Assembly (NCBI RefSeq): GCF_025717065.2
Contig: NZ_JAOVZO020000001.1
Coordinates: forward strand, 496,001-560,000
Origin: Tahibacter soli
Lineage (GTDB): Bacteria; Pseudomonadota; Gammaproteobacteria; Xanthomonadales; Rhodanobacteraceae
Length of the DNA: 64,000 bases
Direction: 5' to 3'
The position numbers and the translations under genes were made by a program. The first letter of the stretch is position 1. Every line of letters begins with the position of its first letter. Below are positions 1 to 64,000 of the stretch, one piece after another. The notes below the pieces were generated by a model, which saw only the letters and a list, made by a program, of their open reading frames with translations, made no database searches and had not been told where the DNA came from.

Positions 1-1326
1 CAGCACGCCGACCGCGCCCAGGATCAGGTCGTTCGACATCAGCGGGCGGAAGAACTGCGTCGCGCCTTCTTCCGACAGCTGCGCCAGGCCCTTCTGCAGC
101 TGCTTGATCTTGAGCGGATCGCGCAGGCGCGCGCGGCGGAAGAGTTCCGGCGCGAAGTTCGGGATGCCGGTGAACGACAGCGCTTCGCCTTCGCTGAACG
201 TGTCGCCGATCGAGATCGTGCCGTGGTTGTGGATGCCGATCACGTCGCCGGGATACGCCTCGGCGACGATTTCACGGTCGGACGCCATGAACGTGAGCGC
301 GTTCGCGAGCTTCATTTCCTTGCCGCTGCGCACGTGAAACGCCTTCATGCCGGCCTCGAAGCGGCCCGAGCACACGCGCATGAACGCCACGCGGTCGCGG
401 TGCATCGGGTCCATGTTCGCCTGGATCTTGAACACGAAACCGGTCATGCGCGGTTCGGATGCGGCGACCTCGCGCGTCGTCGTCGAGCGCGACTTCGGCG
501 ACGGCGCGTGCTCGACGAAGAAGTCGAGCAGCGGCTGCACGCCGAAGTTGTTCACGGCCGAGCCGAAGAACACCGGCGCCTGGCGCCCGGCGAGATATTC
601 GGCCGGGTCGAACGGGTGCGACGCGCCTTCGACGAGTTCGAGCTCGTCGCGCAGTTCGCGCAGCATGTCCGCGCCGATGCGCGATGCGAGTTCCGGCGCG
701 TCGAGCGATGCGTAGATCGTCGAATCCTGGCGCGTGAAGTTGCGGCCCGGTTCGTACAGGTGCACCTCGCCGGTCACGAGGTGATACACGCCCTTCAGGC
801 GCGAGCCCATGCCGATCGGCCAGGTGATCGGCGCGCACTGGATCTTGAGTACCGATTCCACTTCGTCGAGCAGCTCGATCGGCGAGCGGCCCTCGCGGTC
901 GAGCTTGTTGATGAAGCTCATGATCGGCGTGTCGCGCAGGCGGCACACCTCCATCAGCTTGATCGTTCGCTCTTCGACGCCCTTGGCGCAGTCGATCACC
1001 ATCAGCGCCGAGTCGACCGCGGTCAGCACGCGATAGGTGTCTTCCGAGAAGTCGGCATGGCCCGGCGTGTCGAGCAGGTTGACGATGCTGTCCTCGTACG
1101 GGAACTGCATCACCGACGAGGTGACCGAAATGCCGCGTTCCTTTTCCAGTGCCATCCAGTCGGATGTCGCGTGCTTGGCGGCCTTGCGCGACTTCACGCT
1201 GCCGGCCATCTGGATCGCGCCGCCGAACAGCAGCAGCTTTTCGGTCAACGTCGTCTTGCCGGCGTCGGGATGGGAAATGATGGCGAACGTGCGGCGTCGC
1301 CGGGTTTGCGTCAGTTGGTCGGTCAT
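1..1326 (-). CDS. prfC: Peptide chain release factor 3 (RF-3), C-terminus cut by window edge
   Basis: A translational GTPase that recycles RF1/RF2 from the ribosome after termination, acting in the cytoplasm. The 442 codons visible from the ATG at 1326 (start [16 protein letters not shown]) carry the P-loop SHPDAGKTT, the G3 segment [14 protein letters not shown] and the G4 motif NKLDREGR. The segment RGISVTS lies just after G1, as in RF-3. RF-3 is usually near 530 residues, so about 90 C-terminal residues lie outside the window. The peptidase gene upstream on the same strand ends 52 bases before this start, so co-transcription is possible. Identity is secure. Confidence 0.96.
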
Positions 1327-1378
1327 GAGCATCGCGCCGGTCGGACGAGCCGCGGCGCCGGCAGGGAAAGACCGGCGA

Positions 1379-2317
1379 TTATAGCGGGCGCGGGGCGCCG
1401 ACCGCGGCGGACTGCGTGGGAATCGCGATCGGACCGTCCGAACCCGCCAGGCGAAACGGCACCGAAACGAGCTTGAGACCGCGGTTCACCTGCACGCAGA
1501 AGTGCAGATGCGGCCCGGTCGAAAAGCCGGTATTGCCCGATTCGCCGAGCTTCTGGCCGACGTAGACGTGCCGGCCGGCCTGGATCACGACGCTTTCGGG
1601 CCTCAGATGCGCGTAGATCGCCATGCTGCCGTCCGCGTGCAGCACGCGCACGACGTTGGCGCGCGTGCCGAACTTCTCGCGGTCGAGGCCGGCGCCGTAA
1701 TAGTCGTCCTCCACCTGCATCACCACGCCGTCGCGCGCGGCGAGCACCGGCGTGCCTTCGTCCGCGGCGATGTCGATCGCGTAGCGCGACTCGTCGTCGG
1801 TATGGCTGAACGAGCCGCCGAAGCCCTGGCCGATCGCGACCTGGGACGTGCCGAGCGGCCAGCGGTACTCGACGTCGCTGGCCTGCGCGCGCGGATCGCC
1901 CGGCATCGCGCGCATGGCGAGTTCGAACGACGCGCGCCGCGACGGATCGGTCTGCACGAGGTTCGCCAGCACGCGCTCCTCGTTCGCCTGCAGCACCACC
2001 TTGAGCGGCAGCGCCGGCGTGCTCGTGATGTTGTCGATCGCCCCGGCGCTGATCTCGACCTCGGTCGGGCCGGACAGGTTGTTGAACACGCGCGCCTGCC
2101 GTTCGCCCGAGCTGCCCTCGATCCGCAGCGCGACCCAGCGCTTGTCGCCGGCCGCCTTTATGGCCGTTTCCTCGACCGGCCGGTCGGTTGCCGGCTTCAC
2201 GTCGGTGAAATGCGTGATGCCGTTCGCGTCGGTGTATTTGTAGATCTTCTTGGCCGCGACGGGCAGCGCGGCGGCGGTCAGGGCTAGGGCGGCGATGAGG
2301 CGAAAGTTCGGGGCCAT
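1379..2317 (-). CDS. Exported DUF4124 / M23 (LytM-type) metallopeptidase
   Basis: A 312-residue protein with an N-terminal signal peptide (about residues 1-22, ending LPVAA), so probably periplasmic. Residues 23-60 ([16 protein letters not shown]) are a DUF4124 segment. The C-terminal half is an M23 peptidase fold: the [21 protein letters not shown] stretch supplies the first His/Asp zinc ligands, HLRPE follows, and GPHLHF supplies the last His. Family members cleave peptidoglycan cross-bridges or activate amidases. It lies upstream of prfC on the same strand. Whether it acts as an enzyme or as an amidase activator cannot be told from sequence; the classical HxH and HxxxD ligands look present. 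Confidence 0.9.
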
Positions 2318-2481
2318 ACCGGGCGGGACGTCAAAGGGCGCCTAGCGTACCCGGAATCGGAGCCCGGCGCTGTGCGGCCGGCGTTCGCGCCGTTCCGCCA
2401 GGTATGGGCAGCGCCGTGGCGACGCCGCGGCGCACGAGCGTCGCGGCGCGCCGCCAATGCCGCGCGGTTATATGAGCGTCC

Positions 2482-2505
2482 ATCCGTATAGACGTCTAAA
2501 CGGCT
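2482..2505. promoter_or_regulatory. Tandem met-box-like octamers with a 10-bp palindrome upstream of the metX promoter
   Basis: The palindrome TAGACGTCTA occupies 2489-2498. Its core AGACGTCT (2490-2497) is the textbook MetJ met-box octamer. The neighbouring octamers ATCCGTAT (2482-2489) and AAACGGCT (2498-2505) match that consensus at 5/8 and 6/8. The array abuts the -35 box. MetJ is not known to me in Lysobacterales, so another methionine or SAM-pathway regulator could use it. The position is clear; the function is inference. Confidence 0.45.
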
Positions 2506-2506
2506 A

Positions 2507-2535
2507 TTGACGATCGCCGGTCGCGCCGATACAGT
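2507..2535 (+). promoter_or_regulatory. Sigma-70-type promoter of the metX operon
   Basis: A -35 box TTGACG (5/6) at 2507-2512 and a -10 box TACAGT (4/6) at 2530-2535 are separated by 17 bases. Transcription would start near 2542, a few bases before the SAM riboswitch. No other promoter in this gap places a start correctly. Confidence 0.6.
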
Positions 2536-2547
2536 GCGCGCCACGAT

Positions 2548-2658
2548 CCATCGAGACCGGCTGAGGGAAAGGCCCTTGGAAGCCGGGGCAACCGGCGGAG
2601 TAATCCGCACGGTGCCAACTCCTACGGAGAGCGCGCTAGCGCCTTGCCGAGAGATGGG
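2548..2658 (+). promoter_or_regulatory. SAM-I (S-box) riboswitch
   Basis: Conserved S-box elements appear in order: CTGAGGGAAAGGCCC (from 2561), GAAGCCGGGGCAACC (2579-2593), a P3 hairpin GCGGA...TCCGC, GGTGCCAACTCC (2611-2622), and GAGATGGG closing P1. P1 pairs CCATC (2548-2552) with GATGG (2653-2657). Family knowledge: SAM binding stabilises the aptamer and turns expression off. Its place ahead of metX-metB-thrA matches S-box leaders known in Xanthomonas relatives. Confidence 0.92.
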
Positions 2659-2704
2659 TGGCAACAGACCACGGCGCATGCCGTGCGTGCTGTGCGACCT
2701 GCTC

Positions 2705-2745
2705 GCGTACTCCGTAGGGTTTCCCGACCACCGCCGGAGATACGC
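2705..2745 (+). promoter_or_regulatory. metX: Shine-Dalgarno-sequestering hairpin (riboswitch expression platform)
   Basis: GCGTACTCCG (2705-2714) pairs with CGGAG-A-TACGC (2735-2745), giving ten base pairs with one bulged A. The 3' arm contains the metX ribosome binding site GGAG and ends exactly one base before the ATG. There is no U-tract, so control is likely at translation initiation. A second hairpin, CACGGC-GCAT-GCCGTG, lies between aptamer and sequestor. Confidence 0.7.
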
Positions 2746-3774
2746 ATGAGCCTCAACGCCGCTGCCGCTTTCGCCCCCGCCGACGACACCGTCTGCGCTT
2801 TCGACGCCGTAACCGCTTGCGCGCCGCCGCAGACGTCGATCCGCGGCGACGTCGCCGTGCGCATCGTGCCGAAGTACGGCCGCGCGCCGGTCGTCGCGAA
2901 CGTCAGGTATCTGTGGCATGGCGCCGACGGCGCGCCGACCGTCATCGTGCAGGGCGGCATCTCGGCGTCGCGCAACGTCTGCGCGAACGGCGAGGTCGCC
3001 GGCTGGTGGGACGACATCGTCGGCGTCGGCCGCGCGCTCGACCTGTCGCGCTTCCGCGTGCTCAGCATCGAATACCTCGCGGCCGGCGATCTGGGCGCGC
3101 CCGACGCCGTGTCGAGCGAAGACCAGGCCGACGCGATTGCCGGCGTGCTCGATGCGCTCGGCATCGACTGCGCGCACGCGTTCGTCGGCGCGTCGTACGG
3201 CGCGATGGTCGGCCTTGCGCTGGCTACGCGGCATCCGCCGCGCATCGGCCGTCTCGTCGCGATCAGCGGCGCGCATCGCGCGCATCCGCTCGCCACCGCG
3301 CTGCGCGCGATCCAGCGCGAAATCATCCGCGGCGGCGTCGCGGCCGGCGCGATCGAACCGGCGCTGGCGCTCGCGCGCCAGCTGGCGATGACGACGTATC
3401 GCGGCGCCGACGAATTCGCCGAGCGCTTCGACGGCGAGGCGCAGTTGCGCGACGGCCGTTTTCATTTTCCGGTCGAGGACTACCTCGTCGCGGCCGGCCG
3501 CAAGTTCGTCGCGCGCTTCGACGCGCAGCGCTACCTGAGCCTTTCCGAATCGATCGACCTGCATCGCGTCGACCCGGCCGCACTCGTCGTGCCGGCGACG
3601 ATCCTCGCGGTGACGAGCGACCGTCTCGTGCCGACCGACGACCTGCGCGCGCTCGCCGCCGCGAGCGCGGCGCCGGCCGAACTGCACGAAATCGATTCGC
3701 GCTACGGCCACGATGCTTTTCTCAAGGAACCCGGGCGCGTCGGTGCGCTCGTCGCCCGCGCACTGTGCTGTTGA
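2746..3774 (+). CDS. metX: MetX-type O-acyltransferase (homoserine or serine O-succinyltransferase)
   Basis: An alpha/beta-hydrolase acyltransferase of 342 residues. The nucleophile elbow GASYGAM puts the catalytic Ser at residue 150; Asp292 (TSDRL) and His322 (YGHD) complete the triad. The ATG at 2746 has GGAGA seven bases upstream and lies directly after the SD-sequestering hairpin. The reading frame is open 34 codons further upstream, but that part is riboswitch leader. The product would acylate homoserine for trans-sulfuration with the adjacent MetB. Lysobacterales MetX-like proteins have also been assigned L-serine O-succinyltransferase activity, so substrate and acyl donor are not settled here. 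Confidence 0.9.
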   Translation: MSLNAAAAFAPADDTVCAFDAVTACAPPQTSIRGDVAVRIVPKYGRAPVVANVRYLWHGADGAPTVIVQGGISASRNVCANGEVAGWWDDIVGVGRALDLSRFRVLSIEYLAAGDLGAPDAVSSEDQADAIAGVLDALGIDCAHAFVGASYGAMVGLALATRHPPRIGRLVAISGAHRAHPLATALRAIQREIIRGGVAAGAIEPALALARQLAMTTYRGADEFAERFDGEAQLRDGRFHFPVEDYLVAAGRKFVARFDAQRYLSLSESIDLHRVDPAALVVPATILAVTSDRLVPTDDLRALAAASAAPAELHEIDSRYGHDAFLKEPGRVGALVARALCC

Positions 3775-3791
3775 ACTCAAGGACCAAGGCC

Positions 3792-4979
3792 ATGACCGAA
3801 CTCTCCGCGAACACCCGCGCCGTGCGCGCCGGCATCGAATCCGACACCCAGCACGGCGCGGTCGTGCCCGCGCTGCACCTCTCGACGAACTACACGTTCG
3901 AAGGGTTCGGCAAGAAGCGCAAGTACGACTATTCGCGCAGCGGCAATCCGACGCGCGATCTGCTCGGCGACGCGCTCGCCGAACTCGAACTCGGCGCCGG
4001 CGCGGTGATCACGGCGAGCGGCATGGCCGCCGTGTCGCTCGTCGCCGAACTCGTGCCGGCCGGCGGTCTGATCGTCGCCGCGCACGACTGCTACGGCGGT
4101 ACATGGCGGCTGTTCGACGCATGGCAGAAGAAGGGCCGCTTCCGCGTCAAGTTCGTCAACCTGACCGATCCGCTCGCGCTCGCCGAGGCGCTCACGTGGA
4201 AGCCCGACGTCGTGTGGGTCGAGACGCCGTCGAACCCGCTGCTGCGCATCACCGACGTGCGCCACGTCGCGCACGCCGCGCACGCGGTCGGCGCGCTCGT
4301 CGTCGTCGACAACACGTTCCTGTCGCCGGCGCTGCAGCAGCCGATCGCGCTCGGCGCCGACGTCGTGCTGCACTCGACGACGAAGTACATCAACGGCCAC
4401 AGCGACGTCGTCGGCGGCGCGGTGATCGCGAAAGATCCCGCCGTCGCGCAGCAGCTCACGTGGTGGGCGAACTGCAACGGGCTGACCGGCGCGCCATTCG
4501 ACAGCTTCCTCACGCTGCGCGGCCTGCGCACGCTCGGTCCGCGCCTGCGCGCGCACCAGGAAAACGCGACCGCCGTCGCGCAGCTGCTCGACGGGCACGA
4601 CGCGGTTTCGAAGGTGTACTTCCCGGGTCTCGAATCGCATCCGGGCCACGCGCTCGCGGCGCGCCAGCAGTCGGGCTTCGGCGCGATGCTGAGCTTCGAA
4701 CTCGACGCCGACACCGACGGCATCGCCGCGTTCCTCGACGCGCTCTCCTGCTTCTCGCTCGCCGAATCGCTCGGCGGCGTGGAGAGCCTCGTGGCGCATC
4801 CGGCCTCGATGACGCATGCCGCGATGGCGCCCGAGGCGCGTCGTGCGGCCGGCATCGCCGACAATCTGCTGCGCCTGTCCGTCGGCATCGAAGACGCGGC
4901 CGACCTCGTCGCCGACGTCGCCGCGGCGCTCGAACGCGCGCAGGCCGTCGGCAAACCCGCGCGGAGAGTCAGCGCATGA
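3792..4979 (+). CDS. metB: Cystathionine gamma-synthase / O-succinylhomoserine (thiol)-lyase family PLP enzyme
   Basis: A 395-residue member of the Cys/Met-metabolism PLP enzymes. The PLP lysine is Lys198 in HSTTKYINGHSD; the substrate and cofactor motifs YDYSRSGNPTRD and SLGGVESL are present. Start ATG 3792, preceded by CAAGGCC, 17 bases after metX. The stop overlaps the next gene as ATGA, so translation with thrA is coupled. Context gives the reaction: the O-acylated amino acid from MetX is condensed with cysteine (or sulfide) on the way to methionine. The exact thiol donor cannot be read from sequence. Confidence 0.9.
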   Translation: MTELSANTRAVRAGIESDTQHGAVVPALHLSTNYTFEGFGKKRKYDYSRSGNPTRDLLGDALAELELGAGAVITASGMAAVSLVAELVPAGGLIVAAHDCYGGTWRLFDAWQKKGRFRVKFVNLTDPLALAEALTWKPDVVWVETPSNPLLRITDVRHVAHAAHAVGALVVVDNTFLSPALQQPIALGADVVLHSTTKYINGHSDVVGGAVIAKDPAVAQQLTWWANCNGLTGAPFDSFLTLRGLRTLGPRLRAHQENATAVAQLLDGHDAVSKVYFPGLESHPGHALAARQQSGFGAMLSFELDADTDGIAAFLDALSCFSLAESLGGVESLVAHPASMTHAAMAPEARRAAGIADNLLRLSVGIEDAADLVADVAAALERAQAVGKPARRVSA

Positions 4980-7435
4980 GCGCCGTCGCGATCGAAGCGC
5001 GTCCGCCGTCCGCGCCGTGGCTCGACGCCGCCGCGCTGCAGGGTACACAACGCTGGCAAGTGCATAAATTCGGCGGAAGCTGCCTGGAGGACGCCGACGG
5101 CTTCCGCCGCGTCGTCGAAATCCTGGCAGATGCCGCGGGCGCACGCGCGTTCGTCGTCGTCTCGGCCGTGCGCGGCGTGACCGACGCGCTGCTTGCGCTC
5201 GTCGAAGCGGTGCGCAGCGGCCGGTTCTTCGCGACGGATCTGGAGGATCTCGTCGACGCGCAGCGCGACCTGATCGACGCGCTGGCGCCGGGCGCGAAGC
5301 CGCTCGCCGACGCACTCGATCGCGACGCCGGCGAACTGTCGCGTCTCCTGGCCGAACTCGGCGCCGGCACGCGCGACACCACCGCGCTCGTCGACCGCAT
5401 CGCCGGCTTCGGCGAGTTCTGGTCCGCGCGCCTGCTCGTCGCGGCGCTCGAACGGCGCGGACTGGCCGCCGCGGGCGTCGATGCGCGCGATCTCATCGTC
5501 GTCGAGGCGACGCAGCGCGGTGCCGACGCGATCGCCTGGGACGACAGCGCGCGCCTCGTGGCGAGCGCGAGCGGCACGTGGACCGCCGACCTCGTCGTCG
5601 CGCCGGGTTTCGTCGCGCGCACGCGCCAGGGCGTCGTCGCAACGCTCGGCCGCAACGGCAGCGACCTGTCGGCAGCGGCGTTCGCGCGCCTGCTCGACGC
5701 GCAGACGCTGACCGTGTGGAAGGACGTCGCCGGCGTGCTGAGCGCCGATCCGCGGCTCGTGCGTCATGCGCGCACGACGCCGGAACTGAGCTACGCCGAA
5801 GCCGAAGAGCTCGCGGCCGCCGGCGCGCGCGTGCTGCATCCCGATACGCTGCGGCCGCTGCGCCGCGCCAACGTACCGGTGCTCGTGCGGTCCAGCCGCG
5901 ATGCGCTCGCGCCGGGCAGCCGCATCGTCGGCGTGCCGGCCGGCTGCGGGGCCGCGCGAGCGGTGACGCTCGAAGAAAACGTCGTGCTGCTCGGCGTGCG
6001 CGGCGCGCCGCCGTCGCAGACGCTCGCGGCGCTCGAACACGCCGGCGTGCAGCCGCGTGCGATCGTGCAGTGCAACGCGCGGCGCAGTCTCGACATCGTC
6101 GTCGCCGCCGGCGACCGCGCGCGCGCCGAGCAGGCGATCGAAGCGGCGCTCGGCGCGTCCGCACTCGTGGAATGGCGCGCGGGCCTGGCGCTGCTGCGCG
6201 CGGTACGTGCCGGCTTCGGCGGCGATCCGCGTCGTCTCGCCGCGTTGTACGGCGCGCTCGCGGAGCTCAACGTGCCGATCCACGCCAGTTTCCAGGACGG
6301 CCACGACCACGGCGTCTCGGTACTGCTGCCGCAGGACCGCGCGCGCGCCGCACTGTCGGCCGTGCATGCGCGCCTGTGCGTCGAGGCGCCGGGCGTCGCG
6401 ATCGCCGTCGTCGGCACCGGCCTCGTCGGCGGCACGCTGCTGCGCCAGCTCGAACGCGAACTGCCCGGCGCGCCGGACCTGCGCCTTGTCGCGGTGGCGA
6501 ATTCGCGCGCGACGGTCGTCGACACTGCCGGCATCGCGCCGGCGCAGGCGCTCGCGCGTCTCGCCGAATCGACGCAGCCGGCCGATCTCGATGCGGCGAT
6601 CGCCGCGCTCGCGCAGAGCGGCGCGCGGCGCAAGGTCGTGATCGACGCGACGCCGGCCGAGGCCGTCGCGCAACGGCACGTCGAGTGGCTGGCCGCCGGC
6701 ATCCACGTCGTCAGCGCGAACAAGATCGCGCAGGGCACCTCGCGCGATCGCTGGGACGCGCTGCGCCGTGCCGAGCGTTCGGGCGCGACGCGCTACGGCG
6801 ACGCCGCGACCGTCGGCGCCGGTCTGCCGGCATTGAAAACGCTACGACGGCTTCAACAAAGCGGCGATGCGCTGCTGGCGCTCGAAGGCGTGTTCTCCGG
6901 GTCGCTGTCGTTTCTGTTCAACCGCTACGACGGCACGCGCCCGTTCTCGGCGCTGCTCGCCGAGGCGCGCGAACGCGGCTATACCGAGCCGGACCCGCGC
7001 GCCGACCTTTCGGGCGGCGACGTCGCGCGCAAGCTGCTGATCCTCGCGCGCGCCGCGGGTTTTGCGATCGACGAGGCCGACGTGCGTGTGAGCGGCCTCG
7101 TGCCGGACGAGCTCGTCGCATTGCCCGTCGATGCGTTTCTCGCACGCATCGGCGAGGTCGACGCGCACATCGCGCAGCGCCACGCGGCCGCCGCGGCCGA
7201 AGGCAAGGTGTTGCGCTATCTCGCGTCGCTGTCCGCCGACGGCCGCGCGACGGTCGGCCTCGAGGCCGTGCCGCTCGATCATCCGTCGGCGAAGCTGTCC
7301 GGCGCCGACAACCTGTTCGTGTTCACGACCGAACGCTATCGCGAACGACCGCTGGTCATCGCGGGTCCCGGCGCCGGGGCCGACGTCACCGCGCTCGCGC
7401 TGCTGGCCGACACGCTGGAGATCGCCGCCGCGTAA
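4976..7435 (+). CDS. thrA: Bifunctional aspartokinase / homoserine dehydrogenase
   Basis: An 819-residue fusion catalysing the first and third steps of the aspartate pathway and supplying homoserine to MetX. The aspartokinase part starts with [18 protein letters not shown] (about residue 28) and includes [11 protein letters not shown] and [15 protein letters not shown] regulatory ACT-like middle follows. The homoserine dehydrogenase begins near residue 477 with [12 protein letters not shown] and contains VSANKIAQ and [17 protein letters not shown]. The start overlaps the metB stop by four bases. The whole unit lies under the SAM riboswitch, so SAM would throttle homoserine supply as well as acylation. 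Confidence 0.95.
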
Positions 7436-7452
7436 CGGCGCCGCACACAACG

Positions 7453-7473
7453 GAGCCCCGCGACGCGGGGCTC
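7453..7473. terminator. Hairpin terminator between convergent thrA and sdaA
   Basis: GAGCCCCGC-GAC-GCGGGGCTC is a perfect 9-bp stem with a 3-base loop, followed by TTC but no long U-tract. It sits 17 bases after the thrA stop and 32 bases before the sdaA stop on the other strand, so it could serve both directions. Confidence 0.65.
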
Positions 7474-7504
7474 TTCGGCGGGAACGGCGATCGAACCGCG
7501 GGCC

Positions 7505-8887
7505 TCAGCACTCGATGACGTTGACCGCGAGACCGCCGCGGCTCGTTTCCTTGTACTTGTCCTGCATGTCCTTGCCGGTGTCGCGCATCGTCTTGATGAC
7601 CTTGTCGAGCGATACGCGATGCTTGCCGTCGCCGCGCATCGCCATGCGCGAGGCGTTGATCGCCTTGACCGAACCCATCGCGTTGCGCTCGATGCACGGA
7701 ATCTGCACGAGGCCGCCGATCGGATCGCAGGTCAGGCCGAGATTGTGTTCCATGCCGATTTCGGCGGCATTCTCGACCTGCATGACCGTGCCGCCGAGCA
7801 CCGCCGTGAGTCCGCCGGCCGCCATCGAGCACGCGACGCCGACTTCGCCCTGGCAGCCCACTTCGGCGCCCGAGATCGACGCGTTCTCCTTGTACAGAAT
7901 GCCGATCGCGCCCGCCGTCAGCAGGAATTCGACGACCTTGTCGTCGCACGCACCGGGGCAGAACCGGTCGAAATAGTGCATCACCGCCGGAATGATGCCG
8001 GCGGCGCCGTTCGTCGGTGCCGTGACCACCCGGCCGCCGGCGGCGTTTTCCTCGTTCACGGCGAGCGCGTACAGGTTGACCCAGTCGAGAATCGTCAGCG
8101 GATCTTTCAACGCCGCCTCGGGGCGCGCGAGCAGTTCGGCCTGCATCGACGGCGCGCGCCGCTGAACCTTCAGACCGCCCGGCAGCACGCCGGCTTCGCG
8201 CGTGCCGCGCGCGACGCACGACTGCATCGCGCGCCAGATCGTCAGCAGGCCCTCGCGTATTTCGGCCTCGCTGCGCCACGCCAGCTCGTTCGCTAGCATC
8301 ACGGCTGCGATGCTCTTGCCCGATTCCTCGCACACCTTGAGCAGCTCGTCGCCGCTGTGGAACGGATGCGGCAGCGGCGTGGTGTCGGGCACGATGCGGT
8401 CTTCGGCCGCCTCGTCGTGATTGACGACGAAGCCGCCGCCGACCGAGTAGTAGTCGCGCGTCGCGAGCACTTCGTCGTTGTCGCCGTACGCCGTGAAGCG
8501 CATGCCGTTGGAGTGGTACGGCAGCTTCTGGCGCTTGTTGAACACGAGGTCGGCCTTCTCGTCGAACGCGATCTCGCGACGGCCGAGCAGCTTGATGCGC
8601 TTGTCGGCGCGAATGCGCGCAAGCTTGCCTTCGATGATGTCGGGATCGATGCGGTCGGGCCACTCGCCCTCGAACCCGCACAGCACGGCCTTGTCGGTGC
8701 CGTGGCCGCGGCCGGTGTGCGCGAGCGAGCCGAACAGCTCGCCGCGGATGCGCACGACGCGCTCGAGGAGGCCGCGCTCGTCGAGCCAGCGGCTGACGAA
8801 GCGCGCCGCGGCGCGCATCGGTCCGACCGTGTGCGACGACGACGGTCCGATGCCGATCTTGAAGATGTCGAAAACGCTGACGGCCAT
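7505..8887 (-). CDS. sdaA: L-serine dehydratase (iron-sulfur, single-chain)
   Basis: A 460-residue L-serine ammonia-lyase converting serine to pyruvate and ammonia with an oxygen-labile 4Fe-4S cluster. The N-terminal substrate motif [16 protein letters not shown] is intact. Cluster cysteines are visible in the C-terminal half in [16 protein letters not shown] and [17 protein letters not shown]. The length matches the single-chain class. It is convergent with thrA and divergent from the small glutaredoxin-like gene (67-base gap). It may balance serine flux next to the sulfur amino acid operon, but that link is positional only. Confidence 0.95.
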
Positions 8888-8954
8888 CCGAAAGGTTCCG
8901 CGAAACGATGCAGCCGCATATTCTACGCGCCACTTTGCGCTACACGGCGGTTAT

Positions 8955-9185
8955 ATGCCGTTCGTCCTGTTTCAACTCGAAGACTGTCACCTGTGCGAGG
9001 AAGCCGCGGCGCTCGCGTTTGCCGCGGGCCTTGCGCCCGCGTTCGTCGACATCGGCGACGACGACGCGCTCGACGCGCGCTACGGCGTGCGCATTCCGGT
9101 GCTGCGGCACGAGCCGAGCGGTCGCGAGCTCGACTGGCCGTTCGACGCCGCGGCGCTGGCCGCGTTCGTGGCGGAAGAGGGCTAG
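8955..9185 (+). CDS. Glutaredoxin-like (DUF836) small thiol protein
   Basis: A 76-residue protein starting MPFVLFQLEDCHLCEEA. The CHLC motif at residues 11-14 and the cis-Pro loop region GVRIPVLRH are those of the short glutaredoxin-like DUF836 family, probably thiol-disulfide exchange in the cytoplasm. The start follows the divergent sdaA promoter gap. Its stop codon TAG sits in the tetranucleotide CTAG at 9182-9185, which also encodes the stop of the convergent GTPase gene. No partner is indicated. Confidence 0.82.
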   Translation: MPFVLFQLEDCHLCEEAAALAFAAGLAPAFVDIGDDDALDARYGVRIPVLRHEPSGRELDWPFDAAALAAFVAEEG

Positions 9186-10549
9186 GCCGGTTTCCTGCGC
9201 AGCCGCGCGAGAATTTCCTCGCGCGCCTCGCGCAGGATCGAATCGCGGTCGAGGTTCGAGACGATGTCCTGTACGACGCGTTTGGGACCGGCTTCGCCCC
9301 ACGACTTGCCGGCGACGAGATACTGCTCGGCCGCGCGGCCGACCAGCGTCGTCGCGTACCACGCGAGCGCGCCCTGCGCGCCGGCGGTGACGACGGTCGA
9401 CAGGCCCGCGCTCGCGCCCTTGAGCGCCGAGGCGACGAGGTGCACGCCCCAGATCGCGCCCATCAGCGCGACGAGCTGCGCGCAGATCGTCGCGATCAGC
9501 TGGCCCGCCTCGCTGCGCGTCAACGGAAAACCGTATACCTTTCCCAGATGCATGATCAGCGCCGCGTCGAGCGCGGCGGCGGCGAGCAGGTCGGCGACCG
9601 GAATCGGATTCAGGGCGACCGCGATGCCCTTGGCGATGCAGTACTGCCGGATCAGCTTGTCGGCGACCTCGCGCCGCGTCTGCGCGATCTTTTCGGCGAC
9701 CTGGTCCGACACGCGTCCGGCGAACAGGCTCGCGTTCAGCGCCGAGAGCGTCTTGCCTTCGCGCTCGCACACGGCGATGAGGCGTTCGCGCAGCGCGGCG
9801 ATATCCGGCGCTCGCGGCTCGCGGCGCTCGCGTTCGCGGCCGTCGGCGTCCACTTCGATCACGCGCCGGTCGGCCGGCTGCGCCGCGCACGCGACCACGT
9901 TCTGCGGCTGCACGAGCCCGCTCGCGTGTTCGCGCAGGCGCTCGAGCAGGCGTTGCGATTCGTCGTCGCTGTACCGGTCGGCCTTGTTCAGCGCAAGGAT
10001 GACCGGCCGGTCGGTGCGCGCGAGCGTCGCGAGCGCGTCGCGTTCGCTCTGCGTCATGTCGCCGTCGACGACGAAGATCACGAGATCGCTGACTTCGGCG
10101 ACGTCGAACGCGAGCTTCTCGCGCGCCTCGCCTGACAACTCGTTGATGCCCGGCGTGTCGATCAGGTGCAGGCCCGAGCCGCCTGCTTCCACCCATCGGC
10201 GCTGGTTCGCATCGACGGTCGTGCCGTGCAGCACGCCGGTCTCGAACGCCGCTTCGCCGAGGAGTGCATTGCCGAGCGCCGACTTGCCGACCGACACGCG
10301 GCCGAACACCGCGACGTGCAGGTCGCCGCGTTCGAGCTTGTCGAGCAGCGCCTCGATGCGCGCGAAGTCGGCCGCGAGCTCGCGCCGCACCGACGCCGGG
10401 ATCGCCGGGTCGTCGAGCAGGTCGCGCAGCGCGTGACTCGCCTGCGCGGTGTGCGCGTCCGACGCGGCGGCGGCGGGCGCGGACGCGCCCGCGCTCCACC
10501 ACGAGCGCAGGCGGTCGAACCATTGCGCGGCCGTGTCGCGCGGGTTCAC
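9182..10549 (-). CDS. DUF697-type GTPase without N-terminal membrane anchor
   Basis: A 455-residue GTPase. G1 is GRVSVGKSAL, G3 is DTPGINE and G4 is NKADR; a hydrophobic C-terminal part (about residues 285-400) resembles the YcjF/DUF697 region that can insert in membranes. It is the last gene of a minus-strand run beginning at 13989 and starts 11 bases after the second YceI gene. It is related to the GTPase at 12493-13989 in domain plan but lacks that protein's two N-terminal membrane segments. The cellular role of the family is poorly known; membrane remodelling or membrane-stress functions are guesses. Confidence 0.82.
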   Translation of the reverse strand: MNPRDTAAQWFDRLRSWWSAGASAPAAAASDAHTAQASHALRDLLDDPAIPASVRRELAADFARIEALLDKLERGDLHVAVFGRVSVGKSALGNALLGEAAFETGVLHGTTVDANQRRWVEAGGSGLHLIDTPGINELSGEAREKLAFDVAEVSDLVIFVVDGDMTQSERDALATLARTDRPVILALNKADRYSDDESQRLLERLREHASGLVQPQNVVACAAQPADRRVIEVDADGRERERREPRAPDIAALRERLIAVCEREGKTLSALNASLFAGRVSDQVAEKIAQTRREVADKLIRQYCIAKGIAVALNPIPVADLLAAAALDAALIMHLGKVYGFPLTRSEAGQLIATICAQLVALMGAIWGVHLVASALKGASAGLSTVVTAGAQGALAWYATTLVGRAAEQYLVAGKSWGEAGPKRVVQDIVSNLDRDSILREAREEILARLRRKPA

Positions 10550-10559
10550 GCGAGGCCGA

Positions 10560-11102
10560 TCACTTGAGTTCGAGGTGCGCCGTCACCGGCACGTCGTTGC
10601 CGATCACGCTGGTGTCGGCCCAGTCGCCGGTGCCGACGTCGAAGTCGAGGCGCTTGAGCGTCGTTTCGATGTCGAGCGTCGCGCCGGCCGCGGCCGGCTT
10701 GAACGTGACCTTGAGCTGCACCGGCTTGGACTTGTCGCGGATCGTCAGCGTGCCGTCGGCGACGAGGCCGTCGTCGCCTTCGCGGAACGCGCTCGTGACG
10801 AAGCGCGCTTTGGGAAATTTGGCGAAGTCGAAAAATTCGGGCGCCTTGATCTGCGCGTCGTAGTCGCCGTTGCCGGTCTTGGCGCTCGTCACGTCGATCG
10901 TCACGTCGAACTTCGACGCGGCGAGGTCGGCCGGATCGAACTTGATCGCCGCCTCGAACTTGCCGAACGCGCCGGTGAACTTCTCGCCCTGGTACATGCC
11001 GGAAAAACCGAGCGTGCTCTTGGCCGGATCGACCGTCCAGTCCTTGGCCTGCGCGCCGAACGCCGCGAGGGCGAGCGCCAACGTTGCGATGAGACGATAC
11101 AT
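10560..11102 (-). CDS. YceI family periplasmic lipocalin-like protein (copy 2)
   Basis: A 180-residue YceI protein with a signal peptide (residues 1-19, ending FGAQA). The core matches the family from DWTVDPAKSTLGFSG to the end, including KFPKARFVTSAF and the closing VPVTAHLELK. YceI proteins are small beta-barrels that bind polyisoprenoid or quinone-like lipids in the periplasm. It begins two bases after the cytochrome b561 stop, the same pairing as yceJ-yceI in E. coli. A different YceI protein is encoded on the other side of the cytochrome gene. Confidence 0.92.
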   Translation of the reverse strand: MYRLIATLALALAAFGAQAKDWTVDPAKSTLGFSGMYQGEKFTGAFGKFEAAIKFDPADLAASKFDVTIDVTSAKTGNGDYDAQIKAPEFFDFAKFPKARFVTSAFREGDDGLVADGTLTIRDKSKPVQLKVTFKPAAAGATLDIETTLKRLDFDVGTGDWADTSVIGNDVPVTAHLELK

Positions 11103-11103
11103 G

Positions 11104-11766
11104 TCAGTTCTCCTTGGTTTCGGGTGCGGGCGCCGCCGCTACCTCGGCGACGGTCGGTTCGGGTTCGGGTTCGGCAACTGCGACCGGCGCCGGAGGCTGC
11201 ACGGGTGCCGGCGTCGGATCGCCGACGATCGGCAGCATGCGCGCGAGCGTCGCGTCGCGGTCGATGAAATGATGCTTGAGCGCCGCGCCCGCATGCGCGA
11301 GCAGTGCGGCGACGAGCAGCATGAACAGCCAGAAATGGGCGCCGTGGGCGAACGATTTCAAGTCCGGGTCGGCGCCGCCGGTCAGGCTCGGCATCTGCAC
11401 GGTCCACCACCACTGCAGCGGGTAGCCCGACGCGGAGTTGTAAAGCCAGCCCGACAGCGGTATCGCGAACATCAGCGCATACAGCAGCCAGTGCGTGGCG
11501 TGTGCGGCGAGCTGCTGCCAGCGCGGCATCGGCAGGTCGGTCGGCCGCCGCTCGGACAGACGCCACACCACGCGCAGCAGCACGAGCGCGAGTATCGTCA
11601 GGCCGACGGATTTGTGGATGGCGTAGATTTTTATCTTCTGCGGCGAATTGGGCAGATCGGCCATGTACAGGCCGACGCAGCCGGCGCCGATGATGAGGAT
11701 CGCGATGATCCAGTGCAGCGTGCGCGTGACGCCGCCCCAGCGCGTTTGCGTACTACGCAGTGCCAT
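11104..11766 (-). CDS. Cytochrome b561
   Basis: A 220-residue inner-membrane di-haem cytochrome b561. Four membrane segments carry the haem-ligand histidines: TLHWIIAILI, AIHKSVGLTI, ATHWLLYALMF and HGAHFWLFML...HAGAALKHH. The start at 11766 (MALRSTQTRWGGVTRTLHW) has GAGGAGAG upstream; the frame is open earlier but overlaps the first YceI gene. The C-terminus carries an unusual 40-residue Pro/Glu/Ala tail (PAPVQPPAPVAVAEPEPEP). It overlaps the upstream YceI gene by 14 bases. Electron transfer to or from quinone with YceI as lipid carrier is the likely role. Confidence 0.93.
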   Translation of the reverse strand: MALRSTQTRWGGVTRTLHWIIAILIIGAGCVGLYMADLPNSPQKIKIYAIHKSVGLTILALVLLRVVWRLSERRPTDLPMPRWQQLAAHATHWLLYALMFAIPLSGWLYNSASGYPLQWWWTVQMPSLTGGADPDLKSFAHGAHFWLFMLLVAALLAHAGAALKHHFIDRDATLARMLPIVGDPTPAPVQPPAPVAVAEPEPEPTVAEVAAAPAPETKEN

Positions 11767-12400
11767 TTTTACTCTCCTCGGGAGTGTCTGCCGGCGCCGG
11801 CGCGGCCGGCTCGGCGGGTTCGTCCTTGCCGCGGTCGCGCACGGCTTCGACTTCGATCGCAAGATCGACGACGTCGCCGACGGCCGAGAGCAGTTTGTCC
11901 ATGCCGAACGCGCTGCGCCTGATCTGCGTCGTCGCCGAAACGCCGAGCGTTTTCCGGAACGTGTACGGATCGTTGCCGAGCTTGTTCAGCGTGAACGCGA
12001 TGTCGAGCGGCTGCTTGTGCCCGGCGAGTTCGAGATCGCCGTGCGCGACGCCTGAATTTTCGCCGGTCTTTTCGACGGAACGGCTGACGAAGCGCGCCTG
12101 CGGCCAGCGCTTGACGTTGAGAAACTGCCACGAGCGGACTTTCTCTTCCCAGTCGGCGTCGCCCATGACGAGCGAGGCCGGGTCGGCGGTCACGTCGACC
12201 GACGAGCGGCTCCAGTCGTCCGGATCGAAGCGGATGCGACCGCCGGTCACCTTGAGAAGGCCCATCGCGCGCGAGAACCCGAGATGGTCGACGCGAAAAT
12301 GCACCTGCGTGTGCACCGTGTCGAAGCGCCACGCTTCTTCCTTGGCCGCGGCGAGGCCGGGCGCGAGGATCAGCGACAGCAGCAGGAGGCGTAGCGTCAT
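11753..12400 (-). CDS. YceI family periplasmic protein (copy 1)
   Basis: A 215-residue YceI protein with signal peptide (MTLRLLLLSLILAPGLAAA). The core runs from WRFDTVHTQVHFRVDHLG to the SAFGMDKL region, followed by a Pro/Ala/Glu-rich C-terminal tail (EPAEPAAPAPADTPEES) not found in copy 2. The ATG at 12400 was chosen because it starts the signal peptide; the same frame is open far upstream inside the neighbouring GTPase region. First gene of the YceI-b561-YceI cassette, 92 bases after the GTPase stop. Confidence 0.9.
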   Translation of the reverse strand: MTLRLLLLSLILAPGLAAAKEEAWRFDTVHTQVHFRVDHLGFSRAMGLLKVTGGRIRFDPDDWSRSSVDVTADPASLVMGDADWEEKVRSWQFLNVKRWPQARFVSRSVEKTGENSGVAHGDLELAGHKQPLDIAFTLNKLGNDPYTFRKTLGVSATTQIRRSAFGMDKLLSAVGDVVDLAIEVEAVRDRGKDEPAEPAAPAPADTPEESKNGTA

Positions 12401-12492
12401 GGCGGCGGCTCGGCGGGCAACGGCGACAGAGTGGCAGATTTGTTCGGGCGGATGAAGCCGGGCGCGGTGAAAGGACTGTTGCACCGCGCGAA

Positions 12493-13989
12493 TCAGTCGG
12501 CGCCGCCTTTGCGCGCGTCCATCGCCATCGCGGCGATGTGCGCGAGCCGCGCGCGCGCGTTTTCGCCGAGCAGTTCGCGCAGCGCGCCGGCGATGTGCTG
12601 CTGGTCGAGGCTTTGCCGCTCGGCGAGCGTGCGCGCCACGGCGCGGCCGAGGCTGTCGAAAATGAGGCCGTAGGCGATCGCGTGCAGCACGCCGCCGCCG
12701 AGCGTGCCGAGGCCGGGAAACGCCTTGAGCGCGTTGCCGGCGATCGCCAGCACGACCGAACTGGTCGTGCGCACGGTCAGCGTCGCCTTTTCGAGAAACG
12801 CGTCGAGGTCGAGTTCCTTCACCGGCACCGCGTACAGGTTCGCCAGTTCGCGCACGAGGCCGGTCGCGAGCGCGCCCTGGATCAGAAGGTCGGTGCCCGG
12901 CGCGACGGCGGCGAGCGCGCCGATCACGGCGCGGCGCGTGTAGCGGTCGACGATGCGCGTCGCCTCGCGTTCGCGCGCCGCGTGCTCGGCCGCCGCGACG
13001 CGTTCGTTCAATCCGCCGAGCACCGCGTGTTCGCGCGCGGTCTCGAGCGCCTGCGCGTCGCCGTTCACGACCGCCGCGAGCGTGCCGCGCAGCGCGGCGA
13101 CGTCGGGCGCCTGTTCGCGCACGACCGATTCGCGGCGGCCGTCGGCGAGCACGCGCTCGAACCGCTCGCTGCCGCCGGCGCGTACCGGTACGAGCGCGGC
13201 GATCGCCTCGCCGTAGCGGCGGCGCAGCGCCGCGACGAGCTGTTCGCGTTCGGTCGCGTTCCACTGGTCGGTCTTGTTGAGCGCGAGCACGAGCGGCTTG
13301 CCGTAGCCGTGCAGCCAGCGCAGTTCGTCGTCCTGCTGGCGCGTCAGGTCGCCGGCGGCGACGTAGACGACGGCGTGCGCCCGCAGCGCCTCGTCGCGCG
13401 CGATGCGTTCGCGTTCGCGTGCGCCGACTTCATGCGTGCCCGGCACGTCGGCGAGCACGAGCGGGCGACCGGCGATCTCGCCGCGATAGTGCGCCACCTG
13501 CGTCGTGGTGCCGCCGAGCACGTCCACGTCGGGCGAGGCGACGTCGGGTGCCGCGCGCGGCGCGAGCGCGCGGATCACGCTCGACTTGCCGGCGCTGATT
13601 TCGCCGAACACCGCGACGTAGCACTCGCCGCTCGCGCGGCGCTGGTCGAGTTCGACGAGTTCGGCCTCGAGCGCCGCCGTCTCGGCGCGGATCGACGCGA
13701 GTGCGTCGACGCGCGCCTCGAGACTCGCACGGTCGGGTGCTTCGACCGGTTTGAACGTGCGCCTGCGCGGCGCGAACAGGCGCCAGCCGAGCCATCCGGC
13801 CGCGGCGGCAAATGCGCACAATGCGGCGCCGATCGCGACGGCGAGCCAGGTCGGCAGTTGCGCGATCTCGTGCCACAGCGCGAGCGCCGAGCGCGTGGCG
13901 CCGAGCAGGAGCCACAACAGAGCGATTACGCCGAGGCCGAACGCGGCGGCGAGGGCCAGCTTGACCTGGCGCGAGCGCGGAGTCGTCAT
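12493..13989 (-). CDS. Membrane-anchored DUF697-type GTPase
   Basis: A 498-residue protein with two N-terminal membrane segments (about residues 11-33 and 45-70) and a GTPase domain: G1 GEISAGKSSV, a G2-like GGTTTQVAHY, G3 DVPGTHE, G4 NKTDQ. The C-terminal part has several hydrophobic stretches (RAVIGALAAVAPGTDLL and SSVVLAIAGNAL) typical of DUF697. The start ATG at 13989 has the hydrophobic anchor right after it; the open frame upstream of it is antisense noise. Its closest paralogue in the window is at 9182-10549. It faces the sensor kinase gene across an 84-base divergent gap. Confidence 0.82.
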   Translation of the reverse strand: MTTPRSRQVKLALAAAFGLGVIALLWLLLGATRSALALWHEIAQLPTWLAVAIGAALCAFAAAAGWLGWRLFAPRRRTFKPVEAPDRASLEARVDALASIRAETAALEAELVELDQRRASGECYVAVFGEISAGKSSVIRALAPRAAPDVASPDVDVLGGTTTQVAHYRGEIAGRPLVLADVPGTHEVGARERERIARDEALRAHAVVYVAAGDLTRQQDDELRWLHGYGKPLVLALNKTDQWNATEREQLVAALRRRYGEAIAALVPVRAGGSERFERVLADGRRESVVREQAPDVAALRGTLAAVVNGDAQALETAREHAVLGGLNERVAAAEHAAREREATRIVDRYTRRAVIGALAAVAPGTDLLIQGALATGLVRELANLYAVPVKELDLDAFLEKATLTVRTTSSVVLAIAGNALKAFPGLGTLGGGVLHAIAYGLIFDSLGRAVARTLAERQSLDQQHIAGALRELLGENARARLAHIAAMAMDARKGGAD

Positions 13990-14073
13990 GGCGCCGATTG
14001 TAGGGCCGCATCGCCGCCGAGTCGCCGGTCGAAAGGCGTGGGCATCTGGCATGATCGGGCGAGGGAGGAACCG

Positions 14074-17000
14074 ATGCTGCCGACTTTGCTGCTCGCGCTG
14101 GCGTGGAACGCCGCGCCCGCGCCGGAACTCGCGGCCACGCCGCTGTTTCGACGTTACGGCGCGGCGCAGGGTCTGCCGTCGTCGACCGTCTACAAGCTTG
14201 CGCAGGATCGCGACGGCTTCGTCTGGGTCGGTACGCAGGACGGCCTTGCGCGCTACGACGGCGTCGCGTTTCGCGTGTGGCGCAACGATCCCGACGATCC
14301 GGCGTCGATCGCCGGCAACGAAGTGTCGGCGCTGCTGGTCGATCGCGACAACCGCGTCTGGGTCGGCGGCGAGGGTACGGCGCTCAACGTGCTCGATCCG
14401 CAGCGCCGCGCGTTTCGCCGCTACCGCCACGACAGGCAGCGGCCCGACGGGCTCGCGGCCGACGACGTCTGGGCGATCGCGCAGGATCGCGGCGGCGCGA
14501 TCTGGGTCGGCACTTACTCGGGCGGGCTCGACCGCCTGCGCGACGACGGCTCGGGCTTCGACCATCATCGGCACGTCGACGGCGATCCGGCGACGATCGC
14601 CTCGGACACGGTGCTGAGCCTGTACGGCGACGACGACGGCAGCCTCTGGATCGGAACGAACGCGGGCCTGGACCGGCGGCTGCCGGACGGCCGCATCGCG
14701 CACGTCGATCTCGGACTGCCGCGCGCGCCGCAGGTGACGAGCGTCGTCGACGACGGCGACGGCGTGCTCGCGGCGACGTCGGCGGGCCTGTACCGCGTCG
14801 ACGCCGACGCGCGTGCGCGGCGTGTCGATCCGGGCGCGCCGCGCATGGTCTACGGCGTCGCGCGCGATCGCGCCGGCGACCTGTGGCTGGCGACGCGGCG
14901 CGGCATCGTGCGCCGCGCCGGCGATCGCGAAACGGCCTGGAGCGCCGAGCCGCTCTTGCCGGGCGGTCTGCCGGGCGACGCGCTGTTCGACGTGTTCGCC
15001 GACGTCGAAGGCGGTGTATGGATCGCCGCGCTCGACGGCGGCGTGGCGTATCTCGATCCGGGCTGGCGCGCGCTGACGCAGATACGCGAACTGCCGAACA
15101 CCGACACCGGGCTGACGCGCGGTCGCGTGCAGGCGCTGGCTTTCGGCGCGGGCGGCGCGTTGTGGTCGGTCAATCTTGCCGGCGCGGTCGATCGTATCGA
15201 CCTCGTCGCCGGCAAGGTCGAACACTGGGGAACGCGGGTCGGCGGCAGCGAGGTGCGCCGGCGCTCGATCCACGAAGACCGCCGCGGGCGATTGTGGATC
15301 GGCCAGCAGCGCGGCGTACGAATGTACGATCCCGCGACCGGGCAGGCGCGCGATTTCCCGGCCGACGCGACGCGGCCGGACGCGCTGCCCGAGGCGGCGG
15401 TCGACCAGATTGCCGAGGCCGACGACGCGATCTGGTTCAGCGCGCGCGGCGGCGGCATCGTGCGCATCGACGCCGCGACACTCGCACTGCGCCGTTTCGA
15501 TCCGGGCGAGGCGAGCGGCCTGCGCGACGCGGACGTCGAAGAACTGCGGTTCGACGCGGCCGGCACGCTGTGGGTCGCGCACGCCCAGGGACTCGACCGC
15601 TACGACGCCGCGCGCGAACGGTTCGCGCCGGTGGCCGGCGCGCCCGAGCAGCGCGTGCACGCGTTCGCGTTCGCGCGCGACGGCTCGCTCTGGCTGCACC
15701 GTTTCGGCGCACTCGAACGCTACGCGCGCGACGCGGGCGGCGTGAAGCTCGCGCGCCACATCGACGCCGACGACGGCTGGCCCGCGCTCGCCGCGGGCGG
15801 CCTTGCGCTCGACGCGCGCGAACGCCTGTGGATCGCGACGCCGCGCGGGCTGTACCGCGTCGATCCGGAACGACGCGGCATTCGCCACTTCGACGCGAAC
15901 GACGGATTGTTGAGCCCGGAATTCGTGGACCGCACGCTCGCGCTGCGCGCCGACGGCGTGCTGGCCGCCGCGACGCTGGCGGGCGTCGTCGCGCTCGACA
16001 CCGCGCGCGAAAACGCGCCCACGCCGAATCCGCCGATGCGCTTCACCGCCGCGAGCGTGCGGCGCGGCGACGCGCGTCATGCGTTCGATCTCGCCGCGCC
16101 GATCGAACTGGCGTGGAACGACCGCGACCTGCGCGTCGAGGCGCGCGTACTGTCTTACGCGGGGCCGAACCGCTACCAATTCCTGCTCGACGGTTTCGAC
16201 GACGCGTGGACCGACGGCGGTTCGCGCGGCGAGCGCGAGCTGGCGCAGCTGCCGGCCGGCGACTACCGCCTGCGGCTGCGCGCCGCGGCAAACGGCGCCG
16301 ATCCGGTCGAAGCGTCCGCGCCGCTCCTGCTGCGCGTCGCGCCGCCGCCGTGGGCGACGCCATGGGCGTATGCGTTGTATGCGCTCCTCGTCGCCGCATT
16401 TGCCTGGGCGGCCATCCTTGCATGGCGGCGCCGCGTCGAACGGCGTCACGCGTATGCGCTCGCGTCGCAGCGGCGCGCACTGGCCGAGCAGGCCAGCGCG
16501 TCGAAGACGGACTTCCTCGCGCATCTCGGCCACGAAATCCGCACGCCGATGACCGGCCTGCTCGGCATGACCGAACTCCTCGAACGCACCGGTCTCGATA
16601 CGCGGCAGCGCAACTATGCCGAGGCGATCCGCATGTCGGGCAAGCACATGCTGCGGATCGTCAACGACGTGCTCGACCTGGCGCGCATCGAGGCGGGCAG
16701 GCTGGAGCTCGAACTCGAGGCGTTCGATCCGGCCGTGCTGCTGCGCCAGGTCGGCGCCGTCGGCTCGGCGCTCGCCGAGCGCAAGGGCATCGCCTGCGAG
16801 GTGCGCGCCGAGGCCGACGTGCCGCGCGCGGTGCTCGGCGACCTGCGCCGCGTGCGCCAGGTCCTTTTGAACCTTGTCAACAATGCGGTGAAGTTCACCA
16901 GCGTCGGCGGCGTGGCGCTGCGCGTGGGCGTCGAGGCCGACGGCAGGGTGTGCTTCGAGGTGCGCGACAGCGGCCCGGGCATTGCCGCGGAACTGCGCCA

Positions 17001-17574
17001 GCGCCTGTTTCAGCGCTACGAGCAGGGCGAGCGCGGCCGGCGCGCTGGCGGTAGCGGCCTGGGCCTTGCGATCTGTCGCGAGCTGACCGAACTCATGGGC
17101 GGCGATATCGGCGTCGACAGCACGGCCGGCAGCGGCAGCTGCTTTCGCGTGCGCCTGCCGCTGCAGCCGATCGGCACGGAAGTGCCTTCCGGCGGCATCG
17201 AAGCGCCGCGCGACTGCGACGTGCTGATCGTGCAGGGCGACCCGGTGCTCGCGCAGGCGCTGCAGACGCAGCTCGTCGGCCTCGGCGCACGCAGCCGCAT
17301 CGCCGCGAACGCGCTGACCGCGCTCGCCGCGCTGGAAACCGCGCGCACCGACATCGTGCTGTTCGATCTCGTCCTGCCCGGCGTCGACGGCTTCGGCTTC
17401 GCGCGGCTGATCCGCCAGCGCGAAGCCGGCACGCGCGTGCCGCTCGTCGCGCTGCTCACGCACGGCGACGCCGACGCCGAACGCCGCTGCCGCGAGGCCG
17501 GCGTCGACGGCGTGCTGTGGAAGCCGATCACGCTCGACGGACTCGTCGCGGTGCTCGACGCGCTGTGCGCGTAG
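14074..17574 (+). CDS. Hybrid two-component sensor kinase with periplasmic beta-propeller
   Basis: An 1166-residue inner-membrane sensor. A signal-anchor is followed by repeated two-component-regulator propeller blades ([48 protein letters not shown] and others, about residues 20-650) and a Y_Y_Y domain near residues 665-755. One membrane segment lies near 765-785. HisKA carries His820 ([11 protein letters not shown]), then HATPase with NLVNNAVKF and [12 protein letters not shown]. The C-terminal receiver (about 1048-1166) keeps Asp1098 and Lys1150 but has only one acid in the first acidic patch (VQGD). RBS GAGGGAGGAA precedes the ATG. The ligand is unknown; HTCS relatives often sense saccharides. 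Confidence 0.93.
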
Positions 17575-17637
17575 CGGCTCGGCAGCGGACCGTACGGTCG
17601 ATGTCACAGGGCGTCGCGCACGAACGTCTGGCGAGGC

Positions 17638-18681
17638 ATGGACACCTTCCTTCCCTTCAAATCGTCGTCGCCGCGCTCCCCGGCGAACGCGGGCGTCGAC
17701 GCCCACGACCCGCTGATGTCGAGCTTTTCGGCGAGCTACGCCGGCGTGGTGGCCTTCATCGCCGTCGCGACCGAAGGCAGTTTCGCGCGTGCCGGCGACC
17801 GCCTGGGCATCGGCCGTTCGGCGGTCAGCCGCAGCGTGCAGAAGCTCGAAAGCCAGCTCGGCACGCGCCTGTTCCTGCGCACCACGCGCGCGACGTCGCT
17901 CACGGGCGAAGGCGAGTTGTTCTTCGAGAACTGCCGGCCCGGCGTCGAGCGGGTCATGCAGGCGCTGGAGGAAATGCGCGACCTGCGCGAAGGCCCGCCG
18001 CGCGGGCATCTGCGCGTCGGCGCGACGTACGGCTTCGGCCGCCAGGTGGTCGCGCCGCTGCTCAAGGCGTTCCGCGCGAACTTTCCGGAGGTGTCGGTTG
18101 AACTCGTGCTCGACGAGCGCGATGCCGACCTCGTGACGGACCGCATCGACGTCGCGTTTCGCGACGGCGTGCTCGACGACAGTCAGGTGATCGCCAGGCA
18201 GTTGATTCCGATGCGGCTCGTCGTCTGCGCGTCGCCGGACTACGCGCGCAGGCACGGCCTGCCGCGGTCGCCCGACGAGATCGGCGCGCACGCGCTGATC
18301 AACCGGCGTCTTGCGCAAGGACGGCTGCGCGCCTGGGACTTCCGGATCGATGGCCGCGCGCGCAGCCTCGTCCCGCCGGCCGGGCAGACGTTCAACGATC
18401 CCGATCTGATCCTCAAGGCCGCGCTCGACGGCGAAGGGCTCGCGCAACTGCCCGCCTATCAGGCGTGCGCGGCGCTGCGCGAGGGATCGCTGGTCGCGTG
18501 CCTCGAGGCGTTCGCGCCCGGCGACGGCGGGCACTACCTGTGCTACCTGAGTCGCCGGCAGCTGCCCAAGCGCATCCGCGTCTTCGTCGATTTCATGACG
18601 ACGCGCGTGCGGGCGCTCGATCTCGACTGCGGCGGCATCGCGCATCCGGCCAATCGGGAAGAGACCGCCGCGGCCGCCTGA
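17638..18681 (+). CDS. LysR-family transcriptional regulator
   Basis: A 347-residue LysR regulator. The winged helix-turn-helix lies near residues 35-92 (VAFIAVATEGSFARAGDRLG, then RSAVSRSVQKLE, with RLFLRTTRATSLT). The substrate-binding domain begins near GHLRVGATYGFGRQVVAP. The start at 17638 gives about 26 extra residues before the usual LysR start; ATG 17716 (MSSFSASYAGVV) is an alternative and fits the family length better. It precedes, on the same strand, an NAD(P)-binding protein gene and ohr, its likely targets by proximity. Confidence 0.93.
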   Translation: MDTFLPFKSSSPRSPANAGVDAHDPLMSSFSASYAGVVAFIAVATEGSFARAGDRLGIGRSAVSRSVQKLESQLGTRLFLRTTRATSLTGEGELFFENCRPGVERVMQALEEMRDLREGPPRGHLRVGATYGFGRQVVAPLLKAFRANFPEVSVELVLDERDADLVTDRIDVAFRDGVLDDSQVIARQLIPMRLVVCASPDYARRHGLPRSPDEIGAHALINRRLAQGRLRAWDFRIDGRARSLVPPAGQTFNDPDLILKAALDGEGLAQLPAYQACAALREGSLVACLEAFAPGDGGHYLCYLSRRQLPKRIRVFVDFMTTRVRALDLDCGGIAHPANREETAAAA

Positions 18682-18825
18682 GCGGCGATTGGTGCGCGCA
18701 GGGAAACACCGCGCGTCCGCCGCCGGGGCTACTCGCGCGCAACGGCGCTTCCTAGCATTCGTCCACACCCGCCCGGCGCCGCCACGGCGCGCCGGGTTCC
18801 CCGGTCTACCGCTCAGGAGGTTCCC

Positions 18826-19605
18826 GTGAAAATCGTCGTCATCGGCGGCACAGGCCGCATCGGCAGCAAGGTGGTCGCACGCCTGCGCGATCAGGGGCAC
18901 GACGTGCTGGCCGCGGCACCGTCGAACGGCATCGACGTCGTGAGCGGCGCCGGGCTCGACGCGGCGATGGCCGGCGCGGCCGTCGTGATCGATCTGGCGA
19001 ACTCGCCGTCGTTCGAAGCCGACGCCGCGCTCGACTTCTTCACGAAGGCGGGACGCAACGTACTGGCGGCCGAAGCGAAAGCCGGCGTCGGCCACCATCT
19101 CGCGCTGTCGGTCGTCGGCACCGAGAAGCTTTCCGCGAGCGGCTATTTTCGCGCCAAGCTCGCGCAGGAGCGGCTGATCCGCCAGTCCGGCATTCCCTAC
19201 ACGATCGTTCATTCGACGCAGTTCTTCGAATTCCTGCCGGGCATCGTCGCGTCGGCCGCCGACGGCGACACGGTGCGGCTGCCGACGGCGCTGGTGCAGC
19301 CGATCGCGTCCGAAGACGTCGCCGAAGCCGTGGCGCACTTCGCGCTCGCGCCGGCGGTCAACGGCACGGTCGACATCGCCGGTCCCGAGCGCGAGCCGCT
19401 CGCGGGACTCGCGCAGCGGTTCATGGCCGCCGTGGAAGATCCGCGCGACGTGATCGCCGATGCGCGGGCGCCGTATTTCGGCGTGCAGCTCGACGTCGAC
19501 ACGCTCGTGCCGGCCGGCGCGGCGCGGCTGGGCGCGCTGAACTTCGACCGCTGGCTCGAACAGTCGGAATACGCGGGCTACGAGCACGCTCAAGCGGTCC
19601 GCTGA
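18826..19605 (+). CDS. NmrA-like NAD(P)-binding SDR protein
   Basis: A 259-residue atypical short-chain dehydrogenase/NmrA-like protein. The dinucleotide-binding motif GGTGRIGSK is at residues 7-15. The segment SGYFRAKLAQERLIRQSGIPYTIV matches NmrA-type redox or isoprenoid-sensing reductases more than classical SDRs, since no YxxxK motif is evident. The start is GTG at 18826, supported by CAGGAGG seven bases upstream. It lies 144 bases after the LysR gene and 23 bases before ohr. Substrate unknown. Confidence 0.88.
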   Translation: MKIVVIGGTGRIGSKVVARLRDQGHDVLAAAPSNGIDVVSGAGLDAAMAGAAVVIDLANSPSFEADAALDFFTKAGRNVLAAEAKAGVGHHLALSVVGTEKLSASGYFRAKLAQERLIRQSGIPYTIVHSTQFFEFLPGIVASAADGDTVRLPTALVQPIASEDVAEAVAHFALAPAVNGTVDIAGPEREPLAGLAQRFMAAVEDPRDVIADARAPYFGVQLDVDTLVPAGAARLGALNFDRWLEQSEYAGYEHAQAVR

Positions 19606-19628
19606 TTCGCGTAGCGCAGGGGAACGCC

Positions 19629-20147
19629 ATGTCCGAACTGCGAGGGCCGTCGCCCGATCTGCTCGACAAGTATCGCGGCGACGACGTGCAGCCGCTGTAC
19701 ACCGGCCGCGTGCGCGTCACGGGCGGCGAGGCCGCGCACGGACGCGCGTCGGGCGTCGCCCGGTCCGACGACGGGGCGCTCGACGTCGCGCTGCGCCTGC
19801 CGGTCGAACTCGGCGGGCCGGGCGGCGGCAGCAATCCGGAACAGCTCCTCGCCGCGGCCTGCGCGGCGTGTTTCCACGGCGCGCTGACGCTGCTGGCCCA
19901 GCGCGCCGGCATCGCGCTCGTCGACGCGAGCGTCGAGGCCGACGTGACGTTCGCGCGCGATCCGGTCGACGGCATGTTCCTGCTGTCGGCGCAGATCCGC
20001 GTGACGCTGCCCGGCGTCGACGCGCGAATCGCGGCCGAACTCGTGCGTCACACCGAGCGCGTCTGTCCCTACGCGAAGCTGTTCCGGCAGGGCATCGGCC
20101 ACGTCGTCGCGGTGGCTGCGCCGGCGCATCCGGCCGACGGCGGCTAG
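19629..20147 (+). CDS. ohr: Organic hydroperoxide resistance protein (Ohr/OsmC family)
   Basis: A thiol peroxidase reducing organic and fatty-acid hydroperoxides in the cytoplasm. Both redox cysteines are recognisable: the AACAACFHGAL segment and the RVCPYAKLF segment, about 66 residues apart, with the family signature GGGSNPEQLLAAACA before the first. At 172 residues it is some 25-30 longer than typical Ohr because of an N-terminal extension (SELRGPSPDLLDKYRGDD). No MarR-type OhrR lies beside it; the LysR regulator upstream may serve instead. Confidence 0.9.
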   Translation: MSELRGPSPDLLDKYRGDDVQPLYTGRVRVTGGEAAHGRASGVARSDDGALDVALRLPVELGGPGGGSNPEQLLAAACAACFHGALTLLAQRAGIALVDASVEADVTFARDPVDGMFLLSAQIRVTLPGVDARIAAELVRHTERVCPYAKLFRQGIGHVVAVAAPAHPADGG

Positions 20148-20187
20148 TGGCATTCGCACGAACATCGAACGAAGATCGGAGAGCCCC

Positions 20188-21195
20188 ATGCATACCGGAA
20201 AGTCATACACGCTTCCACAATTTATCTTCTGGACGCGGCGGTCGATCTACGTGCTCGTCGTGCTGGCCCTCGTACCGGTCGCGCTGCACGAATTCCTGGG
20301 GCTGAAGTGGCTGATCGTTCCGTGGGGCGTCGTATTCCTGCTCGGCACGACCGTCGCGCTGTCGGCCGGGTTCAAGAACCTGCAGACGTACAACCGCATG
20401 CAGGACGCGCAGCAGGTGTGGTCGTCGATCGTCAGCGCCAGCCGGACCTGGGGAATCCTGTGCCGCGATCTCGTGCCCGATCGCGAAGGCGCGCGCGAGT
20501 TTGCGTGGCGGCATCTCGCGTGGCTCGCCGCGCTGCGGCACCGGATGCGCCGCGTCATGCCGTGGGAAACGGCGAATCGCGCCGCCAACGCCGAGTACAT
20601 GCGCGGCCGGGCGGTGCCCGAACGCGAAGCGTCGCTCGAATCCGAACTCGGCCGGTACCTGTCGCCGGACGAACTGGCGCAGGTGCTCACGGCGGGCAAT
20701 CCGGCGCTGCAGGTGCTCGCGCTGCAGAGCCGGCAGGCGCAGTCGCTGCTGGCGCAGGGCGCGCTCGCCGCCGGCGCGTTCGCCGACCTCACCGGCCGTC
20801 TGCGCGAGTTTCAGGAACTGCAGGGCCGCTGCGAGCGGATCAAGCACTTTCCGTATCCGCGCCAGCACGCGTTCATCAACTCGCTGTTCGTCGGCATCCT
20901 GTGCGTGCTGCTGCCGTTCGGCATCGTCGGCGAGTTCGAGCGCCTGAACGCGCTGGCGGACGGCTGGACGCGCGGCTACATGATCTGGTTCAGCGTGCCG
21001 CTGAGCCTTCTGATCACCTGGATGTACACGTCGCTCGACCGTGTCGGCGAGAGCACCGAAAACCCGTTCGAGGGCAGCGCGAACGACGTGCCGATCACGC
21101 AGATGAGCCGCGACATCGAAGCCGACCTGCGCCAGATTCTCGGAGAGTCGAGCCTGCCCCCGGCGCCGCGCGCGGCGAACGATATCGCGTTGTGA
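20188..21195 (+). CDS. Bestrophin family membrane protein
   Basis: A 335-residue bacterial bestrophin (RFP-TM family), an inner-membrane ion channel. The N-terminal FIFWTRRSIYVLVVLALVP and the paired membrane helices near residues 45-60 and 230-270 fit the fold. Family hallmarks include FRNLQTYNRxxD-like sequence (FKNLQTYNRMQDAQQVW) and the C-terminal LDRVGESTENPFEG, which matches the ExxENPFG segment. Start ATG 20188 with GGAGA upstream, 40 bases after ohr. Ion selectivity cannot be inferred. Confidence 0.92.
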   Translation: MHTGKSYTLPQFIFWTRRSIYVLVVLALVPVALHEFLGLKWLIVPWGVVFLLGTTVALSAGFKNLQTYNRMQDAQQVWSSIVSASRTWGILCRDLVPDREGAREFAWRHLAWLAALRHRMRRVMPWETANRAANAEYMRGRAVPEREASLESELGRYLSPDELAQVLTAGNPALQVLALQSRQAQSLLAQGALAAGAFADLTGRLREFQELQGRCERIKHFPYPRQHAFINSLFVGILCVLLPFGIVGEFERLNALADGWTRGYMIWFSVPLSLLITWMYTSLDRVGESTENPFEGSANDVPITQMSRDIEADLRQILGESSLPPAPRAANDIAL

Positions 21196-21202
21196 GATGG
21201 AG

Positions 21203-21252
21203 CCCTCTCCCCCAGGCTTGCCTGGGGGAGAGGGTTGGGTGAGGGGGCGACG
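21203..21252 (+). repeat. Palindromic intergenic repeat, copy R1 (solitary)
   Basis: A perfect 15-bp stem: CCCTCTCCCCCAGGC, loop TT, then the exact complement ending GGGGGAGAGGG. It is followed by the conserved tail TTGGGTGAGGGGGCGACG. It lies between the convergent bestrophin and hemE genes and could work as a bidirectional terminator. Same family as the copies at 55970, 56094, 61011, 61096, 63009 and 63091. Confidence 0.9.
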
Positions 21253-21314
21253 CCAGACTCTGCGTTGCTGCAAAGAGAAGTTATATACGTTTCACCCGCG
21301 CGCCGTGAACGCTC

Positions 21315-22364
21315 TCAGCCGCGCGCCGACAGCCGGTGCACGGCGTCGACGAGCGCCGCGACGCGTTCGGGTCTGACGTCCGGCGTGATGCCGTGGCCGA
21401 GGTTGAAAACGTGGCCCGGTCCGTCGCCGTAGCTCGCGAGCGCCGCGCCGACTTCGGCTTCGATCGCTTCGGGCGACGCGTGCAGCGCGGCCGGGTCGAG
21501 ATTGCCCTGCAGCGCCACCTTGCCGCCGACGCGCGCGCGCGCGTCGCCGAGCGAGATCGTCCAGTCGACGCCGAGCGCGTCGCAGCCGGTGGCGGCCAGC
21601 GCTTCGAGATGGCCGTTCGCGCCCTTCGAGAACAGGATCAGCGGCACGTCGCGCGTCGCGGCGTCGGCCTTGAGCGTCGCGGCGATCTGCGCGAGATAGC
21701 GCAGCGAAAATTCGCGGAACTGCGCCGGCGCGAGCAGGCCGCCCCAGGTGTCGAACACCATCAGCGCCTGCGCCCCCGCCGCGGCTTGCGCGGCGAGGTA
21801 CGTCGATACCGACCGCGCGACGGTGTCGAGCAGGCGGTGCATCAGGGCCGGCTCGTTCCACAGCATCGACTTGGGCCGCGCGAAGTTCGACGAGCCTTCG
21901 CCTTCGACCATGTAGCACGCGAGCGTCCACGGGCTGCCGGAAAAGCCGATCAGCGGCACGCGACCGCCGAGCGCGGCGCGGATCGTGCGCACAGCATCCA
22001 TGACGTAGCGCAGCTCGCCTTCGGGATCGGGCACGCCGAGCCTCGCGACGTCGGCCTCGCTGCGCACCGGGTTGCGAAACTTCGGACCTTCGCCGTCGGC
22101 GAAATGCAGGCCGAGGCCCATCGCGTCGGGTATCGTGAGAATGTCGGAAAACAGGATCGCCGCGTCGAGCGCAAATCGTTCCAAAGGCTGCAAAGTGACT
22201 TCGCACGCCAATTCGGGATTGGTACAAAGCGCCATGAAGCTGCCGGCCTTGGCGCGCGTCGCGCGGTATTCGGGCAGGTAGCGGCCGGCCTGGCGCATCA
22301 GCCATACCGGTGTGGCGTCGACGGGTTCGCGCCGGAGCGCGCGGAGAAAGCGATCGTTCTGCAT
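21315..22364 (-). CDS. hemE: Uroporphyrinogen decarboxylase
   Basis: A 349-residue cytoplasmic enzyme converting uroporphyrinogen III to coproporphyrinogen III in haem synthesis. Signatures include [16 protein letters not shown] near the N-terminus, [15 protein letters not shown] (with the catalytic Asp), [16 protein letters not shown] and the C-terminal [11 protein letters not shown]. The start at 22364 gives [10 protein letters not shown], the usual HemE N-terminus. It is the last gene of the minus-strand aroK operon, 50 bases after the SPOR protein. Confidence 0.97.
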
Positions 22365-22414
22365 GAGGGTTTCCGATGGGCGCGCCGGCGCGAGCCGGCG
22401 CGTGACACGGCCGG

Positions 22415-23551
22415 TCAGCGGACCAGCTTCAATTCCTGTTTGAGCGGTCCGACGCGGCGCGGCCAGCCGACATCGGCGATGCCGGATGCGAGCGCTTCGC
22501 CGCGCGCGGCGCGCGCCGAGTCGATCGAGTCGAAGTCGCCCCACAGCGCGACGTACCAGCTCGCGCCGTCGCGCGTAAGCGCCAGCAGATAGACCTCGCC
22601 GCGCGGCAGCGTCGCCTGCGCCGCGGCCGCTTCGACCGCGGAGCGGTCGGCGCCGCGTGCGAGTTCGAGCACGTAGCGCGAATCGGCGAGCGTGCGGAAC
22701 GCGTCGGCGTGGCGCAGCGACGGCGCTGCCGTGCGCACCGGTTCGCTCGGCGGCGCGGCTTGCGGCGTCGCCTCGGCGGCTTTCGGTGCGACGACCGGCT
22801 CGGACGACACCTCGGTGGCGACCGGTGCGGCGATCGCTGCCGGCGGTTCGGTCGGCGCTGCGACGGCGGCCGGCGGCTCCGGCGTGCGCGGCTTCGGTGC
22901 GGTCGTGGGCGGTTCGGGCGCCGCGGGTTTCGCCTGCGTCACGACGCGCTCGGGTTCGGGTTCCGGTGCCGGCGGCTTCGCCTCGGTGACGACCGGGGCC
23001 GCCGTTTCGAGCGGCGGCGGCGCGGCCGGCTTCGTGTCGACCGGCGGCGGTTCGGCGGCCTTGACCTCGACGGGCGCCGCGGCGACGGGTTTTGCCTCGA
23101 CCGGTGCGGCCGGCGGCGGCTCGGATTTCGGCGCGGGCGGCGGCGCGCTCGACGCCACCGGCGCCGACGCGGCCTCGGGCGCGAGCAGGTAGCTCGGCAC
23201 GGTGCGGCCCGAAGCGCTGCCGGACGACGACGGCGATGCGATCGCCGCCGGCGGTTCGCTCGGCGCGGCGGCCGGTTCCATCGCCGCCGCGGCGGCGGCG
23301 CGTTCGCTGTCGGACAGGTCGGTCGCGCGCGCGCTGCGCAGCGCCGGACCGTCCGCCTTCGGCGTCGCGGCCGGCGGGTTGTCGGCGCTGCCGCAGTTCC
23401 AGCTCTTGCGGTCGGCCGCCGGCACGCAGACGTGCTTCTTGCCGGGCTCGAAGATGTGTTCGTCCTGCTGGGCGCAGGCCACGTACGGCATCAGCGCTAG
23501 CGCGAAGCCGATGCCGGCGGCGCGCAGGGAATGTCGGACGTCAACGGACAT
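22415..23551 (-). CDS. Exported Pro/Ala-rich SPOR-domain protein
   Basis: A 378-residue protein with a signal peptide (about residues 9-27, [11 protein letters not shown]). Residues 28-60 are a conserved head with two Cys ([18 protein letters not shown]). A low-complexity Pro/Ala/Glu/Val linker fills about residues 60-290. The C-terminal 80 residues ([20 protein letters not shown] ... [11 protein letters not shown]) form a SPOR domain, which binds denuded peptidoglycan glycans at division sites. Placement between aroB and hemE parallels DamX-type proteins near aroKB in other gammaproteobacteria. It overlaps the WGR gene by 11 bases. Confidence 0.85.
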
Positions 23552-23801
23552 GCGGCGCCTCCAGGCCCTGGCTGAATACGACCAGAAAACCGCGTTTCAC
23601 CTGCGCGTCGCGCGCCTGCGTGAACGCGGCGATCGCATCGTCGCGCTCGAGGTAGATCTCGCGCTTGCTGCTCGTGCGACCGCCCTGCTGGCCCCATTCG
23701 CGGTACAGCGTCCAGCCGCCGAGCAGGTCCTGCTGGAGCACGATTTCGTAGTAGCGCGGCGACTCGGCGGCCACCGGCTTGGTTTGCATGTAGATGCGCA
23801 T
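23541..23801 (-). CDS. Stand-alone WGR-domain protein
   Basis: An 86-residue protein made almost entirely of a WGR domain: the motif WTLYREWGQQGGRTS gives the Trp-Gly-Arg core, then KREIYLERDDAIAAF and a family-typical KRGFLV segment. WGR domains occur in PARP and MolR-type proteins and are thought to bind nucleic acid. Here it is embedded between aroB and the SPOR gene on the minus strand, 36 bases after aroB. Function unknown. Confidence 0.85.
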   Translation of the reverse strand: MRIYMQTKPVAAESPRYYEIVLQQDLLGGWTLYREWGQQGGRTSSKREIYLERDDAIAAFTQARDAQVKRGFLVVFSQGLEAPHVR

Positions 23802-23837
23802 GAAACGGGATTGTAGCCGCGAACGCCCGCGGTTCGG

Positions 23838-24914
23838 TCAGCGCAGCACGTTGCCGATCGCGCCTTCGTCGACGTCCGGCACGATCTGCGCGTCGCCGAT
23901 GCCGCGCCACAGGATCAGGCGCAGGCGTCCGCTGACGTTCTTCTTGTCGAGCCGCATCAGTGCGAGAAGGTGCTGCGCATCGTGCCCGGGCGGCAGCGCC
24001 GTCGGCAGGCCGAGCGCGGCGAGCAGGCGCTCCAGGCGCTGCGTATCGGCCGCCGGCGCGCGGCCGAGTTCGGCCGACAGCCGTGCCGCCAGCACCATGC
24101 CGATCGCCACCGCCTCGCCGTGCAGCAGCGTGCCGTAGCCGGCCGACGTTTCGAGCGCATGGCCGAACGTGTGGCCGAAATTAAGCAGCGCGCGTTCGCC
24201 GTCTTCGCGCTCGTCGCGCGCGACGACGCCGGCCTTGTGCGCGCAGCTCCTCGCGATGGCCTCGCCGACGGCCGCGTCGTCGCGCGCGGCGAGCGCGGCG
24301 GCGTTCTCTTCGAGCCAGGCGAAGAATTCCGCGTTGCCGATCGCGCCGTACTTGACGACTTCGGCGAGGCCCGAGCGGTACTCGCGCGGCGGCAGCGTCG
24401 CCAGCGTGCCCGTGTCGATCACGACCGCGCGCGGCTGGTGGAACGCGCCGACGAGGTTTTTGCCGGCCGCGAGATTCACGCCGGTCTTGCCGCCGACCGA
24501 CGAGTCGACCTGGGCGAGCAGCGTCGTGGGAATCTGGATGAAGTCGACGCCGCGCATCCACGTCGCGGCGGCGAAGCCGGCGAGGTCGCCGATCACGCCG
24601 CCGCCGAGTGCGACGAGGCAGGCGTCGCGGTTCGCCTTGAGCGCGGCGAGCGCGTCGAACACCTGCGCGCAATGGTCGAGGGTCTTGTACGCCTCGCCGT
24701 CGGGCAGCACGAGCGACGCGACCGCGAGGCCGTCGAGCGCGGCCAGCGTGCGATCGAGATACAGCGGTGCGACGGTCGCGTTCGTCACCACGAGCGCGTG
24801 GCGTCCCCGGATCGCTGCGCGCCAGCGCGCGTGGTCGTCGAGAATGCCGGGGCCGATCCAGATCGGGTACGCGCGCTCGCCGAGCGCGACGTTCAACGTA
24901 TGCCGCACGCTCAT
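23838..24914 (-). CDS. aroB: 3-dehydroquinate synthase
   Basis: A 358-residue NAD- and metal-dependent cytoplasmic enzyme, second step of the shikimate pathway. Visible signatures: [31 protein letters not shown], the [20 protein letters not shown] block, EVVKYGAI and the metal-ligand stretch [12 protein letters not shown] followed by [11 protein letters not shown]. The start overlaps the aroK stop by four bases (ATGA), implying coupled translation. The length matches the family. Confidence 0.98.
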
Positions 24915-25459
24915 GCCGCCGCCGTCGTGTCGGTGCGGCGCCAGATGCGTTCGAGCTCGTGCAGCAGTTCGACCGTCACCTGCGGTACGTGTTCGCTCGA
25001 CGCGACGAGGCGCAGGTCGGCGATTTCGCGGTACAGCGGATTGCGCACGAGCGCCATCGCTTCGAGCCGCTCGCGCCGGTCCGGCGCCGCGAGCAGCGGT
25101 CGCTTGCGGTCGCGCGCGAGGCGCGCCAGCTGCTGTTCGACCGTGGTTTCGAGGTAGACGACGAAGCCGCGCGCGGCGAGCAGCGCGCGGTTGCCGGCGT
25201 CGAGCACGGCGCCGCCGCCGGTCGCCAGCACGATGCCGTCGAGCGCGACCATGTCGGCGAGGCAGGCGCGTTCGCGCCGGCGAAAGCCCGCTTCGCCCTC
25301 GACTTCGAAGATCAGCGGGATCGTCGCGCCGGTGTGTTCCTCGATCACATGGTCGAGATCGTGGAACGGCAGCGACAGATGTTCGGCGACGCGGCGACCG
25401 ATCGTGGTCTTGCCGGCGCCCATCGGTCCGATGAGAAAAAGGTTCGGCGCGGGATTCAT
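24911..25459 (-). CDS. aroK: Shikimate kinase
   Basis: A 182-residue P-loop kinase phosphorylating shikimate. Walker A is GPMGAGKTT at residues 11-19; the shikimate-binding [11 protein letters not shown], the segment GEAGFRRRE and GGGAVLD are all present, as is the lid region RDRKRPLL. First gene of a five-gene minus-strand run aroK-aroB-WGR-SPOR-hemE. It is divergent from exosortase H across 116 bases, where I could not place a convincing promoter. Confidence 0.97.
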
Positions 25460-25575
25460 GGACCGATGCTAGCACGCAGGCGCGGCGCGGCTTCCGGCGT
25501 TTTCGTCATTTGCCGGCGAGGGCGCCGGCGCGCCGAAAGCGCTACCATGGCGGCCTGTATCGCAGGTTCGCCGTC

Positions 25576-26109
25576 ATGTTTCGATTTCTCGCCATCTTCA
25601 TCGTCTGCCTGCTCGTCCTGTTCACGCTCGACGTGCTGCAACCGGTCAACGACCTCGTGATCGATCCGTTCAACGGCGTGCTCGCGTGGATCTCGGCGCA
25701 CGTGATCGATCTCTTCGGCGGCGACGCGATCTCGCAGGGCAAGGCGCTGATCAGCCCGACCACGGGCATGGCCGTGACGATCGAGCGCGTCTGCAACGGC
25801 ATCGAGGCGGTGATCGTGCTGGTATCGGCGATGCTCGCGTTCCCGGCACCGTGGAAATACAAGCTCCTCGGCGTGCTCGCCGGCACGCTCGCGATCCAGG
25901 CGCTCAACGTCGTGCGCATCATCAGCCTGTACTACCTGCACCAGTGGGATCGCACCGCGTTCGACTGGTTTCACGAATACATCTGGCAGGCGCTGATCGT
26001 GCTCGACGCGCTCGCCGCGTATCTGATCTGGCTGCGGCTGCTGCCGCGTCCGGTCGCGCCGGCCACCGACGCGGACGACGCGCCGCCGCAGGCGCAGGCG
26101 CCGGCATGA
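25576..26109 (+). CDS. xrtH: Exosortase H
   Basis: A 177-residue multi-spanning inner-membrane transpeptidase-like protein of the exosortase/archaeosortase superfamily, small-size class. The invariant triad is present: Cys73 in ERVCNGIEA, Arg114 in NVVRIISLYY and His133 in FDWFHEY. Length and motifs match exosortase H, which processes IPTLxxWG-CTERM proteins at the envelope (family knowledge). Start ATG 25576 (MFRFLAIFIVCLLV) puts the first membrane helix at the N-terminus. The stop overlaps the next gene as ATGA. No IPTL-CTERM substrate is encoded in this window. Confidence 0.88.
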   Translation: MFRFLAIFIVCLLVLFTLDVLQPVNDLVIDPFNGVLAWISAHVIDLFGGDAISQGKALISPTTGMAVTIERVCNGIEAVIVLVSAMLAFPAPWKYKLLGVLAGTLAIQALNVVRIISLYYLHQWDRTAFDWFHEYIWQALIVLDALAAYLIWLRLLPRPVAPATDADDAPPQAQAPA

Positions 26110-26972
26110 CGCGCGACGGCGCCTGCCTGATCGCCGGCTGCGGCGACGTGGGCACGCGCCTGGGCGTTCTGCTCGCCGCGCGGGGCGAAAAAGTGTACGG
26201 ACTGCGGCGCAGCGACGCGCCGCTGCCGGCCGGCATGACGCCGCTCGTCGCCGACCTGACCGACCCCGCGACGTTGCGCGAACTGCCCGACGACGTGACG
26301 CGCGTCGTCTTCCTGCCCGCGCCCGGCGCGCGCGACGCCGCGGCGTACCGCGGCCTTTTCGTCGACGGCATCGGGCATCTGCTCGACGCGCTCGTCGCAC
26401 GCATGCGCGTCGCGCGGTTCGTGTTCGTCTCGTCGAGCGCCGTCTACGGCGAACACGACGGCGCCTGGGTCGACGAGTCGACGCCTTGCGCGCCGCTCGC
26501 GTTCAACGGCGAATTGCTGCTCGACGCCGAAGCGCGCCTGCGTTCGAGCGGCCTGTCCGCGATCGTCGCGCGCTGCTCGGGCCTGTACGGACCGGGACGT
26601 ACGCGCCTGATCGATCAGATCGCGAACGGTACGGCACGCCTGCCTGCCGGCGCCGGGGACTACACGAACCGCATCCATGTCGACGACGCGGCGGCCGCGC
26701 TCGCGCATCTGCTCGCGCGCGAAAACGCCGACGACTGCTACCTCCTGACCGACGATCATCCGGCGACGCTGGCCGAAGTCTACGGCTTCATCGCCGACCG
26801 GCTCGGCCTGCCCGGGCCGCCGCCGGAACCGGCGCCGGCCGCGCGCGCCGTCGGCAACAAGCGGTTGTCGAATCGCCGCCTGCGCGCCACCGGTTTCGAT
26901 TTTCGCTACCCGGATTTCCGTGCCGGCTACGCGAGCGTCTTGACGCCGCCGACACATGCCGCGCGGCCATAG
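26106..26972 (+). CDS. NAD-dependent epimerase/dehydratase-like SDR (YeeZ-like)
   Basis: A 288-residue extended SDR. The N-terminal nucleotide motif is AGCGDVGTRLG rather than the usual GxxGxxG, as in YeeZ-type proteins. FVFVSSSAVYGEHDG, the late GLYGPGRTR and NRIHVDDAAAAL match the family. The Tyr of the YxxxK motif is replaced (SSSAVYGE then FNGELLLDAE, no clear YxxxK), which questions catalytic competence. Translationally coupled to exosortase H (ATGA overlap), so a role with sorted surface proteins or sugars is possible. Substrate unknown. Confidence 0.82.
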   Translation: MTRDGACLIAGCGDVGTRLGVLLAARGEKVYGLRRSDAPLPAGMTPLVADLTDPATLRELPDDVTRVVFLPAPGARDAAAYRGLFVDGIGHLLDALVARMRVARFVFVSSSAVYGEHDGAWVDESTPCAPLAFNGELLLDAEARLRSSGLSAIVARCSGLYGPGRTRLIDQIANGTARLPAGAGDYTNRIHVDDAAAALAHLLARENADDCYLLTDDHPATLAEVYGFIADRLGLPGPPPEPAPAARAVGNKRLSNRRLRATGFDFRYPDFRAGYASVLTPPTHAARP

Positions 26973-27285
26973 TGGAACCGCAACAAAAAGAAAGATCCGG
27001 TAACGAATTGTGCACTGCGGTAGAGAAAGGCGCTTCCCGGGCTAGCGGCCCGGCTATGCCTTGCTGCTACACTGCCTGTGAAAAAACGTTGCAATGCGAG
27101 GGCGCGGATCTGGCGCGCGTGCCGAAAAAGCAGGTCCGGCGCGGCATTCCAGGGAAGATTGCAACGCGACCGCCGTTGAAAGTCGGGCGGTCACCGGAAA
27201 GCGTGCGTCGCCGTACCCGCGGTGACATGCGTTGAGGTTTGGAGGCCGGAGGCCGCAACGCAGGGGTATCCCTCAAGGAGACGCC
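26973..27285. other. 313-base intergenic region before dodecin
   Basis: No gene is supported here. It contains a hairpin CCGGGC-TAGCG-GCCCGG (27037-27053) without U-tract, and two direct copies of TTGCAAYGCGA at 27089-27099 and 27159-27169, 70 bases apart, which may be regulator sites. Base composition is less GC-rich than the flanks. No convincing -35/-10 pair was found. Confidence 0.5.
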
Positions 27286-27489
27286 ATGACGATTGCCAAG
27301 GTCATCGAAATCAGTTCGTCCTCGACCAAGGGTATCGAGGATGCCGTGCAGCACGGCCTGTCGAAGGTCGCGACGACGGTGAAGAACATCAAGGGAGCCT
27401 GGGTCAACGACATCAAGGTCGTGACTTCGGATGACGGTACAATCGAGGAATGGCGCGTCAATCTGCGCGTTAATTTCATCGTCGAATGA
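27286..27489 (+). CDS. Dodecin (flavin-binding)
   Basis: A 67-residue dodecin: MTIAKVIEISSSSTKGIEDA followed by GAWVNDIKVV and EEWRVNLRVNFIVE, the family pattern with the flavin-stacking Trp. Dodecins assemble as dodecamers that sequester riboflavin/FMN. The ATG has CAAGGAG nine bases upstream. The next gene, a response regulator, starts 45 bases later and could be co-transcribed. Confidence 0.95.
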   Translation: MTIAKVIEISSSSTKGIEDAVQHGLSKVATTVKNIKGAWVNDIKVVTSDDGTIEEWRVNLRVNFIVE

Positions 27490-27533
27490 GGAACCTGCCG
27501 GATGCGTCCGAGGCTTGTGCAGGAAGGAGTCGC

Positions 27534-28232
27534 ATGAGCAAACACGAAGTGGTCATCGGTTTTCTGGAAGACGATGCCGACCAGGCCGAACTGATTTCCC
27601 TTTGGCTCGAACGGGCCGGCTACTCGCCTCGCGTATTTCGCAGCGCCAGCGAGTTTCGCCGCCGTCTTGGCAATGAGGCCGTCGATCTTCTGTTGCTCGA
27701 CTGGATGCTGCCCGACTCGACCGGGCTCGACGTGATCGCGTGGATACGCTCATCGGCCAACTCCGAGTTGCCGGTGATCTTCCTGACCGCGCGTTCGCTC
27801 GACGAAGACATCGTGCGCGGCCTGGAAAGCGGCGGCGACGACTACGTCATCAAGCCGCCGAAACAGGCCGAACTGCTCGCGCGCGTCGCCGCGGTACTGC
27901 GCCGCCGCGGCGTCGACACCGAAGGGTCGACCGAAATTTCGCTGCCGCCGTACATGGTCGACCTGCAGCGCCGCCGCATCTCGATCGACAGCCGCGAAAT
28001 CGAACTGACGCAGCGCGAGTTCGACCTTGCGACGTATCTGTTCCGGCGCCAGGGCCGCATCGTCAGCCGCGACGCGCTGCTCGAAAACGTCTGGAACATG
28101 AGCTCGCAGGTGTCGACGCGCACGGTCGACACGCATGTCAGCCGCCTGCGCAAGAAGCTCGAACTCTCGGGCGAGCACGGCTGGCGCCTGACGGCCGTCT
28201 ATCAGCACGGGTATCGCCTCGAGCAGACCTGA
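27534..28232 (+). CDS. OmpR/PhoB-type response regulator
   Basis: A 232-residue DNA-binding response regulator. The receiver has the acidic patch LEDD, phospho-acceptor Asp56 in LLLLDWMLPD, Thr in FLTAR and Lys107 (IKPP). The C-terminal winged helix runs from ELTQREFDLATYLF to VSRLRKKLE and HGYRLEQT. The ATG at 27534 has AGGAAGGAG upstream. It opens a same-strand group with the coiled-coil, OmpA-like, GTPase and kinase genes, so the hybrid kinase at 31227-32780 is its most likely partner. Confidence 0.93.
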   Translation: MSKHEVVIGFLEDDADQAELISLWLERAGYSPRVFRSASEFRRRLGNEAVDLLLLDWMLPDSTGLDVIAWIRSSANSELPVIFLTARSLDEDIVRGLESGGDDYVIKPPKQAELLARVAAVLRRRGVDTEGSTEISLPPYMVDLQRRRISIDSREIELTQREFDLATYLFRRQGRIVSRDALLENVWNMSSQVSTRTVDTHVSRLRKKLELSGEHGWRLTAVYQHGYRLEQT

Positions 28233-28328
28233 GACGTACCCGCGCGCTGAACGATTCGCCGCGGACGCGCATTGCGCGTCGGCGGCGTTCGCGTATAACG
28301 CTTGCAAGGGCTTCGACGAGGTTCCGCC

Positions 28329-28985
28329 ATGCCGGTCGGGCGCAAATCGAACACCAGGGACAAGCGCGGCAAGCCGGCCGTCGCGCGCGGCAAGGCGGGC
28401 GCGAAGAAGCGTAGCCATGTGGAAAAGACTATGAGCGACAAAAAGAACTCCGCGCCGCCGGACGCCGGCGCCGACCGCAACGTCGACCAGATTCGCGACA
28501 TCCTGTTCGGCGGCCAGATGCGCGACTACGAGCGCCGCTTCCTCGAACTCAACGAGCGCCTCGAAGCCGACTTCAAGGCGTTGCGGCTGGACCTCGACAA
28601 GCGCGTCGCCGCGCTCGACAAGCGCCTGGACGAAGCGCTCGACAAGCTCGCCAAGGGCCTGCGCCAGGAAGTGGCCGACCGCAACAAGGCGGTCGAAGAC
28701 CTCGAATCGCGTCTGCTGCAGAGCGCGCGCACGCAGCGCGGCGAGCTCACCAACGCGATCGAAGCCGTGAGCCACGAGTTGTCGACGACCGACGAGCGCC
28801 TGCGCCGCGCGATCGCCGAACTCGAAGCCGCGCTGCAGGAAGAAGCCTCGCGCGCGAGCGCGGCGCTGAACCGCTCGCAGGATTCGGTGCGCGCCGAGAA
28901 GGTCGGCCGCGAAGATCTCGCCGCGCTCCTGACCGAGGTTGCGCTGCGGCTCAAAGGCGATTTCGACCTGCCCGGCGGCAACTGA
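28329..28985 (+). CDS. Coiled-coil protein of the GTPase/kinase cluster
   Basis: A 218-residue protein I cannot assign to a named family. The N-terminal 34 residues are strongly basic (GRKSNTRDKRGKPAVARG), followed by QIRDILFGGQMRDYERRF and a long heptad-rich alpha-helical region (about residues 60-190: LDKRVAALDKRLDEALDKLA, then SHELSTTDERLRRAIAELEA). Two starts are plausible, ATG 28329 (GAGG upstream) and ATG 28431 (MSDKKNSAPP, GGA upstream); high GC3 between them favours the longer form. It ends 17 bases before the OmpA-like gene. A scaffold or effector for the small GTPase is a guess from context. Confidence 0.75.
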   Translation: MPVGRKSNTRDKRGKPAVARGKAGAKKRSHVEKTMSDKKNSAPPDAGADRNVDQIRDILFGGQMRDYERRFLELNERLEADFKALRLDLDKRVAALDKRLDEALDKLAKGLRQEVADRNKAVEDLESRLLQSARTQRGELTNAIEAVSHELSTTDERLRRAIAELEAALQEEASRASAALNRSQDSVRAEKVGREDLAALLTEVALRLKGDFDLPGGN

Positions 28986-29002
28986 GCGTCGCCCCGAGCC
29001 TC

Positions 29003-30733
29003 GTGGGCGACTACCAGCGCTTAAAGGAACTCCTGCTCGGCGACGAACGCGCCGAACTCGACCGGCAGCGCGAACGGCTCGCCGAACTCGCGCGCGACGT
29101 CGAGCACGACCGCGCGGGACTGCCGCGAGAACTGCCGCGGCTCTTGCGCGAAGCCCAGCGCGGCGACGGCCGCGACAAACTGGTCGACGCGCTGAGCGCG
29201 CCGGTCGCCAGCGCGCTCGGCACGGCCGTGCGCGAGCAGCGCCAGACGATCGTCGACGCGCTGTTTCCGATCATCGGTCCCGCGATTCGCAAGGCGATCG
29301 TCGAGGCGCTGCGCGACTTTTCCGACGGTTTCAACCGCGCGCTCGAATCGAGCCTCACGCCGCGCGGGCTCAAGTGGCGTTTCGAAGCGTGGCGCACCGG
29401 CGTGCCGTACGCGCAGGTCGTATTGAAGAACACGCTGAGTTTTCGACTGGATCATCTCTTTCTGATCGAGCGCGACAGCGGCCTCGTGATCGCGCGCGAG
29501 TCGGCGCCGGAAGTCGCCGACCTCGACGCCGACGCGATCTCCGGCATGCTCACCGCGATCGGCGACTTCGTACGCGATTCGGTCGGCGGCGACGCGCCGG
29601 GCTCGCTCGCGTCGGCGACGGTCGGCGAACACCTCTTGTGGGTGGTCGAAGGCCCGCGCGCGAATCTCGCCGTGTTTCTGCGCGGCGTGCCGCCGGCGCA
29701 GCTGCGGCTCGTGCTGCAGGAACGGCTCGAACAGATCCACGCCTTGTTGCCCGAGGCGCCGGCGGACGGCGCCGTGACGCTGCCGGGGCTGCGCGAAGCG
29801 CTCGATCTGGATCGCCTGCGCCACGCCGCGGCGCTCGATCCGCACGCGCCGCCGAAGAAGACGCGGCCCTGGCCGCTCGTGCTCGTCGCGCTCGCGATCG
29901 GCGGCGCGCTCGCGTGGTGGCTCGTCAACGACTGGCTCTGGGCGAGGCATCTGCACGACGCGGAAAAAGCGTTGCGCGCGTGGCCCGGCGTACACGTCGA
30001 CGGCATCGACGGTTCGCGGCGCGGCGCCGTCGTCGTGCGCGGTCTGATCGATCCGCTCGCCGAATCGCCGCGTGCGGCGCTCGCGCAGCTGCTGCCGCCC
30101 GATACGTCGCTCGCGTTCGAGTGGCGCGGCTACGTGTCGACCGATCCCGCGCTGGTCGCGCGCCGCGCGCGGCAGCTGCTCGCGCCGCCCGAGGGCGTGC
30201 GCGTCGCGTTCGCCGACGGGCGCCTCGCGCTGCGCGGCGTCGCGCCCGCCGCGTGGGTCGCCGCGGCGCGCGAACGCGCGGCATGGATACCGGGCGTCGC
30301 CGTGCTCGACCTCGACGCGCTGCATGCCGCCGAAGATCCGTCGGCCGCGCAGGAGGCCGAACTCGACGCCGTCGGCGAGGCGCTGCGCGAGCTGAAGGTC
30401 GAATTCGTGCGCGAAACCGAAGCGGCCGATCCGGCACCGCTCGAAGCGATGCGGGCGCAGGCGCTGCGCGCGCTCGAACTCGCGGCAATGCTCGGGTACG
30501 ACGTGCGCTTCACGTGCCACGGCTACAACGACGCCCCGGGCGGCGACGTGCTCAATCGCGCCCTGCGCGAACGCCGCGCCGAATGGCTGTGCGCGGAGCT
30601 CGCGCGCCGCGGCGTGCCGGCCGACCGGCTCTCGCGCGGCGATTCCGTCGCGGATGCCGCCGAAGCCCCTACAATCGCGCTTCGGGCCGCGTCGCTGCGG
30701 CTGGAGCGCGCAAGGAGCGCCGACGGAAAATGA
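29003..30733 (+). CDS. OmpA-like bitopic inner-membrane protein
   Basis: A 576-residue protein with GTG start at 29003. Residues 1-285 appear cytoplasmic and helical (KELLLGDERAELDRQRERL, then DALFPIIGPAIRKAIVEALR). One membrane segment lies near residues 292-312 (LVLVALAIGGALAWWLV). The C-terminal part (about 315-576) would be periplasmic. Its last 120 residues resemble OmpA/MotB peptidoglycan-binding domains (RFTCHGYNDAPGGDVLNRAL, RRAEWLCAELARRGVPADRL). The stop overlaps the small GTPase gene (ATGA). The topology suggests passing an envelope signal to the cytoplasm. Confidence 0.8.
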   Translation: MGDYQRLKELLLGDERAELDRQRERLAELARDVEHDRAGLPRELPRLLREAQRGDGRDKLVDALSAPVASALGTAVREQRQTIVDALFPIIGPAIRKAIVEALRDFSDGFNRALESSLTPRGLKWRFEAWRTGVPYAQVVLKNTLSFRLDHLFLIERDSGLVIARESAPEVADLDADAISGMLTAIGDFVRDSVGGDAPGSLASATVGEHLLWVVEGPRANLAVFLRGVPPAQLRLVLQERLEQIHALLPEAPADGAVTLPGLREALDLDRLRHAAALDPHAPPKKTRPWPLVLVALAIGGALAWWLVNDWLWARHLHDAEKALRAWPGVHVDGIDGSRRGAVVVRGLIDPLAESPRAALAQLLPPDTSLAFEWRGYVSTDPALVARRARQLLAPPEGVRVAFADGRLALRGVAPAAWVAAARERAAWIPGVAVLDLDALHAAEDPSAAQEAELDAVGEALRELKVEFVRETEAADPAPLEAMRAQALRALELAAMLGYDVRFTCHGYNDAPGGDVLNRALRERRAEWLCAELARRGVPADRLSRGDSVADAAEAPTIALRAASLRLERARSADGK

Positions 30734-31230
30734 CCGAACTCGCTCGCAAGGTGTGCATGCTCGGCGACTTCGGCGTCGGCAAGACCAGCCTCGTGTCGCG
30801 CTTCGTGCGCAACACGTTTTCGGACAAGTACCTCACCACGGTCGGCGTCAAGGTCGACAGCAAGCACGTGGCGCTGCCCGACGCGCGCACCGTCAAGCTC
30901 GTCGTGTGGGACATCGCCGGCAAGAGCGCGCTCGATGCGCTCAATCTCAACTACCTGCGCGGCGCGACGGGCCTGATGCTCGTCGCCGACGGCACGCGCG
31001 AGGCCAGCCTGCGCGCGACGCTGAATCTCCTGATGCAGGCGCGCGACGTGCTCGACGATCCTGCCGTCGTGCTCGTGGTCAACAAGCTCGACCTGGTCGA
31101 GCGCTGGCAGGTGGCGCCCGCCACGATCGCCGAATTGCGCCGCACGCTGCCGGTCGTCGAAACGAGCGCGCAGAGCGGCGACGGCGTCGAAGCCGCGTTC
31201 GCCGAACTCGCACGGAAACTCGCGGCATGA
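30730..31230 (+). CDS. Rab/Ras-like small GTPase
   Basis: A 166-residue single-domain small GTPase. G1 is GDFGVGKTS (residues 12-20), switch I contains TTVGVK (36-41), G3 is WDIAGK (60-65), G4 is NKLD and G5 is ETSAQ. The residue matching Ras Gln61 is Lys65, so intrinsic GTP hydrolysis may be impaired or altered. No prenylation or membrane tail. It overlaps the OmpA-like gene upstream and the hybrid kinase downstream by four bases each, so the three are made together. Likely a switch between the membrane protein and the kinase; this is inference. Confidence 0.88.
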   Translation: MTELARKVCMLGDFGVGKTSLVSRFVRNTFSDKYLTTVGVKVDSKHVALPDARTVKLVVWDIAGKSALDALNLNYLRGATGLMLVADGTREASLRATLNLLMQARDVLDDPAVVLVVNKLDLVERWQVAPATIAELRRTLPVVETSAQSGDGVEAAFAELARKLAA

Positions 31231-32780
31231 ACGGTTTTCCCGCCTCGGTCGAGCGCTATCTCGAACGCGTGCTGATCGAGCGGGCGCGCCCGCTGCTGCT
31301 GACCTTCGACGGGCCGTGGCAGCTGCGCGCAATGGTCGGCGACGCCGCGCGCTTCGGCTTCGACGCGGCGGCGCCCGACGTCGTCGTCGAGCGTCTGCAG
31401 GATCTTTTCCTCGGCCTGCCGACCGGGCAGATGCAGGATTTTCCGTTCGTCGAACTCGCCGGCGGCGGGAATGCGCACGTACACCTCGTGCCCGACGGCG
31501 AACTGTTTCACGTGCTGCTGCTCGACGCCGGCGAAGAGCACGAGCGCACGCGCGCGCAGCAGCAGCTCGGCAACGAGGCCGAGCTTGCGAGCCTCGAAAA
31601 ATCGCGCGCGCTCGCGCGGCTCAAGGAGATCAGGAGCGAACTCGAACGCCAGCGCGCGGGGCTGGAAGAAGCGCACGCGCTCAAGAACGCGCTGATCGCG
31701 ACGCTGAGCCACGACTTCCGCACGCCGCTGACGTCGATCTTCGGCTATCTGCATCTGCTCGAGCGCCGTGCCGGCGGCGACGCGGCCGAGATCGACGCGC
31801 TGCACGCGATCCGGCGCAATGCGACGTACCTGTTCGCACTCGCCGAAAACCTGCTCGAATACGGCCGCAGCGAAGCCGGCGCGCCGAACGAGCGCGCCGC
31901 GTCGCTGATCAACGCCGAGCGCCTCGATGCGCCGCGCCTCGGCGCCGATCTCGACGCGATGTTCCGGCCGCTGGCCCAGGACAAAGGGATCGAATTCCAT
32001 CTCGAGCCGATCGTCGCGCCGCCGGCGGAGGCGCTGTTCGACGAAGTGAAACTGCGTCAGGTGCTGATCAACCTGCTGTCGAACGCGGTGCGCTACACCC
32101 ACCACGGCGAGGTGCGCGCGCGCATCGCGTGGCGCGAGCAGCATCTCGAACTCGAGGTGCGCGACACCGGCATCGGCATCTCGCCCGAATATCGCGAGCG
32201 CGTGTTCAAGGCGTTCAACCGCGGCGCGCAGAGCGGCAGCCGCGGCGCCGGGCTCGGTCTGTCGATCGTCAAGCGCCTCGTCGAGCAGATGCACGGCACG
32301 CTTGATCTCGAATCGACGCCCGGCGCCGGCTCGTGCTTCCGCGTGCGCGTGCCGGCGCTCGAACGGCCCGGCGCGAACCTGCCCGCGGCGCCGGCGGGCG
32401 ACTACGAAAACGTGCGCCGCGCGGCGCCGAGCGCTGTCGTCGTCGACGACGATCCCGACATCGCCGGCCTCCTCGAAGTGCTGCTCGCCGACCTCGGCTG
32501 CCGCGTGCGCGCGTTCGACGACGCGAACGCCGCGATCGAACACGTGCGCGCCGAACCGCCGGACGTGCTGCTGATCGACGTCGAGCTGCCGGGCCTGTCC
32601 GGCAACGCGGCGGTGTACCGGCTGCGTTCGCAAGGCTACAAGGGCCGCATCGTCACCTTGTCGGCGACCGCGACCGACGATGCGCGCCGGGCGGCCATCG
32701 CGGCCGGCGCCGATCACTATCTGACCAAACCGCTCAACATCGAGCAGTTCCTGCGCACGATGCGCGCGACCATCGCCTGA
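31227..32780 (+). CDS. Soluble hybrid histidine kinase with C-terminal receiver
   Basis: A 517-residue kinase without membrane segments. The N-terminal 105 residues ([20 protein letters not shown]...) are unassigned and include [18 protein letters not shown] coiled coil spans about 108-150. HisKA has His162 ([17 protein letters not shown]), then HATPase boxes [16 protein letters not shown] and [12 protein letters not shown]. The receiver (about 405-517) has DDDPD, Asp451 and Lys501. The start overlaps the GTPase stop. It lacks its own sensor, so input probably comes from the GTPase or OmpA-like protein; output may go through the response regulator at 27534. Confidence 0.9.
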
Positions 32781-32790
32781 ATCGACCACC

Positions 32791-33381
32791 ATGTCCCTGC
32801 CTGAAGAAGCGCTCGCCGAATTCCGTCTGCTGCTGGCCGAGGCGCAAGCCTCGACCGACCCCGAACCGACCGCGATGAACCTCTCGACCGTCGACGCCGC
32901 CGGGCGCGTGCATGCGCGCATCGTGCTGCTCAAGGCCGTCGACGAGCACGGTTTCCGTTTTTATACGAATTACGAAAGCGCCAAAGGCGACGAGCTGGCG
33001 CAGCACGCCGGCGTCGCGCTGAGCCTGCACTGGAAACACGTGCGCGAAGGCATCCAGGTGCGCATCGAGGGCGCCGTCGAGCGCACGTCGGCGGCCGATT
33101 CCGACGCGTACTTCGCGACGCGGCCGCGCGGCAGCCAGATCGGCGCGTGGGCGTCGCTGCAGTCGCAGACCTTGCCCGACCGCGCCGACTTCGAAGCGCG
33201 CATCGCACGGTACGAGGCGCAGTTCGACGGCAAGGACGTGCCGCGTCCGCCGCACTGGGGCGGCTACCTCGTCGTGCCCGACCTCGTCGAATTCTGGTAC
33301 GGCGCGAAGTTCCGCCTGCACGAGCGGCAGCGCTACGAGCGCGCGGGCGGGACGTGGACGAAGCGAATGCTCTACCCGTGA
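32791..33381 (+). CDS. pdxH: Pyridoxamine 5'-phosphate oxidase
   Basis: A 196-residue FMN enzyme making pyridoxal phosphate from PNP/PMP. Family motifs are [36 protein letters not shown] and the C-terminal [14 protein letters not shown] with [10 protein letters not shown]. Start ATG 32791, ten bases after the kinase gene. Its stop overlaps the GTG start of the BtuF-like gene (GTGA). Confidence 0.97.
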
Positions 33382-34169
33382 GCTACCCGCAGCGCATCGT
33401 CTGCCTCACCGAAGAGCCGACCGAAACGCTGTACGCGATCGGCGAGGAGCATCGCATCGTCGGCATCTCGGGCTTCACCGTGCGGCCGCCGCGCGCGCGC
33501 AAGGAAAAGCCGAAGGTGTCGGCGTTCACGAGCGCGAAGATCGGCGAGATCCTGAAGCTCGAACCCGACCTCGTGATCGGGTTCTCCGACATCCAGGCCG
33601 ACATCGCGCGCGATCTCATCAAGGCCGGCGTCGAGGTGTGGATCAGCAACCACCGCTCGGTCGAGGGCATCCTCGGCTACATCCGCCGGCTGGCCGGCAT
33701 GGTCGGCAACGCCGCCGCGGGCGAAGCGCTCGCGCAGCGCGCCGAGGCGCATATCGCGAGCGTGCGCGCCGCCGCCGCGGCGCTGCCGCGTCGTCCCAAA
33801 GTGTATTTCGAGGAATGGGACGAGCCGCCGATCACCGGCATCCGCTGGGTGACCGAACTGATCCGCATCGCCGGCGGCGACGACGCGTTTCCCGAACTCG
33901 CCGAAAAATCGCTCGCGCGCGATCGCATCCTCGCCGACGCAGGAGAGGTGATACGCCGCGCGCCCGACGTGATCCTCGGCTCGTGGTGCGGCAAGCGCTT
34001 CCGGCCCGAAGCGGTCGCAAGACGCCCCGGCTGGGACGCGATACCGGCCGTGCGCGACGGCGAACTGCACGAGATCAAGTCGCCGATCATCCTGCAGCCG
34101 GGACCCGCCGCGCTGTTCGACGGGCTCGACGCGCTGCATGCGCGCATCGCGGCCTGGGCGGGGCGCTAG
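33378..34169 (+). CDS. BtuF-like metal/cobalamin receptor without signal peptide
   Basis: A 263-residue helical-backbone metal-receptor protein of the BtuF/FhuD type: [46 protein letters not shown] and [13 protein letters not shown] start at 33378 inside the pdxH stop; the preceding frame encodes only the pdxH region. It begins MSYPQRIV with no signal sequence, unlike transporter-linked homologues, and no ABC transporter genes are near. A cytoplasmic cobalamin- or corrinoid-binding role is possible. The family call is good, the ligand unknown. Confidence 0.85.
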
Positions 34170-34179
34170 ACGTCAGGCG

Positions 34180-35811
34180 CTAGGCACTTTTCTTCTCGTC
34201 GCCGTCCACGACGGCGAACGACGCCATCATGCCCTGGTCTTCGTGTTCCAGGTTGTGACAGTGCAACATGTACACCTGTTTGCCGGTGAAGGGCTGCGCG
34301 AAGTCGATGAGGATGCGCACGCGCTCGCCGGGCCAGACGACGACGGTATCGGAGAGGCCCAGATCCTGCGCGCCGATGCCGCCGTCGGCGACCGCGCGTT
34401 CGACGATCTGCGGCGGACTGCCTTCGCGCGAAATCACGCGGAACTGCACGCCGTGCACGTGGATCGGGTGCGGCATGCTGCGCATGTCGTTGGCGATCTC
34501 CCAGATCTCGCGCGCGCCGCGGCGCACTTCGAATGCCGGCGCGTGGCCGGTCAGGTGCATGTTCCAGTCGTTGATCAGCCAGCGGCCGTGCTCGCCGACG
34601 TACAGGCGAAACTTGCGCAGCGTCGCACCGTCGGCGTTCGGCGCGGCGAGCGTCGACAGTCGTGCCGGCAGCGCCGGACTCTTTACGGTCTTGCCGGCGA
34701 TGCGGATCTGCATCAGTTCCAGCGCCTGTCCCATGGGCGTCGCGCCCGGGTGTTCGAGCATCGGATCTTCGGGCGCCGCGCCAGCGTCGTTCTCCATCGG
34801 CTCGTAGGCGAGGCTGGCGAGCATCACGCGCTCGCCGTCGGGCAGGCCCGCGAAATCGACCAGCACGTCGAGCCGCGACGCCGGCGCGAAGTAGGCGTCG
34901 GCGAGGCGCCACGGCCGCTCGAGCAGTCCGCCGTCGGTACCGATCAGGCGCATCGGCAGCGGCTTTCCCTGGTGCAGAAACGCGAGCCGGAACATGCGCG
35001 CATTCGATACGTTGAGCAGGCGGAAGCGGTACAGGCCCGGCACGGCGTCGAGATACGGCTCGGCGGCCCAGTTCACGATCATGCGATTGCCGATCCAGTC
35101 GTCGGCGCCCATCTTGTACTTGATCGTGTTGAGCCGGCCGACCTGCTTGTCGGCGATGACGAGCGGCAGATCGCGTTCGCCCCAGGGCAGACCGAGCCGC
35201 TTGCGCAGCGCGAGTTCTTCGTCGTCCTCGACCAGCAGCGGGCCGTACAGGCCCTGGTGAATCTGCTCGCCCGTGCGAAAGTGCGGATGCGCGTGATACC
35301 AGTACAGGCCCGCGCGGTTGTGCACGCGCAGCCGGTAGCGCCGCCGTGCGTCGTGCGCGACCGGATGCAGGCCGCTGCCGTCATTCGCCTCGTCGACGAC
35401 GAGGCCGTGCCAGTGGATCGTCGTGTCGGCGCCCAGGCGATTGACGAGCGTGACGTCGATGTCCTGGCCGCGCCGGGCGATCAGCAGCGGATTGGCCACG
35501 GCGCGGCCGTCGACGCTGCCGGAATAGTTCCAGATGTCGCTGTTGTAGCCTTCGATCAAGGGATACTTTTCTACGCGCGCGGTCAGGGTCAGCGGGCCGG
35601 CCAGCCGCGTCTGCGCCATGATGCCGGCGTCGGTCAGGCGCGGCAGCGGGCGGGTGAATTTCTGGCCGACCGGCGGGTCGGCCGCGAGCGGGCGCGAGCC
35701 GAACGGCTGTGCCGACGCCTGCGCGCCGGCGCGCGGGGCGAACGGCGCGAATGCCGCGGCGATCAGGCCGGCAAGATGGCGGCGACGCGCACGATCGACG
35801 GGTTGCGCCAC
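34180..35811 (-). CDS. Tat-exported multicopper oxidase
   Basis: A 543-residue cupredoxin oxidase. All copper clusters are visible: HWHG, HAHPHF, HPIHVHG and the T1/trinuclear motif HCHNLEHEDQGMM, with Met as the likely axial T1 ligand. This is the CotA/CueO/bilirubin-oxidase type. I chose GTG 35811 because GGAG lies six bases upstream and it yields a short N-terminus with a Tat-like RARRRHLAGLIAAAF signal; an ATG at 35910 would add 33 unlikely residues. No obvious copper-regulator gene nearby. Substrate (metal, phenol, bilirubin-like) not predictable. Confidence 0.9.
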   Translation of the reverse strand: MAQPVDRARRRHLAGLIAAAFAPFAPRAGAQASAQPFGSRPLAADPPVGQKFTRPLPRLTDAGIMAQTRLAGPLTLTARVEKYPLIEGYNSDIWNYSGSVDGRAVANPLLIARRGQDIDVTLVNRLGADTTIHWHGLVVDEANDGSGLHPVAHDARRRYRLRVHNRAGLYWYHAHPHFRTGEQIHQGLYGPLLVEDDEELALRKRLGLPWGERDLPLVIADKQVGRLNTIKYKMGADDWIGNRMIVNWAAEPYLDAVPGLYRFRLLNVSNARMFRLAFLHQGKPLPMRLIGTDGGLLERPWRLADAYFAPASRLDVLVDFAGLPDGERVMLASLAYEPMENDAGAAPEDPMLEHPGATPMGQALELMQIRIAGKTVKSPALPARLSTLAAPNADGATLRKFRLYVGEHGRWLINDWNMHLTGHAPAFEVRRGAREIWEIANDMRSMPHPIHVHGVQFRVISREGSPPQIVERAVADGGIGAQDLGLSDTVVVWPGERVRILIDFAQPFTGKQVYMLHCHNLEHEDQGMMASFAVVDGDEKKSA

Positions 35812-35921
35812 GACGAACTCCGAAACGATGAGGGCAGGGCGGCCGATTGTAGTGCGGTGTGCCGGGGCTTCGACCGTGCGCCAACCGGTGTCATGTGACG
35901 GCGATCTCATTTCATCGCGTT

Positions 35922-35935
35922 TTCACATAAGTGAA
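35922..35935. promoter_or_regulatory. Inverted repeat, candidate operator between MCO and giant gene
   Basis: TTCAC-ATAA-GTGAA is a perfect 5-bp inverted repeat with a 4-base spacer. It lies in the AT-richer part of the 325-base divergent gap (35812-36136), 25 bases upstream of the putative promoter of the giant gene. No known regulator is assigned; it does not fit the CRP/Clp consensus well. Confidence 0.35.
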
Positions 35936-35959
35936 CGAAAGAACTTCCGTACGCATCCG

Positions 35960-35989
35960 TTGCCAACCGCTGAAACATTTCCCTAAGAT
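35960..35989 (+). promoter_or_regulatory. Putative promoter of the giant-protein/RHS operon
   Basis: TTGCCA (35960-35965) and TAAGAT (35984-35989) with an 18-base spacer sit in a local AT-rich stretch. A start near 35997 would give a leader of about 140 bases. That leader includes a CCCCC-TT-GGGGG hairpin (36110-36121) just before the ribosome binding site GAGGA (36126-36130). Confidence 0.4.
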
Positions 35990-36136
35990 TCATTCTGTAT
36001 TTTCCTGCAGATCGGTTCCGGGGGCGCCGATCGAGCATCGTTGGGGGATGGCGAACCTGCGAACCGCCGCGCGGCCGAGATGCCGTGCGCGCGGCTCCGT
36101 GCGCTCGCGCCCCCTTGGGGGTCACGAGGAATCGTC

Positions 36137-39100
36137 ATGGTTCGCGCATTGCTACGCGTCGTCCTGTTCGTATCGCTGTGGGCGGCGTTCGCCGCGCCCG
36201 CCCAGTCGCCGCCGCCCGAGGTGGCGCACGGCCTGGCGTGGCTGCGCGGACAGGTGCAGGCCGACGGGTCGATCACGGGCGACGCCGCGTCGCTCGCGCA
36301 GGCCGACCAGGTTCGCGGCGAGGCCGCGCTGACCCTTGCGCTGCTCGACACCGCGCCGCCGGCGCTCGTCGCGCGCGTGGTCGCGAGCGACCCGCGCGTC
36401 GCCGAATTCGTCGCGCGCCGCGTGATGGTGCAGGCCGCGTCCGGCGGCGCGCCGGCAAGCGGCGATCTCGCCGCGTTCCGCAACGCCGACGGCGGTTTCG
36501 GCGGCGCCGCGGGTCGCGCGAGCTTCGCGCTCGATACGGCGCACGCGCTGCAGGCTTATGCCGCGGCGGCGGCGTTCGACGGTGCGATCGGCAACGCGGC
36601 TGTCGCACGACTGCGCGGCCTGCGCCGCGCCGACGGCGGCTGGGGCGTCGACGACGCGTCGAGCGTGTACTTCACCGCGCAGGTGCTCGCCGCGGCGCAG
36701 GCCTGGTCGCAGCGGCTGTCGGTCGCCGACCTTTCGGCGTGGTCGCGCGATTTCCTGCTCGCCCGCCGCGGCGCCGACGCGACGTTCGGCAACGTCGCCG
36801 ACAACGCCGTCGCGCTGTACGCCCTGGCGCGTGCGACGAACGACGCGCAGGTGCTCAATCCGCTCGCCGCCGCGCTGCGCGGCGCGCAGCTCGCCAACGG
36901 CAGCTGGGCCGACGATCCGTGGCAGACCGCGCTCGCGCTGCGTGCGCTCGCCTACGTCGGACAGGGTCCGCCGACGCCGACGCGCGGCAGCCTGATCGGC
37001 CGCGTCGTCGACCAGGCCGGCGGCGCGGCGCTCGCCGAAGTCACTTTGCAACTCGTGGAAGATTCGAGCTTTGCGACGTCGAGCGACGCCGAAGGCCGCT
37101 TCACGCTGTCCGGCGTCAATCCGGGCAGCTACACGCTGCGCGCCTCAAAGCTCGGCTACCAGCCGCGCGACATCGCGGTCGCGGTCGCCGCGGGCGACAC
37201 GCTGCAGCTCGGCGACATCCCGCTCGTCGCCGCGCCATTGACCGCCGGCGTATTCGGCACGGTGCGCGACCAGGCCGGCAATCCGCTGCGCGACGTGCTC
37301 GTCGCAGCCGGCACGCTGTCGGCGCTGACCGACACCGCGGGCGCGTTCCAGTTGAACGGCCTGTCGCCGGGTCCGACGCTGCTCAAGGCGACCAAGGCGA
37401 ACTACCGCGACGTGTCCGCGACGGTCGATTTCCAGGCGGGCTACCGCTACAACTTCTCGCCGACGATGTACCCGACGAACGTGACGCCGCCGGCGACGGC
37501 GACGCTGCGCGGCCGCCTGATCGATCAGGACACGTCGCAGCCGATCGTCGGCGCGAGCGCGAAACTCGGCAGCGCGACCGTCACGACGCCGGCGACCGGC
37601 AAGTTCGAATTCGCCGGCCAGGCGCCGGGCGCCTTCACGCTGACCCTGTCGGCCAACGGCTACCAGGGCGTTACCGCGAGCGGCACGCTGTCCAACGGCG
37701 TCAACGAACTCGGCGACATCCGTCTGCGCAAGCTGCCGTCCACGAGCACGCTGTCGGGCGTCGTGCGCGACGTCGCGACGCTCTCGCCGATCGTCGGCGC
37801 GAGCGTCGTCGTCGAAGGCCAGAGCGCGAGCGCGGTCAGCGGCCCCGACGGCCGCTACACGCTCTCGGGCATCACGGGCTTGCGCTTCAACGTCATCGCG
37901 AGCGCGCAGGGCTATCTCTCGAGCCGCATCGAGCTGTCGCTGACGCAGCCCGGCGCGACGCAGTTCGACATCGACCTCACCGCGCTCGCCGCGTCCGGCC
38001 TCGTGTTCGAAGAGGTCAAGACGAGCCGGCCCGTGTACGGGCCGAGCGACGAGATCGAACTCGAAGTCGAAGTGAAGAACACGACCGCGAACGCGGCCGA
38101 AATGATCGTCGACGCCGATGTCGTCGATCCGACCGGCAGCGTCGTACACGTGTTCAAGGCGAACCTGCGCGGCGCCGGCCAGTTCCCGCCGAACCTGCCG
38201 TTGTCGTTCGCGCCGAACAGCACGACCGAAGTCGAAATGGAATGGATCGCGCATCGCCTCGCGGCCGGCAACTACACGGTGCGCGCGCGCGGCATGGACA
38301 CGAGCGGCCGCGTGGTCGCCGAAGGCGCGACCGGCTTCACCGTGCGCTCCGAGCCGGTGCTGCGCGGCGCCGCGCTGGTCGATCCGCCGCTCGCGCAGGC
38401 CGGCACGTCGACGCCGGTCGCCCTCGCGGCCGACGTCATGAACATCGGCAACCTCGCGCTGCCGGCCGGCACGCTCGACCTGACGATCACCGTCGAGAAC
38501 CCCGACACGCAGAGCGCGACGCAGCCGCGCGCGAGCGAACGCCGCATCGCGGTGATCGCCGCGCTGAACAATCCGGTCGGCTTCGCGCGCGATGCGGACG
38601 CCAACCTCTATCTCGTGCGCGCAACCGAACGCAAGCTGCTCAAGATCGATCCGCAGGGCGTCGTCAGCGAACTGGCGACGCTGCCGCTGACGCCCGCGGC
38701 GCTCGCGCTCACGGCCGACCGCGTCGCGTGGATCGCGAGCACCGGCAAGCGCGTCTACAACGTGACGCCGGCCGGCGTCGTGACGTTCTTCGACCTCGTG
38801 CGCCTCACCGCGATCGCGACGGTCGCCGTCGCGCCGGACGGCAGCGCGTACTTCTCGGGTCAGTTCAGCGGCGTCGAAAACGGCCGCTCGATCACCGAGC
38901 AGCGCCTCGTGCGGCGCGCGCCCGCGGGCGACGAAACCGTGCTGTGGCGCAACGGTCTGGCGCAGCCCGCGGCCGTCGTCGCGGCCGACAACGGCGATCT
39001 CATCGTCGCCAACTACGGCGACGACACGCTCGCGCGCGTCACGGCGCAAGGCGCGGTCGCGCCGTTCGCGTCGGGCCTGAACCGTCCGCAGGGCCTCACG

Positions 39101-42100
39101 CGCGGACCCGACGGCGCGTACTACGTCAGCAACTCGGGCAACGGCACGATCGCGCGCGTGAGCGTCGACGGCGCCACGGTCACGACCTACGCGACCGGCC
39201 TCAACCAGCCGTACGACCTCAAGTTCGGCGACGACGGCACGCTCTACGTCGCCAACAACGCCGACGACAGCGTCGTGGCGATCGACGCCGCCGGCACGCG
39301 CCGCACGTTCGCCAAGGGCATCGCGAACCGGCCGACCGGCATGCGCTACGACGCGGCCGGCGACCTGTACATCGTCGGCGAAGACAACACGCTGCGCCGC
39401 AAGCGTCCCGACGGCACGGCACAGGTGCTCGCGACCGGTCTTGCCAGTCCGCAGGGCTTCGATTTCGCGGCGCCCGGCGTCGCGCTCGTCGCGAACTATT
39501 CCGACGGCACCGTCGCGAAGGTCGAGGGCGGCACGCGCACGGCGTTCGCCACGGGCCTGCGCAATCCGCGCGGCGTCGCGGTCAACGCCGACGGCGAGGT
39601 CTACGTCACCGAAGGCGGTGCGAACCGCATCGCGCGATTCGACGCGGCAGGCACCTCGCTCGGGCCGGTCGACAGCGTGCTGGTCACGCCGACCGACCTG
39701 CGCGTCGACGGCGCGGGCCGCGTGTTCGTGCGCAACACCACGCACGTCTCGGTGCTCGAAAACGGCGCGGCGCGCATCTTCGTGCGCGACTTCCCGGCGA
39801 CGAGCCTCGCGATCGACCCGGCGCAGCCGGGCGTGGTCGCGCTGCGCGGCGCGGACCTCTACCGCATCGGCCTCGACGGCGTCGCGGTGAAGATCCGCAC
39901 GCTGCCGGCCTCGTACCGCGGCATCGCCGTCGACGCCGGCGGCTTCGTCATCATCAACGACTACAGCAACCGGCGCCTGCAGCGCCTCAACGCCGACGGC
40001 ACGCAGACCGTCATCGCGACGCTGACCGACCTGCCCGACACGCTCGTGTCGACGCCGGCCGGTACGCTGTACGTCAAGACGAACACGCGCAAGATCCTGC
40101 GCGTCGAGGCCGACGGCACGACCACGCAGATCGCGTACGCGGTCGGCACCGAGTCGCTGTCGGACATCTCGCCCGGCGCCGACGGCAAGCTGCTCGCGTG
40201 GACCGGCAACCGCCTGTACGAGATCGATCCGGCGGCCGGTACGACCGTGCGCATCAAGGACGTCGTGCCGAGCGGCGCGACGCGCCTGCCCGACGGCCGC
40301 GTCGTCGCGTCGTTCTCCGGCGACCTCGAACTCGCGACCTACGACGCCGCGACCTACGCGCTCGTCTCGCGCATCGACGGCTTCGTCGCGCCGTGGGACA
40401 TCCTCTGGAACGGCACCGACTATCGCTTCATCGACAACGGCGGGCGCTTCTACCAGCTCGCGCGCGGCGGCTATCCGGTCAAGCTCGGCCTGTTCAACGG
40501 CCGCTTCCTCACGCGCGCCGGCAGCGAATACCTCATGACCACCGCGTCGAACGTGCAGCGCTGGACCGGCACGGGCGCCGCGGTGTACGTGACGCCGACG
40601 GGCAACAGCAGCGACCTGCAGGGCGTCGCCGGCCGGCCCGACGGCAGCTTCGCGGTGGCCGACCGCGGCTACAGCCGCGTCATCGAGTACAACGCATCGC
40701 GCGTCGTCGTCGCCGACCACGCCGGCATCGTGCGTCCGGTGGGCCTCGCGTTCGACGCGCAGGGCCGCCTGCACGTCGCGAACAATTCGTCCGGCACGGT
40801 CGCGCGCCTGTCGGCCGACGGCGCGGTCACGACGACGGTGACGCGCGTGTCGGCGCCGCGCTATCTCGCGTTCGACGCGCAGGGCCGCCTGTGGATCAGC
40901 AACGCGAGCGCGATCACGCGCATCGGCACCGACGGCGTCGCCACGACCGTGGGCGACTCGACGGCCGCCCAGGGCCTCTACGTCGACGCCACGCGCAGCG
41001 TCGTCGTCGACCAGTCGGCCGCGGTGCTGCGCCGCCTCGACGCGAACGTGTGGAAGCCGTTCGCCGCGGGCCTCGTGCAGCCCAAGGCCATGGCGCTGCG
41101 CGCCGACGGCCGCGTGCTCGTCGCCGACAACCGCAACGGCAGCGTGCTCGAATACGCGAACGGCGAACTGGCCACGATCGTCGTCGGCATGAGCGCGCCG
41201 GGCGCGCTCGCCCTCGACGCCGAAGACCGCGTGCTGATCGGCCGCGGCAACGGCTTCCTGAGCCGCTTCGACGGCACGCTGCTCGCCGACCTGCGCACGT
41301 CGTCGCTGCTCAACGACCATCCGTTCGCCGGCATCGTCGCCGCGCCGCAGGGCAAGATCCTCACGCTCAACTACGGCTACAACTCGGCCGCCGGGCGCTA
41401 TGAAACCGTCGCGCACGAGATCACGATCGTGCAGGCGGCGCAGCCGCCGGCGCCGGGTTCGGTCGTGCACACGGCGAGCCTGCCGATGAACGCGCTCGAC
41501 CCGAGCGACGACTTCACGCACTTCGACTTCGGCAGCTGGATGCCGCCCTACGGCGGCGACTTCAAGGTCAGCGTGCGCCGCGCCGACATCGGCACGGACG
41601 AAGCCGTGAACTTCGTGCACGTCGGCCCGCACGCGGTCGGCGAACTCACCGCCGCGCGCGAGGAGCTGCCGCCGGGCGACCGCGAACTGCCGATGTGCCT
41701 GCGCCTGACCGGCGCCGACTTCACGTCGCTGTCGCGCGTCGAGGTGAGCCAGGCGCGCCTGCTCGCCAACATCGTGCGGCCCAACGGCATGGCCGCCGAC
41801 CGCGCGGGCAACCTCTACTTCACCGACGAGACGAAGCTCTACCGCACGAGCCTGACCGGCCAGACCACGACCGTCGTCGACGGCCTGTCGACCGCGTTCG
41901 GCCTCGCGATCGACGACGACGAAAACCTGTACCTGCCGAACGACAACGCGACCACGCGCCGCGTCGATCTCGTGCGCGTCGACCCCAACGGCGTCAAGAG
42001 CGTCGTCGCCGACCTCGGCGTCGCGCGCGCGAACGGCGTCGTCGTCAACAGCCGCGACGAAATCCTCGTCGGCTCGCCGGGCAAGCTGATCAAGGTGACG

Positions 42101-45100
42101 CGCGACGGCACGGTCGCGCCGCAGACGGTGTCGGGCATGCCCGATCCGCGCGGCATCACGATCGACGGCCAGGACAACGTCTACGTGCAGAACGAGCAGC
42201 ACCTCGTGGCGATGATCAAGCCCGACGGCAGCGCGTTCCAGCTGTACTCGTACAACGTCGACAACACCGACCCGTACTTCGAGGGCGACGGCTATCCGAA
42301 CATCGCTGCCGACTGCGCCGACAACATGTACATCGCGCCGTACAACTGGGCGCGCATCGGCCAGAACAACACCGAAGAGCACTCGCTCGCGCAGATCGTC
42401 GCGCGCACGGGCCAGGTGGGCCTGCTGTTCGACACGCTGCGCATCCACCCGACGCTGACCGACATCGACTATCTCGCATACGACCGCTTCGGCGACCGCC
42501 TGCTGTTCTGGCAGGACTACTCGAACCAGATCTGGCAGGTGCCGGTCACCTGCGGTGCGATCGGCGTCAACGCGCATCTCGTCACGCGGCCGGGCCAGCG
42601 CCTGTCCGGCATGACGCGCGCGCCGGCGGCGGTCGTGCCCAAGCCCGACGGCAGCACCGAGTACGTGTGGAACCTGCGCGACGTCACCGCGCAGGGCGAC
42701 AGCGTCTGCTTCGACGCCGAGCAGGAAGGCCTCGTGCTCGGCGAGCGACGCAAGACGCTGGCCGATGCGTTCGTGACGTTCCAGAACAGCTTCTCGGCCG
42801 ACGACATCCGCGCGCCGGTCGACGTGCCGTACGTGCGCGTCGGCAACCTCACGGACATCGCGGTCTCGACCGACGCGGCCGAGTACCGCGCCGATGAAAC
42901 CGCGCTCGTCACGACGACGCTCGCCACGCGCGACGACGAGCCGGTCGCCGGCCGCCTCGTCGTCGACGTGTACGACGCGGCCGGCGTGCGCGTCGGCGGC
43001 GTCGTCGAGCAGATGGTCACGGTGCCGCCGCTCGCGCCGCTGCCGCTCGCCGGCAACTTCGGCATCGGCCGCATCCTGCCCGGCGAGTACGTCGTCAAGG
43101 CGACGCTCGTGCAGGACGACGCGCAGATGGCGACCGCGCAGACGAGCTTCGTCGTGCTGCCGGACGACGCGCAGGGCACCGCGACGTCGACGCTCGCGAC
43201 CGACAAGTTCGAGTATCTGCCCGACGACGTCGTCGCGATCAGCTCGCGCGTCACCAGCCTGTCGCAGAACGTGATTCTCGAAGCGCTGAGCCTGACGGTG
43301 CGCGTGTTCGACGCGTCCGGCACGCAGGTTTTCGGTTACGGCCATCCGATCGAGATCCTGCTGCCCGGCGCGACGCGCGAATTCGTCGCAAGCCAGCGCC
43401 TCGCCAACGCGCCGGCCGGTTCGTACCGCGTCGAGCAGGTGCTGACCGACGCCGCGGGCCACGTGTTCGACACGCGCGAGACGACCTACATCGTCTCGTC
43501 GTCGGCCGGCAACGGCCACGGCCTGCGCGGCACCGTCGTCGCGACGCCGGCGCAGGTGGAACAAGGCAACGATGTCGCGATTGCCGCCAATGCGGAAAAC
43601 CGCGGCAACGCCGATCTCGCCGGCGTCGTGCTGAAACTGACGGTGATCGATCCGGACAACCAGGCCGTGATCGCGAGCTGGCAGGCGCCGCCGGTCGCGA
43701 TCGCGCGCAACGCGTCCGCGCCGATGACCGCGACTTGGCCGACGACCGGCATTCCGGCCGGCGACTACGTGGTCGTGTTCGGCGCCGACGTCGCCGGCGG
43801 CAGCGTGACGCTCGCGCACCAGACCGTGCGCGTCGTCGTACCGAGCGTGCAGCTCGCCGCGCAGATCGACCTCGTCGCGCAGCCGCGCCAGCGCGCGCTG
43901 GCGCTGATCGACGCGGCCGCGCCGCAGGCGCAGCGCGCGTTCGTGCTCACGGCGGCCAGCGCCGTGGGCTACGAGCTCGAGTTCGTCACGAACCCAGGCG
44001 ACTTCGACACGGGCCTGCGCTCGGGCGTGTACCAGCTGTACCTGCTGCTCGGCGCTGACGCCGCGCTCGACGCGACGACGCAGCGCCTGCTGCGCGAAGC
44101 GGTGCATCGCGGCGAAGGGCTGATCGTCGCGAGCGGGGCGGGCGTCGTGTCCGACGCGCTCGCGCAGACGCTCGGCATCGCGCCGCGCACGCGGGCGGAA
44201 CCGGCCAAGGCCGAAACGCTGCGCGTCGTGCCCGGCGCGCCGCTGCCGCCGGCGAGCATGGCGCTCGCGCCGCCGCTCGCCGTGCAGACCACGCGCCTGA
44301 CCGCGGCGACGCCTTACGCCGAAGTCGACGCGCGCATGCCGGCCACGCCGGAACTGCGCACGCTGGCCGAGGCGGTCGCGCTGAACGGCCGCGTGGAGCT
44401 GGCGTATTCGGGCAGCGACGGCGGCATCAACGGCACCGGCCTGCGCCTGGAAGCGCTCGGCCGCCTGCGCAACGCCGACGGCACCGACCGCTACACGATC
44501 TGGCGCGTCCGCAACGGCGGCACGACGCTGCGCAGCGCGAAGCTCGCGAGCGTCGACGGTACGTGGAGCCGCGATCTCGACCTGCCGGGCAAGACCGAAA
44601 CGTGGCTCGCGAGCCCCGTCGTTGCGGGCGACGCGTCGCATCGCCTGACGCTCGGCGCGCAGACGCTCGCCACCGTCGCGGCGACGAGCGGCGCATTCAC
44701 CGATGCGCGCATCGTCGACGCGGGCACGTATCCCGGCGCGATCGCGCTGTGGGCGAACGCCACGAGCGGCGACGGCATCGAGTGGAGCGGCAGCCAGAAC
44801 ATCGCGTGGGGCGCGGTGCATTCGAACGCGTCGTTCCGCCTCAACGGTGCGCAGAACGTCATGCACGGGCCGGTGCGCTACGTGCAGACGCTGCAGAACG
44901 CCGGCGCGAGCAACACGTTCGACGTGCCGCCGCGCCGCGTCGCGCCGCACGATCTGCCGCTGCTGCTCGACCTCAACGACTATCGCCCGGGCGGTCGCGT
45001 CGCCGCGGCGGCCGGCGCGAAATACGTCGACGGCACGAGCGAGTGCGCGAAGAAGGGCGCGTGGCGCCGCAGCGGCGCGAACTTCCCGCTGCCGGCAGGC

Positions 45101-46114
45101 GTGTACTGGATTCCGTGCGACGTCGAGATGTCCGGCGCGTCGCTGTCGGGCAACGCGACGATCGTCGCGACCGGCACGATCCAGCTCTCGGGCGCGAGCG
45201 CGAACTTCAGTCCGTATTTCGAAGGCCTGCAGTTCGGCACGCTGCGCCAGGGCGGCGACGGCTTCAAGGTGGCCGCGGCGAGCGCGAAGATCGCCGGTCT
45301 CGTCTACTCGCCGTATGCGGGCGTCGAGCTGTCGGGTGCGCGCGGCGAATATCGCTGCGCCGTCGTCGGCGACCGCATCCGCATCAGCGGCGCGGCCGTG
45401 ACGTTCGATCCGCGTGCCTGCGCACTGGCGACGGTGCAGGAGCGCATGCCCGCGATCGTCGCGCACGGCTTCGGCCAGGGCCGCGCGGCATACGCGAGCT
45501 TCGACTGGACCGCCGCGCTCGCGACGTACGACGCGAACGCGACCGGCTTCCTGTCGCACCTGTTCGACGCGGCGATCGGCGAATCGGCGCCGGCGCAGCC
45601 GCTCCTGCGCACCGGCGCGGCGCTGCCCGTCGACCTGCGCGTGCGCAGCCTGCGCGACGGTTTCCGCGGCAGCCTGCGGCTCGCCGCCGCCGGCGACGCG
45701 ACGATCGCGCTGCCGGTGCCGCCGCAATGGCTCGTCGACCTGACGCAGACGAACGCGTTCGAGACGCAGGCGCTGGTCCTGCTCGGCAGCGGCACGCACA
45801 CGGCGCTGACCGCGACGGTCGCCGCCACCGCGCCGATCGCCGTCGATCCGCTCGCGACGCAGACGCTCGACGTCGGCCACGCGGCCGGCGAATCGATCGC
45901 CGACGTGATCGCCGCGGTGACCGCGCTCGGCAATCGCGACGCGCCGCTCGACGCGTCGCTCGCCGCGCTCGTGCGCGCACGCGATGCGCAGGCCCCGGCC
46001 GAAAAACGCGCCGCGCTGCTCGACGCCGCCGAGGCGGCCGGACGCTCGGCGCACGCGAACGCATCGTCGCTGCGTACGCGCATCGACTGGCTGATCTGGG
46101 GGGCGCCGCGATGA
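36137..46114 (+). CDS. Giant secreted multidomain protein (alpha-toroid, carboxypeptidase-regulatory repeats, NHL-like propellers)
   Basis: A 3325-residue exported protein starting MVRALLRVVLFVSLWAAFA (signal peptide, cut near APAQS), with GAGGA six bases before ATG 36137. Approximate layout: 25-275 squalene-cyclase-like alpha-toroid repeats (NADGGFGG, RADGGWGVDD, NGSWADDPWQTALALRAL). 280-615 holds four carboxypeptidase-regulatory-like beta-sandwiches (GRVVDQAGGAALAEV, GTVRDQAGNPLRDV). 630-800 are Ig/CARDB-like. 800-1770 and 1875-2155 hold many NHL/SMP-30-like propeller blades (DGAYYVSNSGNGTIARV). 2235-2570 are Ig-like again, 2855-3095 a serine/alanine-rich beta-helix-like part. It ends with no sorting signal I know and overlaps the RHS gene by four bases. 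Adhesion or toxin display is inference. Confidence 0.85.
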   Translation: MVRALLRVVLFVSLWAAFAAPAQSPPPEVAHGLAWLRGQVQADGSITGDAASLAQADQVRGEAALTLALLDTAPPALVARVVASDPRVAEFVARRVMVQAASGGAPASGDLAAFRNADGGFGGAAGRASFALDTAHALQAYAAAAAFDGAIGNAAVARLRGLRRADGGWGVDDASSVYFTAQVLAAAQAWSQRLSVADLSAWSRDFLLARRGADATFGNVADNAVALYALARATNDAQVLNPLAAALRGAQLANGSWADDPWQTALALRALAYVGQGPPTPTRGSLIGRVVDQAGGAALAEVTLQLVEDSSFATSSDAEGRFTLSGVNPGSYTLRASKLGYQPRDIAVAVAAGDTLQLGDIPLVAAPLTAGVFGTVRDQAGNPLRDVLVAAGTLSALTDTAGAFQLNGLSPGPTLLKATKANYRDVSATVDFQAGYRYNFSPTMYPTNVTPPATATLRGRLIDQDTSQPIVGASAKLGSATVTTPATGKFEFAGQAPGAFTLTLSANGYQGVTASGTLSNGVNELGDIRLRKLPSTSTLSGVVRDVATLSPIVGASVVVEGQSASAVSGPDGRYTLSGITGLRFNVIASAQGYLSSRIELSLTQPGATQFDIDLTALAASGLVFEEVKTSRPVYGPSDEIELEVEVKNTTANAAEMIVDADVVDPTGSVVHVFKANLRGAGQFPPNLPLSFAPNSTTEVEMEWIAHRLAAGNYTVRARGMDTSGRVVAEGATGFTVRSEPVLRGAALVDPPLAQAGTSTPVALAADVMNIGNLALPAGTLDLTITVENPDTQSATQPRASERRIAVIAALNNPVGFARDADANLYLVRATERKLLKIDPQGVVSELATLPLTPAALALTADRVAWIASTGKRVYNVTPAGVVTFFDLVRLTAIATVAVAPDGSAYFSGQFSGVENGRSITEQRLVRRAPAGDETVLWRNGLAQPAAVVAADNGDLIVANYGDDTLARVTAQGAVAPFASGLNRPQGLTRGPDGAYYVSNSGNGTIARVSVDGATVTTYATGLNQPYDLKFGDDGTLYVANNADDSVVAIDAAGTRRTFAKGIANRPTGMRYDAAGDLYIVGEDNTLRRKRPDGTAQVLATGLASPQGFDFAAPGVALVANYSDGTVAKVEGGTRTAFATGLRNPRGVAVNADGEVYVTEGGANRIARFDAAGTSLGPVDSVLVTPTDLRVDGAGRVFVRNTTHVSVLENGAARIFVRDFPATSLAIDPAQPGVVALRGADLYRIGLDGVAVKIRTLPASYRGIAVDAGGFVIINDYSNRRLQRLNADGTQTVIATLTDLPDTLVSTPAGTLYVKTNTRKILRVEADGTTTQIAYAVGTESLSDISPGADGKLLAWTGNRLYEIDPAAGTTVRIKDVVPSGATRLPDGRVVASFSGDLELATYDAATYALVSRIDGFVAPWDILWNGTDYRFIDNGGRFYQLARGGYPVKLGLFNGRFLTRAGSEYLMTTASNVQRWTGTGAAVYVTPTGNSSDLQGVAGRPDGSFAVADRGYSRVIEYNASRVVVADHAGIVRPVGLAFDAQGRLHVANNSSGTVARLSADGAVTTTVTRVSAPRYLAFDAQGRLWISNASAITRIGTDGVATTVGDSTAAQGLYVDATRSVVVDQSAAVLRRLDANVWKPFAAGLVQPKAMALRADGRVLVADNRNGSVLEYANGELATIVVGMSAPGALALDAEDRVLIGRGNGFLSRFDGTLLADLRTSSLLNDHPFAGIVAAPQGKILTLNYGYNSAAGRYETVAHEITIVQAAQPPAPGSVVHTASLPMNALDPSDDFTHFDFGSWMPPYGGDFKVSVRRADIGTDEAVNFVHVGPHAVGELTAAREELPPGDRELPMCLRLTGADFTSLSRVEVSQARLLANIVRPNGMAADRAGNLYFTDETKLYRTSLTGQTTTVVDGLSTAFGLAIDDDENLYLPNDNATTRRVDLVRVDPNGVKSVVADLGVARANGVVVNSRDEILVGSPGKLIKVTRDGTVAPQTVSGMPDPRGITIDGQDNVYVQNEQHLVAMIKPDGSAFQLYSYNVDNTDPYFEGDGYPNIAADCADNMYIAPYNWARIGQNNTEEHSLAQIVARTGQVGLLFDTLRIHPTLTDIDYLAYDRFGDRLLFWQDYSNQIWQVPVTCGAIGVNAHLVTRPGQRLSGMTRAPAAVVPKPDGSTEYVWNLRDVTAQGDSVCFDAEQEGLVLGERRKTLADAFVTFQNSFSADDIRAPVDVPYVRVGNLTDIAVSTDAAEYRADETALVTTTLATRDDEPVAGRLVVDVYDAAGVRVGGVVEQMVTVPPLAPLPLAGNFGIGRILPGEYVVKATLVQDDAQMATAQTSFVVLPDDAQGTATSTLATDKFEYLPDDVVAISSRVTSLSQNVILEALSLTVRVFDASGTQVFGYGHPIEILLPGATREFVASQRLANAPAGSYRVEQVLTDAAGHVFDTRETTYIVSSSAGNGHGLRGTVVATPAQVEQGNDVAIAANAENRGNADLAGVVLKLTVIDPDNQAVIASWQAPPVAIARNASAPMTATWPTTGIPAGDYVVVFGADVAGGSVTLAHQTVRVVVPSVQLAAQIDLVAQPRQRALALIDAAAPQAQRAFVLTAASAVGYELEFVTNPGDFDTGLRSGVYQLYLLLGADAALDATTQRLLREAVHRGEGLIVASGAGVVSDALAQTLGIAPRTRAEPAKAETLRVVPGAPLPPASMALAPPLAVQTTRLTAATPYAEVDARMPATPELRTLAEAVALNGRVELAYSGSDGGINGTGLRLEALGRLRNADGTDRYTIWRVRNGGTTLRSAKLASVDGTWSRDLDLPGKTETWLASPVVAGDASHRLTLGAQTLATVAATSGAFTDARIVDAGTYPGAIALWANATSGDGIEWSGSQNIAWGAVHSNASFRLNGAQNVMHGPVRYVQTLQNAGASNTFDVPPRRVAPHDLPLLLDLNDYRPGGRVAAAAGAKYVDGTSECAKKGAWRRSGANFPLPAGVYWIPCDVEMSGASLSGNATIVATGTIQLSGASANFSPYFEGLQFGTLRQGGDGFKVAAASAKIAGLVYSPYAGVELSGARGEYRCAVVGDRIRISGAAVTFDPRACALATVQERMPAIVAHGFGQGRAAYASFDWTAALATYDANATGFLSHLFDAAIGESAPAQPLLRTGAALPVDLRVRSLRDGFRGSLRLAAAGDATIALPVPPQWLVDLTQTNAFETQALVLLGSGTHTALTATVAATAPIAVDPLATQTLDVGHAAGESIADVIAAVTALGNRDAPLDASLAALVRARDAQAPAEKRAALLDAAEAAGRSAHANASSLRTRIDWLIWGAPR

Positions 46115-49100
46115 GAAGCGACGGCCTGCGGACGAACGGAAACTCTTGCAAAGTGAACAACGAAGCGCCAGGCGCGCGGGGCGACGGCATGAAGCACAGC
46201 GGCACGAAGCGTAGCGGCAACCGCGCACAGCGCATCCTCGGGCGCGGCTACGCGCCGCTCGTCGCCCTCGCCGCGATGCTGTGGACCGCGGCGGCCGGTT
46301 TCGCCGCGCCGTCGCCGGCCATCGTCGCGAACGTCGTCGCGCACGGCATCGCCGCGCAGGTCGAGGCGCCGGCCGCGGCGCCGCGCGAGGTCGAACTCGA
46401 CGAGGCCTACGGCGCGCTCGAACGGCTCGCGCAGTCGCTGCGCGTGATCGAAACGGGCAAGGGCGACCTGCCGCGCCTGCGCACCGGCGTCGACGTGTCG
46501 CAGCTCGCCGTCGACCTGCTCGCGTCCGGCGCCGAACTCGCCGACCGCGACGCGCTGACCCGGCTCGCGCAGACGAAAGACGCCGGTCCGCCCGACGGCC
46601 GCCGCGCGGTGCTCGGCGAGCTCGCCGCGCGCCACGGCGAATTCGCGGCGATCCTCGAACGCCTGCGCGCGGCCGAAATCGCGCGCGACGACGCGGCGCG
46701 GTTCCGCGCGGTCGTCGACCTGGCGCGCCTGCTCGACACGCGCCCTGCCGCGTCGACCGCGACGCGTTTCGATCCGGCGAGCGCACGCGGCTTCTCGGCC
46801 GACAAGAAGAAACTGCCGAAGCCCGGCGCCGGCGACGAGCGCGTGCCGGCCAAGAACGCCGCCGCGGCGAAGCTCGATCCGCCCGGCGCGGCCGACCTCG
46901 CCGAAACCGACGAGATCGTGCTGACCGCGCAGATTCGCGCGAAGGCCGAAGAACTGGGCCGCAACCCGGTCGCGATCCGCAACTGGGTGTACAACAACAT
47001 CGACTACTCGCCGGGCTACGGCTCGACGCAGAATGCGCAGAAAACCCTTTTTGCAAAACGCGGCAACGCGTGGGATATCCACTCGCTGCTGATCGCGCTG
47101 CTGCGCGCGTCGAACATTCCGGCGCGCTACGTCTCCGGCGCGGTCGAGCTGCCGATCGAACGCATCCAGGAATGGCTGCCGGTCGCGAACGCGAACGTCG
47201 CGGCCGACCTTTTCAGCGCGGCCGGCGTGCCGACGACGCTGCTCACCGCGGGCGGCTCGATCCGCGCGCTGCGTTTCGAGCACGTCTGGGTCGAGGCGTG
47301 GGTCGACTTCGTGCCGTCGCGCGGCGCGCGCAACGCGACGCCCGACAGCTGGGTGCCGATGGACGCGGCGATCAAGGCGTACGCGACGACGCCGCCGGTC
47401 GCATACCTGCAGCACGTCGGCTTCGACGCGCAGGCCGCGCAGACGGAAATTCTCGCCGGTTCGCAGCAGGGACCGGGCTGGATCACCGGCATCGACGTCA
47501 ACAAGATCGGCGCGGTGTACGACCGCCTCGGCCGGCAGGCGCTCGACTACGTCAATGCGAATCCCGCAGCCGACCCGGCCGCGACGTTCGGCGCGCGCAA
47601 GATCGTCGCGCTCGACCTGCCGGTGCTCGAAGGCACGCTGCCGTACAACGTCTACACGCCGCAGCCGCGCCGCGCCGCCGCGCTGCCGGCGAGCGCGCAG
47701 CATGCGATCAGCGTGCAGCTGTACGCGAGCCCCGGCGACATCGGCCTCGAATCGCCGCAGTTCGTCGTGCAGATGCCGCTCGCGCGCATGGGCCTCTCCG
47801 CGTTCCAGGTCGAGTACCGCGGCGCGAGCGCCGCGGATGTCGCGACGCTCAGGCAGTACGCCGCGGGCAATACCGAAACGCTGTCGGCGAGCAGCCTGCG
47901 CGTGGCCGCGGCGCTCAAGCTCGGCGGCCAGGTCGTGCAGCAGGGCGGCGCGGTCACCTACGGCACCGACCAGTACTGGCAGGTGCAGCTGCGCGATCCG
48001 CTCGGCGCGTTCACGCAGCAGTCCGAGCCGTACAAGTTCCCGGCTGGCACGTCGATCGCGTTCGTCACCGACACCAACGGCGTGACGCCCGAACTCGCCG
48101 AGGCGATGACGGCCGGCTACGGTTCGCGCCAGAACCTGCCGATCGGCGACGCGCTGGCGATGGGCGGCCTGCAGTTCTGGCTGATGCACGACCTGTTCGA
48201 CGGCTGGGTCGCGCAGGCGCGCGGCGCGACCGGCGTGCGCATGCCGAGCGTCGGCGCGTTCGCGACGTCGATGCGCGTGGGCTTCTTCTTCGGCGTGCCG
48301 CGCAACGCGAGCACGCGCGGCTTCACCAGCGACGTCAAGACCGTGCGCTACGCGCTCGTCGGCGCCGACGCCGAGGCCACGCGCCGCGCCGCGACGCAGA
48401 TGGGCGCGATGGGCTCGTTCGCCGAAGGCGCGACGTGGGATCTGCTCACCGGCGGCGCCGTCGGCAGCGGCCTCACCGCGAGCACGCTGCTCTTGCGCGC
48501 GAACGAGGCGAAGATTCCGATCTACCGCATCGACGCGTCGAACGTCGATCAGTACCTGCCGCAGCTCGCGCTCGCGGCCGACGACAAGGCCGACATCCGC
48601 GCCGCGGTCAACGCGGGCCTGTCGGTGCTCGCGCCGGCCGCGGAGACGACGATCGGCGGCTGGAGCGGCACGGGCTATCTGATCCAGGACCCGGTCAGCG
48701 GCGGCGGCATCTGGCGCGTGTCGGGCGGTCTGAACGGCGCGATCAACGTCGGCTGCGTGGCGAAAGCCGTGCTGCTCAACGTGCTGTGCAAGCTGATGTT
48801 CAACAAGCTCGTGCGCTTCTTCCTCGGCCTCACGAGCCCGGGCGCGATGGCGGCGATGCTGCTCGAACGCCTGATCATCAGCGCGATTCCGGTGGTCGGT
48901 CCGATCATCGCGATCGTGCAGGTGGCGATCGCCGTCGCGCAGGCGACGGCGATGGTCATACGCTGGGTGCGCAGCGTCGAGGCGATGATCGAGGAATTGA
49001 CGCCCGAGCAGCTCGGCATCCTCGGCATCGCCGACCTCAACGAGGCGCTGTGCTCGCTCGGCAGTCCGTGCTTCGACTCGAACTTCTTCGACGACATCGG

Positions 49101-52100
49101 CGACAACTTCACCTCGGAAGGCTTCTCCAACGACTTCTGGGGCAACTTCATGGGCGGCGCGTTCGCCGGCGCCGGCGGCCCCGCGGAAGGCAATCCGGTG
49201 TCGGTCGGCAACGGCATCAAGTGGCAGTGGGAGCAGGACTACGCCGGCGACGGCGCCTACCCGCTGTCGTTCGTGCGCACCTATTCGAGCTACGTGCCGA
49301 ACGGCAGTTCGACCGGCAACAAGTGGTCGCACAATTACCAAAGTGCCATCCGCGTCGCGCCGGCGCCGCTCGACGAAGACGGCGAGCCGCTCGGCAACGC
49401 GCCCGCCGCGCTGGTCGTACACGGCGACGGCACGTACTTCCAGTTCACGCGGCGCAACGCGGACTGGATCGGCGAGGGCAACCTGCCGGAGAAACTCGTG
49501 CGCTTCGCCGACGCGAACGACGCGACGACCGGCTGGGAAGTCACGCGCCTGACCGACGAGCTCGAGCACTACGACGCGAGCGGCCGTCTCGCGTGGATAC
49601 GCAATCCCGCGGGCCTCAAGCACACGCTCGCCTACGACGCGAACGGCCGGCTCGAATCGGTCAGCGACGATTTCGGCCGCGCGCTGCGCTTCGCGTACGA
49701 CCCGGCGACCGGCGAACTCGCCTCGATGACCGATCCGGCGAACCGCGTGACGCGCTACGAATACGCGCCGAACGGCAACGCCGTGAAAGTGACGTATCCC
49801 GACGATTCGACGCGGCAGTACCACTACGAAGACCTGAGCCTGCAGAGCCACCTGACCGGCCTGACCGACGAGCGCGGCGTGCGCTACGCGACGTGGGCGT
49901 ACGACTACCGCGGCCGCGCGGTGCTGTCGATGCACGCGGGCGGTGCGGACAAGTACACCTTCAGCTATCTGGACAATGCGACCGTGGTGACCGATCCGCT
50001 CGGCACCGTGCGCACGTACAAGTACCAGCGTTTCAACGAGCGGCCGTACCTGACCGAAGTGACGCAGGCGTGCTCGGGCTGCTCGGCCGGCGGCGTCGCG
50101 AAGCTGCACTACGACGGCCGCGGCCTCGTCGACCGCGCGACCGACTTCAACGACAACGCGACGACGTTCACGCGCAACGCGCGCGGCCTCGAGGAATCGC
50201 GCACCGAGGCGTCGGGCACGCCGCAGGCGCGCACGATCGCGACGCAGTGGCACGCGACGTGGCGCAAGCCGACGCGCCAGACCGTACCGACCGCGACCGG
50301 CAACCGCGTCACGACGTGGACGTACGACGCCGCCGGCAACCTGCGCACGCAGGCGGTGACCGCGGGCGCCGAGACGCGCACGTGGACGTTCACGCCGAAC
50401 GCGCGCGGCCAGATCGAAACGATCGACGGTCCGCGCACGGACGTCGCCGACGTGGCGCAACTGCGCTACGACGCGGCGACCGGCAATCTCCTGACGAGCA
50501 CGAGCGCGACCGGCCAGGTTACGCGCTACACGGGCTACGACGCGCACGGTCGCCTCACCGAAGAGCGCGACGCGAACGGGCTCGTCACGCAGTACCGCTA
50601 CGACCTGCGCGGACGCGTGACGCACGAGATCGTGAAGGTCTCCGACGCCGACGCCGGCGAAACGACGCGTTTCGACTACTGGCCGACCGGCGTCGTTCGT
50701 CGCGTGACGTTGCCGGACGGCAGTTTCCTTGACTACGCGTACGACGACGCGATGCGCCTGACCGACGTCGTCGACAGCACCGGCAACACGGTTCACTACA
50801 CGCTCGACGGCGCCGGAAACCGCACGCAGGAGGTGTCGCGCGACGCGCAGGGCAATCTTGCGATGTCGATGGGGCGCGTGATCGACGCGCTCGGTCGCGT
50901 CGAAGCGGTGCTCGGCGCCGCACCGGGCGAGGTCGCGCGTTTCACGTACGACGGCAACGGCAACGAAAAGTCGACCACCAGCGCGCTCTCGCACGTGACG
51001 CGGCGCACCTACGACGCGCGCGACCGGCTCGTCGGCGCCGAGGCGCTGGACGCGGCCGATCCGGCGCGCGGCGCGGTCGTCTACGGCTACGACGCCGCCG
51101 ACAACGTCACGTCGTTCACCGATCCGCGCAACCTCGTCACGAGCTACGCCTACACCGGCTTCAACCAGCTCGCCACGTCGACGAGTCCCGACGCGGGCAC
51201 CGTGCGGTACACGTACGACGCGGCAGGCAACGTCGCGACGCGCACCGACGCGCGCAACCAGCGCATCGTCTACGCGTACGACGCGGGCAATCGTCCGCTG
51301 CAGTACCGCTTCGGCGCCGCCGACGCGGCGGCGCCGTCGAATCCGGCGGCGCTCGCGAGCGTCGAGGAAACGATCGACTTCACGTACGACGCGGCCGGCG
51401 GCGACGGCGCCCAGGGCCGGCTGACCGGATTCGTCGACGGCAGCGGCGCGACGCGCTACGTCTACGATCGCGAAGGCCGCGTCGTCGAGCGCACGCAGTC
51501 TCAGGGCAACGCTTCGGCGGCGCTGACGAAGACGACGCAATATCGCTACGACGCTGGCGGCCGCGTCGAATCGGCGACGCTGCCGAGCGGCGCGGTGATC
51601 GGCTACGCGTACGACGCGAACGGCCGCGTTCTGACGATCACCGTGAACGGCGTGGTCGTCGTCAAGGACGTCGAATACTTTCCGTTCGGCGATCCGGCGT
51701 CGTGGAGCGAAGGCGGCGACGCCGGCGCGTTCCGCTACGTACGAACCTACGATGCGAACGGCCGGGTCGGCGCCTACACCGCTGCCGGTTCGCAGCGTAC
51801 GCTCGGCTACGATCCCGCGGGTCGCGTCGTCTCGCTCGCCGGGAACGCGCCGGACGATGCGTCGTGGACGTTCTCGTACGACGGCCGCGACCGCCTGAGC
51901 GGTGCGGCGAACGCCGCGGCGCAGGGCGCGGACGCCGGTGTCGCCTTGTCGTGGACGCTCGATGCGACCGGCAACCGCACGGCGACGTCGCGCGTACAGG
52001 GTTCGCAAACGACGAACGCCGCGTATGCGATCGACGCCGCGAGCAATCGCATCGCCGCGATCGACGGCGTCGCGCGCACGTACGACGCCGCGGGCAACAC

Positions 52101-53124
52101 GGCCAGCGACGGCGTGCGCCGCTTCAGCAACAACGCGCACAACCGCCTGTCGGTGACGCGTGCGCAGAACACGGGCGTCGTCCTGGCGCGCTATGCATAC
52201 AACGCCTGGGGCGAGCGCGTCTGCAAGGCGCGCGGCGACAGCGATTGTCCGCGCGGCGCCGGTGCGGGCGGGCCGCCCGACGCCGGCAGGGGCAGCTTCA
52301 CGCAGTACGTGTACGACGAGCAGGGACGCCTGCGCGGCGAGTACGGCGCCGACGGCGCGCCGATCGCCGAGCACGTGTGGCTCGAGAACACGCCGGTCGC
52401 GGTGATCAGGCCGGCGGCGTTCGCGGCGAGCCACGGCGGACTGAACGTCGGCGGGGCCACGGTATTCTGGGTCGAACCCGATCACCTCGAAGCGCCGCGC
52501 GCCGTCGTCAACGCATCGCACGTCGCGATCTGGCGCTGGGACTCCGATCCGTTCGGCAACGCGGTCGCGAACGAAACCGCCGCCGCGCCGGCGATCGCCG
52601 CGTCGTTCACGTACGACCTGCGCTTCCCGGGGCAGCAGTTCGACGCGGAAACCGCGACGCACTACAACTACTTCCGCGATTACGATCCGGCACTCGGCCG
52701 CTATCTGCAAGCCGATCCGGCCGGCATTGCCGGCGGCATCAATCCGTATCTCTACGTCGACGCCGCGCCGCTCGCGGCAACCGATCCGTTCGGCCTGGGG
52801 CCGCGCCGCCCGCCCCACAACGCGAACGCGAACCTGTCGCGCGGCGGGGTCGTTCTGTGCGGACGTTCGTTCACCAGCGGCGGGGCGGCCGGGCGGTCGT
52901 GGAATCATCAGGCCGACTCGCACACCGAAGCGAAGGCGTGCAATTTCTTCCGGCCGATGTGCCAGGCGGGCGACGTACTGACGATCGTCGGCGACTACGC
53001 GCCGTGCTCGCGCTGCAAGGGACGCATGAACGATCTGCACCGCGACTGCGGCGTGACGTGCGTCTACCAATGGGGAGACAATACCTGGACTTCGACGGAC
53101 AAGCCGAGACGGCGCAGAAGGTGA
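46111..53124 (+). CDS. RHS-repeat polymorphic toxin with C-terminal deaminase-type tip
   Basis: A 2337-residue exported RHS protein. A hydrophobic signal/anchor lies near residues 46-65 (LVALAAMLWTAAAGFA); ATG 46189 (MKHSGTK) is an alternative start. Residues 288-420 are transglutaminase-like but lack the catalytic Cys (GNAWDIHSLL, Ala320), while His391 and Asp418 remain. About 875-950 is hydrophobic. DUF6531 starts near 1027 (GNPVSVGNGIKWQWEQDY), YD/RHS repeats fill about 1150-2165, and the RHS core is 2166-2229 (FPGQQFDAETATHYNYFRDY, YLQADPAGIAGGINPYLYVD). The 108-residue tip has His2271-x-Glu2273 and Pro-Cys2299-x-x-Cys2302, the zinc signature of cytidine-deaminase-fold toxins. The start overlaps the giant gene's stop. 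Confidence 0.9.
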   Translation: MRSDGLRTNGNSCKVNNEAPGARGDGMKHSGTKRSGNRAQRILGRGYAPLVALAAMLWTAAAGFAAPSPAIVANVVAHGIAAQVEAPAAAPREVELDEAYGALERLAQSLRVIETGKGDLPRLRTGVDVSQLAVDLLASGAELADRDALTRLAQTKDAGPPDGRRAVLGELAARHGEFAAILERLRAAEIARDDAARFRAVVDLARLLDTRPAASTATRFDPASARGFSADKKKLPKPGAGDERVPAKNAAAAKLDPPGAADLAETDEIVLTAQIRAKAEELGRNPVAIRNWVYNNIDYSPGYGSTQNAQKTLFAKRGNAWDIHSLLIALLRASNIPARYVSGAVELPIERIQEWLPVANANVAADLFSAAGVPTTLLTAGGSIRALRFEHVWVEAWVDFVPSRGARNATPDSWVPMDAAIKAYATTPPVAYLQHVGFDAQAAQTEILAGSQQGPGWITGIDVNKIGAVYDRLGRQALDYVNANPAADPAATFGARKIVALDLPVLEGTLPYNVYTPQPRRAAALPASAQHAISVQLYASPGDIGLESPQFVVQMPLARMGLSAFQVEYRGASAADVATLRQYAAGNTETLSASSLRVAAALKLGGQVVQQGGAVTYGTDQYWQVQLRDPLGAFTQQSEPYKFPAGTSIAFVTDTNGVTPELAEAMTAGYGSRQNLPIGDALAMGGLQFWLMHDLFDGWVAQARGATGVRMPSVGAFATSMRVGFFFGVPRNASTRGFTSDVKTVRYALVGADAEATRRAATQMGAMGSFAEGATWDLLTGGAVGSGLTASTLLLRANEAKIPIYRIDASNVDQYLPQLALAADDKADIRAAVNAGLSVLAPAAETTIGGWSGTGYLIQDPVSGGGIWRVSGGLNGAINVGCVAKAVLLNVLCKLMFNKLVRFFLGLTSPGAMAAMLLERLIISAIPVVGPIIAIVQVAIAVAQATAMVIRWVRSVEAMIEELTPEQLGILGIADLNEALCSLGSPCFDSNFFDDIGDNFTSEGFSNDFWGNFMGGAFAGAGGPAEGNPVSVGNGIKWQWEQDYAGDGAYPLSFVRTYSSYVPNGSSTGNKWSHNYQSAIRVAPAPLDEDGEPLGNAPAALVVHGDGTYFQFTRRNADWIGEGNLPEKLVRFADANDATTGWEVTRLTDELEHYDASGRLAWIRNPAGLKHTLAYDANGRLESVSDDFGRALRFAYDPATGELASMTDPANRVTRYEYAPNGNAVKVTYPDDSTRQYHYEDLSLQSHLTGLTDERGVRYATWAYDYRGRAVLSMHAGGADKYTFSYLDNATVVTDPLGTVRTYKYQRFNERPYLTEVTQACSGCSAGGVAKLHYDGRGLVDRATDFNDNATTFTRNARGLEESRTEASGTPQARTIATQWHATWRKPTRQTVPTATGNRVTTWTYDAAGNLRTQAVTAGAETRTWTFTPNARGQIETIDGPRTDVADVAQLRYDAATGNLLTSTSATGQVTRYTGYDAHGRLTEERDANGLVTQYRYDLRGRVTHEIVKVSDADAGETTRFDYWPTGVVRRVTLPDGSFLDYAYDDAMRLTDVVDSTGNTVHYTLDGAGNRTQEVSRDAQGNLAMSMGRVIDALGRVEAVLGAAPGEVARFTYDGNGNEKSTTSALSHVTRRTYDARDRLVGAEALDAADPARGAVVYGYDAADNVTSFTDPRNLVTSYAYTGFNQLATSTSPDAGTVRYTYDAAGNVATRTDARNQRIVYAYDAGNRPLQYRFGAADAAAPSNPAALASVEETIDFTYDAAGGDGAQGRLTGFVDGSGATRYVYDREGRVVERTQSQGNASAALTKTTQYRYDAGGRVESATLPSGAVIGYAYDANGRVLTITVNGVVVVKDVEYFPFGDPASWSEGGDAGAFRYVRTYDANGRVGAYTAAGSQRTLGYDPAGRVVSLAGNAPDDASWTFSYDGRDRLSGAANAAAQGADAGVALSWTLDATGNRTATSRVQGSQTTNAAYAIDAASNRIAAIDGVARTYDAAGNTASDGVRRFSNNAHNRLSVTRAQNTGVVLARYAYNAWGERVCKARGDSDCPRGAGAGGPPDAGRGSFTQYVYDEQGRLRGEYGADGAPIAEHVWLENTPVAVIRPAAFAASHGGLNVGGATVFWVEPDHLEAPRAVVNASHVAIWRWDSDPFGNAVANETAAAPAIAASFTYDLRFPGQQFDAETATHYNYFRDYDPALGRYLQADPAGIAGGINPYLYVDAAPLAATDPFGLGPRRPPHNANANLSRGGVVLCGRSFTSGGAAGRSWNHQADSHTEAKACNFFRPMCQAGDVLTIVGDYAPCSRCKGRMNDLHRDCGVTCVYQWGDNTWTSTDKPRRRRR

Positions 53125-53127
53125 CGC

Positions 53128-53760
53128 ATGGCGCAGACGCCGTTTGGTCAGATCGCAGCGCGATTCTTCAAGGAGCATTTTCGACCGCCGACGCCGTGCC
53201 TGCCTGCCGACTATCCGAAGTGTCCCGAGCTCGCCGGCACGCGGCTCGGCGAGCTGCTGAAGTCGTTCCGGCCCGATTCGCCGCTGGTTGACGGGCACAA
53301 CCGACTGCTCGGGCCGGACCGGCTCGAAGCCGAAGGCGGCGTCGTCGTGTTCGCCGAGGAAAACCAGAACGTCAGCTACTGGGGCGTCGCGGTCGCGGAT
53401 CTCGCGGCCGCGGTCCCGCCCGTGCTGCGTTCGGAAAACGTCGCGCCGGTGACATGGCAGCGCGAATTCGACAGCCTCGACGCTTTCCTGTCGGTGTTCT
53501 GCCTGTGGCAGGCGCTGAACGGCGCGTGGCCGCGACACGGCCTGGCGACGCGCAAGGCGGCAATGTCCAAAAAGCTGCAAAGTCATCTCGAGCCGATCGA
53601 CGTCGGCGCGAACGGCTCGGGGCTGTCGTTCTTCGCGCGCGGCACCGACCTCATCGTCGCGACGGCCGGCAAGGAGCTTTTCGCCGCGGCGAACGGCGAC
53701 GCCGCGTGGAACGCGTTTCTCGCCGTCTCGCCGGCGATGCGCGAACTGCACGACGAGTAG
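53128..53760 (+). CDS. Probable immunity protein for the RHS toxin
   Basis: A 210-residue cytoplasmic protein starting three bases after the RHS stop, with GAAGGTG upstream. The central stretch VVVFAEENQNVSYWGVAV resembles the ENQ..W signature of SMI1/KNR4 (SUKH)-like and related immunity proteins. There is no signal peptide or membrane helix, as expected if it neutralises a toxin in the cytoplasm. Position directly after an RHS tip is the main argument. Family identity is uncertain. Confidence 0.7.
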   Translation: MAQTPFGQIAARFFKEHFRPPTPCLPADYPKCPELAGTRLGELLKSFRPDSPLVDGHNRLLGPDRLEAEGGVVVFAEENQNVSYWGVAVADLAAAVPPVLRSENVAPVTWQREFDSLDAFLSVFCLWQALNGAWPRHGLATRKAAMSKKLQSHLEPIDVGANGSGLSFFARGTDLIVATAGKELFAAANGDAAWNAFLAVSPAMRELHDE

Positions 53761-53768
53761 CCGGCGAC

Positions 53769-53789
53769 GTGCGGCGGCAACCGCCGCAC
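53769..53789 (+). terminator. Hairpin after the immunity gene
   Basis: GTGCGGCGG-CAA-CCGCCGCAC has perfect 9-bp arms and begins eight bases after the immunity stop. No U-tract follows, so it may be a weak or Rho-assisted terminator that separates the RHS operon from the lipase promoter. Confidence 0.5.
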
Positions 53790-53793
53790 GACA

Positions 53794-53805
53794 TCAAACA
53801 AGTGT

Positions 53806-53809
<4 letters not shown>
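53794..53809. promoter_or_regulatory. PsrA-like operator at the lipase promoter
   Basis: TCAAACA-AG-TGTTTGA is a perfect 7-bp inverted repeat. Its core CAAAC-N4-GTTTG fits the published PsrA motif (C/G)AAAC-N2-4-GTTT(G/C) of fatty-acid-sensing TetR repressors. It overlaps the -35 box of the promoter at 53806-53834, the classic place for repression. The regulator gene is not in this window. Confidence 0.55.
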
Positions 53810-54953
<1,144 letters not shown>

Positions 54954-54966
54954 AGCGCGTGCCGTC

Positions 54967-55968
54967 ATGAAGCACTCCCGCACCGTCGCGTTCGCGGCGC
55001 TCGTCGCGCTCGCGCTCGGCGCCGCGTGGGTCTGGCGGGTCCAACGTCCCGCCGCTGCGACGCCCGCCGCCGCCCCACCGGCGGCGGGCGCCGGCAGCAA
55101 CGCCGCGCCGTCGTCGGAACGGCTTTCGGGCACCGCGGCGACGCGCGTGCCCGAAGCGCCGCCGCGCGATTCGCTGCGCGGCACCGACGTCGACGGCGCG
55201 ATACGTCTCGACGCGAACGGCGACCCGATCGCGGACCGCGAACTGCGCCGCGTGTTCGACTATTTTCTCGAGCGACTCGGCGAGCGTTCGCCCGACGCGA
55301 TACGCGCGAGCCTCGTCGCGTGGCTCGCGCAGGCGTCGGGCCTGCCGGCGCGCGCCCAGACGCGCGTGCTCGAACTGTTCGACGCCTATGTCGACGCCGA
55401 GCGCGAGGCGGTCGCGCTCGCGGCGAGCGGCGATCTGCAGAACGATCTTGCCCGCCGCGCGGCGCTGCGGCGCGAACGGCTAGGCGCGGCCGTCGCCGAT
55501 GCGTGGTTCGGCGCGGACGAGCGCTATGCCGACTTCACGCTGCGGCGCCTGGCGCTGGAGCGCGACACGTCGCTCGACATGGCCGAACGGCTGGCGCGAC
55601 GCGAGGTGCTGGAAAGCGATCTCGATCCCGCGCATGCGGAGTCGCTGCGCGAAAGTACCGAATTTCAACACGCGACCGCGCAGACCGCGCGGCTCGACGC
55701 GCTCGACGCCGATGCGGCGCAGCGCCATGCCGAACGCGCGGCCGAGTGGGGCGAAGACGCCGCGCAGCGGCTCGCGCAGCTCGATACGCAGCGCGCGCAA
55801 TGGCGGCAGCGGCTGCAGGACTATGCGCACGAACGCGCGGCGATCGCGAACGACGCCTCGCTGACGGCGGCGGCGCGCGACGCGAGGATCGAGGCCCTGC
55901 TGGCGTCGCGGTTCGACGAGGCGGAGCGCCGACGCGTATTGGCGCTCGCGGAGGCGGGGCTTCTTTGA
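54967..55968 (+). CDS. lifO: Lipase chaperone / steric foldase (Lif)
   Basis: A 333-residue membrane-anchored foldase. An N-terminal membrane segment (residues 7-24, VAFAALVALALGAAWVW) is followed by an Ala/Pro linker (28-60), then a long alpha-helical periplasmic domain. The Lif signature RxxFDYF appears as RRVFDYFLERLGE near residues 94-106. The C-terminal helices are Arg/Ala/Glu-rich as in the family. It is needed to fold the lipase encoded upstream. The repeat copy R2 begins two bases after the stop codon. Confidence 0.93.
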   Translation: MKHSRTVAFAALVALALGAAWVWRVQRPAAATPAAAPPAAGAGSNAAPSSERLSGTAATRVPEAPPRDSLRGTDVDGAIRLDANGDPIADRELRRVFDYFLERLGERSPDAIRASLVAWLAQASGLPARAQTRVLELFDAYVDAEREAVALAASGDLQNDLARRAALRRERLGAAVADAWFGADERYADFTLRRLALERDTSLDMAERLARREVLESDLDPAHAESLRESTEFQHATAQTARLDALDADAAQRHAERAAEWGEDAAQRLAQLDTQRAQWRQRLQDYAHERAAIANDASLTAAARDARIEALLASRFDEAERRRVLALAEAGLL

Positions 55969-55969
55969 G

Positions 55970-56020
55970 CCCTCTCCCCCAAGCAAGCTTGGGGGAGAGG
56001 GTTGGGAGAGGGGGCGACGC
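55970..56020 (+). repeat. Palindromic intergenic repeat, copy R2 (pair with R3)
   Basis: Perfect 15-bp arms CCCTCTCCCCCAAGC ... with loop AA, then tail TTGGGAGAGGGGGCGACG. It faces R3 (56094) in opposite orientation, 73 bases apart, between the convergent foldase and kinase genes. Confidence 0.9.
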
Positions 56021-56093
56021 ATCGTCCGCCACAACGCGGGATTTTCGCGAAACGTATGTATCGCGAAGATCGAATGCATCGCGGCCTGACGCG

Positions 56094-56142
56094 GCGCCCC
56101 CTCACCCCGGCCCTCTCCCCCGCAAGCTCGCGGGGAAGAGGG
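56094..56142 (-). repeat. Palindromic intergenic repeat, copy R3
   Basis: Same element on the minus strand: the tail GCGCCCCCTCACCCCGG precedes the hairpin CCCTCTCCCCCGC...GCGGGGAAGAGGG. This copy has one C/A mismatch in the stem and is the least perfect of the seven. Confidence 0.85.
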
Positions 56143-56151
56143 AGCAGGTCG

Positions 56152-57168
56152 TCAGCGGCTCTGCGCCGCCCCGGCCCCCAGCTCCGCAATCGTCCGCGCC
56201 ATCTTTCCGGCCGCGAGCGCCTGTTCGCTCGACGCATTGCCGTCGATCGCGCGCTTCATCACGCCCTGCGCGATCGCCGCGAGCCGGAAGAAATGGAACG
56301 CGAGATGGAACGGCCATTCGGCACGCGGATCGAGACCCGTGCGCGCAGCGAACGCGTCGAGCAGCGCCGCTTCGTCCGGAATGCCGAGCGCCGCCCGGTC
56401 GAGTCCCGCGAGCCCCGGCAGCACCGGGTTGCGCGGCAGGCGCAGCGCCATGCAGAAGTAGCCGAGGTCGGCGAGCGGATGTCCCAACGTGGACAATTCC
56501 CAGTCGACGACCGCGCCGACGCGATCGTCGATCCACATCAGATTGTCGATGCGGAAGTCGCCGTGCACGAGCGCGACCTTGCCGTCGTCGTCGGGCAGGT
56601 TCGCCGGCAGCCAGTCGATCAGCGCATCCATCGCCGCGATGGTTTCGGTTTCGCTCGCGCGGTACTGCGCCGTCCAGCGCGACACCTGCCGCGCGAAATA
56701 GCTGCCGGGCTTGCCGTAGTCGGCGAGGCCCGCCGCGTCGACGTCGAGCGTCGCGAGCGCGACGAGCGTGTCGAGCACCCTGCCGTACATCGCGCCGCGC
56801 GTCGCGGCGTCGACGTCGGGCAGCGCCGGATCCCACTGCACGCGGCCCGGCACGTAGGCCATCACGTAGAACATGCTGCCGATCACCGCGTCGTCGCGGC
56901 ACAGCGCGAGCGGACGCGCGACCGGTATGGCGCCGCCGTGCAGCGCCTGCAGCACGCGAAACTCGCGGTCGACCGCGTGCGCCGATGCGAGCAGCGCGCC
57001 GGGCGGCTTGCGCCGCAGCACGCAGCGGCCCGACGCGGCCTCGATCAGATAGGTCGGATTCGACTGCCCGCCCTTGAACTTCGTCGCCGATTCGATGCCG
57101 TCGAAACCGGCGACGTGTTCGCGCAGCCATGTGCCGAGCGCCGCGAGCGGCAGGTCCGCGGCGCTCAT
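56152..57168 (-). CDS. APH-type phosphotransferase (ACAD10/11 kinase-like)
   Basis: A 338-residue aminoglycoside-phosphotransferase-fold kinase: [14 protein letters not shown] and [20 protein letters not shown] (nucleotide and Lys region), catalytic loop [13 protein letters not shown], metal-binding [18 protein letters not shown]. This is the subgroup fused to acyl-CoA dehydrogenase in ACAD10/11, which phosphorylates 4-hydroxyacyl-CoA (family knowledge). Here the dehydrogenase is a separate gene directly upstream, with an ATGA overlap. Last gene of the minus-strand operon. Confidence 0.88.
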
Positions 57169-58376
57169 GCGTGCGCTCCGCGCAGCATCGATTTCGCCAA
57201 TGCGGCCATGTGTACTTCGTCGGGTCCGTCGGCGAGGCGCAGCGCGCGCGCGCCGGCATACGCGTGCGCGAGGAAGAAGTCGTCCGAGAGACCGGCGCCG
57301 CCGTGCACCTGGATCGCGCGGTCGATTACCTCGCACGCCATGCGCGGCGCGACGATCTTGATCATGCCGATGGCGTCCTTCGCGGCCTTGTTGCCGTGCC
57401 GGTCGAGCGCGTCGGCCGCCGCGAGCGTGAGCAGGCGCGCCTGTTCGATGTCGCAGCGCGACTGCGCGATCGCCTGCTGCACCGTGCCCTGCGCCGCGAG
57501 CGGCTTGCCGAACGCCACGCGCGACTGCGCGCGCGCGACCATCGCTTCGAGCGCGCGCTGGGCGAGGCCGATCAGGCGCATGCAATGGTGGATGCGGCCG
57601 GGACCGAGCCGGCCCTGCGCGATTTCGAACCCGCGGCCTTCGCCGAGAATCAGGTTCGCCGCCGGCACGCGCACGCCGTCGAAGCGCACCTCGGCGTGAC
57701 CGTGCGGCGCGTCGTCGTAGCCGAACACCGGCAGCGGCCGCACGATCTCGACGCCCGGCGTGTCGCGCGGCACCAGGATCATGCCGTGGCGCCGGTGCGG
57801 CTCGGCGTCGGGATTCGTCACGCCCATCACGATGAACACGGCGCAGCGCGGGTCCGTCGCGCCGGTCGTCCACCATTTGCGGCCCGTGACGACATAGTCG
57901 CCGTTGTCGCGGACGATGCGCGTGGCGATGTTCGTCGCGTCGCTCGACGCGACGTCGGGCTCGGTCATCGCGAATGCCGAGCGGATTCGTCCGTCGAGCA
58001 GCGGCGCGAGCCAGCGCGCCTTGTGTTCGTCCGAACCGTAGTGCAGCAGCACTTCCATGTTGCCGGTGTCGGGCGCGTTGCAGTTGAACACTTCCGGTGC
58101 GATCAGCGAGCGGCCGGTCGCTTCGGCGAGCGGCGCGTAGTCGAGGTTCGAGAGGCCCGCGCCGAGTTCGGCGTGCGGCAGGAACAGATTCCACAATCCC
58201 GCCTCGCGCGCTTCGCGCTTCAGGCGCTCCATCACCGGCGGAATCGTCCAGCGCTGCCCGGCTTGCGCGACGTGCGCGTGGTACTGCGCCTCCGCCGGCA
58301 GCACGCGTTCGTCGACGAAGGCGGCAAGGCGCGCGAGCAATGCGGCGGCGCGGTCGGACGGCGCAAAGAGATTCAT
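57165..58376 (-). CDS. Acyl-CoA dehydrogenase (ACAD11-like)
   Basis: A 403-residue FAD enzyme starting [13 protein letters not shown] at 58376. Motifs: [61 protein letters not shown] and [20 protein letters not shown] at the flavin/substrate site. The subgroup pairs with APH-type kinases. The start overlaps the phosphatase stop by one base; the stop overlaps the kinase start. The frame is open 25 codons upstream but that lies inside the phosphatase gene. Confidence 0.93.
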
Positions 58377-59074
58377 CAGTAGTAGCTCTTCAGATGCGAG
58401 TGTTCCGGCGGGTCCAGATGCGGCACGTGGCTCCAGCGCGCGAGCGTCCACTTTTCGCCTTCGCGCAGGAATTCCACGATGCCGGAATTGTGCAGGGCGA
58501 GGTTGAGTTCGATCGTGCGCGCCTCGTCGTAGCCGAACGTCGCCTGCGCGCAGCGCGCGATCGCGCCGCCGGAGCTGACCACGAGCGTCGTCGAAACGGC
58601 CTCGGCGCGCCGCCGCGCGCGTTCGACGCGCGTGCGGAACGCGGCGAGCGTCTCGGGCATCGCGGCATCGAGCGCGCCTTCGTGCCAGGCGAGAAACGCG
58701 CGGCCGAGCAGGGCGCGCACGCGCGCCGGCTCGCGGCCGTGCAGGTAGTCGAGATCGGGATCGTGCGGCGCATGCGCGATGTAGCCGCGCAAGAGGCTTT
58801 CGTGGTCGAACTCGTTCCAGTCGGCGTCGACCGACTCGGCCGGCAGCGTGCGGCCCGCATCGGCCGCCGCCGCGCGGATCGCCGCGAGCGTCTGCGCGTG
58901 GCGGCGATGCTCGCCGATGCGCACCGCGTCGAAGCGAAGATCGGGCTGGGCGGCGAACCAGTGCGCGAGCAGTTCGGCCTGGCGCAGGCCGCGCTCGGAC
59001 AGGCGGTCGTAGTCGTCGGTGCCGTAGCTCGCCTGGGCGTGGCGCACCAGGACGAGGCGCTGCGGGCGGTTCAT
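58376..59074 (-). CDS. Histidine phosphatase family protein
   Basis: A 232-residue phosphoglycerate-mutase-fold phosphatase: [20 protein letters not shown] with the RHG/RHA motif near residues 10-12, and the second His in [11 protein letters not shown], where the usual VxHGG has Ser in place of His, so activity may be modified. It starts the tightly packed set phosphatase-dehydrogenase-kinase. The DUF4426 gene ends one base upstream of its start. Confidence 0.85.
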
Positions 59075-59533
59075 TCAGTCGGTCACGTAGTTCTTGCTGA
59101 ACTTCAGCGTGTGGGCGCGCGTCGCGCCGTCGGGTTTCACGTCGATCTGGAAGCGGTAAGTATCGGTGCCGCTGCCGACCGGGAATTCGCCGAGGTAGTA
59201 CACCGCGCCGTCTTCCTTGATCTCGCGCAGCGCGAGCGTCGTGCGCTGGCCCGAGAGGTTGGTCGCCGATCCGGTGATCGTCGCCGCGACCGGCGTCGGT
59301 TCGGCCGTGCCGTTGTCCTTCTGCACCGCGATGTTGACGAGGCCGCGATGGCCTGAGCGCTGCAGCTTGTAGGCCTGCGCGACTTCCGGCGCGAGCTGGT
59401 CGGCCGACAGCGCGTTGTAGTGCACGATGTAGCCGTCGAATTTTTCGAGCTGTTCGGCGCGACCGCGCGCGGGCATCAGCAGCATCAGCATCGCCGCGCC
59501 GGCGACGAGGCCGATCTTGTAAGCCGTTTTCAT
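59075..59533 (-). CDS. Exported DUF4426 protein
   Basis: A 152-residue protein with signal peptide ([18 protein letters not shown], residues 9-26). The mature part ([22 protein letters not shown], ending [13 protein letters not shown]) matches DUF4426, a periplasmic family found near yggT and proC in many gammaproteobacteria. Function unknown. It ends exactly next to the phosphatase start, and 40 bases separate it from yggT. Confidence 0.88.
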
Positions 59534-59573
59534 GGCCGATCTCCTGCGCTGTCGATTGCCCGAATCTTACCGC

Positions 59574-60152
59574 TCAGACGAGCGGCAGCGCGAACGCGCC
59601 GAGCGCGCTGGCAAGCTTGCCGACGAAGATCATCGCAATGCGGATCGCGAGACCTGCGTACAGCGGCGCCAGGCTGACCGGCCACGAATGCGGCGGAATC
59701 CGATAGAACGGCCGCAGGATCGGGTCGGTGATGCCGTAGACGACTTCCACCGCCGGATTGCCGTGCGCCGGCGAGAAGAAGCTCATCAGCGCGAAAATGA
59801 CGATCAGCCAGAACGCCCCGGTCAGCAAATAGAACAACAGCCCGATGAAGCCGTCGGTGAGAAGCCGCACGGGATCGATCGGCAGGCCGACGATCAGCGC
59901 GATCGTCGCGATTTCGGCGATCAGGATCAGCCAGGCGACGAAGACCGCCGCCAGACTCAGCTTGCGATAGGGCGGCAGCACCCGCATCAGCGGCCCGATC
60001 ACCGGATTGGTGAACTTGTAGACGAACTGGCAGATCGGGTTGGAAAAGCGCGTCGTCGACAGCGGCAGCGCGATGCGCAGCGCGACGATCAGCATCAGCG
60101 TGCCGAACACGAGTTGCACCAGCAGGATCAGAATTTCAGTCAGCGCCGACAT
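59574..60152 (-). CDS. YggT family membrane protein
   Basis: A 192-residue inner-membrane protein with two YggT domains: ILLVQLVFGTLMLIVALRIAL and NPICQFVYKFTNPVIGPLMRVLP in the first, then FWLIVIFALMSFF and NPAVEVVYGITDPILRPFYRIPP in the second. About four to five membrane segments. YggT proteins are linked to osmotic or division-related functions and almost always sit next to proC, as here (three bases). Confidence 0.93.
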   Translation of the reverse strand: MSALTEILILLVQLVFGTLMLIVALRIALPLSTTRFSNPICQFVYKFTNPVIGPLMRVLPPYRKLSLAAVFVAWLILIAEIATIALIVGLPIDPVRLLTDGFIGLLFYLLTGAFWLIVIFALMSFFSPAHGNPAVEVVYGITDPILRPFYRIPPHSWPVSLAPLYAGLAIRIAMIFVGKLASALGAFALPLV

Positions 60153-60155
60153 GGT

Positions 60156-60983
60156 TCAGCCTCCCGAACCGGCCGACAGCTCGCGCCCTCGCCGCGTCGC
60201 CGCGTCGACCGCGTTCGCGACGAGGTCGCGAAAACCGCCGGCCGCGAACGCGTCGAGCGCGGCCTGCGTCGTGCCGTTCGGCGACGTCACGCGCTCGCGC
60301 AGGCGTGCCGGCGTCTCGCCGTCTTCGCGCAGCATGCGGCCGGCGCCGAGCGCGGTCTGCGTCGCGAGCGCGCGTGCGGCATCGGCAGGCAGGCCGTGCG
60401 CGACGGCCGCGGCTTCGAGCGCTTCGACGAGCAGGAAGAAATATGCCGGTGCGGAACCGGAAATCGCGGTGACGACATCCATCAGGTCTTCGCGCTCGAC
60501 CCACACGGTGAGCCCGGCCGCGCCGAGGATGCGTTCGGCCGCTGCGCGTTCGGCGTCGCCGACGCGCGCGTTCGCGCAGAGGCCGGTGGCGCCGGCGCCG
60601 ATTAGCGCGGGCGTGTTCGGCATCGCGCGGACGACGGCCAAACCGCCGCCGCACCATGCGTCGATCTGGTCGATGCGCACGCCCGCCGCGATCGAGATCA
60701 CGAGCGGCTTGTGCGCGAGCGTCGGCGCGAGCGCGGTGCAGACGGGCTGCATGACCTGCGGCTTGACCGCGAGCAGCACGACGCCGGCGCCGCACGCGGC
60801 CTCACCGTTGTCGGCGTGGACGGACAGGCCGAAGTCGCGCGCGAGCGCGTCGCGCAGATCGGCGTTGGGTTCGGCGACCGCGAGCGCGGCCGGATCGGCG
60901 CCGTGGCGCACGAGTCCGCCGATCAGGCTGCGCGCCATGTTGCCGCCGCCGACGAAGGCGATGCGTTGTGGATTTGTGGTCAT
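60156..60983 (-). CDS. proC: Pyrroline-5-carboxylate reductase
   Basis: A 275-residue NAD(P)H-dependent enzyme for the last step of proline synthesis. The Rossmann motif FVGGGNMARSLIGG starts at residue 8. VLLAVKPQVM, RAMPNTPALIGAG, SGSAPAYFFLLVEAL and the C-terminal signature VTSPNGTTQAAL are present. ATG 60983 is chosen; the same frame upstream runs through repeat copies R4 and R5 and is not coding. Followed by yggT. Confidence 0.97.
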   Translation of the reverse strand: MTTNPQRIAFVGGGNMARSLIGGLVRHGADPAALAVAEPNADLRDALARDFGLSVHADNGEAACGAGVVLLAVKPQVMQPVCTALAPTLAHKPLVISIAAGVRIDQIDAWCGGGLAVVRAMPNTPALIGAGATGLCANARVGDAERAAAERILGAAGLTVWVEREDLMDVVTAISGSAPAYFFLLVEALEAAAVAHGLPADAARALATQTALGAGRMLREDGETPARLRERVTSPNGTTQAALDAFAAGGFRDLVANAVDAATRRGRELSAGSGG

Positions 60984-61010
60984 GCGATCCTCGGTCCAAA
61001 AAGTGCGACT

Positions 61011-61061
61011 CCCTCTCCCCCAACGAACGTTGGGGGAGAGGGATGGGGTGAGGGGGCGACG
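61011..61061 (+). repeat. Palindromic intergenic repeat, copy R4 (pair with R5)
   Basis: Perfect 15-bp arms CCCTCTCCCCCAACG / CGTTGGGGGAGAGGG, loop AA, tail ATGGGGTGAGGGGGCGACG. It forms an inverted pair with R5 (61096), 34 bases apart, between yggS and proC. Confidence 0.9.
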
Positions 61062-61095
61062 CTGCGCACTTCGTCGAGTTCGCGGAGGAACGCAG

Positions 61096-61145
61096 CGTCG
61101 CCCCCTCACCCAACCCTCTCCCCCAAGCTTGCTTGGGGGAGAGGG
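61096..61145 (-). repeat. Palindromic intergenic repeat, copy R5
   Basis: Minus-strand orientation: tail first (CGTCGCCCCCTCACCCAA), then perfect 15-bp arms CCCTCTCCCCCAAGC / GCTTGGGGGAGAGGG with loop TT. It ends 19 bases before the yggS stop codon. Confidence 0.9.
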
Positions 61146-61164
61146 CTTAAGCAACAAGACGAGC

Positions 61165-61836
61165 TCAGCGCGCGCCGAACAGCGCCGAACCGACGCGCAC
61201 CATCGTCGCGCCGCATTCGATGGCCAGTTCGAAATCGTCGCTCATGCCCATCGACAGCGTATCGACGCCGGTATGGTCGCGCGCCAGCGCGTCGTACAGC
61301 GCGCGCATGCGCTCGAACGCGGCGCGGCGCAGCGCGAGGTCGGCGTGCGGCGCCGGTATCGCCATCAGTCCGCGCAGCGCGAGCGACGGCTGCGCGGCGA
61401 CGGCGGCGGCGAGCGCCGCGACGTCGCCCGGCGCGCAGCCCGACTTGCTGCCCTCGTCGTCGATGTTCACCTGCACGAGCACGTTGAGCGGCGGCGCGCC
61501 GGCCGGCCGCCAGCGCGCGAGCGGTTCGACGAGCTTGGCGCGGTCGAGGCTCTGCAGCCAGTCGAACCGCTCGGCGACGTCGCGGCACTTGTTCGACTGC
61601 AGCGGCCCGATCATGTGCCATTCGAGCGGCAGGTCGGCGAGTTCGGCGCGCTTGGCGGCGCCTTCCTGCACGTAGTTTTCGCCGAACGCGCGCTGGCCGA
61701 GCGCGGCGAGCGCACGCACCGCGCCGGCCGGCTTGGTCTTGCTGACGGCGAGGAGGCGCGCCGGGCTGCGCTGCTGCGCCGCAGCAAGCTCGATTCGCCG
61801 CATGACCGTTGTGAAGGCTGTTTCCGAGGAATTCAT
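61165..61836 (-). CDS. yggS: YggS family PLP homeostasis protein
   Basis: A 223-residue PLP-binding TIM-barrel protein. The PLP lysine is in LLAVSKTKP, followed by QRAFGENYVQE, WHMIGPLQSNK and the C-terminal SMGMSDDFELAIECG...VRVGSALFGAR. YggS proteins buffer pyridoxal phosphate and lie beside proC or pilT in many gammaproteobacteria. Divergent from pilT with a 125-base gap. Homologue of PipY/PLPBP. Confidence 0.96.
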   Translation of the reverse strand: MNSSETAFTTVMRRIELAAAQQRSPARLLAVSKTKPAGAVRALAALGQRAFGENYVQEGAAKRAELADLPLEWHMIGPLQSNKCRDVAERFDWLQSLDRAKLVEPLARWRPAGAPPLNVLVQVNIDDEGSKSGCAPGDVAALAAAVAAQPSLALRGLMAIPAPHADLALRRAAFERMRALYDALARDHTGVDTLSMGMSDDFELAIECGATMVRVGSALFGAR

Positions 61837-61870
61837 CGCAATCGCTCGCGCGGGCGGAAAAACGTCGAGC

Positions 61871-61876
61871 TATACT
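61871..61876 (+). promoter_or_regulatory. Candidate -10 box for pilT
   Basis: TATACT (5/6) lies about 85 bases upstream of the pilT start in the yggS-pilT divergent gap. No good -35 box is at 16-18 bases, so an activator or extended element would be needed. Read on the minus strand, the same place gives TATAGC, which could serve yggS. Confidence 0.35.
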
Positions 61877-61961
61877 CGGGTCATTCGCACATGGGAAGGG
61901 TCTTACGCGCACAGCGGCGGGACCATCGACCGCGACCGTACAGACACATCGGGAGACGCGT

Positions 61962-62999
61962 ATGGATATCGCCGAGCTGCTTGCCTTTTCCGTCAAGAAT
62001 AAAGCGTCCGACCTGCATCTGTCCGCAGGCCTGCCGCCGATGATCCGCGTCGACGGCGACGTGCGCCGCATCAATATTCCGGCGCTCGACCACAAGCAGA
62101 TCCATTCGCTGATCTACGACATCATGTCGGACAAGCAGCGCCGCGACTACGAAGAATTCCTCGAGTGCGACTTCTCGTTCGAGATTCCCGGCCTCGCGCG
62201 CTTCCGCGTCAACGCGTTCAACCAGAACCGCGGCGCCGGCGCGGTGTTTCGTACCATTCCGTCCGAAGTGCTCACGCTCGAAGACCTCGCCTGCCCGAAG
62301 ATCTTCAAGGAGCTGATCGAGCAGCCGCAGGGCCTGATTCTCGTGACCGGTCCGACCGGTTCGGGCAAGTCGACCACGCTCGCGGCGATGATCGACCACG
62401 TCAACAAGAACGAATACGCGCACATCCTGACGGTCGAAGACCCGATCGAGTTCGTGCACACGTCGCAGAAGTGCCTGATCAACCAGCGCGAAATCCACCG
62501 CGACACGCACGGCTTCAACGAAGCGCTGCGCGCGGCGCTGCGCGAAGACCCCGACTACATCCTCGTCGGCGAAATGCGCGACATCGAAACGATCCGCCTC
62601 GCGCTCACGGCGGCGGAAACGGGCCATCTCGTGTTCGCGACGCTGCACACCTCGTCGGCCGCCAAGACCGTCGACCGCATCATCGACGTGTTCCCGGCCG
62701 GCGAAAAGCCGATGGTGCGCTCGATGCTGTCCGAATCGCTGCGCGCGGTGATCTCGCAGTCGCTGATGAAGAAGGTCGGCGGCGGGCGCATCGCGGCGCA
62801 CGAAATCATGATCGGCATTCCGGCGATCCGAAACCTGATTCGCGAAGACAAGGTCGCGCAGATGTACTCGTCGATCCAGACCGGCGCGCAGTACGGCATG
62901 CAGACGCTCGACCAGTGCCTGCAGGATCTCGTGAAGCGTGGACTGGTTACGAGACAGCAGGCCATCGGCTATGCGAAGAACAAGGAAATCTTCAAGTAA
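61962..62999 (+). CDS. pilT: Type IV pilus retraction ATPase PilT
   Basis: A 345-residue hexameric ATPase powering pilus retraction at the inner membrane. Walker A GPTGSGKS spans residues 130-137; ASP-type Walker B region ILVGEMRDIETIRLALTAAETGH and the His box VFATLHTSSA follow. The C-terminal AIRNLIRE motif, required for retraction in PilT, is intact. RBS GGGAGA precedes the ATG. It is followed by pilU after repeat copies R6/R7. Confidence 0.98.
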   Translation: MDIAELLAFSVKNKASDLHLSAGLPPMIRVDGDVRRINIPALDHKQIHSLIYDIMSDKQRRDYEEFLECDFSFEIPGLARFRVNAFNQNRGAGAVFRTIPSEVLTLEDLACPKIFKELIEQPQGLILVTGPTGSGKSTTLAAMIDHVNKNEYAHILTVEDPIEFVHTSQKCLINQREIHRDTHGFNEALRAALREDPDYILVGEMRDIETIRLALTAAETGHLVFATLHTSSAAKTVDRIIDVFPAGEKPMVRSMLSESLRAVISQSLMKKVGGGRIAAHEIMIGIPAIRNLIREDKVAQMYSSIQTGAQYGMQTLDQCLQDLVKRGLVTRQQAIGYAKNKEIFK

Positions 63000-63008
63000 C
63001 CACTGACT

Positions 63009-63058
63009 CCCTCTCCCCGGGCTCGCCCGGGGAGAGGGCTGGGGTGAGGGGGCGGCGC
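63009..63058 (+). repeat. Palindromic intergenic repeat, copy R6 (pair with R7)
   Basis: 14-bp arms CCCTCTCCCCGGGC / GCCCGGGGAGAGGG with loop TC, tail TGGGGTGAGGGGGCGGCG. It begins nine bases after the pilT stop and forms an inverted pair with R7, 32 bases apart. Confidence 0.9.
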
Positions 63059-63090
63059 CGGGCAGTACCTCGATCTCGACGAAGGGCGGC

Positions 63091-63141
63091 GCGTCACCCC
63101 CTCACCCCGACCCTCTCCCCCGGCGCAGCCGGGGGAGAGGG
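63091..63141 (-). repeat. Palindromic intergenic repeat, copy R7
   Basis: Minus-strand orientation: tail GCGTCACCCCCTCACCCCGA, then arms CCCTCTCCCCCGGC / GCCGGGGGAGAGGG with loop GCA. It ends 24 bases before the pilU start, so it could affect transcription or mRNA stability between pilT and pilU. Confidence 0.9.
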
Positions 63142-63165
63142 AGGAAAGAAACGCGGGAGCCAACG

Positions 63166-64000
63166 ATGAGCAGCGTAGATTTCACCTCCTTCCTCAAGCT
63201 GATGACGCACAAGAAGGCGTCCGACCTTTTCATCACGGCCGGCGTGCCGCCGTCGATGAAGGTGCACGGCCGCATCAGCCCGATCACGCAGAATCCGCTG
63301 ACGCCGCAGCAGTCGCGCGACATGGTGCTCAACGTCATGACGCCGTCGCAGCGCGAAGAATTCGAAAAGACGCACGAGTGCCAGTTCGCGATCAGCGTGA
63401 CCGGCGTCGGCCGCTTCCGCGTGTCGTGCTTCTACCAGCGCAACTGCGTCGGCATGGTGCTGCGCCGTATCGAAACGAAGATTCCGACGGTTGACGAGCT
63501 GTCGCTGCCGGCGGTCATCAAGACGCTCGCGATGACCAAGCGCGGCATCATCATCTTCGTCGGCGCGACCGGCACCGGCAAGTCGACGTCGCTCGCGGCG
63601 ATGATCGGCTATCGCAACCAGAATTCGACGGGCCACATCATCACGATCGAAGACCCGATCGAATACGTGCACAAGCACGAGGGCTGCATCATCACGCAGC
63701 GCGAGCTCGGCATCGACACCGAAAGCTGGGAAAACGCGCTCAAGAACACGCTGCGCCAGGCGCCCGACGTCATCATGATCGGCGAAGTGCGTACGCGCGA
63801 GACGATGGAGCACGCGATCAACTTCTCCGAAACGGGCCATCTGTGCCTGTGCACGCTGCACGCGAACAACGCGAACCAGGCGCTCGACCGCATCATCCAC
63901 TTCTTCGCCGAAGACCGCCGCGAACAGCTGTTCATGGACCTGTCGCTGAATCTGAAGGGCGTCGTCGCGCAGCAGCTGATTCCGACGCCGGACGGCAAGG
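63166..64000 (+). CDS. pilU: Type IV pilus retraction accessory ATPase PilU, 3' end cut by window edge
   Basis: The first 278 codons of a PilT paralogue: MSSVDFTSFLKLMTHKKASD, Walker A GATGTGKS (residues 133-140), IEDPIEYVHKHEGCIITQRE, Walker B region VIMIGEVRTRETMEHAI and CTLHANNANQALDRI. PilU proteins are about 370-380 residues, so about 100 are missing. It supports PilT-driven retraction. GGGAG lies upstream of ATG 63166. Confidence 0.96.
   Translation, partial: MSSVDFTSFLKLMTHKKASDLFITAGVPPSMKVHGRISPITQNPLTPQQSRDMVLNVMTPSQREEFEKTHECQFAISVTGVGRFRVSCFYQRNCVGMVLRRIETKIPTVDELSLPAVIKTLAMTKRGIIIFVGATGTGKSTSLAAMIGYRNQNSTGHIITIEDPIEYVHKHEGCIITQRELGIDTESWENALKNTLRQAPDVIMIGEVRTRETMEHAINFSETGHLCLCTLHANNANQALDRIIHFFAEDRREQLFMDLSLNLKGVVAQQLIPTPDGK

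What the first reader, a model, noticed from the sequence alone, without database searches (positions are those of the whole stretch)
36137..53760. Coupled operon: giant toroid/propeller protein, RHS toxin, immunity
A 3325-residue exported protein and a 2337-residue RHS protein overlap at ATGA, and an immunity-like gene starts three bases later. The giant protein carries carbohydrate- or protein-binding-like modules (toroid, carboxypeptidase-regulatory, propellers, Ig) but no enzyme or toxin. It may be a surface partner, delivery scaffold or receptor-binding arm of a polymorphic toxin, unlike VgrG/PAAR-linked RHS systems. No T6SS genes are present.
Basis: inference. Interest (0 to 1): 0.82.

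Follow-up and report, generated by a model that had tools for sequence, protein, structure and literature searches.

The report
Surface adhesin paired with swappable toxins
A very large adhesin-like protein is encoded in one operon with a caged deaminase toxin and its likely antidote, and related bacteria keep the adhesin and the toxin's carrier part while swapping the toxin, which points to a little-described way for bacteria to attack neighbours.

Summary
In detail: a 3325-aa exported protein, a 2337-aa RHS protein overlapping it at ATGA, and a 210-aa gene three bases later. The RHS tip is a Pput_2613-like (BaDTF3) deaminase; the RHS N-terminal module holds a transglutaminase-like domain without its catalytic Cys, as in Zhang 2012's "inactive transglutaminase" toxins. 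Relatives show a larger system: of 68 such genes tested in named genomes, 55 lie beside an adhesin-like gene (48 upstream, 7 downstream), 4 beside a toroid-type gene alone, 9 beside neither. Most examined relatives lack RHS (76 of 103 labelled): the carrier ends in a variable tip, often membrane-spanning, usually with a small gene behind it. Of 110 pairs with carriers at least 55% identical, 101 have tips without clear similarity; downstream genes were alike in 4 of 8 pairs with related tips and 0 of 98 others. So this is a polymorphic toxin family on a shared carrier with an adhesin partner; the RHS cage is optional. The partner idea is partly supported: in a wider gammaproteobacterial sample 0 of 8 RHS forms had the giant (6 had a toroid-type gene by my model; Pfam backs 3). 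Contact, export and toxicity are untested. No T6SS VipA was found in the genome.

The parts
35960..35989 (+). promoter-like site before the giant gene (consensus match only)
   Evidence: 2 such sites in the region against a mean of 0.6 in shuffles
36137..46114 (+). giant adhesin-like protein, 3325 aa, with Sec-type signal peptide (by eye, residues 1-23)
36197..36976 (+). alpha/alpha-toroid-like domain (residues about 21-280)
   Evidence: 37-50% identical to four relatives' N-terminal parts; a relative's full-length protein hits SQHop/TED/Prenyltrans families weakly, under their cut-offs (L095); related single-domain proteins hit them over cut-off (L034, L092)
36986..37990 (+). four CarboxypepD_reg (transthyretin-like) domains
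38594..42691 (+). NHL/Vgb-type beta-propeller region; the middle part that differs between lineages
42704..43801 (+). CARDB-type Ig-like rod
43802..46111 (+). C-terminal part; alpha/beta and beta-rich segments by my reading of the model, DUF7305-like hit only at E 0.07
46111..53124 (+). RHS toxin gene (start may be 46189)
46189..49188 (+). carrier module: signal peptide (by eye), helical part, inactive transglutaminase domain, conserved region, hydrophobic stretch
46924..47367 (+). transglutaminase-like domain, catalytic Cys replaced by Ala
49189..52815 (+). RHS cage with Rhs-associated core at its end
52816..53121 (+). toxin tip, Pput_2613-like (BaDTF3) deaminase with HTE and PCSRC motifs
53128..53760 (+). 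immunity-like gene, no family match

Best explanation
The operon encodes a two-protein, adhesin-linked polymorphic toxin system plus its immunity protein. Both large proteins have Sec-type signals (by eye). The giant is a modular adhesin (toroid, CarboxypepD_reg rod, propeller head, CARDB rod). The second protein is a toxin whose N-terminal module, with a dead transglutaminase domain, is the conserved carrier; here an RHS cage and a deaminase tip follow it. Inferred steps: the carrier docks on the adhesin (perhaps on its toroid) at the cell surface, the adhesin head contacts a neighbouring cell, the RHS core cuts the tip free inside its cage, the tip enters the neighbour and deaminates cytosine in its DNA, and the 210-aa protein protects siblings. 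Shown here: anatomy, conservation of carrier plus partner, loss of the catalytic Cys, exchange of tips, in some pairs together with the downstream gene, in relatives. Inferred: docking, surface location, export route, delivery, toxicity, immunity.
For: Partner linkage: of 68 transglutaminase genes in named genomes with at least 3.5 kb before the domain, 48 have adhesin parts within 4.5 kb upstream, 7 within 9 kb downstream, 4 a toroid-type gene alone (2 upstream, 2 downstream), 9 none. Control: among 48 of these with longer flanks 35 have adhesin parts upstream on the same strand and 0 on the opposite strand on either side; other genes of the same loci have them in 9 of 155. Family set 12 of 14 upstream, one more downstream. 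Polymorphism: of 110 pairs with cores at least 55% identical, 101 have tip scores under 80 (92 of them at or under the shuffled maximum of 56), while the last 130 aa of the core are related in 110 of 110; downstream genes alike in 4 of 8 tip-related and 0 of 98 tip-unrelated pairs. A short same-strand gene follows 44 of 65 RHS-less toxins against 59 of 284 control genes. A minority of tips carries known toxin-type domains. Window tip: matches solved BaDTF3 proteins, best E 1e-7; a BaDTF3 member was toxic and mutagenic in E. coli (PMC7901873, passages). L080/L089: adhesins 95-97% identical along their length, cores 65%, tips unrelated.
Against: No experiment; contact between giant and carrier was not tested. 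In the gammaproteobacterial sample 0 of 8 RHS-bearing and 4 of 10 RHS-less genes had the adhesin upstream, 1 downstream; 8 of 18 had a toroid-type gene alone and 5 none. Of the six toroid calls at RHS genes Pfam supports three (L115, L119, L123; two of these under cut-off) and gave no toroid hit for L117, L118 (a 143-aa piece) and L122; that model was built from the window's own toroid. Most tips have no Pfam match. The immunity-like protein has no family hit, and its one close homologue (68%, G011) lies next to an unrelated gene, not an RHS toxin. Transmembrane tips did not predict transmembrane downstream genes (23 of 31 against 8 of 12). In 4 of 8 tip-related pairs the downstream genes were not alike. 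Adhesin middles do not swap between close relatives, so target-switching by the head is not shown. The lower GC3 of tip and immunity gene is shared by the two following genes and says nothing.
Confidence: 0.66

Rival explanations
1. Giant and toxin merely share a promoter and perhaps an export path; the giant is a general matrix or biofilm adhesin and the toxin is released or works on its own.
For: 9 of 68 and 5 of 18 transglutaminase genes have no partner nearby; gene order is reversed in L010/L011 and in several desulfuromonad-type loci, so a fixed order is not needed.
Against: Same-strand linkage across several phyla, with 0 of 48 on the opposite strand and 9 of 155 for other genes of the same loci.
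Confidence: 0.2
2. A split teneurin-like receptor: the giant supplies transthyretin-like and NHL parts, the second gene the YD shell; together they work in adhesion or kin recognition, with the tip as a vestige.
For: The giant hits the teneurin NHL model (E 2.2e-11), a relative's protein hits the teneurin TTR model weakly (E 8e-4, under cut-off); bacterial teneurin-like proteins carry similar module sets (PMC6425310, passages).
Against: In those proteins NHL and YD shell are one chain; here they are separate, most relatives seen lack RHS, and middles are often FG-GAP, VWA or IgGFc-binding instead of NHL. Tips are exchanged like toxins.
Confidence: 0.07
3. An RHS toxin directed at eukaryotic hosts or predators, with the giant as host-cell adhesin.
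For: IgGFc-binding, nidogen and VWA-type parts occur in relatives' giants.
Against: Linked immunity-like genes, and tips aimed at peptidoglycan (NlpC/P60 in two; a weak SLT hit in one) in relatives.
Confidence: 0.07

Closest known systems
Inactive-transglutaminase RHS polymorphic toxins (Zhang et al. 2012, PMC3482391; passages seen)
   Same: signal peptide, transglutaminase domain that lost one or more catalytic residues, RHS array, variable C-terminal toxin; [quoted passage not shown]
   Different: in the passages seen they are always followed by RHS and no adhesin or toroid partner is mentioned; here most relatives examined have no RHS and a partner gene is usual
CDI ionophore toxins (CdiA-CT/CdiI, PMC11630599; passages seen)
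   Same: multi-helix membrane tips, very diverse, each with its own small immunity protein; [quoted passage not shown]
   Different: CdiA carries stick, receptor-binding part and toxin in one chain and is exported by CdiB (recalled); here adhesin and toxin are two proteins. That the bare tips here are ionophores is inferred from their hydrophobic spans only
MafA/MafB of Neisseria (PMC3482391, passage)
   Same: conserved surface protein encoded upstream of a polymorphic toxin with which it may interact
   Different: MafA is a lipoprotein limited to Neisseria; no relation in sequence was tested
Bacterial teneurin-like proteins (PMC6425310, passages)
   Same: TTR-like and Ig-like parts, NHL propeller, YD shell, variable C-terminus
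   Different: single chain; here split into two genes, with a transglutaminase module before the YD shell
T6SS Rhs effectors (solved Rhs proteins matched, among them Tse5, Tre23 and Tse15)
   Same: RHS cage and Rhs-associated core
   Different: no T6SS VipA in this genome; no PAAR or VgrG domain hit in the protein

Membership tests
Polymorphic toxin system | conserved carrier region with exchangeable C-terminal tips | tested here: met
   101 of 110 pairs, 14 of 18 non-overlapping pairs; RHS shell 32-49% identical against tip 14-22% for three relatives, one of them with a doubtful frame near its end
Polymorphic toxin system | immunity gene directly downstream, exchanged with the tip | tested here: inconclusive
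   a short gene follows in 44 of 65 against 59 of 284 controls; alike in 4 of 8 tip-related against 0 of 98 tip-unrelated pairs; protection not tested, and the window's own gene has no family match
Polymorphic toxin system | tip is toxic | not testable with these tools
   homology only
Inactive-transglutaminase RHS toxins (Zhang 2012) | transglutaminase domain lacking a catalytic residue, N-terminal to RHS | tested here: met
   Cys replaced by Ala in the window; 0 of 115 relatives have Cys there, but most were picked by a pattern that excludes it; 0 of 19 in the sample found with the profile instead, itself built from Cys-less rows
Pput_2613-like / BaDTF3 deaminase | Pfam profile match and zinc-site motifs HxE and PCxxC | tested here: met
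   PF14427 over cut-off; motifs aligned with solved BaDTF3 proteins
T6SS Rhs effector | T6SS in the genome; PAAR or VgrG domain on the effector | tested here: not met
   no VipA match in the assembly; no PAAR/VgrG hit in P0002; other T6SS genes were not searched
Tc toxin TcB-TcC | SpvB domain and TcB beta-propeller on the shell protein | tested here: not met
   no such Pfam or NCBIfam hit among the complete lists for P0002
Bacterial teneurin-like protein | TTR, FN-plug, NHL and YD shell in one chain | tested here: not met
   NHL and TTR-like parts lie in a separate gene; FN-plug not tested
Two-partner CDI (CdiA) | TPS secretion domain; CdiB partner | tested here: not met
   no TPS-type hit in P0002 (complete lists) or among the 25 of 28 Pfam families shown for P0001, the rest being weaker than E 0.15; CdiB not searched
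Alpha-2-macroglobulin | thioester toroid plus MG domains | tested here: inconclusive
   no Cys in the toroid part; fold matches of the C-terminal part are Ig rods with TM-scores of 0.15 or less in the rows shown

The most novel reading that the evidence does not exclude
A previously undescribed, widespread contact-dependent delivery class: a toroid adhesin and an inactive-transglutaminase carrier form a two-protein surface device that presents interchangeable toxins, bare ionophore-like or enzymatic tips in most lineages and RHS-caged tips in others, without T5SS or T6SS; the toroid is the docking partner of the dead transglutaminase fold.
Probability: 0.4. Interest if true: 0.88.

Novelty: new variant of a known kind. 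Interest (0 to 1): 0.73.

Why it matters
How RHS toxins without a T6SS reach their targets is, to my knowledge, an open question. The conserved adhesin partner gives a concrete candidate for presentation and targeting, and the RHS-less relatives show that the cage is not an obligatory part of this carrier. The pattern makes clear tests possible: pull-down of giant and carrier, giant-less mutants in competition, cross-immunity between swapped tips. It would also place a DNA-mutating type of deaminase in this delivery route.

Tried and rejected
A first reading, that the adhesin/transglutaminase pair is a toxin-free surface system to which RHS toxins were later attached, was dropped: the C-terminal 100-250 residues of most complete RHS-less proteins are themselves variable, and some carry toxin-type domains.

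The idea that the adhesin's middle swaps as fast as the toxin tip was tested and failed: middle identity tracks the flanks in close relatives. It differs between lineages. The idea that transmembrane tips go with transmembrane downstream genes was not borne out (23 of 31 against 8 of 12). The GC drop in tip and immunity gene was dropped as evidence because the next two genes share it.

Active transglutaminase was rejected. Fold searches: the carrier model (mean pLDDT 77.5) matches the transglutaminase fold (3isr, Z 13.2, rmsd 3.6 over 153 residues; Foldseek best E 2.4e-3); for its other parts no fold is claimed. The giant's C-terminal model (mean pLDDT 86, pTM 0.56) gives generic Ig-rod matches. 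The immunity-like protein had no PDB sequence match at E 10; it reminded me of SUKH proteins by eye, not tested. Tahibacter was considered as the genus from memory and not shown. Literature: searches listed no paper whose title or abstract start describes the pair; two searches listed only 15 of 36 and 12 of 85 papers, five papers were searched for passages, most subscription papers are not held, and Zhang 2012's supplements were not readable.

The greedy gene count (46 of 68 upstream) was replaced by the six-frame count, because greedy calling hid genes in high-GC loci. Genes with under 3.5 kb upstream were left out. Of the ten genes called RHS-less in the class sample, L109, L112, L116 and L120 run off their stretch or contig and may be RHS forms; an RHS hit is in fact seen in L120. 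The pair test used complete genes of at least 900 aa and left out one duplicate locus, two genes with uncut tips and L106 (same locus as L039). In the tree, L028 and L112 were set to unknown because they end too early; RHS then needs 5 changes, at least 4 forced, instead of 7 and 6. L073 and L103 overlap on one contig and share one adhesin gene; it counts upstream for one and downstream for the other.
Full report
Observation. All three reading frames are present as described: the giant at 36137-46114, the RHS gene at 46111-53124 overlapping it at ATGA, and a 210-aa gene at 53128 after a three-base gap. Neighbours are an oppositely oriented multicopper oxidase before the giant and an alpha/beta hydrolase followed by a lipase chaperone after the operon. 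Promoter-like sites lie before the giant and before the hydrolase. GC3 is 0.845 and 0.852 in tip and immunity gene against 0.938 and 0.914 in giant and RHS body, but the two following genes are at 0.888 and 0.856, so this is not evidence of recent arrival.

Anatomy. The giant has four CarboxypepD_reg domains, long NHL/Vgb propeller stretches and a CARDB-type rod. Its N-terminal 280 residues align at 37-50% with relatives; toroid families (squalene cyclase, TED, prenyltransferase) are hit weakly by a relative's full-length protein and over cut-off by small related proteins. The RHS protein has a transglutaminase-like domain at residues 272-419, RHS repeats, DUF6531, an Rhs-associated core and a C-terminal Pput_2613-like deaminase. 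The tip matches solved BaDTF3 proteins, with PCxxC aligned in all three alignments shown and HTE in the best one. A BaDTF3 member from Taylorella equigenitalis was toxic and produced C-to-T changes in E. coli (PMC7901873, passages). In the alignment to 3isr the catalytic Cys is replaced by Ala. Among 115 relatives 0 have Cys there and 114 keep the His; the larger part was found with a pattern demanding Ala or Asp at that place, so the fairer figure is 0 of 19 in the sample found with the profile (same call).

Where it lives. The assembly has no VipA/TssB match and two type II secretins over the cut-off.

Partner conservation. In 147 genomes of the family, 16 matched the carrier module and 5 the giant's C-terminal part. 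Of 14 carrier genes looked at there, 12 have CARDB-type giants upstream, one (L010/L011) has it directly downstream, one (L021) none; in L018, L019, L022, L026, L027 and L028 the giant's N-terminal part lies outside the stretch, so its toroid was not seen. A scan of named genomes with the transglutaminase alignment gave 305 relatives, of which the best were kept as 77 loci. Of 68 genes there with at least 3.5 kb before the domain, 62 were RHS-less (43 adhesin upstream, 2 toroid-type only upstream, 6 adhesin and 2 toroid-type downstream, 9 none) and 6 had RHS (5 upstream, 1 downstream). Control: in 48 with longer flanks, 35 had adhesin parts upstream on the same strand, 0 on the opposite strand on either side, 5 downstream; other genes of these loci had them upstream in 9 of 155. 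A draw of 369 genomes of the class, from which I fetched 20 of the stronger places, gave 10 RHS-less genes (4 adhesin upstream, 2 toroid-type, 1 downstream, 3 none; four of the ten are cut short) and 8 RHS genes (0 adhesin, 6 toroid-type, 2 none). Pfam found toroid families in three of those six partners (L115, L119, L123) and not in L117, L118 or L122. So the giant is usual in RHS-less forms and in the window's family, not in RHS forms at large; that a toroid is the common factor is likely but rests partly on my own model.

The RHS-less relatives. In the tree set, 76 of 103 labelled rows lack RHS. Many are about 1050 aa. Their cores end in a conserved glycine-rich stretch, followed mostly by 100-250 residues without common sequence. 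In the last 130 residues 38 of 60 have a predicted membrane span (32 have two or more) against 34 of 284 (15) other genes and 4 of 60 (0) adhesins. Among 60 tips nine Pfam families matched at E 0.01 or better, including NlpC/P60 (2 members), NucA/NucB (2), DUF6310 (4) and weak SLT, CHAT and CHAP hits (1 each); most tips matched none. Of ten RHS tips scanned, three matched: the window's deaminase, NucA/NucB in L014, a weak HNH hit (E 0.025) in L066; seven had none.

Swapping. Among 110 pairs with cores at least 55% identical, median identity is 0.61 for cores, 0.59 for the last 130 core residues and 0.26 for tips; 9 have tip scores of 80 or more, 9 lie between 57 and 79, and 92 are at or under the shuffled maximum of 56. 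Pairs share members; of 18 non-overlapping pairs 14 are under 80. The clearest case, two Alcanivorax-group loci (L053/L059), has 97% identical cores with unrelated tips and downstream genes. L059/L080 share tip and downstream gene with cores at 60%. Downstream genes were alike in 4 of 8 tip-related and 0 of 98 tip-unrelated pairs. A same-strand gene under 230 aa begins -60 to 100 nt from the stop in 44 of 65 RHS-less and 6 of 11 RHS toxin genes, against 59 of 284 controls. L051 and L108 hold further, shortened carrier genes behind the full one, like orphan cassettes. Adhesins of close relatives are alike along their whole length, middle included, so they do not follow the tips.

Tree. On a tree of 110 cores, RHS-bearing and RHS-less forms interleave; the label needs 5 changes, at least 4 forced by supported branches. 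The window sits in a well-supported all-RHS group of 6 rows (with L029, L030, L060, L066, L085) inside a larger mixed group. It is a quick tree, and direction of change is not shown.

Adhesin heads. In 49 middles, members matched Vgb/NHL propellers (14 and 8), FG-GAP (13 and 12), VWA (7) or IgGFc-binding (6), among others, families usual in surface binding proteins (established knowledge). Some loci split the adhesin into two genes, and L051 has a pAdhesive_15 gene between adhesin and toxin.

Mechanism. Best reading: a two-protein surface device, adhesin plus carrier, that presents interchangeable toxins; in the window a caged deaminase. Zhang et al. 2012 already proposed that dead transglutaminase domains anchor such toxins by binding peptides (passage). 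New here are the adhesin partner, the RHS-less majority among the relatives seen, and the evidence that tips, sometimes with their downstream genes, exchange on this carrier. Docking, export, contact and killing remain inference.

Novelty. Nine searches of the held library listed no paper that describes the pair by title or abstract start. The window itself belongs to a known toxin type with a new partner; the wider family is best called a new variant of polymorphic toxin systems.

Noticed in passing
G000:C18 (L018, L019) and G000:C14 (L020): The same genome holds two further transglutaminase-RHS genes with CARDB-type giants upstream on one contig, and a third, more divergent transglutaminase gene with no partner hit in its 20-kb stretch; the L018 tip has no Pfam match.
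   Followed up: partly
L010/L011 (same place as L041): Gene order is toxin, downstream gene, then adhesin, so the pair can be rearranged with the tip's neighbour gene in between.
   Followed up: partly
L025 (G011), 6247-6948 minus: A 68% identical copy of the immunity-like gene stands without a deaminase tip in the stretch, next to a gene that looks like an SGNH hydrolase by eye; possibly an orphan immunity gene.
   Followed up: partly
L036, L040, L048, L075, L092, L105: In these desulfuromonad/syntrophobacter-type loci a gene of about 310-390 aa often follows the toxin gene; the two scanned have no Pfam match. Tips of L048, L092 and L105 look caspase-like by eye; one has a weak CHAT hit.
   Followed up: partly
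L051 and L108: Shortened carrier genes with other tips lie in series behind a full toxin gene, like orphan toxin cassettes.
   Followed up: no
window 53937-55968: An alpha/beta hydrolase and a lipase-chaperone gene directly downstream of the operon; lipases of this type usually leave by type II secretion (established knowledge).
   Followed up: no
window 12493-19593 minus: A 2366-aa open frame on the minus strand looks by eye like a shadow frame in GC-rich DNA, apart from its last 300 or so residues, which look like a GTPase.
   Followed up: no
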